64,000 bases of DNA from Azadirachta indica (taxonomy: Eukaryota > Streptophyta > Magnoliopsida > Sapindales > Meliaceae), in assembly GCA_022749755.1 (NCBI GenBank), contig CM040445.1:248001-312000 (forward strand), in the 5' to 3' direction. A program made the position numbers and the translations under genes. The notes under the pieces were generated by a model. It had not been told where the DNA came from, ran no database searches, and worked only from the letters and a program-made list of their open reading frames with translations. Of the stretch, positions 1 through 64,000 are shown in pieces (within the stretch, counting starts at the first letter, position 1; each line of letters begins with the position of its first letter).

Positions 1-1590
1 GGCCGTCCACGAAATAATATCATCACTTTCTGTTTCATAGAAGATTTGTGAAGCCTCTTTTATACTCCCACATTTTGAATACATATTGATTAAAGCACTT
101 TGTATCATAGCTGTGTGCTCCAATCCAATGGACATTACATGAGCATGGAGTTGAATCCCTTGCTCAAGAATTGCCATATTTCCACACACACTCAGCACAC
201 TAGCAAAAGCAAACTCATTTGGTCTTGGTCCTTCTCTTCTCATCAATGATAGATACTCAAAGCTTCTTCTCCACAACCTCCTTGAGAATAACCTCCAATT
301 ATAGTGCTCCATGAAATAATATCCCTCCTGCTCATCTCATGAAATACCCTTGAAGTTGAAATTAACTGTCCACATTTTGAATACATGGTCATGATGGAAT
401 TGGCCACTGACAAAGAATCCACAAGGCCTAAATGGAAAACATGGGCATGTAACTGCTTGCCCAGTTGGATTCTTGCAAGGTTGGCAGAAGCGGAGATAAC
501 TGCAGCAAAAGTATACTCATTGGGTTTCACATCTGATTCTCTCATTTTTACAAATGCTTCAAAAGCATTTTCCTCGTGACCCATTTGAACATAAGTTGTT
601 ATTGTTGTTGTCCATGAAACCACATCAGGCGCGCTCATTCTTTCAAACAAACACAAACCATAGTCTAATTTCCCACATTTGTTATACATTGTAGCAAGAG
701 AGTTAGCAACAAATGAGCTCACATCAAAACCTCTCTTTATGGTGTGAGTATGAATCTCCCTTCCACAACTCAAAGCACCTGAATCAGCACAAGCCTTTAA
801 TGCAATAGCATACGTGTATGAATCACACTGCACTTTTGATCTCCACATTTCAGAAAAGTAAACCACTCCCTCCTTATTATAACCAGAACGAACAAGGCCC
901 GTAATAATAGCAGTCCAGGATACTACATTCCTCAATGGCATTTCATCAAAAACTCTACAACCAAGCTCAATTTTTCCAAATTTGGAGTACATGTCTAAAA
1001 GCGCACTACCCACGAAAACAGAGTTCACAAAACCGGTTTTTGCTGTATATCCATGTAATGATTCTCCGTAATTAACATTCACATTGAGTGCAGAAGCTTT
1101 GAGAGCAAGGCTTAGTATAAAGGGATCCATGTTCATTCCAGGCTCAACCCACATTTTCGAAAACAATGCCAAAGCTTCAGTGGAGCCCATGACATTGACA
1201 TAACCAGATATCATAGTGGTCCACGAAATCTCGTCTCGGTAACGCATTGTATCAAACATTTTTGCGAGCATCGGATAAGTAGCCGGTTTTCACTAGTTGC
1301 TTGAGTCGAGAATTGACATCAAGCATGTTTAAAGGAATAGGTAATTCAAGTGATTGAGAAAGTTGGTCCGGTTTTGGAGGCCAAACCGGCGAATGTCGTC
1401 GTTCAGAGTAAGAGATGGCTGAGCTGCTAAACAGTCTGCTGATACGTGGCCGATTTGATAGCAGCATGTTTCTTGTCATTGTGGAACAGCCATGCACATG
1501 CACCATCCATTGCTCTCGCGCACATAACCGACACTCATTTGAGAATTTAGATTCGGATCGTAAGCCCAACACTATATAGCCCAAATACAA
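1..1590 (-). pseudogene. E-subgroup PPR protein, left-arm copy (cut by window edge, frameshifted)
   Basis: Inverted copy of the gene at 43699-45956, running off the window at base 1. The frame opens at 1590. It is broken first by a fifth T in the run 1259-1263 (the other arm has four), and again near 259-262, where one base is missing at the start of the motif containing EYLSLMRREG. Between the breaks, tandem 35-residue PPR motifs with VISWT and DMYSK signatures are clear. The second break is shared by both arms; the first is private to this arm and looks like a homopolymer error. The family binds organellar RNA. Confidence 0.85.
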
Positions 1591-2363
1591 AACGCAGTGT
1601 TTTGACGTCGGCCGTGTCCAATTCGCAATTTTCTCTTTTTCCGTTTTTTATTTTGGGTAATTGATTTTTTTTAATTTTGTGGGTTCTAAAAGTAAATTTT
1701 ATTCAGCACCTTTTCATTGTATTAAACAGTTGACATATTGTCTATACTTCAACTATATGTTATTTTGTCTGACATCTAACTATATGATATTATATAGTTG
1801 TGTTACGCATACAATTATATTATAAAATGAACGTAAATATATTTTATACACAAAGGATGATATTTATGAAAGTGACAGTATCTTACATGATGTTGCATAA
1901 CAATATGTTGCCTATGATTATTACGGTAAGAGTAACAATGTTTAGATGCATATAGAAAACAACAGAGAGAAGTTATAAAATAGAAAGAAGGAATTTGATT
2001 GGTTACACTTTGATCAGATTTTCAAGCCATTCTCTTGGAGCATTTTACAATCTGATCTTAAGCAAGCAATAAAAAAAAACCTAATTAAAAACCATCTGTT
2101 TCTGCTGACAACAAAGTTTCGAAACTCTTCCACTTTCATCCTTTCCTGACAGAGTTTTGCCTAAAGAACTCGGTTGATATATAGCGAAAACACAACAAAG
2201 ATACAGAGATTTAACATATACTTAAAAAAGTCCTAGCTACTCTCCTGGACGAGTAACGTTCATCACTAGGGGAGACAACTTCCCAAAACTTTACCTATGA
2301 CTACAATTAAACAGGTTTATAGTTATTACAGTGACATCCAATCCCGTCACACGAGATTCAGTT
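1591..2363. other. Intergenic: PPR promoter side and mannanase 3' side (left arm)
   Basis: AT-rich and without a plausible coding frame. It should hold the 5' flank of the minus-strand PPR gene and the 3' untranslated region of the mannanase. Its twin is 42927-43698. Confidence 0.6.
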
Positions 2364-4651
2364 TCAGTTTCCAATATGCCTTCCCCTGATTCCGCCCTGC
2401 CAGTGTCCCCTCCTTATGGCCCTTGCCCTCTTCCACCTCTCGACATTTCTCATTCTTGCAAAAATCTTGCGAATTTGATACAACTTGTTAGCTTGTTGAG
2501 TGATCAAATTTGCTGTTGAGGGGCTTTGGCTCAAAACTATCTCATAACCATCTCGAAAAGAGTCCATTCCTCCGGTTAGAAGTTGCCAAAACAGGCCTCC
2601 AGCTGCTGCACCTTCTCTTTTTGCTGATGAGTAAATCTTGTAGTACACAGTATTGAACATAACATCTCTCTGGTGGGTGCTGTAACCAGGATCTTTCCAT
2701 GATTTCCCGAATTCTGTGATGAGTATGGGCTTCCGTAGAATGTATTGTGCATCCTGGATGTGGGTGTTGAGCCAGTTGTTCAGGAAAGAAAGCTGATATT
2801 GATCATTTGAGCTGGATAACCTGTTCATGCAACAATATTATCTAAATAACACCCTATAATTTATTTTTGGTAATAGTTATGAAATCGTTTCAAATGTTTT
2901 ACTTGAACTCTTTTCATAAAACGAGAGTATTATAATTAGATACTATATAGATAACATTTACCATTGATCAGGATATGAATGAACTGTTGCAAAATCAATG
3001 CCAGGGATCCGGTTGTTAGCAATGAAGTCTGTCCCAATTTCAAGATTAGGATTGAGTCTCTTCCTCTGAGGTGTTGATTGTCCGTAAAATCCTTCTAAAC
3101 CAGCGTCCAGCAAGTGATTTCTGTCTATGGACTTTACGTAGGAAGCTATTTCCATTATCCAAGCCTATCATACAACCAATGAGCAATAAGTTAAGCGTGA
3201 ATCCCATGAAGACAAAAGTAAAAAACTAACAAAATCATAAAGCAGTTAGATCTAGTTGTTGAAAAGGTAAATAAAATTTTCACATTCACGAATGGGGTTT
3301 TGCTTTCATGGAGGTGGGTGGAGAAATGTAAACTCTTGATGGCTAATCTATTATGGACCAACCAAATGAAACTAAATTTAAAATGAGAATACATCAAGCT
3401 GAAACGAAGTAGACTATTAATGGATAAAAGTTGCTAGGTAATGTTAGTTCTTAAGGTCTAAACAAATTAACAAGTAACAGAAGAAGTGGAAAGATTATCG
3501 ACCTGAATGGTCCTTCCAGAGGGATCTGATGTGCATCTAGGCTCATTCATAAGCTCCCAGGCCATAATTGTTGGATCATCTTTGTAGTGAATTCCAGTAA
3601 AGCTATTATATCTATTAAGAACAGTCTGCAAAAAGCACAGACAAATTGGACTAAGCATCTTTCATGTCATGACATAAAGAAGAGGCTCAGAAACTTTATA
3701 TAATCATGTATCAACTGAAATCTTTCAGGAAAACCAATATCCAATCAGTAACTGAAATTTCATAACAGTACTATGATTTTTTTTTTCTTATAATAGAACT
3801 AAACAGCACATAAAAAGTGAAAATGTATTCATCACCAAAATAGAGCACAAATCAGGAGCTGTACGGCCTTTTCTGCTTTTCAATTAAAACTGCGATTACT
3901 ACTACCCATTAGGAATGTTTCATCCAAAACAATAGCAAGACTTAACAACAGCAAAGCAAATTAAAGATATCTTCACTCTAAGAAGGAAAAAATAAAAACT
4001 TGCCCTTATATGGTTCTTGTAGTAACCCTTAACAACAGAGTTTCTAAAGAAATCATCATCAGAAGTCAGGTACTGGCCTTGACTTCTAGCCCAGTTGACA
4101 TACTGTTTCTTCCCCCCAAAGCTTTCGTAGTTGTTGGCCAAGCTCAGTATGAGCTTGATTCCATATTTTCTTGCCTCAGCTATGACAAAATCCAATCCCT
4201 TTTAAATCATCGAACAAACAAAATATTAGAATCCATATAATCAGAATTATGAACTTCAAAAATTATATACGAATAAAGGAAATTGTTTAAAACCAAAAGG
4301 ATCAGCGTGTGAGAGATAGACCTTAAACATTTGCTCATTGTAGGAGCCAGGAGAATACTGTAAAGGTCTGTAACCACCATCACTGAAAGCCCAAGTTCTA
4401 GCAACAGTGAGGCCATGGCTTGCAGCTTCATGAAAAGCAGTTGATACTTTGGATCTCTGAGATGGATCAGAAGCTACATACATTAACCAGTAGGCATTAA
4501 ATCCATTTGCATAGTAGAGATTACCATTCAACAGAAAATGTGTTCCTCTAGTTCTGATAAAACCATCTCCTGCTTCAACATAGATGTTGGAAGATTGCTG
4601 AAGGATTAAAATGGCCAAAAAGAGAGCAAAAGACAAATGTAAGAACTTCAT
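2364..4651 (-). CDS. MAN7: Mannan endo-1,4-beta-mannosidase (GH5), left-arm copy
   Basis: Five exons on the minus strand: 4322-4651, 4004-4198, 3503-3625, 2962-3164 and 2364-2820, giving 435 aa. The frame is open throughout, as in the other arm. The enzyme hydrolyses internal beta-1,4 bonds of cell-wall mannans and is secreted: the first ~27 residues are hydrophobic and end near VEAGDG. The GH5 acid/base is E203 in MNEPRC and the nucleophile is E320 in LITEFGKS. Intron 2 starts GC (AGG|GCAAGT), not GT. The start at 4651 is preferred because the signal peptide follows directly; an in-frame ATG at 4735 would add 28 residues before it. The C-terminus carries an Arg-rich tail of about 35 residues. 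The paralogue name rests on synteny next to ERA, as in Arabidopsis At5g66460. Confidence 0.92.
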
Positions 4652-4686
4652 CCCTGTCTCACTCCTCTGAGTGGATGGAGGAATAC

Positions 4687-4705
4687 TGTTTATATATATA
4701 AAAGG
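4687..4705 (-). promoter_or_regulatory. Probable TATA box of the mannanase, left arm
   Basis: A TATATATATAAA-type run lies about 40-50 bases upstream of the chosen ATG on the minus strand. The right-arm version is 3 bases longer. Position and composition suit a TATA box with a very short leader, but no transcript start is visible. Confidence 0.45.
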
Positions 4706-6447
4706 AGATATTATAACGTTTTGAAAGGAGAGCAATTGAAGATGAGGGTTTTTAAGCAGTTGGCTGTGATCGAAGTTTGTCCGGTTATAACTGCAATAAT
4801 AATATATTAAATTATAAAAATTAACAGTGTCCCCTCAGTAACCTAAAATGGAACTATTCTTTATACTTCATTGCAGTATACATCAAGGTAAATTGGTTCT
4901 CAGAATTACAAACAAAATTCACACGGATCATCAACAATTTCATGTTCAACATCATCCTGTTGGCATGATTTAACGCATGGGAAACAAGTGGGGATCTATT
5001 AAAAAAAAGAAGAAAGAGAAGTGACGCATCAGATATTAAAATAAGATATCGGGATATGATCATTATCGCTCATTAAAAATATGGTGGGAAGACTTGATTT
5101 TATTTTAGCCGTCCCTCCAACAATGATGAAATTTGTTACAGATTTAAACTGAGTATATTAACTGACTTTAGAGTGAGTTTTGCCAATATCCAATTATTTT
5201 CTAATTAACAAAGTGAGCATTTCTACAGCAATTTTACATTTTCAAGTGTTGCAACACATAATTCAACAACCATGGGCCCTGGCTGTAGGGCATCTTCAAC
5301 CAATTCTTTAATTCTGGCCAACCGTGGATTAATACAGCAAAACTGTTTGAAAAATCTTGGCAACAGCCGTTGGATTTTAATTTTTACTTTAATATTTTGA
5401 TCCCCTGGTCTTTATCAGAAAGCCAAAAAGCTTGGCAGCCATTGGAAACTTCATGAAGGCTTGTCAATCAATTGATGTGTTTTGAGGGCGCGGCATATAA
5501 AACATAACGACTTTCATTTCTATTCTGACATCTGAACCTATTCGGATTCAGCTTCCCCACGGCACGGCATCTATAAACACATACTTCACTTGCATGTCTC
5601 ATGTCTCATGTCTCATGTCTCATGTCTCATCTGACACAACACGCGGCGTAACCCATGTGAGAAATAATATCCAATGCTGTTTTTAATTTAAATGGACCTC
5701 TTTTGCTTCTAGAATTTTCCGTTTCGACTATTTTTCATTGAATTACCTAGTGTAAACACAGTTGCATGTTCCAGCGCCAATTCTTTATCAATGTTTATGC
5801 ATCGTTTAAATATTTTTTTTCATGTCCTCGGTGTTCGTTTTCCTCTAACATATCAAATTTTTATTTCATCCAGCTTAAAGTAAACATGGTTTGATATTGA
5901 TATCGTCCTTTGTAGACTTGTTTACCCTAGAGTCCATTCGGTTTGAAAGGAAAAGTTCAAAAAGTATTGGAGAAAAAACTGGCAAGACGGGAGCTGATGG
6001 GGTCCTTCTCCGCCGACACATTAATTGGCGCGATTTGCGGATCTACTTGTCTGAAGACATGTGGCATGGGACGTCTGGTCATTTACCATGAATTCCTAAC
6101 TCACCCGGAACTTAGACTGCGGCCCGTTGGCATATATTTCTGACATGGGCGCAGACCACAACCCAAAATGGGCTTCAAGTTTTCAGGTCCAACCTTTTGT
6201 ATCCCATGTTATGCCTTGTTACAATTGAGCCCCAGGGACTGTGAATGGACGCAAATTTATCCAATATCACAACAGAAGGAGATGAACAAATCATCTTCAT
6301 GAAGATTAAAAGCAAGATCAATAAAATGAAGGTATCTATAATAATCAACAAAACTACGACCAAAATCTAGAGCTATATAATCTCTACAGGGACCTGACCA
6401 TCTTGACTTACATAGTGAGGACGGGTCAAATTTGATAAAACCTCACA
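4706..6447. other. Intergenic between mannanase and ERA (left arm)
   Basis: No credible gene; short open frames such as those at 5891-6143 lack family features. It includes the five-copy 7-bp tandem repeat at 5593-5627 and the 3' flank of ERA. Twin region: 38840-40580. Confidence 0.6.
5593..5627. repeat. 7-bp tandem repeat, 5 copies (left arm)
   Basis: CATGTCT is repeated five times head to tail. The matching place in the other arm (39661-39688) has four copies of the complement, so copy number differs between the arms. Confidence 0.9.
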
Positions 6448-9400
6448 TCATAATGCTCGAATCTGTCCCCCATAACCATAATGCTTCAAAAGTCCTTCGT
6501 CCTGCCGCCAATTCTCTTTTACTTTTACTTCAATCTGTTCCATAAAAAGAGTTAAGCTGAATATTTTCCAACCTCAGAGACAAGAAATATTCTCTGATGC
6601 AGTTGCATGAACTTAATGCATCAGCATAACTGAAGATGCTGATAATGAAAATGTACCAACTGAGTTCAAAGCCAGATAATTCATCATCAGATAAAACGAC
6701 ACAGATTATTATTATTATTGTTGTTGTTGTTGTTGTTGTTATTATCATCATCATCATCATCATCATCATCAGTTATTATTGCAATTATTACAAAAGGATT
6801 ACAGTTCAAGTTGGCACCTCAAGGTAGACTTTCTTCTGTAAGAAATCTTCAATGTCAAGTCGAGCAGCTGTTGCAAGTAGTTTTAGAGCCTTCCCTCCCT
6901 ACAAGTTTTATGAACACTCAAAAAGTCAGAGAAACCACATCAAATGCTGTGCTAGTGTCCACCTCTTAATATGTATGTGGAGATTAAATCTTGGACATGG
7001 AACTTTGATGAGCAAGTCCATGTCCTAAATGAAGCTTTGGGGCCAGGGGTGGTGGTTGAAAGACAAATAACACGTGAATTTCATCTGCAGCAATCAATAT
7101 GCTGCAGGATTATGCATGCTGATAACTTTTGTAGAACCATTATTTGCCAAATTTTAGCAGAATTGAAACAAGATCTCTGACGGGCCCAAAATATGTTCTC
7201 CTTCACATGTTAATGCCTCCTCTTGCTACCCTCATTTTTGTCCTGCCTCTTAGCAACAGCTCTACTCCCTGTACAAGCCAAGGCCCCTATTTCAACCCAT
7301 CACCATATTAGGGGCCTTGCTGACTCTAAGGTCTTCAAAACAATCATACACTGAGGAATTATGCAAAAACAACCAATTACAGGACTCACTTACTTTTCCA
7401 ATGAGTATTATCTTTTGTGTGTTTTTCTCTACAACAATCTCCACTTGTATAAAATCTTTGGCAGTTGGCCGAGTTTTGTAACTCACGACATTAACCTGCA
7501 GGATTCAGATATCAAAAAACCAAAATTGTCAAGTACACATCCCAAAAGTTTAAAAGGAATTGAAATCTATTAGTGCAAATTGATACATACCTGACATGCA
7601 TAAGGGACTTCATCACGGTATTGCATAAAGATCTTTTCTCTAATAATCTCACCTACAAAGAACCTTTCTGGGTGCTCACTAACAATATCCTGAAACTCAT
7701 AAATATGCCAAGGTAAAGGATTTACATTCAGGAAGCAGCCAATCTCTTGCAGTAACAAATATTACAGGAAATGATCAAAATGCACTCATAGATAGGCCAA
7801 GGCACCCAACCCTCAGGACTTACCAAAACTAGATCTTCCTATACCAGAAAGGGAAAGGAAGCTGAACCCATGCTGATGGATAGCCAACCCCTTAATTTGT
7901 TCCACACAGTGTACTATTATGAGCCATACCAGGCAAAATCTACCTATAACATCTGTAGCTATCCAAGAATGCCAATAGATCTAATTTGGCACTACAAAGG
8001 CAACAATTTAAACAGCTTCACAAATGGAACCCCAGGAAATGAATCCAGGTATGATTATCACTTCTTTTACATTTTTCCACTGGGAAAATCTCCAAACATG
8101 GATTTCAGACATCCATCATGTTGTCTCTAAATTGTGCAACTAATTTCAAACATTGGGTTGCGGCCATCTAAAAGGTTAAGAGTCATAGCCAAAATTGCTG
8201 TGAAAGACCAGCAATGCTCATTTCTTTTAGGAGGAAATAGAAATCACAAAGACAACAAGAAACAGGAATCTTGGTACAAGAAACAGGAATCTTGGTACAA
8301 GAAACAGGAACCTTGATTCTTAGGTTTAATCATACCTTTGGATAATAAGCTGGCCCAACAGGAAGTTTTGATAATATCCAATCCTTGACATCTTCCACTC
8401 CATGACCATATTTTGCACTCACAGGTATAACTTCGTCAACATCTGTAAATTTCTCATACCACTGCAAGGAATGTGATATCTCGTTAGAAAGCAAAGATTC
8501 AAAGAAGAAGGAAATGTAAGAAACATAAATGGAATGTTATCAGAATGGCTGGATTATCAAATTAGCAACCTCTTTTATCAATAATAATAAGAAAACACAA
8601 CTCTCTCAGCAGAAGTACTGTATTCAATTTTTTACATGCTAAAATGTAAATCAATGATGAGTTCTGACCTCAAGCTTTTTTGCAATTTCACCTGGCTTGA
8701 TCAAATCCTTCTTATTCAATACCAGCAAAATTGGCAACTTATCTCTGAGGTCTCCCACACCTTCTTCCAAAACTTTGTCAATCTACAAAAGTTGAAATGA
8801 ATTAAGAAGAAGGAAACAAAATATTGCCATAAAGTGAAATAGAAGGAAGTATACTTTTTCAGGAGCTTTGCATGCATCAACAAGAACTATAACACAGTCT
8901 GCATTAATCGCAGCACTGCGAACATTCCTCATCATCATTGAGTCCAACTTGTGCATTTTCTTCTCAATAACACCAGGAGTATCATAAAGTATCATCTGCA
9001 AGCAACACTTTAGTCAAATTAATTATTTTAAACAGTTACATAATTGTAAGAAGAGTGGAACACCTCCAGGCAGAGCAAAAGGAATGGAGATAGAGAAGAG
9101 AAGTTAAAAACTGGAGCAGCATCACTTATAAGATTGACTTGGTCTACGATTAAATGAGCTATACAATATCCATTACCGATGAACAAAGCTTAACATATTG
9201 TACTAATATTGCCATTAGTTAGAAAATTTTGATGTGATGGATGCCTGAATCTTCACATTCACCATTTGTTAAGGCAATGCATACAAGATAGCAGTGTCCT
9301 AAAAAGTTGATTCCATCTCTAGAACTATCTCTTGGTGCGAATCGGTTGTAGAGCGACCTAACCTCTGGGTTAGTTTTGTAAAGGTGTACTCCCAATACAA

Positions 9401-11745
9401 AAGTCTAGAATAACTAGTAAGGTAATATCTCTGGTAACAACAAGGAAGTGTACATTATAAGATTTCTCTCAATTGACCTTCTAAAAGTGTTGGTGGCCCC
9501 TTTCTATAGCATAAGATATTATGCCACCAATAAATTACAGACTAATAGTATCATAAAGTTAACCATTAAATCAAGGTTTATAACCAGCAAAGACAATAAA
9601 AGAATAATGATCATATTTGATTACAAAATTTAACATATATTATAACGGTGAATCAATTATGATATAAGATATTTTGAAATCCAAGTATACAAAATATCCA
9701 ACAATCTCCTTCTATTTCATACTACACAAAATAATTACTGGGTAACATTTTAGAATCCAGTATATATGTACTGATGCCTTTCAAGTTATGAATCAATCAT
9801 TGGACAACTATGAACCAACAACTAGAATCATGTATAAGAGGAACTTGGTTAAATATAAAATTTCTACGAACTAATGTCTCTTTGAGCAAGTCAAAGGACT
9901 AACTACTCATACTCAATTCTCTACAATTAACATGTTTTCTAATTTGACATTTTAACAGTTACTAATGATATTTGCATAATTCATTACATACGTAATTTAA
10001 CAAATTTGTACATCATAGTAAGACAGCAACATTGAAGCAACAACTGAAGATAATTAATGGATGCTGATCATTAATCATACAAGCATATAAAATCAAATAC
10101 AACTACCATTTGTTCATATGAGGGCTGGAATTCAGAAATATGATGCAATTTTATAATATAAGCATAAGCATAATGGCTTACCACTATGCACTACATCATA
10201 TAAATATGTTTCAAGATCATGTGCTTTTAACAGGAAAAAACAATTCAATTAATCAAATCCATTACTCTAAGTTGCACACAAGCAACATATCCAATAAATA
10301 TTCAGGCAACATAATTAATAAAAGCTTAAATGCAAACATTGAAACATACGCCATTTTGTTTCCCGCCTACCCACATTTTGTTTTTAAAACTATCATGTTT
10401 TCTACCCTATACATAACAAGACAACAAATTCAAGATCAGCATTTCTCAAATCATGTATGCATTGAGAAGAATTCAAAAAAATGCCTATGTTTGAATTTGA
10501 TGAGGATATATCCTAAACATTGTCATAAAAATTTAATATGATGCTTGAATCATAATGCTCTCAATTTGTTAGGACAATGTCTACTTTAAGTATAGATTCC
10601 ATCCCACTAGGATTACATCCTGGTGCAAATCCAGTGTATGACCATCCAATGTCCATTATTCACTGGCTTAGTTTTGTAAAGATGCACTTCAACAAAATAC
10701 TAACATCTTGTAAGTTAATATCTCAGATGACAGGTAGGGAATGTATATTGTGAGACTATTAAATCACCTTCCAAAAGTGTGTTGGTGTTTATTTTTCTAG
10801 TATAAGATAAATCTTGCCACAATTAAATTAAAAATTGACAGTATCATAAAGTCAACCACTAAACCATGGTTGGTAACCAACAAAGAGGGTCAAAAAGAAC
10901 AATGACATAATTGGGTACAATATTTAATGTATATTATAGAGGTCAATCAATTAGCTATAATGCATTTTGAAACACAAATACCATAATATCCAACATTAGT
11001 TACATTATCTAACATGACTAAAATGAAACCCATCAGAATAATAGTAGTGCTATGCAGACAGAATAACATTTTGTGCTTCCAGCCTCATTCTGTCATCTGA
11101 TAGGAATATGTCACAATAATCAAGTTTAAGGTTATTGATTGTTAACCATAATCAAACCTGATACTCTGGACCAGAACATATACCAAGAATTCGGTGCCTT
11201 GTAGTTTGAGGCTTATTTGTAACTATTGAAAGCTTTTGACCTATCATTTGGTTTGCAAGAGTACTCTTTCCCACATTCGGCTTGCCAAGTACGGCCACAT
11301 ATCCTGCAATCGAGAAGACAACTACTACATTAATAGCGAAAGGTGAGAGGGAGCATTCTTTACAAATATCAAAAGAAAAGTAACTAACCACTTTTGTGGT
11401 CAGGCTGAGAGGAGTAGCCAAGCTCTTCAATCTCGTAGTCGTCAAGCATGGCCATGTTCCTGTCTGGTTTCTCGCTGAGGGACAGAAACGACGACTCATA
11501 ATCTTCACCAGACACTTCTTCTTCTTCATCGTTATCATCTGAGTCAAGTTCTAGCTGTCTGCTCCAAAGCTCTTGCCCCCTTGTCGTCGTTCTTTTTCAC
11601 ACAATAAAAGGTTCGAGTGGTTACTGCTTCTACAAATAAAACTTCTTCTGCCTTGGAACCGAAATTGAGTTTGTCGGGACGAGATTGTAACGTAATAAGG
11701 AAAGATGCTGTGAACAGAACAGGAAATGTGAAGAGTCGGCTCCAT
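6448..11745 (-). CDS. ERA: ERA-like GTPase, chloroplastic, left-arm copy (frameshift in exon 1)
   Basis: Nine exons on the minus strand: 11389-11745, 11158-11303, 8855-8995, 8669-8782, 8336-8461, 7591-7689, 7394-7495, 6818-6898 and 6448-6534. Exon 1 has two extra C (minus-strand G) in the run 11576-11580, which shifts the frame after about 55 residues; the other arm is correct there. In return, exon 4 here is intact (VLNKKD G4 motif), whereas the other arm has a 5-base duplication. The first ~45 residues look like a transit peptide, followed by an acidic linker. ERA binds 16S-type rRNA and assists small-subunit assembly; the neighbours and plastid-type leader suggest plastid action. Confidence 0.9.
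6705..6771. repeat. ATT/GTT/ATC compound microsatellite (left arm)
   Basis: Runs of TTA, then TTG/GTT, then ATC trinucleotides lie in the last ERA intron. They generate spurious poly-Met, poly-Leu and poly-Ser frames. Twin: 38514-38582. Confidence 0.9.
8258..8316. repeat. 21-bp tandem repeat, ~3 copies (left arm)
   Basis: A 21-base unit beginning AAGAAACAGGAATC occurs nearly three times inside ERA intron 5; the last copy has a substitution and is incomplete. Twin: 36968-37027. Confidence 0.85.
9235..9703. repeat. LTR-like repeat copy 1 in ERA intron 2 (left arm)
   Basis: Diverged direct repeat of 10539-10995. The ends are TGATGGATG and ATATCCAACA, so it starts TG and ends CA in both orientations, as LTRs do. 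No primer-binding site or gag/pol frame lies between the copies, so these could be solo LTRs of one retroelement family or the remnant of a small non-autonomous element. No target-site duplication is evident. Confidence 0.55.
10539..10995. repeat. LTR-like repeat copy 2 in ERA intron 2 (left arm)
   Basis: Second copy in the same orientation, starting TGATGCTTGAATC and ending ATATCCAACA. It shares many blocks with copy 1, such as TTAGTTTTGTAAAG and GTATCATAAAGT, but has diverged. About 830 bases separate the copies. Confidence 0.55.
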
Positions 11746-13109
11746 TATCGGAGCTTTGCTTCGACGTCGCTCATGTTCGTTTCGTTTGTCTGCTCATAAG
11801 TGCTATCGGTTGCGTTGCTGATGGATAAAATTTATTTAGTACGCTGTCGTTTTAACCTACTGTTTTACTTTATCCGAACTACGACGTTTCTAGAAACATA
11901 ACGGACTCGCGAGATTACTGCGGTTCGGTAATTCCTTCGAACTTCCTAATCGGGTTTCGCAGCGCAGTTCTTACAATATGTGAGCGTGATTGTTAAAAAC
12001 TATGCAATTACAGTACTATTGCACAAAACTACAAAAACCTTTTTAAAATCCGGTTTCTGAAAGATACAGGTGTTCTAGAGAAGATTAGATATCAAAGACG
12101 ACATTATATTTGAGCTCTTTCACAATTAAAAAAAAAAACATGAAGGCTTTCGTCAAGATATAACTTCAATTCCGGGTAGAAAACTTGAAATTCAAATTTC
12201 GTGTGCCTTGCTCGGTCTAGAACTCAATAGGCAGAGCATCCTTACTCGCAATGGTCTTCACTGCCAGTGATCCTGGCGTGCAGTTAAATTTATACAATCA
12301 ACTTTGATGCCCCATTATGGCATTTGAAACAATTAATAGAAAATAAAATTGAATACAGTAACAAGCCTCCCAGTTGTTTTCCAGTAAAAATATCACAAAA
12401 CATACTTCGGAGTCAGCTTCCTTCAAGTTATTGCAAAAACAGCATTAGGGCAGCTCTGAGTGTAACTTGTTTCATAATAATCCCAATGCAACAGAGCAAA
12501 AAAATGTGGGTCCTATATTGTGTTAAAGCTTAATAAAACATACATTTTTGTTGCAGACTTGAACGAAAACAAAATTCAAATGTTTTATGTAAAGCCACAA
12601 TACAATCTAATCTTCTTACCAAGCACCACACACTGCAGTTGAGATCCTGCTTGCATACACCTCTTAGAACAAAATATAGATATACCACGTATAAACCACT
12701 TTTTTCAACTCCATTAGGTAGTTAGTGTTCAGTTGCATAGGAGACTTGCACAAACCAAAACTTGGTTGCCCTCTTTTAGTCAAAGCTAGAATAGATAGGC
12801 ACTTACGAACAAACAATAACAGGCTTCATATTTGTGCACACGAATGAGCATGTGCAGCCTTTACTGCTCATACAACTAAGTAAATATTAATTTGATAACA
12901 TGGGCTGATTCAACTCAAAATTCAATACCTGCCGGTTAGCCATGAAAGGGCACAACTCGAAATACTCAAATTATTTTGTCAGTACTATACATCCTCTGCA
13001 AGCTGGAAATTGCAACTGATAAAAGCAAGGGATGCTATTGACAAGGTAGCATACAAGCTTTTTTATTCTCTCTACCTCCATGACATCACATCATATTTCA
13101 ATTTTCAAT
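11746..13109. other. Intergenic between ERA and the coiled-coil gene (left arm)
   Basis: Holds the 5' flank of ERA and the 3' flank of the coiled-coil gene. I see no gene in it. Twin: 32172-33536. Confidence 0.6.
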
Positions 13110-15912
13110 TCATTGTTTAGTTGTATCATCATGCTCAGGTGCTTGAGAACCACCAGTAGTCGATCCTTTTCCTGTTGGTAGATACGACCATGCTAAGGCT
13201 GCAGTGCCAAGGGTGATTGCAGCAGCAATTGAGCCCCAAACCCACCTCTGCCTTCTTTTCCTCATGTGCCTATTACGCCGCGCCATCTCTACACAGACAA
13301 ATATTAGAGAGAAAAATTAGAAGAGGAAGATCTGAAAATAAATCCAGCAAAACAATTGTCTGTTTGATGGTATTCATCCAAGAGAGACAGAGAGGTGTAA
13401 ACTATGGGTAGAAATGTGATATGCTTACAAGCAGTAATGAACACATGATTTAACTCATTCATTTTTTTAATCTAAATTGTTCCCGTTTGAAACAATACCC
13501 ACCTTCAATATACTTTATAAGTGCTCTTACATTATTCTGAATGTGGCAGTCTAAAATTTCAATATCATACCAGCACAAATGGTGTATAATCCAAGCTAGG
13601 AAATGATGATTTCAAAAGTGAATAATTCCAAGAACACTAAAACTAATGCCCCAGAGAGCTTGGAAGACCCTTTCAGTGTCGGTTACAAATCCTTGTTGCA
13701 TACGAGGCTTAAAATGTGCGCTACAAGGCCTCTTGTTTAACCCAAAATGAGCAACATAAAAGGAAAAAGAACAGGAACAAAAGTTCTACCTTCTCATATC
13801 TGACTTTTTCTATCTAGTGAAGCAGCTAGTTATTTGGAATTTTATTTTTATTCTATTTTTCTTTTTTATAAGTATCACCAGCTATTTATGGACTTCTACT
13901 AAATAAGAATTACTAAAACCCCAAGGCATTTGATGCCCTTAACCATTCAATTGCTTATTCTTTGCACATGAAAGCTTTTCTTGATCTCATTGCTTCAGCA
14001 AATCAAGAGTGGACTTATTAAGGAATAAAAACACTCAGTGTCAAGCATTATGAAAGCCATTTCAGAGATCACAAGAAATGTAACATAAGATGAAAAACAA
14101 AACAACAGCAGATCTTCCCCATTTTTTCATGTTCACAAATGACAAACGAAGATGAGGCAAGAAAGCAATCTAAGTCAAAAAATGACACCAAAAAAGGTAT
14201 GTCCCAGCAATCTTAAAAATAATTCAAGAGCTAGTTGGGCAGATAAAAATGTTATCAAAGGCAAAACATTCTCACCTACCTATAGCTTCCTGGTTCCTCT
14301 GAGACATTTCTCGATTCATAGCCTCGTAATAATGAAGCCGATCCCACAATCGCGCAATCTCAAAATTCTTTGTTTCAATTTGAGCTTCCATTTGTGCCTC
14401 CATCTCAGCCTTTGCAATGCCCCTCCCAACAGATTCTGATACAAATCTTGCAAGATATAATTGACGGCAAATCTCTTCTGCAGGATCAATATTTGGCTGT
14501 TCGCCCTCTGCTACTGCAGTAGGATCTGCAGGCAGTGTCAATCCAACCTGAGCTAACTGTTGCCTAATCCTCTGCCATTGATTTTGCATATCATTCAGAG
14601 ATTCTTCTGCTTGCTCCCGCTTCTCTATCTCCATCAGTAGACTCGATCTTATTTCACGCAGTTCGGACTCAATATCAGAAGGAGATAACTGCATCCCACC
14701 CTCAGAGGATAATTCTGAAGTAATGCAAGCATGTCAATACAGCAATATAGTCCAACTATCAAATTATGTTAAGAACTCTGTAGTCAAATTTTTCCCTAAT
14801 AATACGTCTTAATGATGTACAGAACTAGCCAAGTTCTTGTCACAACAAATATTACCACCAGCACTGTGATACCGAATATCATTTGTTGAATCAAATTATT
14901 CTAGTCACCAATCATGATGTACCCGAATATTAAATTAAAATGTAATAATGGCAGTAAATTGTAGCATAAGAAAAGATGTAATAATACAACAGAAAAAAAA
15001 AAAATTACAAAATTGTCCAGAGCTTTAGAAAGCAAAATTATATGTGCAATCATATACACCCAAAAGAAAAAGATATACCTTCCCAAGCATCATAAAACTC
15101 TCCCATTGGTGTAGCAACCTTCGCAGAGCTTTCTGGCCCAGTAATATCTTCTCCATCTGTGTTACTTGTGTGACTCATTGTGTCCTGTGGATCATAGAAA
15201 TCTTCACACTCACTATCTCTCTCTGGATATGGTGCAACAAACTTCAATGCATCTTTTTTCCGGGCTACACCATTGCTGATATTGGGGGGGTTCCAAGTCC
15301 CCTATTAGTGCCCTCAGATTCCCCATTACTGGCATCAAGATCATCACTAGAAACACCATTCAGATGCTCCTTTCCCATAGAGTGATCATGCAAACCATTG
15401 ACACACTCCTTTGCAACAGGACTTTTGGTTATGTCTCTCTCACGCTCCTCTTTAATGGGGTCAGGACTAGTAACAGTAACAGAATCACCCTCAGTTGTAT
15501 CAACACCATTTGTTTCTGCATCTTTTGTAGCATTGCCATCAACCTTTCCTTCATCTGTTTCTTTTTTGCGAGTGACCACATCATCCTGAGAGGAACTCTT
15601 CAAAAGTCGTGGCCCACGCCGCTTATGATTGATGATATAAGGTGAAGGAGGGAATGAAGATGGCGAATCAGGAAGTGGGGTGGTCTCTGGAGTGGTGTAG
15701 AGCGCTGGCGTTATCTGAGGGCAACTAACTTTCCTCTCAGTTTTCTTGTCTCTGACTGCTGAAGTACTATTTCTCCTCTCCAGCTTTGAATTAGGAGTAG
15801 GAGTAGGTTTTAATTTACGAAGAGGTTTTGAATTGGGAACTGGCATGTCAACAGATTTGGAATCTCTAGGTTCTATCAGCCTATCAAACGCTATAGCAGT
15901 AAAAGTTGGCAT
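13110..15912 (-). CDS. Coiled-coil protein with C-terminal membrane anchor, left-arm copy (one frameshift)
   Basis: Three exons: 15079-15912, 14280-14714 and 13110-13288. Corrected length is 481 aa. The N-terminal ~270 residues are polar and low in complexity (Ser/Pro/Lys-rich). Residues ~290-420 are a Glu/Gln-rich probable coiled coil. A basic patch RRNRHMRKRRQR is followed by a hydrophobic segment at ~438-459 close to the C-terminus, suggesting a tail-anchored membrane protein. Exon 1 has 7 G at 15284-15290 where the other arm has 5, which truncates the frame. Intron 2 carries a duplicated TACC at its donor. No enzymatic motif is visible and I do not recognise the function; by position it may match Arabidopsis At5g66480. 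Confidence 0.8.
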
Positions 15913-16927
15913 GGCTCTGCACTAGAAAACAATCAAACAAGTTAAAACATCACACCACGCTTCAATGTCAATTTGGAGGTAGAAAGAGCTCAGAAAAAGA
16001 CTTCACAGTTCTCACATTAGATGATGTTCTTAGCACAAGATAGCGCTAAACTATTAAAATGGTAACAACAAAATCTAGATTAAGCTAAATTGTTGTTGAC
16101 ACCAAATAATGGAGCTTGTTTCCAATTATAATTAATTTTCTACAAACAAAACCGATTGCCAATTGAAGCTATTATGCCACTTAGGAAAGATGGAAATCAA
16201 GCAACTAAATAACCCTGAATTTTTTTTTAATTTAAATAAAACCCCTGTAACCAACACAGAAATTAAAATTTAAAATTTGTCTGCACTCAAACCACGAAAA
16301 TGGAATTGACAATGAAAACCTCGTTTATTTGTCAGCTGAGAAACTAATACAGATAATTCAATCTTGTTACCAACAAAAAACTGAACAAATTCAAAAACCT
16401 CGTAAAATTTTTAAAAGTAAAAAAAGAGCCAAATAAAAGATAATATCCAGCAATGGAACAAGAGATACAGCTATCCTGCTCGCACCTATCGAGAAACCAA
16501 ACGACATAAAACTGAAGAATTATAAAATCTTATTCACCTTCCTTAAATACTCTCAGCAACAAAGCAGCACGTAAAAAATTCAAATATTAAATTTTAAAAA
16601 GAAAAAAAAAAGTTTGGCACGAGCACGAAATAATAATAATAATAAATAAAAATCGGCGGATATGAAGAGTTACCTTAAACGCGAAGGAGAAGCAAACCCT
16701 AGAAGCGGTTAGAGATGAAACAAGATAACGGAAAGATCAGAGACGAGTCGGCGAAGAAGTTGTATATCACGTAAAACGTCATGGTCTAACACGCGACGCG
16801 ACTCATTTTGTTATGGTAATTATTTTAATTTTTGTTGGTGGTATTGTGTCGTTATTTTTTTTTCTTTTTCCTCTGACCTTCAAAAGAGTACGGGAAAAGA
16901 TTCGACCAAGCCTTTATCGCAACGACC

Positions 16928-16968
<41 letters not shown>

Positions 16969-18109
16969 CAAAAATTTTTGAAGTCGAGTTGAGTTGCGCC
17001 TTTTCGCTTTTTATTTTGCTAATATTGGGAGCTGCGTGCGATGTCGCAAGACTGTCTTGTTTGGCACGTTCTTTCGCAATCTCTGATTTTGGGCTTTTGA
17101 AGGCGGAGGCGGGTGGGTTTGCTGTCTGGGGATGTTTGGTAAGACTTAAACGACGACGTTTGGGGAATCTTCTGATGTCCTAATTAATTTTCCTGTTTTT
17201 TTAAATATTGGAATCATGAGTGAGGTCAGCACGTGATTGAGGTGGCACTCGCAGATCCAGCGGTAATTTTAAGCAATGACTTTTTATTATTATTTTTATT
17301 CAATTAAATTAATTTCTTTAAAAAAATAAAAAAAAGAAGGATATATATATTAAAGCTGGAAGTATTTTCATAGTTAGATAGCATCGCAGACGTCCCAGTG
17401 CTAACATTGTTTCCTGCCCGCCAAGTAATAATTTAAATTTTTTTTTTTATTAACCAAAATTATCAAAATACATCTTAATTTAGTTGTTAATGAGTTATTT
17501 TTAAAATTTTAATTATAACTTTGATATTCATATCCCTTTCAATTATAAATTTATTAGGATATCTGTCATAAGGCATTTGTGGCAAATATCTAATGTCCTT
17601 GCCAACTAAATTTATTTTATTTTACACCTCTTCTCTTTATCTTGTTTGCTTTGGTGTCATCATTCTTTTAATAACTTTCAACAGACAACCACATTGTTAT
17701 CGTCGTAGCTGGTTATAAACAAATTATGGTATGATAAGTAGCAATAAGGACTGGGTCAAAAGGGACAAAGCTAATAGCAGTTGGTCATGTGAAATTGGTT
17801 GGTCGTTATTAATTATTTTTGAAGTTTGAACTGAAATCAAAAGGCCTCTACATCAAATCAGAAACTTCTAGCACTAGAAGTCCAGATCTAGAATCACGGA
17901 TTCAAAGAAAGCAAAGGAAACTTCGCTGCAGCTACCTTCAAATCTTTATTTAATTTAAATTATTATATTTTAATTCCCTAAACTTAACTTACTCGATTTG
18001 GTAATTTTGAAATGTGAAGCAGGCCATCTTAGTGCTGCTTTCGTCTATGTAAAATAGTAGAGCCCACCAAACAAAGTAGAAAGGAAACTGGCCCAACAAA
18101 TTAAATAAA
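15913..18109. other. Leader, promoter and intergenic DNA (left arm)
   Basis: Contains the probable 5' UTR intron of the coiled-coil gene (acceptor ~15922, donor ~16675 on the minus strand) and its promoter with the CT tract. The rest is AT-rich DNA without a credible gene. Confidence 0.55.
16929..16966. repeat. (CT)n microsatellite upstream of the coiled-coil gene (left arm)
   Basis: About 19 CT units lie roughly 1 kb upstream of the ATG, just 5' of the probable leader exon. CT/GA tracts are frequent in plant core promoters. Twin: 28315-28358, with a different length and altered flanking homopolymers. Confidence 0.8.
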
Positions 18110-19576
18110 GGGGGTTTTAACACATACCTCCCCTGAGATTTGAAATTTTAACACTTAGAGGAAAAGTTTAAAAAAAGATACACTTACCTCCCCTAAACTA
18201 TTAGTTGATCATTCAATTTTATTTATATGATTATAATACCCTTAATCACTTCAAAGTAAAGTATAAGAAATTCAATTTGTATATAATCAAAAATAATTTT
18301 AATTTATATTTATTTAAAAATTAAAAATTTAATTTACGATTTTAATAGTTAAATAGAAATTTTAAGAAAAGACACACTTACCTCTCTTGCACTATCAATT
18401 GACCATATATTTTCACTTAAAATAATTATAATACCCTTAATTGCTTCAAAATAAAATCTAAGAAACTCAATTTTAATTTATTTGATGTTCAAAAAATTAA
18501 AATAATTCAAATTTTGATTAATGACAATTATAATTTATATTCATTTAATATTTATTTAAATTAAAAATTTATTTAATAATATTTAAAATTAGCAATTTAG
18601 TTATGTTGATTTTTTTTTTAATTTTTCGTTATTGCTTAGTTCCATTAAATTTTTTGTATAAACCCAAAAGTTTACATTTGCTTTACGAGTTATAAGATTG
18701 ATATTGAAGTGTCGATTTAATATGAATGTGTATGACATAAATTTTGTATTAAAGTATTTTTATAAGAAGAGTAAGATTGATAAGCCTATTAAATTGTTTA
18801 GTAAAATAAAAAAATATAATTTATTGATAGAAAATTTGTAAAAGAGGTAGTAAGAAAGATGACGGCTTTGCATATTAAGATTTGAGATTTGGATCAATAT
18901 AATATATGAATAAAAATTAAATTCCTATTTTGAGTAAATATTAAATAAATGTAAACTAAAATTATCAAGTTAAATTATCATTAATTAAATTCTTAATTTC
19001 AATAAATATTAAATACACATAAATTAAAATTGTTAAATTAAATTATCATTAATTAAATTTCTAATTTTTAAATAAATATAAATTAAAATTATTTTTGATT
19101 ACATATAAATTGAATTTCATATATTTTACTTTGAAACAATTAAGAGTAGTATAGTCATATAAATAAAATTGGATGGTCAACCAATGGTTCAGGGGAGATA
19201 AGTGTGCTTTTACTTAAACCTTTCATTTAAGTGTTAAAATCTAAAATCTCAGAAAAGGTATGTGAAAATACATGGTCAATTGATAGTTCAAGAGAGGTAA
19301 GAGTGTCTTTTTTCTTAAAATTTCTATTTAACTATTAAAATCGTAAATTAAATTTTTAATTTTTAAATAAATATAAATTAAAATTATTTTTGATTATATA
19401 CAAATTAAATTTCTTATACTTTATTTTTAAGTAATTAAAGGGATTATAGTTATATAAATAAAATTGAATAATTAACTAATAGTTCAGTTCAGGGGAGGTA
19501 AGTATATCTTTTTAAAATTTTTTTTATTTAAATATTAAAATTTCAAATTTAAGGGTAGGTACGTGTTAAAAACTCC
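18110..19576. mobile_element. MITE-like long-TIR element cluster (left arm)
   Basis: Starts GGGGGTTTTAACACATACC and ends with the near-complement GGTACGTGTTAAAAACTCC. The inverted repeats extend over ~330 bases at each end and include the recurring block CTTACCTCCCCTGAAC. Further partial copies of that block near 18380, 19190 and 19290 suggest nested insertions of one family. There is no transposase. Target duplication is unclear. Twin: 25706-27177. Confidence 0.65.
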
Positions 19577-20184
19577 AAAAATTTAGCGTGTATATATGTA
19601 TAGTACGAAACTGCAAAGATTAGGGAGGGATGGGTGATGTCAACATCGGCAAGCAACACTCTCCATCCTATCAGATCAAACAAGAACAGGCAAATGCAAA
19701 GCAGCTACATAAATTGAGTGGTGCAACTGCTAAGGATAAGATAAACATAGAAAAACGCAATTGGCACTGCGGAATCTTCGATCTTTCATATCTCAAAAGA
19801 TTCTGCATCTAAGGTGGAAATAAAAAAGGGAAAAAAGAAAGGAAGGCTTTTGTCTCTTGACATTGAAATCTCCAATCAAGCCTCTTGTGAAACCTATGAA
19901 TTAATCTTGCACATCGTATTCATTCAGGATTGTTTTATCATTTACATGATTAAATAACCGTCAAGAATTAATGTGGAAACAGAACATAAATATATATATA
20001 TATATTATATATATATATGATCAGTTGTTCTTACATCACTTGCAAAACCCAAGCAAATTCAGCTGCTGGTAATAACCAGGAGGCTTACAAGTTTTTAAAA
20101 AAAAAAAAAAAAACAAACATACAAACGAGAATTGTAATTGACCATAATCAAGAGTAAAGAAAAATAATATCAACTCTCTCATTT
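19577..20184. other. Intergenic 3' of the small basic protein gene (left arm)
   Basis: AT-rich flank holding a TA repeat (~19987-20018) and a poly-A run (~20095-20113), both of different length in the other arm. No gene is seen. Confidence 0.55.
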
Positions 20185-20553
20185 CTAGTGAATAACAGCA
20201 GCCATCCCTCCCTCCTTCAAGTACTCCAAATACCTAGCGAATTCAGGTTTAGCAGTGGGTTTCTTCTTACTACGAGAATTGAGAAGACTGAAGATTGGAT
20301 GAATCTTGTCTAGCTTCTTGGTGGACTTGTTCGCCTGAGGCTTAGGCTGAGGCTGAGGATGCTCCGGAAGGGTAAACTCAAATTCGGGGGTCAGTTTTCT
20401 TGAAGAATAAGATTTTCTTGATGGATTAAACACTCCAGCTGGTACGCTAGCAGCCCTCTTCAATTTCCCTTCCAAAAGAGCGGTAGACTCATCGACTACA
20501 GCTAATCGTTCATACCCACGACTGCTTCTGCGCGTGCTCAAAGCTCTCAACAT
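20185..20553 (-). CDS. Small basic plant protein, 122 aa, left-arm copy
   Basis: Single exon, same protein as in the other arm. It begins MLRALSTRRSSRGYERL, has a Pro/Gln/Lys stretch (PQPQPKPQ) at ~64-71, a basic RSKKKPTAKPEF motif and ends near EYLKEGGM. No signal peptide or membrane segment is visible. I recall a plant-only family with this N-terminus and the FxRYLEYxKEGG ending (At5g66490/At3g50900-like), of unknown role. The terminal AAVIH differs from the family ending I remember. Confidence 0.85.
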   Translation of the reverse strand: MLRALSTRRSSRGYERLAVVDESTALLEGKLKRAASVPAGVFNPSRKSYSSRKLTPEFEFTLPEHPQPQPKPQANKSTKKLDKIHPIFSLLNSRSKKKPTAKPEFARYLEYLKEGGMAAVIH

Positions 20554-20633
20554 GGCTACTTATTGGTTCAATATTGTTCTACAAGACAGATACTCTGCAA
20601 TGCAAGATAACTTGAATTTACACAGCAGCACTT

Positions 20634-20645
20634 TTATATATAAAG
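20634..20645 (-). promoter_or_regulatory. TATA box of the small basic protein gene (left arm)
   Basis: A TATATATAAAAG sequence on the minus strand, about 80-90 bases before the ATG at 20553; a good TATA match at plausible spacing. Confidence 0.55.
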
Positions 20646-21943
20646 CGGATAAACATAAGCAGGCGAGGATTTCAAATGTCAACAATACAGCAGGGGAGTT
20701 CGATTGGTCAGTCATATCCGGTTGCTAGCTTATTTGTATATTTTAAACTTTATGGATGCATGCTGTCGCCAGCAACAGCAATATTGCGAAGATTAGTAAA
20801 ACTCTTGGGATTCAAATTTAGACCAAAATAAGTTAGCTCTTTTTGACTTTTCCTGCATTACCAACAACTGCAAGAAATGTTTTCTAATATAAAAACTAAA
20901 TGTCTTCTAATGCATGCTGTCTACTTATTGGTTCAAGTGATGCATTAAACGTTTCTGTGTAAACAGAAAAATCACGAAGGAAGCAAAATTAAATATTACT
21001 ACGAGTTTGAAATTGAAAACAAAAAAATGTGGGTGCTTTCAACGTTTCTAATAAACAAAATAAAGAAAGGAACAAATTCAGATATTACATAAAAAAGGTT
21101 GAATAAAAAAATTTGTTGTACAGCCAACGTTGCTAATAAAATAAAGTAAATAAGGCAACCGAAATTGAATACTATTAATTAGACTTTAGAAAAGAATTCA
21201 ATATATATGAACCATCTGGATGATAAGTACCCCATTAATTCAAAGTCCAAGCTAGAATTTGTTGCTCGCAATGCTCCGTATACTATAACTATCTTTCCGG
21301 AAGTCACTCACTTCTATATAATTATCAGTTATACGTGGTGCATTTCTTGTGGCTTTATCGGGAGGAAATGTTAACTACTCATGAACATATGGAACACGTT
21401 GCAGAGTTGGATGGCTCACTCACGAGGATTCGAGCCTAGTCCATGATGATACGATAGAGGCCCTACACCACCCAGAAGCATCTAGAGGCACTAACTGACA
21501 CGAGTTGTGATTGGCTTGTCCATTTGCATTTGTTGAGTATCCTAAAGAGCACGAGAGTTCTGAATGACAGGATATATTTGTATAAATAGATTAGGTTCTT
21601 TTCCTACTTGGCTAAACCATCCATTCCATTCCTCGTTCTCTACTTCGCCTGCACTCCTAAAAGCCATAAATTGGTGAATTCTTGATCATCTCATCCATTA
21701 ATTTCCACCATATATAGTCCACGCAGCATTCGTGTAACAATGTAAAGTTTGAATTTTGAACAGAACAAAGAAAATAAGTGAAAATGACATCAAAACAATA
21801 AAAGTTGCATACAAAGTATTGACATCATTTCGCATTGTAGGCCAATAATTCAACAAATACTTTAAATCTTTACACTTGAGCAAAAATTTGTACAGAGAAA
21901 TGTTTACTTAGTGATTGAGCTTTTACAAACTGTGTTCTGACCG
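20646..21943. other. Intergenic between small protein and axis PPR gene (left arm)
   Basis: AT-rich, no gene seen; it holds the 3' flank of the PPR gene. Near 21655-21664 it lacks 20 bases present in the other arm (23602-23622). Confidence 0.6.
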
Positions 21944-22632
21944 TCATACCCAGCTACTCCCTATTTTCTTTGGCTAGTCCTTTCTTTTTCATAATACTTC
22001 TCAAGTTGCCTACAGAATCCCACTTTCCAATGGCTGCATAAAAATTCGAAAGCAGCACATAATTTGCAGGGTGATCCGGTTCTAATTCTAAGAGTTGCTT
22101 TGCAGCAAACTCACCTCTTTTGACATCTAGATTGAGACTACAAGCATTTACAATTGCTGTCAATACAGGAGTTGGAGTCTTGGTGCCATTCTTCACTATA
22201 TCATCATACAGACACCAGACTTCTTCTATCTGCCCAGCTCGGCCTAGGGTATCTATTAAGCAGGCATAATGTTCTGGCCCCGGATACAAACCATACTTCT
22301 CCCTCATTGAATTAAAGCATTTCCGGCCTTCTTCCACCAGCCCTGAATGCGCACAAGCTGATAGAACAGCAAGAAATGTCACAGAATTCGGCAATACCCC
22401 ACTTCCTTCTTCACCCATCTTCTTAAACAGCTCAAGAGCTTTAAGCCCGTGGCCATGACTTCCATATGCATCCACCATACTTGTCCAAGAAATGACATCT
22501 TTGTGATACATTGCATCAAATAATAACCGAGCATTTGATATTTTACCACATTTGGCATACATGTCTAGTAATACATTGCACAGCTGAGTATCAGAAGTAA
22601 ACCCAAAACGTATTGCAGCACAATGAATCTGC
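21944..22632 (-). pseudogene. Truncated E-subgroup PPR gene, left-arm copy at the axis
   Basis: Only the C-terminal ~228 residues are present. PPR motifs include LLDMYAKCGKISNARLLFD and DVISWTSMVDAYGSHG, followed by an E-type end (ELEPDHPANYVLLSNFYA). The native stop at 21944-21946 is missed because the run at 21964-21967 has one T (minus-strand A) more than the other arm, giving an early stop at 21954. The LPNSVTF segment is correct here and broken in the other arm. The 5' half is cut off exactly at the axis. Resembles Arabidopsis At5g66500 by position and sequence. Confidence 0.85.
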
Positions 22633-22644
22633 TTAGATTCATTG
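22621..22644. other. Axis of the inverted repeat (4-bp spacer)
   Basis: CAATGAATCT at 22621-22630 is followed by GCTT and then by AGATTCATTG at 22635-22644. The complementarity continues outward without a break. The axis interrupts a PPR reading frame, with no transposon end, microhomology tract or unique spacer beyond the four bases. A near-zero spacer is unusual for a stable natural palindrome of this size and is typical of fold-back joins. Confidence 0.95.
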
Positions 22645-23319
22645 TGCTGCAATACGTTTTGGGTTTACTTCTGATACTCAGCTGTGCAATGTATTACTAG
22701 ACATGTATGCCAAATGTGGTAAAATATCAAATGCTCGGTTATTATTTGATGCAATGTATCACAAAGATGTCATTTCTTGGACAAGTATGGTGGATGCATA
22801 TGGAAGTCATGGCCACGGGCTTAAAGCTCTTGAGCTGTTTAAGAAGATGGGTGAAGAAGGAAGTGGGGTATTGCCGAATCTGTGACATTTCTTGCTGTTC
22901 TATCAGCTTGTGCGCATTCAGGGCTGGTGGAAGAAGGCCGGAAATGCTTTAATTCAATGAGGGAGAAGTATGGTTTGTATCCGGGGCCAGAACATTATGC
23001 CTGCTTAATAGATACCCTAGGCCGAGCTGGGCAGATAGAAGAAGTCTGGTGTCTGTATGATGATATAGTGAAGAATGGCACCAAGACTCCAACTCCTGTA
23101 TTGACAGCAATTGTAAATGCTTGTAGTCTCAATCTAGATGTCAAAAGAGGTGAGTTTGCTGCAAAGCAACTCTTAGAATTAGAACCGGATCACCCTGCAA
23201 ATTATGTGCTGCTTTCGAATTTTTATGCAGCCATTGGAAAGTGGGATTCTGTAGGCAACTTGAGAAGTATTATGAAAAAGAAAGGACTAGCCAAAGAAAT
23301 AGGGAGTAGCTGGGTATGA
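22633..23319 (+). pseudogene. Truncated E-subgroup PPR gene, right-arm copy at the axis
   Basis: Mirror copy of the same C-terminal fragment. The end KEIGSSWV and stop are intact here, but one T is missing near 22879 (GCCGAATCTGTG versus GCCGAATTCTGTG), which stops the frame after LPNL. Neither copy is intact, yet each is right where the other is wrong. No start codon or promoter belongs to it, because the sequence upstream is the left arm. Confidence 0.85.
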
Positions 23320-24635
23320 CGGTCAGAACACAGTTTGTAAAAGCTCAATCACTAAGTAAACATTTCTCTGTACAAATTTTTGCTCAAGTGTAAAGATTTA
23401 AAGTATTTGTTGAATTATTGGCCTACAATGCGAAATGATGTCAATACTTTGTATGCAACTTTTATTGTTTTGATGTCATTTTCACTTATTTTCTTTGTTC
23501 TGTTCAAAATTCAAACTTTACATTGTTACACGAATGCTGCGTGGACTATATATGGTGGAAATTAATGGATGAGATGATCAAGAATTCACCAATTTATGGC
23601 TTGCGTCATTTCCCACTTACATTTAGGAGTGCAGGCGAAGTAGAGAACGAGGAATGGAATGGATGGTTTAGCCAAGTAGGAAAAGAACCTAATCTATTTA
23701 TACAAATATATCCTGTCATTCAGAACTCTCGTGCTCTTTAGGATACTCAACAAATGCAAATGGACAAGCCAATCACAACTCGTGTCAGTTAGTGCCTCTA
23801 GATGCTTCTGGGTGGTGTAGGGCCTCTATCGTATCATCATGGACTAGGCTCGAATCCTCGTGAGTGAGCCATCCAACTCTGCAACGTGTTCCATATGTTC
23901 ATGAGTAGTTAACATTTCCTCCCGATAAAGCCACAAGAAATGCACCACGTATAACTGATAATTATATAGAAGTGACTTCCGGAAAGATAGTTATAGTATA
24001 CGGAGCATTGCGAGCAACAAATTCTAGCTTGGACTTTGAATTAATGGGGTACTTATCATCCAGATGGTTCATATATATTGAATTCTTTTCTAAAGTCTAA
24101 TTAATAGTATTCAATTTCGGTTGCCTTATTTACTTTATTTTATTAGCAACGTTGGCTGTACAACAAATTTTTTTATTCAACCTTTTTTATGTAATATCTG
24201 AATTTGTTCCTTTCTTTATTTTGTTTATTAGAAACGTTGAAAGCACCACAATTTTTTTGTTTTCAATTTCAAACTCGTAGTAATATTTAATTTTGCTTCC
24301 TTCGTGATTTTTCTGTTTACACAGAAACGTTTAATGCATCACTTGAACCAATAAGTAGACAGCATGCATTAGAAGACATTTAGTTTTTATATTAGAAAAC
24401 ATTTCTTGCAGTTGTTGGTAATGCAGGAAAAGTCAAAAAGAGCTAACTTATTTTGGTCTAAATTTGAATCCCAAGAGTTTTACTAATCTTCGCAATATTG
24501 CTGTTGCTGGCGACAGCATGCATCCATAAAGTTTAAAATATACAAATAAGCTAGCAACCGGATATGACTGACCAATCGAACTCCCCTGCTGTATTGTTGA
24601 CATTTGAAATCCTCGCCTGCTTATGTTTATCCGCT
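23320..24635. other. Intergenic between axis PPR and small protein (right arm)
   Basis: Twin of 20646-21943. It carries 20 extra bases near 23602-23622. No gene is seen. Confidence 0.6.
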
Positions 24636-24647
24636 TTATATATAAAA
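24636..24647 (+). promoter_or_regulatory. TATA box of the small basic protein gene (right arm)
   Basis: TATATATAAAAG at about 80-90 bases before the ATG at 24726, identical to the left-arm site. Confidence 0.55.
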
Positions 24648-24725
24648 GTGCTGCTGTGTAAATTCAAGTTATCTTGCATTGCAGAGTATCTGTCTTGTAG
24701 AACAATATTGAACCAATAAGTAGCC

Positions 24726-25094
24726 ATGTTGAGAGCTTTGAGCACGCGCAGAAGCAGTCGTGGGTATGAACGATTAGCTGTAGTCGATGAGTCTACCGCT
24801 CTTTTGGAAGGGAAATTGAAGAGGGCTGCTAGCGTACCAGCTGGAGTGTTTAATCCATCAAGAAAATCTTATTCTTCAAGAAAACTGACCCCCGAATTTG
24901 AGTTTACCCTTCCGGAGCATCCTCAGCCTCAGCCTAAGCCTCAGGCGAACAAGTCCACCAAGAAGCTAGACAAGATTCATCCAATCTTCAGTCTTCTCAA
25001 TTCTCGTAGTAAGAAGAAACCCACTGCTAAACCTGAATTCGCTAGGTATTTGGAGTACTTGAAGGAGGGAGGGATGGCTGCTGTTATTCACTAG
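24726..25094 (+). CDS. Small basic plant protein, 122 aa, right-arm copy
   Basis: Identical in translation to the copy at 20185-20553. It is one of two gene pairs in the palindrome (with the mannanase) that is open in both arms. It lies between the PPR fragment and the coiled-coil gene, the place occupied by At5g66490 in the collinear Arabidopsis segment as I remember it. Function unknown. Confidence 0.87.
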   Translation: MLRALSTRRSSRGYERLAVVDESTALLEGKLKRAASVPAGVFNPSRKSYSSRKLTPEFEFTLPEHPQPQPKPQANKSTKKLDKIHPIFSLLNSRSKKKPTAKPEFARYLEYLKEGGMAAVIH

Positions 25095-25260
25095 AAATGA
25101 GAGAGTTGATATTATTTTTCTTTACTCTTGATTATGGTCAATTACAATTCTCGTTTGTATGTTTGTTTTTTTTTTTTTTTTTTTTTAAAACTTGTAAGCC
25201 TCCTGGTTATTACCAGCAGCTGAATTTGCTTGGGTTTTGCAAGTGATGTAAGAACAACTG

Positions 25261-25297
<37 letters not shown>

Positions 25298-25705
25298 TTC
25301 TGTTTCCACATTAATTCTTGACGGTTATTTAATCATGTAAATGATAAAACAATCCTGAATGAATACGATGTGCAAGATTAATTCATAGGTTTCACAAGAG
25401 GCTTGATTGGAGATTTCAATGTCAAGAGACAAAAGCCTTCCTTTCTTTTTTCCCTTTTTTATTTCCACCTTAGATGCAGAATCTTTTGAGATATGAAAGA
25501 TCGAAGATTCCGCAGTGCCAATTGCGTTTTTCTATGTTTATCTTATCCTTAGCAGTTGCACCACTCAATTTATGTAGCTGCTTTGCATTTGCCTGTTCTT
25601 GTTTGATCTGATAGGATGGAGAGTGTTGCTTGCCGATGTTGACATCACCCACCCCTCCCTAATCTTTGCAGTTTCGTACTATACATATATACACGCTAAA
25701 TTTTT
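25095..25705. other. Intergenic 3' of the small protein gene (right arm)
   Basis: Contains a poly-T run (~25167-25188) and a TA repeat (~25263-25293), each longer or differently interrupted than its left-arm partner. No gene is seen. Confidence 0.55.
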
Positions 25706-27177
25706 GGAGTTTTAACACGTACCTACCCTTAAATTTGAAATTTTAATATTTAAATAAAAAAAATTTAAAAAGATATACTTACCTCCCCTGAACTGAACTA
25801 TTAGTTAATTATTCAATTTTATTTATATAACTATAATCCCTTTAATTACTTAAAAATAAAGTATAAGAAATTTAATTTGTATATAATCAAAAATAATTTT
25901 AATTTATATTTATTTAAAAATTAAAAATTTAATTTACGATTTTAATAGTTAAATAGAAATTTTAAGAAAAGACACTCTTACCTCTCTTGAACTATCAATT
26001 GACCATGTATTTTCACATACCTTTTCTGAGATTTTAGATTTTAACACTTAAATGAAAGGTTTAAGTAAAAGCACACTTATCTCCCCTGAACCATTGGTTG
26101 ACCATCCAATTTTATTTATATGACTATACTACTCTTAATTGTTTCAAAGTAAAATATATGAAATTCAATTTATATGTAATCAAAAATAATTTTAATTTAT
26201 ATTTATTTAAAAATTAGAAATTTAATTAATGATAATTTAATTTAACAATTTTAATTTATGTGTATTTAATATTTATTGAAATTAAGAATTTAATTAATGA
26301 TAATTTAACTTGATAATTTTAGTTTACATTTATTTAATATTTACTCAAAATAGGAATTTAATTTTTATTCATATATTATATTGATCCAAATCTCAAATCT
26401 TAATATGCAAAGCCGTCATCTTTCTTACTTACCTCTTTTACAAATTTTCTATCAATAAATTATATTTTTTTATTTTACTAAACAATTTAATAGGCTTATC
26501 AATCTTACTCTTCTTATAAAAATACTTTAATACAAAATTTATGTCATACACATTCATATTAAATCGACACTTCAATATCAATCTTATAACTCGTAAAGCA
26601 AATGTAAACTTTTGGGTTTATACAAAAAATTTAATGGAACTAAGCAATAACGAAAAATTAAAAAAAAAAAAAAATCAACATAACTAAATTGCTAATTTTA
26701 AATATTATTAAATAAATTTTTAATTTAAATAAATATTAAATGAATATAAATTATAATTGTCATTAATCAAAATTTGAATTATTTTAATTTTTTGAACATC
26801 AAATAAATTAAAATTGAGTTTCTTAGATTTTATTTTGAAGCAATTAAGGGTATTATAATTATTTTAAGTGAAAATATATGGTCAATTGATAGTGCAAGAG
26901 AGGTAAGTGTGTCTTTTCTTAAAATTTCTATTTAACTATTAAAATCGTAAATTAAATTTTTAATTTTTAAATAAATATAAATTAAAAAAATTATTTTTGA
27001 TTATATACAAATTGAATTTCTTATACTTTACTTTGAAGTGATTAAGGGTATTATAATCATATAAATAAAATTGAATGATCAACTAATAGTTTAGGGGAGG
27101 TAAGTGTATCTTTTTTTAAACTTTTCCTCTAAATGTTAAAATTTCAAATCTCAGGGGAGGTATGTGTTAAAACCCCC
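25706..27177. mobile_element. MITE-like long-TIR element cluster (right arm)
   Basis: Inverted twin of 18110-19576, with the same termini (GGAGTTTTAACACGTACC at the left, GTGTTAAAACCCCC at the right) and the same internal CTTACCTCCCCTGAAC blocks. No transposase frame. Confidence 0.65.
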
Positions 27178-28313
27178 TTTATTTAATTTGTTGGGCCAGT
27201 TTTCTTTCTACTTTGTTTGGTGGGCTCTACTATTTTACATAGACGAAAGCAGCACTAAGATGGCCTGCTTCACATTTCAAAATTACCAAATCGAGTAAGT
27301 TAAGTTTAGGGAATTAAAATATAATAATTTAAATTAAATAAAGATTTGAAGGTAGCTGCAGCGAAGTTTCCTTTGCTTTCTTTGAATCCGTGATTCTAGA
27401 TCTGGACTTCTAGTGCTAGAAGTTTCTGATTTGATGTAGAGGCCTTTTGATTTCAGTTCAAACTTCAAAAATAATTAATAACGACCAACCAATTTCACAT
27501 GACCAACTGCTATTAGCTTTGTCCCTTTTGACCCAGTCCTTATTGCTACTTATCATACCATAATTTGTTTATAACCAGCTACGACGATAACAATGTGGTT
27601 GTCTGTTGAAAGTTATTAAAAGAATGATGACACCAAAGCAAACAAGATAAAGAGAAGAGGTGTAAAATAAAATAAATTTAGTTGGCAAGGACATTAGATA
27701 TTTGCCACAAATGCCTTATGACAGATATCCTAATAAATTTATAATTGAAAGGGATATGAATATCAAAGTTATAATTAAAATTTTAAAAATAAACTCATTA
27801 ACAACTAAATTAAGATGTATTTTGATAATTTTGGTTAATAAAAAAAAAAATTTAAATTATTACTTGGCGGGCAGAAACAATGTTAGCACTGGGACGTCTG
27901 CGATGCTATCTAACTATGAAAATACTTCCAGCTTTAATATATATATCCTTCTTTTTTTTTTTTTTAAAGAAATTAATTTAATTGAATAAAATAATAATAA
28001 AAAGTCATTGCTTAAAATTACCGCTGGATCTGCGAGTGCCACCTCAATCACGTGCTGACCTCACTCATGATTCCAATATTTAAAAAAACAGGAAAATTAA
28101 TTAGGACATCAGAAGATTCCCCAAACGTCGTCGTTTAAGTCTTACCAAACATCCCCAGACAGCAAACCCACCCGCCTCCGCCTTCAAAAGCCCAAAATCA
28201 GAGATTGCGAAAGAACGTGCCAAACAAGACAGTCTTGCGACATCGCACGCAGCTCCCAATATTAGCAAAATAAAAAGCGAAAAGGCGCAACTCAACTCGA
28301 CTTCAAATATTTG

Positions 28314-28358
<45 letters not shown>

Positions 28359-29375
28359 GGTCGTTGCGATAAAGGCTTGGTCGAATCTTTTCCCGTACTC
28401 TTTTGAAGGTCAGAGGAAAAAGAAAAAAAAATAACGACACAATACCACCAACAAAAATTAAAATAATTACCATAACAAAATGAGTCGCGTCGCGTGTTAG
28501 ACCATGACGTTTTACGTGATATACAACTTCTTCGCCGACTCGTCTCTGATCTTTCCGTTATCTTGTTTCATCTCTAACCGCTTCTAGGGTTTGCTTCTCC
28601 TTCGCGTTTAAGGTAACTCTTCATATCCGCCGATTTTTATTTATTATTATTATTATTTCGTGCTCGTGCCAAACTTTTTTTTTCTTTTTTTAAAATTTAA
28701 TATTTGAATTTTTTACGTGCTGCTTTGTTGCTGAGAGTATTTAAGGAAGGTGAATAAGATTTTATAATTCTTCAGTTTTATGTCGTTTGGTTTCTCGATA
28801 GGTGCGAGCAGGATAGCTGTATCTCTTGTTCCATTGCTGGATATTATCTTTTATTTGGCTCTTTTTTTACTTTTAAAAATTTTACGAGGTTTTTGAATTT
28901 GTTCAGTTTTTTGTTGGTAACAAGATTGAATTATCTGTATTAGTTTCTCAGCTGACAAATAAACGAGGTTTTCATTGTCAATTCCATTTTCGTGGTTGTG
29001 AGTGCAGACAAATTTTAAATTTTAATTTCTGTGTTGGTTACAGGGGTTTTATTTAAATTAAAAAAAAATTCAGGGTTATTTAGTTGCTTGATTTCCATCT
29101 TTCCTAAGTGGCATAATAGCTTCAATTGGCAATCGGTTTTGTTTGTAGAAAATTAATTATAATTGGAAACAAGCTCCATTATTTGGTGTCAACAACAATT
29201 TAGCTTAATCTAGATTTTGTTGTTACCATTTTAATAGTTTAGCGCTATCTTGTGCTAAGAACATCATCTAATGTGAGAACTGTGAAGTCTTTTTCTGAGC
29301 TCTTTCTACCTCCAAATTGACATTGAAGCGTGGTGTGATGTTTTAACTTGTTTGATTGTTTTCTAGTGCAGAGCC
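27178..29375. other. Intergenic, promoter and leader intron of the coiled-coil gene (right arm)
   Basis: No separate gene is seen. A leader exon ends near 28612 (AAG|GTAACT), and a TTCTAG acceptor lies at ~29366, ten bases before the ATG, indicating a 5' UTR intron of about 750 bases. The GA tract lies just upstream of the leader. Confidence 0.55.
28315..28358. repeat. (GA)n microsatellite (right arm)
   Basis: GA repeat mirroring 16929-16966. The adjacent sequence is AAATATTT here but AAAAATTTTT in the left arm. Confidence 0.8.
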
Positions 29376-32171
29376 ATGCCAACTTTTACTGCTATAGCGT
29401 TTGATAGGCTGATAGAACCTAGAGATTCCAAATCTGTTGACATGCCAGTTCCCAATTCAAAACCTCTTCGTAAATTAAAACCTACTCCTACTCCTAATTC
29501 AAAGCTGGAGAGAGAGAAATAGTACTTCAGCAGTCAGAGACAAGAAAACTGAGAGGAAAGTTAGTTGCCCTCAGATAACGCCAGCGCTCTACACCACTCC
29601 AGAGACCACCCCACTTCCTGATTCGCCATCTTCATTCCCTCCTTCACCTTATATCATCAATCATAAGCGGCGTGGGCCACGACTTTTGAAGAGTTCCTCT
29701 CAGGATGATGTGGTCACTCGCAAAAAAGAAACAGATGAAGGAAAGGTTGATGGCAATGCTACAAAAGATGCAGAAACAAATGGTGTTGATACAACTGAGG
29801 GTGATTCTGTTACTGTTACTAGTCCTGACCCCATTAAAGAGGAGCGTGAGAGAGAGACATAACCAAAAGTCCTGTTGCAAAGGAGTGTGTCAATGGTTTG
29901 CATGATCACTCTATGGGAAAGGAGCATCTGAATGGTGTTTCTAGTGATGATCTTGATGCCAGTAATGGGGAATCTGAGGGCACTAATAGGGGACTTGGAA
30001 CCCCCAATATCAGCAATGGTGTAGCCCGGAAAAAAGATGCATTGAAGTTTGTTGCACCATATCCAGAGAGAGATAGTGAGTGTGAAGATTTCTATGATCC
30101 ACAGGACACAATGAGTCACACAAGTAACACAGATGGAGAAGATATTACTGGGCCAGAAAGCTCTGCGAAGGTTGCTACACCAATGGGAGAGTTTTATGAT
30201 GCTTGGGAAGGTATATCTTTTTCTTTTGGGTGTATATGATTGCACATATAATTTTGCTTTCTAAAGCTCTGGACAATTTTGTAATTTTTTTTCTGTTGTA
30301 TTATTACATCTTTTCTTATGCTACAATTTACTGCCATTATTACATTTTAATTTAATATTCGGGTACATCATGATTGGTGACTAGAATAATTTGATTCAAC
30401 AAATGATATTCGGTATCACAGTGCTGGTGGTAATATTTGTTGTGACAAGAACTTGGCTAGTTCTGTACATCATTAAGACGTATTATTAGGGAAAAATTTG
30501 ACTACAGAGTTCTTAACATAATTTGATAGTTGGACTATATTGCTGTATTGACATGCTTGCATTACTTCAGAATTATCCTCTGAGGGTGGGATGCAGTTAT
30601 CTCCTTCTGATATTGAGTCCGAACTGCGTGAAATAAGATCGAGTCTACTGATGGAGATAGAGAAGCGGGAGCAAGCAGAAGAATCTCTGAATGATATGCA
30701 AAATCAATGGCAGAGGATTAGGCAACAGTTAGCTCAGGTTGGATTGACACTGCCTGCAGATCCTACTGCAGTAGCAGAGGGCGAACAGCCAAATATTGAT
30801 CCTGCAGAAGAGATTTGCCGTCAATTATATCTTGCAAGATTTGTATCAGAATCTGTTGGGAGGGGCATTGCAAAGGCTGAGATGGAGGCACAAATGGAAG
30901 CTCAAATTGAAACAAAGAATTTTGAGATTGCGCGATTGTGGGATCGGCTTCATTATTACGAGGCTATGAATCGAGAAATGTCTCAGAGGAACCAGGAAGC
31001 TATAGGTGAGAATGTTTTGCCTTTGATAACATTTTTATCTGCCCAACTAGCTCTTGAATTATTTTTAAGATTGCTGGGACATACCTTTTTTGGTGTCATT
31101 TTTTGACTTAGATTGCTTTCTTGCCTCATCTTCGTTTGTCATTTGTGAACATGAAAAAATGGGGAAGATCTGCTGTTGTTTTGTTTTTCATCTTATGTTA
31201 CATTTCTTGTGATCTCTGAAATGGCTTTCATAATGCTTGACACTGAGTGTTTTTATTCCTTAATAAGTCCACTCTTGATTTGCTGAAGCAATGAGATCAA
31301 GAAAAGCTTTCATGTGCAAAGAATAAGCAATTGAATGGTTAAGGGCATCAAATGCCTTGGGGTTTTAGTAATTCTTATTTAGTAGAAGTCCATAAATAGC
31401 TGGTGATACTTATAAAAAAGAAAAATAGAATAAAAATAAAATTCCAAATAACTAGCTGCTTCACTAGATAGAAAAAGTCAGATATGAGAAGGTAGAACTT
31501 TTGTTCCTGTTCTTTTTCCTTTTATGTTGCTCATTTTGGGTTAAACAAGAGGCCTTGTAGCGCACATTTTAAGCCTCGTATGCAACAAGGATTTGTAACC
31601 GACACTGAAAGGGTCTTCCAAGCTCTCTGGGGCATTAGTTTTAGTGTTCTTGGAATTATTCACTTTTGAAATCATCATTTCCTAGCTTGGATTATACACC
31701 ATTTGTGCTGGTATGATATTGAAATTTTAGACTGCCACATTCAGAATAATCTAAGAGCACTTATAAAGTATATTGAAGGTGGGTATTGTTTCAAACGGGA
31801 ACAATTTAGATTAAAAAAATGAATGAGTTAAATCATGTGTTCATTACTGCTTGTAAGCATATCACATTTCTACCCATAGTTTACACCTCTCTGTCTCTCT
31901 TGGATGAATACCATCAAACAGACAATTGTTTTGCTGGATTTATTTTCAGATCTTCCTCTTCTAATTTTTCTCTCTAATATTTGTCTGTGTAGAGATGGCG
32001 CGGCGTAATAGGCACATGAGGAAAAGAAGGCAGAGGTGGGTTTGGGGCTCAATTGCTGCTGCAATCACCCTTGGCACTGCAGCCTTAGCATGGTCGTATC
32101 TACCAACAGGAAAAGGATCGACTACTGGTGGTTCTCAAGCACCTGAGCATGATGATACAACTAAACAATGA
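29376..32171 (+). CDS. Coiled-coil protein with C-terminal membrane anchor, right-arm copy (two frameshifts)
   Basis: Exons 29376-30210, 30571-31005 and 31993-32171. Two small insertions in GA-rich sequence break exon 1: one base near 29517 (GGAGAGAGAGAAAT for GGAGAGGAGAAAT) and two near 29855 (GAGAGAGAGACAT for GAGAGAGACAT). The GTPNISNGVARKK segment is intact here and broken in the left arm. Splice sites of intron 2 are canonical (ATAG|GTGAGA). Taking the majority-sensible frame from both arms gives one continuous 481-codon reading frame. Confidence 0.8.
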
Positions 32172-33536
32172 ATTGAAAATTGAAATATGATGTGATGTCA
32201 TGGAGGTAGAGAGAATAAAAAAGCTTGTATGCTACCTTGTCAATAGCATCCCTTGCTTTTATCAGTTGCAATTTCCAGCTTGCAGAGGATGTATAGTACT
32301 GACAAAATAATTTGAGTATTTCGAGTTGTGCCCTTTCATGGCTAACCGGCAGGTATTGAATTTTGAGTTGAATCAGCCCATGTTATCAAATTAATATTTA
32401 CTTAGTTGTATGAGCAGTAAAGGCTGCACATGCTCATTCGTGTGCACAAATATGAAGCCTGTTATTGTTTGTTCGTAAGTGCCTATCTATTCTAGCTTTG
32501 ACTAAAAGAGGGCAACCAAGTTTTGGTTTGTGCAAGTCTCCTATGCAACTGAACACTAACTACCTAATGGAGTTGAAAAAAGTGGTTTATACGTGGTATA
32601 TCTATATTTTGTTCTAAGAGGTGTATGCAAGCAGGATCTCAACTGCAGTGTGTGGTGCTTGGTAAGAAGATTAGATTGTATTGTGGCTTTACATAAAACA
32701 TTTGAATTTTGTTTTCGTTCAAGTCTGCAACAAAAATGTATGTTTTATTAAGCTTTAACACAATATAGGACCCACATTTTTTTGCTCTGTTGCACTGGGA
32801 TTATTATGAAACAAGTTACACTCAGAGCTGCCCTAATGCTGTTTTTGCAATAACTTGAAGGAAGCTGACTCCGAAGTATGTTTTGTGATATTTTTACTGG
32901 AAAACAACTGGGAGGCTTGTTACTGTATTCAATTTTATTTTCTATTAATTGTTTCAAATGCCATAATGGGGCATCAAAGTTGATTGTATAAATTTAACTG
33001 CACGCCAGGATCACTGGCAGTGAAGACCATTGCGAGTAAGGATGCTCTGCCTATTGAGTTCTAGACCGAGCAAGGCACACGAAATTTGAATTTCAAGTTT
33101 TCTACCCGGAATTGAAGTTATATCTTGACGAAAGCCTTCATGTTTTTTTTTTTAATTGTGAAAGAGCTCAAATATAATGTCGTCTTTGATATCTAATCTA
33201 TCTCTAGAACACCTGTATCTTTCAGAAACCGGATTTTAAAAAGGTTTTTGTAGTTTTGTGCAATAGTACTGTAATTGCATAGTTTTTAACAATCACGCTC
33301 ACATATTGTAAGAACTGCGCTGCGAAACCCGATTAGGAAGTTCGAAGGAATTACCGAACCGCAGTAATCTCGCGAGTCCGTTATGTTTCTAGAAACGTCG
33401 TAGTTCGGATAAAGTAAAACAGTAGGTTAAAACGACAGCGTACTAAATAAATTTTATCCATCAGCAACGCAACCGATAGCACTTATGAGCAGACAAACGA
33501 AACGAACATGAGCGACGTCGAAGCAAAGCTCCGATA
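32172..33536. other. Intergenic between coiled-coil gene and ERA (right arm)
   Basis: Twin of 11746-13109; contains two of the rare inter-arm differences (substitution at 32795; TCTATCTCT versus TCTTCTCT near 33200). No gene is seen. Confidence 0.6.
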
Positions 33537-36500
33537 ATGGAGCCGACTCTTCACATTTCCTGTTCTGTTCACAGCATCTTTCCTTATTACGTTACAATCT
33601 CGTCCCGACAAACTCAATTTCGGTTCCAAGGCAGAAGAAGTTTTATTTGTAGAAGCAGTAACCACTCGAACCTTTTATTGTGTGAAAAAGAACGACGACA
33701 AGGGCAAGAGCTTTGGAGCAGACAGCTAGAACTTGACTCAGATGATAACGATGAAGAAGAAGAAGTGTCTGGTGAAGATTATGAGTCGTCGTTTCTGTCC
33801 CTCAGCGAGAAACCAGACAGGAACATGGCCATGCTTGACGACTACGAGATTGAAGAGCTTGGCTACTCCTCTCAGCCTGACCACAAAAGTGGTTAGTTAC
33901 TTTTCTTTTGATATTTGTAAAGAATGCTCCCTCTCACCTTTCGCTATTAATGTAGTAGTTGTCTTCTCGATTGCAGGATATGTGGCCGTACTTGGCAAGC
34001 CGAATGTGGGAAAGAGTACTCTTGCAAACCAAATGATAGGTCAAAAGCTTTCAATAGTTACAAATAAGCCTCAAACTACAAGGCACCGAATTCTTGGTAT
34101 ATGTTCTGGTCCAGAGTATCAGGTTTGATTATGGTTAACAATCAATAACCTTAAACTTGATTATTGTGACATATTCCTATCAGATGACAGAATGAGGCTG
34201 GAAGCACAAAATGTTATTCTGTCTGCATAGCACTACTATTATTCTGATGGGTTTCATTTTAGTCATGTTAGATAATGTAACTAATGTTGGATATTATGGT
34301 ATTTGTGTTTCAAAATGCATTATAGCTAATTGATTGACCTCTATAATATACATTAAATATTGTACCCAATTATGTCATTGTTCTTTTTGACCCTCTTTGT
34401 TGGTTACCAACCATGGTTTAGTGGTTGACTTTATGATACTGTCAATTTTTAATTTAATTGTGGCAAGATTTATCTTATACTAGAAAAATAAACACCAACA
34501 CTTTTGGAAGGTGATTTAATAGTCTCACAATATACATTCCCTACCTGTCATCTGAGATATTAACTTACAAGATGTTAGTATTTTGTTGAAGTGCATCTTT
34601 ACAAAACTAAGCCAGTGAATAATGGACATTGGATGGTCATACACTGGATTTGCACCAGGATGTAATCCTAGTGGGATGGAATCTATACTTAAAGTAGACA
34701 TTGTCCTAACAAATTGAGAGCATTATGATTCAAGCATCATATTAAATTTTTATGACAATGTTTAGGATATATCCTCATCAAATTCAAACATAGGCATTTT
34801 TTTGAATTCTTCTCAATGCATACATGATTTGAGAAATGCTGATCTTGAATTTGTTGTCTTGTTATGTATAGGGTAGAAAACATGATAGTTTTAAAAACAA
34901 AATGTGGGTAGGCGGGAAACAAAATGGCGTATGTTTCAATGTTTGCATTTAAGCTTTTATTAATTATGTTGCCTGAATATTTATTGGATATGTTGCTTGT
35001 GCAACTTAGAGTAATGGATTTGATTAATTGAATTGTTTTTTCCTGTTAAAAGCACATGATCTTGAAACATATTTATATGATGTAGTGCATAGTGGTAAGC
35101 CATTATGCTTATGCTTATATTATAAAATTGCATCATATTTCTGAATTCCAGCCCTCATATGAACAAATGGTAGTTGTATTTGATTTTATATGCTTGTATG
35201 ATTAATGATCAGCATCCATTAATTATCTTCAGTTGTTGCTTCAATGTTGCTGTCTTACTATGATGTACAAATTTGTTAAATTACGTATGTAATGAATTAT
35301 GCAAATATCATTAGTAACTGTTAAAATGTCAAATTAGAAAACATGTTAATTGTAGAGAATTGAGTATGAGTAGTTAGTCCTTTGACTTGCTCAAAGAGAC
35401 ATTAGTTCGTAGAAATTTTATATTTAACCAAGTTCCTCTTATACATGATTCTAGTTGTTGGTTCATAGTTGTCCAATGATTGATTCATAACTTGAAAGGC
35501 ATCAGTACATATATACTGGATTCTAAAATGTTACCCAGTAATTATTTTGTGTAGTATGAAATAGAAGGAGATTGTTGGATATTTTGTATACTTGGATTTC
35601 AAAATATCTTATATCATAATTGATTCACCGTTATAATATATGTTAAATTTTGTAATCAAATATGATCATTATTCTTTTATTGTCTTTGCTGGTTATAAAC
35701 CTTGATTTAATGGTTAACTTTATGATACTATTAGTCTGTAATTTATTGGTGGCATAATATCTTATGCTATAGAAAGGGGCCACCAACACTTTTAGAAGGT
35801 CAATTGAGAGAAATCTTATAATGTACACTTCCTTGTTGTTACCAGAGATATTACCTTACTAGTTATTCTAGACTTTTGTATTGGGAGTACACCTTTACAA
35901 AACTAACCCAGAGGTTAGGTCGCTCTACAACCGATTCGCACCAAGAGATAGTTCTAGAGGATGGAATCAACTTTTTAGGACACTGCTATCTTGTATGCAT
36001 TGCCTTAACAAATGGTGAATGTGAAGATTCAGGCATCCATCACATCAAAATTTTCTAACTAATGGCAATATTAGTACAATATGTTAAGCTTTGTTCATCG
36101 GTAATGGATATTGTATAGCTCATTTAATCGTAGACCAAGTCAATCTTATAAGTGATGCTGCTCCAGTTTTTAACTTCTCTTCTCTATCTCCATTCCTTTT
36201 GCTCTGCCTGGAGGTGTTCCACTCTTCTTACAATTATGTAACTGTTTAAAATAATTAATTTGACTAAAGTGTTGCTTGCAGATGATACTTTATGATACTC
36301 CTGGTGTTATTGAGAAGAAAATGCACAAGTTGGACTCAATGATGATGAGGAATGTTCGCAGTGCTGCGATTAATGCAGACTGTGTTATAGTTCTTGTTGA
36401 TGCATGCAAAGCTCCTGAAAAAGTATACTTCCTTCTATTTCACTTTATGGCAATATTTTGTTTCCTTCTTCTTAATTCATTTCAACTTTTGTAGATTGAC

Positions 36501-38839
36501 AAAGTTTTGGAAGAAGGTGTGGTGTGGGAGACCTCAGAGATAAGTTGCCAATTTTGCTGGTATTGAATAAGAAGGATTTGATCAAGCCAGGTGAAATTGC
36601 AAAAAAGCTTGAGGTCAGAACTCATCATTGATTTACATTTTAGCATGTAAAAAATTGAATACAGTACTTCTGCTGAGAGAGTTGTGTTTTCTTATTATTA
36701 TTGATAAAAGAGGTTGCTAATTTGATAATCCAGCCATTCTGATAACATTCCATTTATGTTTCTTACATTTCCTTCTTCTTTGAATCTTTGCTTTCTAACG
36801 AGATATCACATTCCTTGCAGTGGTATGAGAAATTTACAGATGTTGACGAAGTTATACCTGTGAGTGCAAAATATGGTCATGGAGTGGAAGATGTCAAGGA
36901 TTGGATATTATCAAAACTTCCTGTTGGGCCAGCTTATTATCCAAAGGTATGATTAAACCTAAGAATCAAGGTTCCTGTTTCTTGTACCAAGATTCCTGTT
37001 TCTTGTACCAAGATTCCTGTTTCTTGTTGTCTTTGTGATTTCTATTTCCTCCTAAAAGAAATGAGCATTGCTGGTCTTTCACAGCAATTTTGGCTATGAC
37101 TCTTAACCTTTTAGATGGCCGCAACCCAATGTTTGAAATTAGTTGCACAATTTAGAGACAACATGATGGATGTCTGAAATCCATGTTTGGAGATTTTCCC
37201 AGTGGAAAAATGTAAAAGAAGTGATAATCATACCTGGATTCATTTCCTGGGGTTCCATTTGTGAAGCTGTTTAAATTGTTGCCTTTGTAGTGCCAAATTA
37301 GATCTATTGGCATTCTTGGATAGCTACAGATGTTATAGGTAGATTTTGCCTGGTATGGCTCATAATAGTACACTGTGTGGAACAAATTAAGGGGTTGGCT
37401 ATCCATCAGCATGGGTTCAGCTTCCTTTCCCTTTCTGGTATAGGAAGATCTAGTTTTGGTAAGTCCTGAGGGTTGGGTGCCTTGGCCTATCTATGAGTGC
37501 ATTTTGATCATTTCCTGTTATTTTTGTTACTGCAAGAGATTGGCTGCTTCCTGAATGTAAATCCTTTACCTTGGCATATTTATGAGTTTCAGGATATTGT
37601 TAGTGAGCACCCAGAAAGGTTCTTTGTAGGTGAGATTATTAGAGAAAAGATCTTTATGCAATACCGTGATGAAGTCCCTTATGCATGTCAGGTATGTATC
37701 AATTTGCACTAATAGATTTTAAATTCCTTTTAAACTTTTGGGATGTGTACTTGACAATTTTGGTTTTTTGATATCTGAATCCTGCAGGTTAATGTCGTGA
37801 GTTACAAAACTCGGCCAACTGCCAAAGATTTTATACAAGTGGAGATTGTTGTAGAGAAAAACACACAAAAGATAATACTCATTGGAAAAGTAAGTGAGTC
37901 CTGTAATTGGTTGTTTTTGCATAATTCCTCAGTGTATGATTGTTTTGAAGACCTTAGAGTCAGCAAGGCCCCTAATATGGTGATGGGTTGAAATAGGGGC
38001 CTTGGCTTGTACAGGGAGTAGAGCTGCTGTTGCTAAGAGGCAGGACAAAAATGAGGGTAGCAAGAGGAGGCATTAACATGTGAAGGAGAACATATTTTGG
38101 GCCCGTCAGAGATCTTGTTTCAATTCTGCTAAAATTTGGCAAATAATGGTTCTACAAAAGTTATCAGCATGCATAATCCTGCAGCATATTGATTGCTGCA
38201 GATGAAATTCACGTGTTATTTGTCTTTCAACCACCACCCCCTGGCCCCAAAGCTTCATTTAGGACATGGACTTGCTCATCAAAGTTCCATGTCCAAGATT
38301 TAATCTCCACATACATATTAAGAGGTGGACACTAGCACAGCATTTGATGTGGTTTCTCTGACTTTTTGAGTGTTCATAAAACTTGTAGGGAGGGAAGGCT
38401 CTAAAACTACTTGCAACAGCTGCTCGACTTGACATTGAAGATTTCTTACAGAAGAAAGTCTACCTTGAGGTGCCAACTTGAACTGTAATCCTTTTGTAAT
38501 AATTGCAATAATAACTGATGATGATGATGATGATGATGATGATAATAACAACAACAACAACAACAACAATAATAATAATAATCTGTGTCGTTTTATCTGA
38601 TGATGAATTATCTGGCTTTGAACTCAGTTGGTACATTTTCATTATCAGCATCTTCAGTTATGCTGATGCATTAAGTTCATGCAACTGCATCAGAGAATAT
38701 TTCTTGTCTCTGAGGTTGGAAAATATTCAGCTTAACTCTTTTTATGGAACAGATTGAAGTAAAAGTAAAAGAGAATTGGCGGCAGGACGAAGGACTTTTG
38801 AAGCATTATGGTTATGGGGGACAGATTCGAGCATTATGA
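33537..38839 (+). CDS. ERA: ERA-like GTPase, chloroplastic, right-arm copy (5-bp duplication in exon 4)
   Basis: Exons 33537-33891, 33977-34122, 36282-36422, 36495-36613, 36821-36946, 37593-37691, 37788-37889, 38389-38469 and 38753-38839. Corrected length is 416 aa. All splice phases fit. G-domain motifs: G1 GKPNVGKST at ~125-133, Thr of KPQTTRHR as G2, G3 DTPG at ~172-175, G4 NKKD at ~237-240 and G5 SAK at ~267-269. A C-terminal KH domain follows, ending [17 protein letters not shown]. Exon 1 is intact here. Exon 4 contains GGTGTGGTGTGGG where the left arm has GGTGTGGG, a 5-base duplication that shifts the frame before NKKD. Intron 2 is ~2.2 kb and contains two LTR-like repeats. Confidence 0.92.
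34285..34739. repeat. LTR-like repeat in ERA intron 2 (right arm, twin of 10539-10995)
   Basis: Begins TGTTGGATATTATGG and ends TTCAAGCATCA, fitting TG...CA termini. Differs from its twin by a 2-base indel (CCAACACTTTTGG versus CCAACACACTTTTGG). Confidence 0.55.
35573..36042. repeat. LTR-like repeat in ERA intron 2 (right arm, twin of 9235-9703)
   Basis: Begins TGTTGGATATTTTG and ends GGCATCCATCA, in direct orientation to 34285-34739 and diverged from it. Confidence 0.55.
36968..37027. repeat. 21-bp tandem repeat, ~3 copies (right arm)
   Basis: Complement of the left-arm repeat at 8258-8316; the same three copies are kept. Confidence 0.85.
38514..38582. repeat. Compound trinucleotide microsatellite (right arm)
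   Basis: GAT, AAC and AAT runs in the last ERA intron, twin of 6705-6771. Confidence 0.9.
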
Positions 38840-40580
38840 TGTGAGGTTTTATCAAATTTGACCCGTCCTCACTATGTAAGTCAAGATGGTCAGGTCCCTG
38901 TAGAGATTATATAGCTCTAGATTTTGGTCGTAGTTTTGTTGATTATTATAGATACCTTCATTTTATTGATCTTGCTTTTAATCTTCATGAAGATGATTTG
39001 TTCATCTCCTTCTGTTGTGATATTGGATAAATTTGCGTCCATTCACAGTCCCTGGGGCTCAATTGTAACAAGGCATAACATGGGATACAAAAGGTTGGAC
39101 CTGAAAACTTGAAGCCCATTTTGGGTTGTGGTCTGCGCCCATGTCAGAAATATATGCCAACGGGCCGCAGTCTAAGTTCCGGGTGAGTTAGGAATTCATG
39201 GTAAATGACCAGACGTCCCATGCCACATGTCTTCAGACAAGTAGATCCGCAAATCGCGCCAATTAATGTGTCGGCGGAGAAGGACCCCATCAGCTCCCGT
39301 CTTGCCAGTTTTTTCTCCAATACTTTTTGAACTTTTCCTTTCAAACCGAATGGACTCTAGGGTAAACAAGTCTACAAAGGACGATATCAATATCAAACCA
39401 TGTTTACTTTAAGCTGGATGAAATAAAAATTTGATATGTTAGAGGAAAACGAACACCGAGGACATGAAAAAAAATATTTAAACGATGCATAAACATTGAT
39501 AAAGAATTGGCGCTGGAACATGCAACTGTGTTTACACTAGGTAATTCAATGAAAAATAGTCGAAACGGAAAATTCTAGAAGCAAAAGAGGTCCATTTAAA
39601 TTAAAAACAGCATTGGATATTATTTCTCACATGGGTTACGCCGCGTGTTGTGTCAGATTGAGACATGAGACATGAGACATGAGACATGAGACATGCAAGT
39701 GAAGTATGTGTTTATAGATGCCGTGCCGTGGGGAAGCTGAATCCGAATAGGTTCAGATGTCAGAATAGAAATGAAAGTCGTTATGTTTTATATGCCGCGC
39801 CCTCAAAACACATCAATTGATTGACAAGCCTTCATGAAGTTTCCAATGGCTGCCAAGCTTTTTGGCTTTCTGATAAAGACCAGGGGATCAAAATATTAAA
39901 GTAAAAATTAAAATCCAACGGCTGTTGCCAAGATTTTTCAAACAGTTTTGCTGTATTAATCCACGGTTGGCCAGAATTAAAGAATTGGTTGAAGATGCCC
40001 TACAGCCAGGGCCCATGGTTGTTGAATTATGTGTTGCAACACTTGAAAATGTAAAATTGCTGTAGAAATGCTCACTTTGTTAATTAGAAAATAATTGGAT
40101 ATTGGCAAAACTCACTCTAAAGTCAGTTAATATACTCAGTTTAAATCTGTAACAAATTTCATCATTGTTGGAGGGACGGCTAAAATAAAATCAAGTCTTC
40201 CCACCATATTTTTAATGAGCGATAATGATCATATCCCGATATCTTATTTTAATATCTGATGCGTCACTTCTCTTTCTTCTTTTTTTTAATAGATCCCCAC
40301 TTGTTTCCCATGCGTTAAATCATGCCAACAGGATGATGTTGAACATGAAATTGTTGATGATCCGTGTGAATTTTGTTTGTAATTCTGAGAACCAATTTAC
40401 CTTGATGTATACTGCAATGAAGTATAAAGAATAGTTCCATTTTAGGTTACTGAGGGGACACTGTTAATTTTTATAATTTAATATATTATTATTGCAGTTA
40501 TAACCGGACAAACTTCGATCACAGCCAACTGCTTAAAAACCCTCATCTTCAATTGCTCTCCTTTCAAAACGTTATAATAT
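38840..40580. other. Intergenic between ERA and mannanase (right arm)
   Basis: Twin of the region after 4706. It includes a 7-bp tandem repeat with four copies of AGACATG at 39661-39688 and an adjacent one-base difference. No gene is seen. Confidence 0.6.
39661..39688. repeat. 7-bp tandem repeat, 4 copies (right arm)
   Basis: AGACATG four times; the left arm has five complementary copies at 5593-5627. Confidence 0.9.
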
Positions 40581-40585
40581 CTCCT

Positions 40586-40603
40586 TTTATATATTATATA
40601 AAC
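40586..40603 (+). promoter_or_regulatory. Probable TATA box of the mannanase, right arm
   Basis: TTTATATATTATATAAAC about 40-50 bases before the ATG; 3 bases longer than the left-arm site. Confidence 0.45.
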
Positions 40604-40639
40604 AGTATTCCTCCATCCACTCAGAGGAGTGAGACAGGG

Positions 40640-42926
40640 ATGAAGTTCTTACATTTGTCTTTTGCTCTCTTTTTGGCCATTTTAATCCTTCAGCAATCTT
40701 CCAACATCTATGTTGAAGCAGGAGATGGTTTTATCAGAACTAGAGGAACACATTTTCTGTTGAATGGTAATCTCTACTATGCAAATGGATTTAATGCCTA
40801 CTGGTTAATGTATGTAGCTTCTGATCCATCTCAGAGATCCAAAGTATCAACTGCTTTTCATGAAGCTGCAAGCCATGGCCTCACTGTTGCTAGAACTTGG
40901 GCTTTCAGTGATGGTGGTTACAGACCTTTACAGTATTCTCCTGGCTCCTACAATGAGCAAATGTTTAAGGTCTATCTCTCACACGCTGATCCTTTTGGTT
41001 TTAAACAATTTCCTTTATTCGTATAATCTTTGAAGTTCATAATTCTGATTATATGGATTCTAATATTTTGTTTGTTCGATGATTTAAAAGGGATTGGATT
41101 TTGTCATAGCTGAGGCAAGAAAATATGGAATCAAGCTCATACTGAGCTTGGCCAACAACTACGAAAGCTTTGGGGGGAAGAAACAGTATGTCAACTGGGC
41201 TAGAAGTCAAGGCCAGTACCTGACTTCTGATGATGATTTCTTTAGAAACTCTGTTGTTAAGGGTTACTACAAGAACCATATAAGGGCAAGTTTTTATTTT
41301 TTCCTTCTTAGAGTGAAGATATCTTTAATTTGCTTTGCTGTTGTTAAGTCTTGCTATTGTTTTGGATGAAACATTCCTAATGGGTAGTAGTAATCGCAGT
41401 TTTAATTGAAAAGCAGAAAAGGCCGTACAGCTCCTGATTTGTGCTCTATTTTGGTGATGAATACATTTTCACTTTTTATGTGCTGTTTAGTTCTATTATA
41501 AGAAAAAAAAAATCATAGTACTGTTATGAAATTTTCAGTTACTGATTGGATATTGGTTTTCCTGAAAGATTTCAGTTGATACATGATTATATAAAGTTTC
41601 TGAGCCTCTTCTTTATGTCATGACATGAAAGATGCTTAGTCCAATTTGTCTGTGCTTTTTGCAGACTGTTCTTAATAGATATAATAGCTTTACTGGAATT
41701 CACTACAAAGATGATCCAACAATTATGGCCTGGGAGCTTATGAATGAGCCTAGATGCACATCAGATCCCTCTGGAAGGACCATTCAGGTCGATAATCTTT
41801 CCACTTCTTCTGTTACTTGTTAATTTGTTTAGACCTTAAGAACTAACATTACCTAGCAACTTTTATCCATTAATAGTCTACTTCGTTTCAGCTTGATGTA
41901 TTCTCATTTTAAATTTAGTTTCATTTGGTTGGTCCATAATAGATTAGCCATCAAGAGTTTACATTTCTCCACCCACCTCCATGAAAGCAAAACCCCATTC
42001 GTGAATGTGAAAATTTTATTTACCTTTTCAACAACTAGATCTAACTGCTTTATGATTTTGTTAGTTTTTTACTTTTGTCTTCATGGGATTCACGCTTAAC
42101 TTATTGCTCATTGGTTGTATGATAGGCTTGGATAATGGAAATAGCTTCCTACGTAAAGTCCATAGACAGAAATCACTTGCTGGACGCTGGTTTAGAAGGA
42201 TTTTACGGACAATCAACACCTCAGAGGAAGAGACTCAATCCTAATCTTGAAATTGGGACAGACTTCATTGCTAACAACCGGATCCCTGGCATTGATTTTG
42301 CAACAGTTCATTCATATCCTGATCAATGGTAAATGTTATCTATATAGTATCTAATTATAATACTCTCGTTTTATGAAAAGAGTTCAAGTAAAACATTTGA
42401 AACGATTTCATAACTATTACCAAAAATAAATTATAGGGTGTTATTTAGATAATATTGTTGCATGAACAGGTTATCCAGCTCAAATGATCAATATCAGCTT
42501 TCTTTCCTGAACAACTGGCTCAACACCCACATCCAGGATGCACAATACATTCTACGGAAGCCCATACTCATCACAGAATTCGGGAAATCATGGAAAGATC
42601 CTGGTTACAGCACCCACCAGAGAGATGTTATGTTCAATACTGTGTACTACAAGATTTACTCATCAGCAAAAAGAGAAGGTGCAGCAGCTGGAGGCCTGTT
42701 TTGGCAACTTCTAACCGGAGGAATGGACTCTTTTCGAGATGGTTATGAGATAGTTTTGAGCCAAAGCCCCTCAACAGCAAATTTGATCACTCAACAAGCT
42801 AACAAGTTGTATCAAATTCGCAAGATTTTTGCAAGAATGAGAAATGTCGAGAGGTGGAAGAGGGCAAGGGCCATAAGGAGGGGACACTGGCAGGGCGGAA
42901 TCAGGGGAAGGCATATTGGAAACTGA
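40640..42926 (+). CDS. MAN7: Mannan endo-1,4-beta-mannosidase (GH5), right-arm copy
   Basis: Exons 40640-40969, 41091-41285, 41665-41787, 42126-42328 and 42470-42926 (435 aa), with all phases consistent and no frameshift. Same protein organisation as the left copy: signal peptide, GH5 barrel, E203 and E320 as catalytic pair. The conserved substrate-side residues WELMNEP and HSYPDQW are present. Exon 2 ends at AGG|GCAAGT; using the GT four bases downstream would introduce a stop in exon 3, so a GC-AG intron is the only reading that preserves HIR-TVLNRYN. The gene is directly followed by the second PPR gene and preceded by ERA, all on the plus strand. Confidence 0.93.
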
Positions 42927-43698
42927 AACTGAATCTCGTGTGACGGGATTGGATGTCACTGTAATAACTATAAACCTGTTTAATTGTAGTCATAGGTAAA
43001 GTTTTGGGAAGTTGTCTCCCCTAGTGATGAACGTTACTCGTCCAGGAGAGTAGCTAGGACTTTTTTAAGTATATGTTAAATCTCTGTATCTTTGTTGTGT
43101 TTTCGCTATATATCAACCGAGTTCTTTAGGCAAAACTCTGTCAGGAAAGGATGAAAGTGGAAGAGTTTCGAAACTTTGTTGTCAGCAGAAACAGATGGTT
43201 TTTAATTAGGTTTTTTTTTATTGCTTGCTTAAGATCAGATTGTAAAATGCTCCAAGAGAATGGCTTGAAAATCTGATCAAAGTGTAACCAATCAAATTCC
43301 TTCTTTCTATTTTATAACTTCTCTCTGTTGTTTTCTATATGCATCTAAACATTGTTACTCTTACCGTAATAATCATAGGCAACATATTGTTATGCAACAT
43401 CATGTAAGATACTGTCACTTTCATAAATATCATCCTTTGTGTATAAAATATATTTACGTTCATTTTATAATATAATTGTATGCGTAACACAACTATATAA
43501 TATCATATAGTTAGATGTCAGACAAAATAACATATAGTTGAAGTATAGACAATATGTCAACTGTTTAATACAATGAAAAGGTGCTGAATAAAATTTACTT
43601 TTAGAACCCACAAAATTAAAAAAATCAATTACCCAAAATAAAAAACGGAAAAAGAGAAAATTGCGAATTGGACACGGCCGACGTCAAAACACTGCGTT
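42927..43698. other. Intergenic between mannanase and second PPR gene (right arm)
   Basis: Twin of 1591-2363; 3' untranslated sequence of the mannanase and AT-rich promoter sequence. No gene is seen. Confidence 0.6.
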
Positions 43699-45956
43699 TT
43701 GTATTTGGGCTATATAGTGTTGGGCTTACGATCCGAATCTAAATTCTCAAATGAGTGTCGGTTATGTGCGCGAGAGCAATGGATGGTGCATGTGCATGGC
43801 TGTTCCACAATGACAAGAAACATGCTGCTATCAAATAGGCCACGTATCAGCAGACTGTTTAGCAGCTCAGCCATCTCTTACTCTGAACGACGACATTCGC
43901 CGGTTTGGCCTCCAAAACCGGACCAACTTTCTCAATCACTTGAATTACCTATTCCTTTAAACATGCTTGATGTCAATTCTCGACTCAAGCAACTAGTGAA
44001 AACCGGCTACTTATCCGATGCTCGCAAAATGTTTGATACAATGCGTTACCGAGACGAGATTTCGTGGACCACTATGATATCTGGTTATGTCAATGTCATG
44101 GGCTCCACTGAAGCTTTGGCATTGTTTTCGAAAATGTGGGTTGAGCCTGGAATGAACATGGATCCCTTTATACTAAGCCTTGCTCTCAAAGCTTCTGCAC
44201 TCAATGTGAATGTTAATTACGGAGAATCATTACATGGATATACAGCAAAAACCGGTTTTGTGAACTCTGTTTTCGTGGGTAGTGCGCTTTTAGACATGTA
44301 CTCCAAATTTGGAAAAATTGAGCTTGGTTGTAGAGTTTTTGATGAAATGCCATTGAGGAATGTAGTATCCTGGACTGCTATTATTACGGGCCTTGTTCGT
44401 TCTGGTTATAATAAGGAGGGAGTGGTTTACTTTTCTGAAATGTGGAGATCAAAAGTGCAGTGTGATTCATACACGTATGCTATTGCATTAAAGGCTTGTG
44501 CTGATTCAGGTGCTTTGAGTTGTGGAAGGGAGATTCATACTCACACCATAAAGAGAGGTTTTGATGTGAGCTCATTTGTTGCTAACTCTCTTGCTACAAT
44601 GTATAACAAATGTGGGAAATTAGACTATGGTTTGTGTTTGTTTGAAAGAATGAGCGCGCCTGATGTGGTTTCATGGACAACAACAATAACAACTTATGTT
44701 CAAATGGGTCACGAGGAAAATGCTTTTGAAGCATTTGTAAAAATGAGAGAATCAGATGTGAAACCCAATGAGTATACTTTTGCTGCAGTTATCTCCGCTT
44801 CTGCCAACCTTGCAAGAATCCAACTGGGCAAGCAGTTACATGCCCATGTTTTCCATTTAGGCCTTGTGGATTCTTTGTCAGTGGCCAATTCCATCATGAC
44901 CATGTATTCAAAATGTGGACAGTTAATTTCAACTTCAAGGGTATTTCATGAGATGAGCAGGAGGGATATTATTTCATGGAGCACTATAATTGGAGGTTAT
45001 TCTCAAGGAGGTTGTGGAGAAGAAGAAGCTTTGAGTATCTATCATTGATGAGAAGAGAAGGACCAAGACCAAATGAGTTTGCTTTTGCTAGTGTGCTGAG
45101 TGTGTGTGGAAATATGGCAATTCTTGAGCAAGGGATTCAACTCCATGCTCATGTAATGTCCATTGGATTGGAGCACACAGCTATGATACAAAGTGCTTTA
45201 ATCAATATGTATTCAAAATGTGGGAGTATAAAAGAGGCTTCACAAATCTTCTATGAAACAGAAAGTGATGATATTATTTCGTGGACGGCCATGATTAATG
45301 GCTATGCTGAACATGGCTACAGCCAAGAAGCCATTGATTTGTTTGAGAAGCTTCCGAGGGTTGGTTTGAGACCAGACTCTGTGACCTTCATTGGTGTTCT
45401 TACTGCTTGTAGCCATGCGGGGCTTGTTGATCTTGGTTTCCATTACTTCAATTTGATGAATAATGAATACCGGATTAATCCTTCTAAAGAACACTATGGT
45501 TGCATGATTGATCTCCTGTGCCGAGCTGGACGACTTAGTGATGCTGAGAACATGATCAAAAGAATGCCTCATCAACAGGATGATGTTGTTTGGTCAACTC
45601 TGCTTCGAGCCTGTAGGGTCCATGGTGACGTGGATTGTGGAAGACGCACTGCAGAGAAGATTTTTGAATTAGAACCAAATTGTGCAGGGACTCACATTAC
45701 CCTTGCTAACATTTACGCTGGTAAAGGGAGATGGAGAGAAGCAGCAGCAGTTAGGAAGATGATGAGATCAAAGGGAGTGACTAAGGAACCTGGATGGTCT
45801 TGGATTAAAATAAAAGATCAGGTATCTGCATTTGTTTCTGGTGACCGCTTTCATCCACAGAGTGAAGATATATACCATGTACTAGATTTACTAGCTTCAA
45901 GGGCAGAAGTTGCTATCCATGAATTGGATTCTCTCGCACATGATGTTGAATATTAG
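43699..45956 (+). CDS. E-subgroup PPR protein (At3g47840-like), one internal frameshift
   Basis: Intronless. The first frame, 43699-45048, encodes 449 aa of tandem PPR motifs. One base is missing near 45030-45032 (AGAAGCTTTGAG, where an extra T would restore the frame), and the rest of the protein continues in another frame to 45956, with DIISWTAMINGYAEHG, CMIDLLCRAGRLSDAE and an E-type end KDQVSAFVSGDRFHP. Corrected length is ~750 aa. The same break is in the left arm, so it is either a real mutation of this allele or an error inherited by both arms. Later in-frame ATGs at 43783 and 43810 are alternative starts. Such proteins bind organelle RNA; no DYW deaminase domain is present. A GAA codon is duplicated at ~45021-45027 relative to the left arm. 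The part beyond 45291 is single-copy. Confidence 0.88.
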
Positions 45957-47750
45957 CAGAAGGTGGATCCATATTTCATGCTTTTCATTGCAGATTGAGC
46001 CTATCTTCAGTTTACATGGTTGCTTGTGTGATGACTGCTTACTATAATAACAGCAAGCCAAAACTGGACAATGCAAAGAACGGACAACAGCAAGAAGCTA
46101 AGTGTTAAAAAGTTATACTGGAATGAGGGCAAATTGGTTATAGAGTATAAGCGACCAAGAAAAGAAAAATGAGGACATACTTGTTGGGAGCCTATAAGAA
46201 TCAGTGAGATAAAATCTTTATCTGCAACTAAATGATTCTCTCCAAATGTGTCACTGACTGGTTGTCAGGCAATTCAGTTGCAGGAATATATAGTTGTGGT
46301 TTTCTGGTCTTGTTCACTTGTACACTTTTTAAACGCCGAACACAATGGTTTTCACTTTTCCAACTGCTGGAAGCCTGGGGTCTATCAACATTCAGTCAAC
46401 ACTATCTAGCTGAAGCAGCCATAATTCATGAGATCAGAGTGATGCAACATCCAATTATGTCAGTTTCCTAGGAGTAAGCTCTGTGCCGGTTTTGGTGGCA
46501 CCCAAGAAGACATAGGAGTCAAAACAATGTATGTTACTGATGGAAGGAAGCCGTTGACATGGGGTTGCCACCTTATCAACCGTCCTACTGTGTCCTCCTT
46601 TGAACTTTAAACGTCTCAAGGTTTTGTGAACATCAGTTTCAAGTGTCAAGATTGAAATTAGACAACTCAGTGTTGGTTGAGCTTGAGTTGTTCAAACAAA
46701 ACTGACCAGGTTTCATTGATTTATTGGTATTTAAGATGTGCTTTTACCTTAATAGTTTGCTTTTGGGATAGACGGAAGAGAGAACAACAAGGTAGCAGGT
46801 TCAACTCCGTCACTAGACAGGCAATTTTTCTTCTCTCTTATTTTGCTTTTTGCCATACCCATATGATACAAGTTTCTCATTTGTCCTTGGACAAACTATT
46901 GATTCAATTGTAATTTAGATTAATCATTTTCCTTTTCGAAATTTACGTGCGTTAAAGCTAATTTCGAAGCCGTAAACTGGATTCAGTGAAGAACTTTACT
47001 TTTTAAGTGTGCATCCACATTTCCTGTTTCGCTTGTTCAGCTGCCTTGTACTTCTTCAATTCGTGAGGATTTTTATATCATATGTGTTCAATCGGTTCTG
47101 CATGGCAATTAAATCCTCGGGCCAGAAATTCTCTATATCATACAACTAGCGCCGATATATTCAAGAAGACTAAGACCGCAAACAGATGACGATATCCAAT
47201 TCCTTCTGCAACCGCGTTTAAGAGTAACTTCGAACACCGACAATTTATAATTATATGTATTTCAAAGACTCGGAAATTTTCACGACTGAGAATTATCTGT
47301 TTACAAATTGTTATGATAAGAGATCGAAGTACATCCGAAATCATAGTTCGAGGTTGTTTATTATTATACTTTGCTCAGAGTTTGGAACTTACCAGGACAA
47401 AACTCAAATATTGCATTTGCATTTAGCAGTACTAAAGTATTTCCCAATCACTCGTGTTGTTAAAATTTCCCCCAAGAACTTGTTGACAAATAATGAATTA
47501 TCTTCAAATTACTCTTTTTGAATTAAGCTTTGTAAGAGAAGAGAGAATTAATTGAATGCGTAACTTGCAGATGTAATCCCTCAATCCAAATGAGCAAAAA
47601 CTCAAAAGGATCCTACTTTCTCATTTTTATGCAGCCATTCAATTTGGCCCACATATTTCTCATCTGTTACATGTTTAGTTTATTGACATCTCTTAGTGAA
47701 ACTTGTCAAACAAATTGACGTATAATATTTCAATCTCTATAACACAAAGT
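45957..47750. other. Intergenic between convergent PPR and LPP epsilon genes
   Basis: The two genes face each other, so this holds both 3' flanks. Short frames (for example 46232-46471) show no family features. I see no RNA gene or repeat that I can support. Confidence 0.6.
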
Positions 47751-50700
47751 TCATTCATCCTTTAGCCAATATTGAATCACATACAAAACAAAGCCTAAGC
47801 AAAATACAGCAGCCCCTGAAGCAACGATTATCTGAACCCACGGACTGGAATTAAATGCTTCCAGCACAAATGCATTCCATGACAAAAACCATAAAATAGA
47901 GAAAGTTGAACCCACAGCAGCACCAACTACCACTTGGCCGATTGTATGAAGTTGTTGTGATACTCGTAACCATGACTGCAAATCAAATCCCCAGATGATA
48001 AGGCAGATATAAGCAGCCTATTCATTTAAGTCCCACAGTTAAAATCATTTTTGATTAAAAGTCTTCAGACAACATTGTAGCCATAGCTAATGTTATGCGT
48101 GTATACTAAAACGAAATGCAACATCATCTAGCAAAGCAGATTACTTGACGTAGCACCAAATAGGTAGAAAGAATAGGAAGGAAGAGGAGAAAATTGGGGT
48201 GTACAAAATGAAGAGGGAGAAATTCAGAAGAAAAAGGAGAAATAACAGGAGCAACAAAGGGAAAACATCACGATTTTTCAATATTCTTCACATCTACCTC
48301 TTATACTGAAAATAAGACCCTATTTATAGTGGTCATAACCCTAAACCAAAAGAAAATAAATCTACTTGTAATAAAAGATAAAAAAATCCTACTCTTAACA
48401 AAGAGAATGATAATGAAAACCAAAAACAACTGAAGTAAGTAACCCAAACACGACTATAACAAGAAACTAAAGCCTAATACAAAATAAAATAAGAGATAAA
48501 ACATTCCAAAACTAGCCTAACTCGTTCTACATCATTACCACCACTGTGATCAAACGCTCTCTTGAAACCAGATATGCATGAGGAGAAATCTTTAGTTTCT
48601 TCATTATACTAAAATGGTCAATGCACGGAAAAGGAAATAATGTTATTGTGTAATCACACCAGCATTTGAAAAACATGATTGTTTAATACATGATAGGATG
48701 TTCTTGACACAGCATACTTTAATGGTAAAATTCAGGTGCTGATTTGGTCACCATCCTTCTAAATCAATATCTATGCACATGATGTTCAGTGAACATCTAA
48801 AAATTGGACCACTCTTGAATCACAGCAAATTTCTGTCAGCAAGGAAAATGGTTGTTTACAGGTACTGTGTATAACTCTAGAATTATTAACACACACCCCA
48901 CTTATTGACAGGCTACAGAAATTCCTCATAATTAAAGTTAGTGATAGTCAAGATGTACTCTATGAACCAGCTGCATCAAATAATAGTCTTACAGAGAAAA
49001 CTAAGAGAATTTTGCAGCCATGTACAGATTAACTAGAAACTAAAATAATTAAATCATGTTTTAAGTGGATTTAAGTTCAGTTAATTGGCTTTACACAGTT
49101 TAACTCTTCATCACAAGGAACATGCTAAGGATTATCATCAAAACCCAGACCACCTTCATATATACTATGCTGCTATAAAGGAGTAACATTATCACACTTA
49201 CCAGATATGAACCAAATGCCAAGGCAACTCCACTGATTGTCAATGTAGCTTCATTTATCCCAAGCCATTCCACAACTGCAACCGCATGGAAAGAATAGTT
49301 TATTACGCATGAAAATATAGAACAACACTGATACTAGGCTAACCACTAGCCTAAATTAACACCAACAATCAACATACGCAACAACCCCTCCACCCCACTA
49401 CCCTTTTTCCCCATCAAAGATCTTGAAGAAGCAGACACACAACAGAAAGAAGCAATAGCAGATCCATATGAAAATTTTGCATTGAATTTATATTGCACAG
49501 AAATGCATAACACAGTACCATAACTGAAAGGAAAACATGGATCAACACGCATCTCGGAAGCTCTACAAGGCAGCTTTCAACATTCAAGATGGTGCATGAA
49601 CAAATACAAATATACTGCAGACAATGAAATCAGTCAATACACTCTGACAAACAAACAGTCAATCTGCTGATTACTGAAATCTTGAAATTTTGAAGTTTTG
49701 CCCATATAAAACTAGCCTTAAATTCAATCTTGAGGATTTCTCCTCATGCCAGTTGCCAGAGAAGTCAGAGTCAAAACAGTCCCTCAACTCTACCCACTAT
49801 AGGAGTGATGAGAGGGTATGGGAGGGAACTGATGAGAAGACTCCCGGCCTGTGATGTGGAGAACAGAATCTATCCTTTTGGCTCAAGGCTCAGGTAGTTC
49901 AATCTCCTGGAACTAAATAAACTCTCACCAACATCATGTTTGCAGCAAGTTTCTTATACAGATTTATGGAAAGCCCAAGCCAAATGAATTTTGAGATTCA
50001 TATTGAAAGAGGTTGAAAATTAGTTCCTAGAAAATTGACTATTTGTCCCTCTGGATCTCTATCTGACAACACACGGATAACACTATTTTTATTCTTATTA
50101 TTTGTACTGCTTTTCGTTCTAAATCATTCATTGCAATTTGAGAAGCAGAAAGCATAGACTCATATAAAGCCTCAGAAGGCTTCATACAGTACAAATTCTC
50201 TTGAAATATGCTTTACTCAGACTAGGAATTCATGAAAGAAAATTATCATTTAAGAAAAAGATATAATAAATTAACAATCATTGGCTCCTTGTAATGGTTT
50301 AAAAGGAAGAAAGTAATTACCTGACAAAATAATAAAGGTGACAATGAAGAAAATGGATTGGGCATGAGAAGATGGCATCCCAGGATCGGATTTTAAAGTG
50401 GGAATAGGTCTCTCTTGGTTCAGAATCCGTTTGAGCACAGTGGATAGTAGAGCATTAAGAACAGATCCCATGGCAGCCCATAAAGCTTCAGAATCATGCC
50501 TCCATATAATGATAACACCGAATAATCCAGATAACAGCCACTTGCTCTTTACCAACAACAAATAAACAATAAACATAATGAAAATGCCATATTAAACAGC
50601 CTTATTAGTCTTGAATCTTTTTAATTTTATAAGTAAAGTTTCCTTTATTCTCAGGCAACATAACGAATAGCGTGTTTGGGAGTATTTTGTGCTGATTAAA

Positions 50701-51048
50701 AGCGCTGGTTAAAAACATTTTCTGGAGCACTGTAAGCCAAGTTCCAAACTTTTCTTGAAAAAATCACTCGATTAATCAGCAATAACCCATCGGTGTTATT
50801 CAATACAGGATTTCATGCATATCCTTTATTTGAATAAATAGACAAGAGGCCACAAAACAAAATTGGACAATCAAAGAAATTATATACATTAATGTATGGC
50901 AGCAAAAAGAATTTAAGGTCAAAATCGAAATGTTACATGCTAAATATACAAACCAGACGATTAAGAGTCGTCTCCAACCCAGAAGCCACGAGCTTAGGTG
51001 ACCCATCAATGAGAGCTTCTTGTTCAATCGCTCTAACATCGTCCTCGG
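47751..51048 (-). CDS. LPPE: Lipid phosphate phosphatase epsilon, chloroplastic (5' end lost in gap)
   Basis: Visible exons on the minus strand: 50954-51048 (cut by the gap), 50321-50546, 49202-49275 and 47751-47975; phases fit. It is a PAP2-superfamily phosphatase that dephosphorylates phosphatidate and related lipids in plastid membranes. The three catalytic motifs are visible: KRILNQERP, MPSSHAQS, and the third as RVSQQLHTIGQV with the essential His. Several hydrophobic segments are predicted, such as GLFGVIIIW and AAVFCLGFVLYVIQYWL. About 206 residues remain; the transit peptide and start lie in the N gap. The matching Arabidopsis gene beside the mannanase is At5g66450 (LPPE2), supporting the identity. 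The introns are 374, 1045 and 1226 bases. Confidence 0.9.
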
Positions 51049-51148
51049 NNNNNNNNNNNNNNNNNNNNNNNNNNNNNNNNNNNNNNNNNNNNNNNNNNNN
51101 NNNNNNNNNNNNNNNNNNNNNNNNNNNNNNNNNNNNNNNNNNNNNNNN
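51049..51148. other. Assembly gap of 100 N
   Basis: Exactly 100 N, the usual placeholder for a gap of unknown size. Left of it is the first visible LPP epsilon exon; right of it is exon 4 of the unrecognised gene. It hides the end of one gene and the start of the other. Confidence 0.99.
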
Positions 51149-53034
51149 CGGGCATCGGCCTCGGCAGAAGTCTTATCTGCTGTCGAGAAACCAAAGATAT
51201 TCTGAAGGTAATCAGCAACGTTGTTCACCATCTCAACAACAGTGTGTCTGACTGTCTGAAAGAAATCAACAGTTGGACTACCAGATTTTACAGATTGGCT
51301 TTCAGTCTCTCCAAATTGGCTTGAATCTGATGTTTCATTTAAACTTTTTGGAGATCCCTGATCTTCAAGAACATCATCTATAAGAAATTTGTTTACATTA
51401 GGTCCATAAAAAGGAAGCAAAACCAATAAGCCGGGTAAAGGAAACAGAAGAAATCTAAAAAGAAATATAATTATAAGAGGAAAACGAAACAAACAAAAAG
51501 ATCTTACTGGTTTTCTGTGACTTGATGAAATCCACCAGAGCTTCATTTTTCAAGACAGCATTCCACACATTTTGGTCACATACAATTGAAGCAACGATAG
51601 ACTGGGCACAGAAACCAAAATTGAAATCCCCAAAGGGCAGACAATCAGTCAATGATCTTAAATCTTCATTTACATTAGGAAAAGGATTTTCCTAAAGAAC
51701 CAGTTTAATTGTCTGCAGTAACAGAAGCTTCAAGCCTCTGAACTGATGAAGGTTAAGAATTCAACTACTTGATGAATAGATATATAAGATGCACAATTCT
51801 AACATAAATAAAGCAATGAAGAGGATAAACACTCATGATTAGAAAACTACAAACATGAGAAAAAGATTAACATGTATATATTGTACCTTTAAATATCAGG
51901 GACTGATGCATTGATGACTATGAGCATCTAAGTATGTAGACAGTAAAAAAAAAAAAATACTTGAGAAAGGGAACTCAACCAAACCTGAGCAGCAGGATTT
52001 TCCTTGAGCAATTTCAAGGCTTGGAGAGCAGGTTTTGGCACAGAAGGTGACTTAGGGTCACAGGAAATACAGCTCTTGTTCTCCAAATAGTCCGAGTTTG
52101 CAATTAATGGCAGGCTAGATACCTGACCAACTGTTACAGGATCCCCATATTCATACAAGCTGGAATTTGGAGATGACAGATAAAGCCCACAAATAATATG
52201 TTCATTAAAATCACGGAAGATAGTCAATTAAGAGAAGTGGAAAAAAAAAATATATATATATATTAGCAGGACCCAAATTTCATATTGATTACTGGAGCAA
52301 ACAGATGAGACACCAGAAACATTGAATGAATGAAGCATTTCTATTTGGTAAAATAAGCTAGGAGCAGTTCAGGTTCGTTTAGGATTGCTTTTCATATTAT
52401 CAGACACCAGAAACATTGAATGAAACACTATTAGAGAGCAATTTTGGATAAAGCGGTTTCATGTGGTCTTAGGGACAATAACTTTTTACAACACTAATCC
52501 TAATTGACAGCCTTGTGAACATAATCAAATTCAAACCAAATCATCAGCCAGAAAGAAAATAAATCCCAAAAGAAATAATAATAAAAGCCAAATTCAAAAT
52601 ACAAAAAAAGGGGCAAGTAACATCAAACTATCAGAACAGATATCGTATTTATACATACAACGAAGATGGGAAATTTAAATCACATACTGATCCACTGCAT
52701 CCTTAAGCTCAGACGTGGCTTCCTTTGCCTCCTCCAGGCTGGGGACGCCGTCAAACACAACCCTAGGCAACGGCCCAGATGACTCCGCGACTAAATCATC
52801 CACTCCTCCCGCAAACTCCCAGTCATCCACCATCTCCCATGTAGCTTTCTGCGCCTCCGCCACATCGCCACTCGAGACTTTCCCGCTCGATATAGTGGCC
52901 GCAACAGGACGCGAAACATTTTTCAGAGACTGTGTTGTTGGCGGAGCCGAAGACAGGCCACCGCGCAACCCGCCGTTGAAAACGCCAACTCCAGCAACCT
53001 TACCGGCGGCTCTCATGGCTGCTCCCCCTCCCAT
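51149..53034 (-). CDS. Unrecognised plant protein, four exons, C-terminus lost in gap
   Basis: Exons on the minus strand: 52688-53034, 51985-52159, 51508-51601 and 51149-51377 (running into the gap), with GT-AG junctions and consistent phases. About 281 residues are visible. The N-terminus is Gly/Ala-rich (MGGGAAMRAAGKVAG), followed by an acidic stretch with DDWEFAGGVDDL, a middle part with PKPALQALKLLKENPAAQSIVAS-type helices and NVWNAVLKNEALVDFIKS, then a Ser/Glu-rich linker and an amphipathic segment near NVADYLQNIFGF. No catalytic motif, signal peptide or clear membrane span is seen and I do not recognise the family. If the gap is small it could abut or even be misjoined to LPP epsilon. 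Confidence 0.75.
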
Positions 53035-55847
53035 GCTTGGAAAATGATTGATACGATCCGAAACGTTTCAAATGCCTCGGACGCTCTGGCTGGTTCGTTC
53101 CATTTGGGGACTCTTTTATTATTGGATTTTTCATTTTATTTATCTATTAATTTTTTTTTTTTTTGTGTGGATAATATCATTGTACTCACAAACAATCTTA
53201 CTGTAGCTCTGTTTCTCTAAGGTGAGTTATTTTATAATTCCCATGAAAATCGAATGAGATATTGCCACGTCCTGCTTGGATTTCCGTTTTAGCATCAGAG
53301 GGATTATGCGCATCGTTGATTGGTTTAGATTTTGGTTTACGTGTTTTCCCACTCTTGATATAGAGGACAAAAGTACTGTGGAGTCGGTGTCTTGTATTGT
53401 GTAGACTACACAGAGAGCTTTCGCGGCTCTTTAGATGTTGCCACGTCAAGTTTTCAGTGTGCCTCTCACGTGAGATTCAGGCGCCAGATGACGATACGGT
53501 CCATCTCGGGAAGAGAGGATTCATGGAGAAGAAATACTTGGATGGGACCCATTTGTGGGCCATCGAATTTTCGAAAATATATAAGATCACATTGTCTTCT
53601 CGGTATCGGATGGCTGAAAATTCATCAATTCTCACTGGTTCACATTGTTGGAAACTCCAATTGTGCAAAATGCAAGCGAGTTTAGAACTCTAGATTCAAT
53701 TAATTTTTTAAATGACTAAGTCAATCTAATGTTCACAAGTTTAAAGAGTTTCGATTTGAAAGAAATCAATTTAGGATTAAATTCAAATCCACTTTAATAT
53801 CAAAATATTCTCATTCTATCTTACTCCAAAAAAAAAAAAAGAATTTATGATGAAGAGAATGACCAAAAAACTATATACTTTCACAGACGGTACTTCAATT
53901 TTTTTTTTTTAACAATTTTTAAAAAATTTCATTATAAACCCTAATGTGCAAAGTGCTGCTAATCTAAAAACCACCCCTAATATTTTATCCGTTAGTCCTG
54001 TGTTATTATTACCCTTCAAAATTTTTATGATTTGAATTATGAAAACAAAACAAAAATGTTATCTGATAATATAAAATATGTGGGTGAATAGTATCATTCT
54101 TTAACTCGTATCTCTCGCGTGAGATTTGATGGATTAAGTTGTGTGAGACTTTTGAAGAGAAACACTATTAATTAAATTTGGGCTGGGGCCCAATGTGAAG
54201 ATTTTCGAGTCCAAACTTTTAAATTATAATGCAGTGTTCCCAGAGACCCAGCTGCCACGTAAGGTTACTGAAGCTGGCTAATTAGTAATTACAATTAATC
54301 TACTCTACGTGTCATTTTATCGTAAAATCCTTCCTCGTATTATACTAATTCATAGTATGATTCCCCGGTAGATGAACTGTCAGCCCGATTTAGCAATCTA
54401 ATTATTATAATTAATTCATAGATCGGATTATACAAAGCCAAATGTTGAAGACAATGACCCCCTTTTTTATTTTATTTTTTCTAAAATATTACCTAATGTT
54501 GTGGACTTGACCACAATTATTGTAAACCGACATCACAATATGGCCTATCAGAAGCAAATAAATACGAAACGACAAAGCAGCTCACCTCCAACAACAGTCT
54601 TCTTATACAAACAAAAATGAAAAAAAAAAAAAACTACTATAATTATCAGTAGTTTAGAGTTATATAAGTACATCAAGTCGAATGCAATGCATATAGATAA
54701 TGAGTGTAAATTTAATCGGAAATTTAAAACAGTAATTAATAATTTTCAAATTATAAGTTAATTAGGTCTGTTTTTAGGAAAATCTGAGTCTTAATTTTGA
54801 TCAACTAAAATATATAATTGTCTATTGAAATTTCATTCATTGGGATAAATAAGATCAAACGACTTAAAATGTAACTATCAATTTTATAATTAAAAAAAAA
54901 TAATTGTGTATAATAAAAGATTGCATTTATACAAGAAGATTAGTGTAGATTCTTGAAGTTGCGCAAATTCTCCGGGTTCCCAGGTGAACGTATCATAATA
55001 AGAATTCAAAATAATTAGTGATATCGTGTATGCACACACACTAAACTAAAGCCAAAGACAAAAGGTATAAAAAAAAAACAAAAAAAGGTGTAACTATATG
55101 ATGCACCGGACCCTAAGGTCCGTGTGGGTCCACTCAGCAACACTACAAATAGATTCTGGAGACTGGGCCCCTTGCCCGCTTCTCCCGCGTAAAATAAAGT
55201 TTATTTTAATAAAATAAAGTTAATATTTTATATTACCAAGGGATTGAAAATATTAAAAAACTAAAAAGAATCTGATAATAAAGTGAAGAATGCTTTTGTC
55301 TGTACAACATTAACATTTAACAGCACATAATTTGCCCGTGAAGAGAGGCTTTCTTTTTCTTTTTCTTTTTCTTTTTCTTTTCTTTTTTTTTTTTTTATCT
55401 TTTAATTATAAATTTCTTTCTACTATCCGTCCATCATCCCATACAGAAAGTCAGCTCAAACTAACTAATACATAATTTTTAAATTATAATTTCAATTGGG
55501 TTTAACGTTGATTAGTTATACTATAAACTAATAATATTATTATTAAACAAAAAGAAATCAGGAGAATGGATTCATTGCTTTGGTTCTAATCTAATCTTCA
55601 TCTTTGAATAGACAAAAAAACAGAAGGCATTCAGGAAAAAGTTGGAAGATTATAACTTCTAATATGATTAACGCATATGATTCCAGAATTAATTCTCATT
55701 TTTTTACAAAGCCCTACCACCAACCTTTCTACCATTAAAAAAAAAAAAAAACCTAGTTACATAAACTAAAACTAGAAAAACTATTAATTATTACATTTTT
55801 TTTTAAAGAACAAAAAAAAGACACAAGTTGACACAGGTTGGCATCTT
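53035..55847. other. Intergenic, AT-rich
   Basis: 5' flank of the unrecognised gene, then about 2.8 kb without a credible gene. It includes overlapping short frames at 53392-53693 without family features, poly-A runs, and a TTTTTC tandem run at ~55349-55380. Confidence 0.55.
55349..55396. repeat. (CTTTTT)n / poly-T simple repeat
   Basis: Five to six CTTTTT units followed by a T run. Simple repeat only. Confidence 0.8.
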
Positions 55848-56890
55848 CTATCTCAGAGCCTCAACAAATCCTTTCTCCTTCCTCACATGATTCTTCAACG
55901 CTCCTGCAAAATCACATGATTAACTTTATAACATAAAAACAAATATAATTTAGCTTAAATAATATACAAAATAAAGCAAAAATGTAAAATCTTTTTATTA
56001 ATAATATTATCTTCTAATTTTAATTTCGAGTACCTTCTGGTCTGGGAGGAAAGTTCCTTAATTTTTTTTCTTTTAAAAAATTAATATAGATGTGATTAGA
56101 AGTTTGATAGAAAAGAAACAAAAAGACAGAGGAAGAAACAGACAGACAGAAAAAGAATTAAGGAAATAGAGTCTGTAATCAGTTTCTGATACAATTATAA
56201 ACCTGCCGCCACGTAATGTCAATACTGAAAAAAGATTACAGAAAATGCAGTAAGACACAAAGCAGCTGTTTCTTACTAAAAAAAAAAAAAAGAAAACTAT
56301 TGCTTCCGCAAACTGATCCTGCAAACATATGCTATTGAAAAAAAAAAAGAAAAGAGGATAAATCTGACTAAATAAAACTTAATTATGAAACAGAAACAAA
56401 AATTAAGGTGATTAAGAAAAAGAAAAAAAAAATGCAGGTACTTGCCTTGGGGTTTAGGTTTACAATCAGGAGGATATTCGAAGAGAGAAAGAGAAAATTC
56501 TTTGTGAGCAACAACAATATCAAACAAAATGAGACCAGATTTAGGGTCATCAACGATGATGTCTTTGACAGGTAGCCAAAGGAAGAGTTCTTCCTGGGAC
56601 AAACCCACAACTCCAGTTAGACTTCCATAACTGAGATTTGCCCTAAAAACACTGTCAAAAAAAACCCTGTTCTCGTATTTTGTAAAGCACGGCCCTTCAA
56701 GCTCCACCTCTAGAATCCCATTTTCAGACAGAGTGTAAGATTTCACTTCCTTTGGTAAGAGACCAGGAGGCAGACCTCTTGCTCTCAGAAGATCGTGGAT
56801 TGAAGAACATAAAGAACACGGCATAAAGAGAAAGATCAGGCAACATATAAGTAAGACTGTGTTTTTGTTGTTAAAGGAAAAGATTGCCAT
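55848..56890 (-). CDS. DUF538 family protein with a GC-AG intron
   Basis: Two exons: 56446-56890 and 55848-55903, giving 166 aa. The N-terminus (residues ~1-28) is a hydrophobic signal peptide. The DUF538 body follows, with LLRARGLPPGLLPKEVKSY, the FTKYENRVFFD strand and GLSQEELFLWLPVKDI. Exon 1 ends CCCCAAG|GCAAGT, a textbook GC donor; joining it to the acceptor TTTTGCAG at 55904 gives QGALKNHVRKEKGF, the C-terminal pattern I expect for this family. A GT donor four bases further in, joined to a mini-exon at 56297-56318, would end KISLRKQ and is less likely. The function of the family is not established. Confidence 0.85.
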
Positions 56891-58689
56891 CGTGGTTTTT
56901 TTTTTTTTGCTTTTTTTTTTTTTTTTTTTCCAAGGAGTTAAAGAGAGATAAATAAAAAGAGTGAGGGTGGGTTTAAGGAGATGGAGGAGGGTTGGAAAGC
57001 GGAAAGGCTGATTTAAAAAAGGCTATTTAGAAGTGGGTTTACTATTTTACCCTTTGGTAGTTGAGTTTGGTTGATGGACGGGGGGCCATATTGAGTTGTG
57101 TGTTTAGGTTTTGGAATCAAAGTAATTGATGTTTTGTAATGTATCACCTAATGAACCTTAATTATAGCTGGGGTTGCTTATTTTATAAAAGTGACTACAT
57201 CAGATTACTTGCTTAATTTTGATGTTTTATTGATTGTGTCTTAAGCTCTATAAATCATGTCATGTGGAGCAATATAAGAATACAGCTATTGGCTAGATAA
57301 GATTACGAATATGTTAGGTTAAAAAAAATAAATTAGTCTTGAGACACTATTAACAATCAATTTAAGCCGTGATATATATGAATATTATATAAATTATCCA
57401 TAAAATTATATTATAAAATAAAAATGTAGGAAAATATCTACCGGAATATTGCCTTTTTCCTTGACTCAAAGCAAACTTTAATAATTCTATGAAGTAGGTC
57501 CCTCACCAAATTGCATGCCGACATCTCAATCAGTCTCCATCTATGTTTGTTCGAATTTTATCAAAGCAAAATTAATTTTAAGACGCTTATCCTATGATAA
57601 CTTATAAGGTAAAGTCGTTAAAAATAAAAAAATAAAAATCCCTAGCATCCATATCCCTAAGCCAATTAAATTAACCATGGTTAAGAACTAATGGGCATTT
57701 GGGTAAATTCAAAACAATCTTCGGTTGGATTCGGAAGAACACGAGGCATGTAACGGTTGTGTCTGCAGTCAAAAAGGCAGCAGCCCAGAACTCAGAAAGT
57801 CCACAGAAGCCAGTCTGAGTAATTGAACCAGGGGTGAAAAGGTAATTCCACTACATAGTTCAGGTGGGATCCTATACTGTTGTACTGTTTAATTTAATTT
57901 AATATATATTACGCTTGGATTTTGTTTCTCGTTTTGAGGTTAGTTTTCCAACACCAGTGACAAGATCACCAACGGATGAAAAAGGAAATAGAAATTTTTT
58001 AATAAAAACTTCCAACGCATGTTATTACTAATAAATCACTGAATTAAAATGTTACAATACACTTGGCAAACTAGTTTAGGATTCCCTTATAATTATTGTG
58101 CTTCAATTATATATATATAAATAATATGTGCCTTTGTTTTATTTGATAATATTTATCAATTAAAATATGCGGTGGTTTAAATTTAATCTCATTTTTATAG
58201 TTAATTTTTCTAAGAAAAAACAAAAAAAATATATATATAAAAGAATCTTTAATGACCTTTTGCCACACAAGGGGCATGCAGTGATAGGACAAAATTTTTC
58301 AGAGATAATGATTCCCTTACCGAGAGGGACCTGCGTAGGTCACCTAGCGGCCTGATTCAGAACACGTGGACCAAAGATTGGCTGGTCGCAACTTCATTTT
58401 AAGATAAAATTGGCCCACGTGTGGGTTATGCAGTTCCCACGCGTGACATGTGCGTGACCTCTTTTATGATGGATCGGGTACCAGTAATATCATGAAACGT
58501 TAATTAATAAAAAAACAAGAACAACTTGAATAATTTTTTTTTTTATTTATATAAAATCTTCCACCTTATACATTATTAAAATTTAAATTGATTAAATGTG
58601 AATTAATTAGGGAAAAAAAAGTCCCTAAACTCTTCTCAACATAATATTTTTGTTAGTATATATTTGTAATGACATATATAAATACTTAA
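56891..58689. other. Intergenic 5' of the DUF538 gene
   Basis: Poly-T runs directly upstream of the DUF538 start, then AT-rich DNA. No credible gene. Confidence 0.55.
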
Positions 58690-59385
58690 TAATTATATAT
58701 GAGAACGATTTTTTTTTTTCTATATAAATTTTTATATCAATTATTAATTATTAAATTAGAAGTACGAATATATAGATTAAATAAAATAAAATATAATAAA
58801 CATTTTATATTTATTACTTATATTTTTTAATTTTTTTTATCTTATAATTATAAAATATTTCTCGTACTTTTATCTTTTTTATTACATTTTCTCTTCTTAT
58901 TTTTTTTCATTTTAATTATCATTTATAAATTAAAAAACATAAAAAATTTAAATAAAATTATTTTAATTTTCATTTTAATTATCACTTGTAATTAAAAAAC
59001 TTAAAAATTTAAATAATAATTATTTTAATAATTAGTTTATCTAAAAAAACTCATATTTTTTTAAAATTATTGTATATATAAATATTCAAAAAAAAAAATA
59101 TTTAATTTATAAATTTTTTAACTTATAAATAATAATTAAAATTAAGAATAACGAGAAAAGAAAAAATGTAATAGAAAAAGTAAAATTGAAGATGGATTAA
59201 TAAATTAAAGGTAAGAAAAAAAAATATAAAAAATTTTATTAAAAGAATTTGTAGAATTTTTTTTATATTTATTAGATATAATATTAACTTTTGATAAATA
59301 CTTAATTTAAGAATTATGAATTGATGTAAAAATTTATATAAAAAAATGAGTTTTTAATCTTGTCTCATTTTATATATATATATAT
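58690..59385. mobile_element. Foldback / long-TIR MITE-like element
   Basis: The left half from ~58700 (TCTATATAAATTTTTATATC) is matched in inverse by the right half up to ~59345. Internal blocks such as TTTTTATTACATTTTCTC and AATTATCATTTATAAATTAA also pair with inverse blocks near 59100-59180. The inverted repeats are ~300 bases each and imperfect. No coding capacity. Exact ends and target duplication were not resolved. Confidence 0.55.
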
Positions 59386-60618
59386 ATATGTATATAAAAA
59401 GTTGAATTGAATTACAATTATTTAAAGGGAATGAATATAAAAATAACATACGGGAAGGTAAGACTTGGGAGGCTCGATGTAGGAGCTGAAAAAAAGGCTC
59501 CACAAAACACGGGTCCTCGACCAAAGAGACCACCATCAACCTTAATCATTATCATTAATTTGCCTCTAATAATCTATTGTTATTATTAATGTTGTTGTTG
59601 TTTTTTAAAAAATCTAATAATTGACACATGCCGAACACTAATATATTATTGTTATATGCTTTATTGGTTTTATTTTATTCTAATATATTAACAACTAATA
59701 GAAATAGTAGGCGCATTTAAGTTAAAAATGAAATGGTTTGATCTCATGCGTTTTGTAAAGTATAAAGTAAATTATCAATCAGCCAATTTTAATTTAGTGG
59801 GGGGCAGAGGGATGCATGTCACCCAAATCAAAAACTGCAAAAAGCCAAAAAGTAGAGTATAATCATTAGATTATAGGCTGGAATTTTGATTCCTTGCCAA
59901 TTTTCGTTTTTATTTTTTTTCAAAAAAAGAAGAAGAGATTATTTTTGTTTTATGGTCTTCAACTACTGTATATATCATTATCATGGATATCGTTGACGTG
60001 AACGACCAAAAATGTCAAAATCATAAGTCAGGAAATGAACATTAAGAGTTGCAAGAAGGAATCCAGGTCGCATTTGGTCAGAGAGTCGCTTGCAGTAAGT
60101 AATCTTTCAAGAGCCAAGACCAACATTTGCAGTGCAGTAATAGTTAATTTGCATGAATTTGTGAATCTGGCGCTTAAATTAAGGAGATGAGACGACTGTC
60201 AGAAAGAAATGTCTGGAATTTTGGGGAAATAATCAATATGGTTCTGATAGACAGTCGCCAAGGCCAATTCTCCAACTAAAAATCTTCTTGTATGCATTGC
60301 TATACTCTCTAATACGACTTACCTCAATTTCTCATTGAATAACCATGTCACTCGTTTTCAAAATAATAATAATACAAATCATGTCACTTGCTAAACATAA
60401 AAATTTTCAAGGACTAGCATCCCTGACTGATTGCACTTAAATCAAATCAAATCAAATCAAATCAAATCAAGCACAGTGTTAATTGTCTCACCGAAACAAT
60501 GGGCGCCAACAGGATAAAGAATTTCCACGGATGGCATACTGAGGGGACAAGTCAAGAGATGGGTAAACAGTCACCACTTATTCACGCCCATTCTCCACAT
60601 GAGAATGAAAAATGAATC
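59386..60618. other. Intergenic with short simple repeats
   Basis: No gene is seen. It includes a pentanucleotide AAATC run at ~60440-60469 and the left 9-bp target duplication of the following element at 60610-60618. Confidence 0.6.
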
Positions 60619-62230
60619 GGGAGAATGCCCGTTTCTCCTTTATTATTTTCCCTAATACTTAAATATTCCTTCTTAATTTATATAATATTTCAAATTTTCT
60701 TTTTATTCGATCTAAATATAATAACATATAAATTCTTAAAATTTAACATATTAACTTAAATAATCTCAATAATTTTAAAAATACTTATAAAAATTTTAAT
60801 TTATTAAAAGATAATAATGACACCCTTATATAATATTAATTAGTTAAAAAATTATTTTCAACTCCTAATTAAAAATAAATATTAAAAGATAATATATTTT
60901 ATTTTATAACGTATTGATAACTAAATATTTATTACTATATTATAAACAAATCATAAATAAATACTAATTTATAAATAAAATACATTAATATAATATGATA
61001 TTTATAATTCATAAATAAATATTAATTTATAAATAAAATATTATACTATAATACTTGTAATTATATATAATCATAATTATTGTACTATAATATAATAATA
61101 AATTTTATAATATATTAACAATTCAATATTACATAGGCATTAGAAAATAAATAAAGGAAATCATACATTTATTATTTTATTTATTTATTTAGTTAACTAC
61201 TATTAAATAAGAATATAATTATTATTTTTAATAAATTAGGCCCTTTAAAGGTATTTTTAACTTCTAATTGAAAATAAATATTAAAATAACAATATATTTT
61301 ATTTTATAACACATTGATAACTAAATATTTATTAATATATTATAATTAAAATATAATTTTATTTATTTTTTACAATATATTAATAATTCAATATTAATCA
61401 GATTAATGGATCAAATTTTAAGGACTCACATCTCATTAATTCTTTTTCAGAATTTGAAATAATAATGAGTTTTATAAAATGAATTCCACAATTAAAAAAT
61501 ATTTCAAACTAAAAATTTTTATGAAAATATAGAATATGTAATAATATAATATAACATTGTCATATTAATTTATATAGATAGATTTGTTTATGTTACAGTA
61601 ATGATATTTTTTTTTTTTTTTTAGATATATTGTTCTTCACATATGTTAGTCCATATAAATAATATTTTTGTATTAAAAATTAAATAAAGTATTATAAATA
61701 AAAATTTATCTAAATTTTAATTTTTTTTATACATAATAAATTTATCTAAATATTAAATAAAATTGAAAGATCAATTTTATAATTTTAAAATAAATAAAAA
61801 AATAATATTTTATTTATTTTTAAAATTATAAAATTAATATTTCAATTTATGAATATTATATTAAAAAGAAATTCAAAATTTACATAAATTTGTATTCAAA
61901 AGATAAGTTATAAATTAGTTATTAATATGTTACAAAATAAAATATATTATATTTTAATATTTATTTTCAATTAGAAGTTGAAAATAATTTTTTAAGTAAT
62001 TAATATTATATAAGAGTGTTATTATTATCTTTTAATAAATTAAAATTTTTATGGATATTTTTAAAATTATTGAGACTATTTAAGTTAATACACTAAACTT
62101 TAGGAACTCGTATATTATTATCTTTAACCGTGTCAGTTAATATAAGGGAGATTGGGAGTATTATATATGCAAATAAGATGGAGTATTGGGGTATTAGGTG
62201 AAACAACAGGAGAAAATCGGGCATTCTCCC
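60619..62230. mobile_element. Non-autonomous Mutator-like element (1612 bp) with 9-bp TSD
   Basis: Begins GGGAGAATGCCCG at 60619 and ends with the exact complement CGGGCATTCTCCC at 62230. It is flanked on both sides by AAATGAATC (60610-60618 and 62231-62239), a perfect 9-bp target duplication. The inverted repeats continue, imperfectly, for about 320 bases at each end. A 9-bp duplication with long TIRs is the hallmark of Mutator-like elements. The interior is AT-rich with no transposase frame, so it would need a helper element. An internal block near 60850-60945 is repeated around 61255-61350. Confidence 0.85.
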
Positions 62231-62239
62231 AAATGAATC

Positions 62240-64000
62240 CATGCAGTTTACTTAGACTTGTCTGCTTCTCTTTCTTTTTGCATTCAGGACTTGGCTATAC
62301 TATCACAAATAATTAAAACTAATACAAAGAATTCAAACGCACTAGTCAGGTTAAGTTTTTACGAAAAAAAAAAAAAGAAGGGAAAAATGTTAAAAGCTAA
62401 GGTTTACCTAGCTGTTGTTCAAATGTATGTAAAGCAATTCAGCAAAGAACAAGAATCTTACCACTTGAAGTATGTATATATATTTTTTAATTTCATCTCA
62501 GTTCAGTCTATCAAATACCCCAATTTATCCATCAAGTTTTATAGATAGCACGGAATTCCGAGCCGGCTAAAAAAGACAGAGCAGTGTGCAATCAATTAAT
62601 AAGCAGTATATAATTTTGACCAAACACAAATATAAAAAATCAGCTTTTGGCTATTAGTTTTCAGTTTTATTCGAGGTATTTACAACACACCCTCTATGAA
62701 AATGTTTATTCAAAACGATTTTTTTCTTTCCCGATAAAACCAAGACCAAATAGTCTTAGGATTTACATGAAATTACTCTTAGTACTACCAAAAGTAGTTT
62801 TCAATGTTTGAAATTGTTTTTATTTTACATAAATTAAAACGTTACTGCAACATTTAAGTGCTTTTATAAATATTAAAAAAAATAAAAATTTCGGTTTTCA
62901 GCAACCTGAGAGAATTCACCACCAAGTTGGTAAATACTTTTCCTTACAGTCTCAACGAACTAACGGTCTAGAGTAAGAAAAAAGCTACTTGTAGAGAGGG
63001 AACAAAAAACCATCTTGAAAGCCAGCATTAACTGAATCTTTCATTCAATTCCTTCATTTTCACTCTTCTTTCTTTCTTGATTTTTCTATCACAAAATTAA
63101 AAGCATCAACTGATAACAAAAATGAATTTCAATCATGAATATCCACTTCCGTTTTACAAGAAAGAAGCCTTGGAGAAATTCTTCAATGTAGAAACAGAGT
63201 GCATGGCTGCTGAGTGCCGAGGGCCATGCTGACAGTGACAAAGCTACTCGGAGGAAAAAAGCTGTGCATGTAATATTCCAGGTAAATGGTTCTGAATTAA
63301 TTCTCTCTCTCTCTTTTTATTTTTTTGGTTTGGTCCCCTAGAAAACTGAAGGGATAGATATGAGAATGATGGCTAAAATTTAACATACGTTAGTTTGATT
63401 GCTGAGAAAACAGAGTAAAAGAAGAAGAAAGGAAATTTAGAAGTCCATATCTTCATGTTGTTCTTTGGAATTTTTTTCTTGTTCAAGTACCTGATTCATC
63501 AATTTTCTAGATTATGTTTTTTCGTCAGGAAAACTGAGAAAAAGAAAAAGAAAAAGAAAAAAAGGACATGATTGTGTTAAATCTTTTATTATTTGTTTTT
63601 TTGATTGATGAAGTGTGAAATTATTGACAGAAAATTACTGAAACTTTTAAGATTAAGAGAATAACTAATAATTGGCGGTTTGATTTCACATAAAACTTGC
63701 ATAAATTGTAGGATTTGATGGTTGAATTTTTGAATAAAATTATAATGTTTGTTCAATTGTGAAAGTTACTAATTCAATATCATAATATACATTTCATGCA
63801 GAACTCAAAATGTGACAGATTTGATATGTGAACTATTTTGATTGGATCTTTTCAAGGCATCCACCCCCCCTCCGTGTTACATTATTGAAACACAAAATTC
63901 TGAGTCATATGCAGATAATCGTGTTCATTAATTTAATTTCAGATTCTGTGATTAATCAGAATGTGCTCGGACGAGTGTGAGATAATTTTAGTTCGTGCTG
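62240..64000. other. Right-hand intergenic region, possible leader exon
   Basis: No supported gene. Around 63122-63282 a GC-richer stretch ends CCAG|GTAAATG, resembling a 5' UTR exon and splice donor of a plus-strand gene starting beyond the window; this is speculative. CT and A/G-rich simple runs lie near 63302 and 63540. Confidence 0.4.

Follow-up and report, generated by a model that had tools for sequence, protein, structure and literature searches.

A Palindromic Contig at the Start of C6 in a Neem Assembly as a Probable Fold-Back Copy of a C8 Locus

Introduction

Palindromic PacBio reads arise from missed or missing SMRTbell adapters, as set out in the available text on Pacasus (PMC6218980). 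In an unamplified control described there, detectable palindromes made up 0.5% of the reads, a fraction said to mix false positives with adapter cases. According to the portion of the Breakinator paper at hand (PMC12870357), more than 11 bp between the segments is typically found in fewer than half of the foldback reads, and almost no foldbacks occurred in three PacBio samples, which were run on Revio, Vega and Sequel II and not on RS II. As portrayed in the available text of these two sources, fold-back reads consist of opposite-strand segments of one locus that are separated by almost nothing and whose turn is close to the midpoint and spans less than 200 bp. The palindrome described here shares all of these characteristics. 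Unlike the raw reads treated in those papers, it is a 58.6-kb contig in a scaffolded assembly.

Two further systems offer a comparison. False assembly duplications of the heterotype and homotype kinds (PMC9516828) are extra, gap-bounded copies of a locus that are redundant with the main copy and carry small errors, all of which applies to the present contig. It differs from them in that the extra copy is itself palindromic, so that the locus is present three times. Scaffold gaps between the copies mark false duplications in that work, for pairs lying on one scaffold; here, 100-N gaps stand on both sides of the palindromic contig, the main copy belongs to a different scaffold (C8) and no gap separates the arms. 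In mammalian sex-chromosome palindromes, to judge by the available text of PMC8981503 and PMC6790999, the arms are likewise more than 99% identical and gene-bearing. In contrast to these, the neem contig has neither a unique flank nor sequence connecting it to the chromosome, and the locus also exists elsewhere in the same assembly as one uninterrupted copy. A literature search for large plant palindromes, judged by titles, returned no comparable autosomal plant case.

For neem, Du et al. reported in 2022 an assembly of 281 Mb with 14 chromosomes and 70 scaffolds, for which the available text names PacBio RS II, a 20-kb library, Canu, RACON, Pilon and ALLHiC (PMC9069239). The assembly analyzed here, which comprises 280.8 Mb in 21 pieces, probably originates from that project. 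The window, i.e., the whole stretch of DNA under study, covers C6:248001-312000 and is 64,000 nt long.

Extent and Geometry of the Palindrome

When window positions 1-45290 are aligned with their own reverse complement, the identity is 99.49%, with 36 mismatches and 88 gap openings, in agreement with the scattered small changes that had been given as the only differences between the arms. The initial annotation had described a near-perfect inverted repeat with arms of at least 22.6 kb. This repeat is present in the letters and is larger than claimed: with the neighboring stretches included, the palindrome is exactly one contig, C6:240474-299048, of 58,575 bp, with 100-N gaps at both borders. 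Beside the loop, the left arm measures 30,157 bp and the right arm 28,414 bp, the left being longer by about 1.75 kb. The self-alignment of C6 spans 242242-299048. It had been rightly noticed that the left arm is unfinished at base 1 of the window; it goes on to the first base past the left-hand gap (Table 1). Of the extent from 1 to 45291 assigned to the repeat, the mirror symmetry stands, but the end point does not, as 45291 merely mirrors base 1 and the right arm reaches farther. The near absence of a spacer also holds, the arms being separated by a loop of four nucleotides.

Table 1. Coordinates of the features in and around the palindromic contig and of the second copies found for the C6 probes.
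Feature	Position	Strand	Remarks
Left arm	window 1..22630, plus 7,527 bp further left to C6:240474	-	Reverse complement of C8:14726693 onward; from self-alignment, contig bounds and C8 match
Right arm	window 22635..51048	+	Copy of C8:14726693-14755224; last base abuts the gap
Loop GCTT, 4 nt	window 22631..22634		Native C8:14726689-14726692, zero foreign bases
Perfect stem, 245 bp on each side of the loop	window 22386..22879		Exact pairing
100-N scaffold gap closing the palindrome contig	window 51049..51148 (C6:299049-299148)		Partner gap C6:240374-240473, left of the window
Next scaffold piece	window 51149..64000	+	99-100% copy of C13:18.83-18.85 Mb at the probes (window 51149-53600; C6:320000-322000)
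3' part of a PPR gene, two head-to-head copies cut at the axis	window 21954..23319		Uncut 549-aa open frame at C8:14725729-14727375; PPR repeats on either side of the cut
At3g47840-like PPR gene	window 43642..45956	+	Overlapping 468- and 334-aa frames; 770-aa single open frame at C8:14747818-14750127
C6 probe 60001			Second copy at C1:4.52 Mb
C6 probe 190001			Second copy at C10:10.78 Mb
C6 probe 193700			Second copy at C13:15.41 Mb
C6 probe 238001			Second copy at C13:15.37 Mb
C6 probe 299149			Second copy at C13:18.83 Mb
C6 probe 320000			Second copy at C13:18.85 Mb
C6 probe 450001			Second copy at C13:19.18 Mb
C6 probe 800001			Second copy at C6:6.12 Mb

Two properties by which fold-back reads are recognized were applied to the contig rather than to a read. 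The second segment of such a read maps to the other strand, no more than 200 bp from the first, and the two arms of the contig map to opposite strands of C8 and turn there at 14726689 and 14726693, 4 nt apart. The turn falls no more than 10% from the midpoint, and the axis of the palindrome, at C6:270632, is located about 51.5% along the contig.

An Uninterrupted Copy of the Locus on C8

In a comparison with the whole assembly, both arms match a single locus, C8:14726689-14756991, at about 99.5%. The left arm (C6:240474-269661) corresponds to C8:14756991-14727822 and the right arm (C6:271622-299048) to C8:14727822-14755224, while the central 2 kb of the contig extend the match to 14726689-14726693. 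The match extends from the very first to the very last base of the contig and covers it except for scattered small differences. Therefore, no stretch of it is specific to C6. The C8 copy itself is unbroken, with no N in C8:14.70-14.80 Mb. The 3.6 kb past the axis are found at full length on C8 only, among the places found, with shorter and weaker matches on C10, C1, C13 and C6.

Since all four bases of the loop belong to C8, nothing foreign lies at the turn. A check of the junction for signs of breakage-fusion or template switching revealed neither an inverted repeat at the turn nor inserted bases. Within 150 bp of the turn on C8, the search for inverted repeats of at least 8 bp yielded one 8-bp pair only, which does not span it. 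Junctions formed by breakage-fusion or template switching do not need a short inverted repeat or inserted bases in every event.

These observations bear on the proposal of a genuine palindrome, in which breakage-fusion or template switching, either in the sequenced tree or in its lineage, would have very recently duplicated the C8 locus and placed the palindromic copy close to the end of C6. A biological palindrome would have arms joined to unique chromosomal sequence, whereas the whole contig falls within the copied C8 locus, lacks a C6-specific stretch and stops exactly at both gaps; moreover, the sole inverted repeat nearby is off the turn. A hairpin-type turn with a native 4-nt loop would also fit the repair of a hairpin-capped break, and the assembly does put the contig on C6, on such linking evidence as its authors had. 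On balance, we give a genuine insertion of this kind very little credence, and the same applies to its concrete form, a real plant palindrome of about 57 kb with one hairpin turn at the C8 locus, moved to the end of C6, whose arms would differ by scattered changes because of its very recent age.

Gene Content of the Arms

The genes of the locus occur twice in head-to-head orientation, and one PPR gene is truncated at the axis. The initial annotation had counted six such genes. The head-to-head duplication is evident, but among the eight open reading frame pieces of the arms Pfam backs only two PPR genes and one MMR_HSR1 GTPase; the scan gave no match for five of these eight pieces, or for six of ten when all scanned pieces of the window are taken. 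For one PPR gene of the window, the closest protein comes from Melia azedarach (91%).

At the axis, the 549-aa open frame on C8 spans the turn point, and the arms carry just its end. Pfam places PPR repeats both in the 320 residues past the turn and in the whole frame, which identifies the C8 stretch as the missing half of the cut gene. It had been predicted that, for an artefact, other assemblies would run past the axis with this missing half. The sequence does continue in this way, albeit on C8 of the same assembly and not in another one. Reading frames are disrupted in the arms: of the PPR frame adjacent to the axis, the left arm retains an open copy and the right arm a broken one, and a one-base difference common to both arms interrupts the 770-aa PPR frame of C8, which has one further break in the left arm.

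Each arm also holds an inverted pair of repeats of about 310 bp, 88-89% alike (window 18111-18416 and 19259-19571; 25706-26016 and 26865-27172), possibly members of an old mobile-element family.

Differences among the Three Copies

The left arm, the right arm and the C8 copy were aligned three ways, and their differences were counted as events. Both arms depart from C8 in the same manner at 33 events (22 indels and 11 substitutions). Private differences number 25 in the left arm (18 indels and 7 substitutions) and 24 in the right arm (16 indels and 8 substitutions), and all three sequences differ at another 11 events. Among the private indels, insertions and deletions stand at 14:4 in the left arm and 11:5 in the right arm. 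The substitutions common to both arms concern 12 bases in about 28.5 kb (about 0.04%, the 11 all-differ events being left out). At C8:14727661, corresponding to the vicinity of 21.7 and 23.6 kb in the window, both arms are without most of a C8 stretch of about 160 bp, with break points that differ between the arms.

As read from the alignment, the common differences suggest one shared source for both arms, and the private ones, near-equal in number and rich in indels, look like leftover sequencing error. Indel-rich, frame-breaking differences of this type argue further against a real palindrome.

The same counts can be held against the possibility that the assembler joined two haplotypes of the C8 locus head to head. 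Such a join predicts one C8-like arm and one distant arm, in contrast to the balanced private differences and the larger common set. The 11 events at which all three sequences differ would be in keeping with it, as would the retention of redundant copies of several loci in this assembly, some of which may be alternate haplotypes. Joining them at one point of the locus with a turn of 4 nt, however, would itself seem to need a bridging fold-back read. We rate a haplotype join as highly improbable. The initial annotation had named a fold-back read or two head-to-head haplotypes together as the leading explanation. The former is favored by the gap-bounded contig without unique flank, the 4-nt turn and the continuation of C8 past it, whereas the latter is at odds with the pattern of common and private differences.

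In the presumed source project, the available text gives a heterozygosity of 0.896% (PMC9069239). Compared with this value, the shared substitutions of about 0.04% leave room for doubt that the other haplotype is the source of all the redundancy, and the extra copies may represent under-collapsed sequence instead of alleles.

Redundant Pieces at the Start of C6

Ten C6 probes outside the palindrome were searched against the whole assembly. A second full-length copy at 99-100% was found for eight of them (Table 1), that is, for each of the eight probes within the first 0.8 Mb that gave an answer. The probe at C6:1000001 was uninformative, without a match even to itself, and the search with the probe at C6:1,500,001 across the whole assembly yielded no second full-length copy. 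The piece C6:193626-240373, preceded by a gap at 193526-193625, is collinear with C13 at both probed ends. At the two piece ends that were checked (C6:240373 and 299149), C13 runs on beyond the end of the C6 piece; the copies there thus stop at gaps in the assembly, as is usual for redundant contigs. Overall, C6:1-800000, the window included, seems to consist of redundant contigs strung together.

That the adjoining pieces are redundant copies of other loci is a further point against a real palindrome. The recent breakage-fusion or template-switch duplication originally offered as an alternative has no positive support, the contig being made of C8 sequence only, bounded by gaps and set among redundant neighbors. 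A real plant feature is likewise unsupported, as the arms copy one C8 locus and the gap-bounded contig holds no C6-specific sequence.

Two local features were observed in this context. In the next scaffold piece, the two copies of an inverted repeat at window 60619-62230, each about 430 bp long and 79% alike, are separated by about 760 bp. On C13, two copies spaced by about 10.6 kb (C13:18849970-18851967 and C13:18860618-18862609) form a local duplication that is 99-100% identical to C6:320000-322000.

Origin of the Palindromic Contig

We consider it very likely that the palindrome is a fold-back long-read artefact, assembled as a redundant contig of the C8 locus and wrongly placed at the beginning of C6 during scaffolding. 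A duplex fragment of the locus would have been read along one strand, with a turn at the fragment end without a recognized adapter, and the other strand would then have been read back. The assembler would have retained this palindromic read as a separate contig, perhaps padded with further reads of the locus. Residual errors would have persisted in each arm, plausibly since short reads have no unique mapping position when three copies are present. Finally, scaffolding, probably by Hi-C, would have positioned this contig on C6 among further redundant ones.

Several points weigh against a fold-back origin. The arms, at 28-30 kb, are longer than the PacBio insert of nominally 20 kb in the probable source project, and thus a single read alone may be insufficient for the whole contig. 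The near absence of foldbacks from the three PacBio samples of PMC12870357 is a further point, although these newer data are not of the RS II type. The differing break points of the loss of about 160 bp near the axis would be unexpected from one error-free molecule. Given that no adapter remnant lies at the turn, a missing adapter, and not an overlooked one, has to be supposed. In addition, the assignment to the project of Du et al., and with it the sequencing and assembly methods, is itself a probable one.

Implications for the Neem Assembly

For gene counts and the dating of duplications in this assembly, the immediate consequence is that three copies per gene are present at a locus where one is expected. 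In the probable source paper (PMC9069239), the Methods, as far as available, describe no step removing redundant contigs, and the terms purge, haplotig, haplotype and redundan- are absent from the main text. A literature search on redundancy in the neem assembly, judged by titles, found no later discussion. In its section on genome duplication analysis, the available text of the same paper attributes a peak in Ks near 0.01 to a segmental duplication dated to about 1.5 million years ago. If PMC9069239 is indeed the source, redundant contigs would add to this peak at Ks of about 0.01, and the published "recent segmental duplication" of neem deserves a recheck. The lasting interest of the locus lies in the redundant sequence with which C6 begins and in its possible effect on the recent duplication reported for neem.
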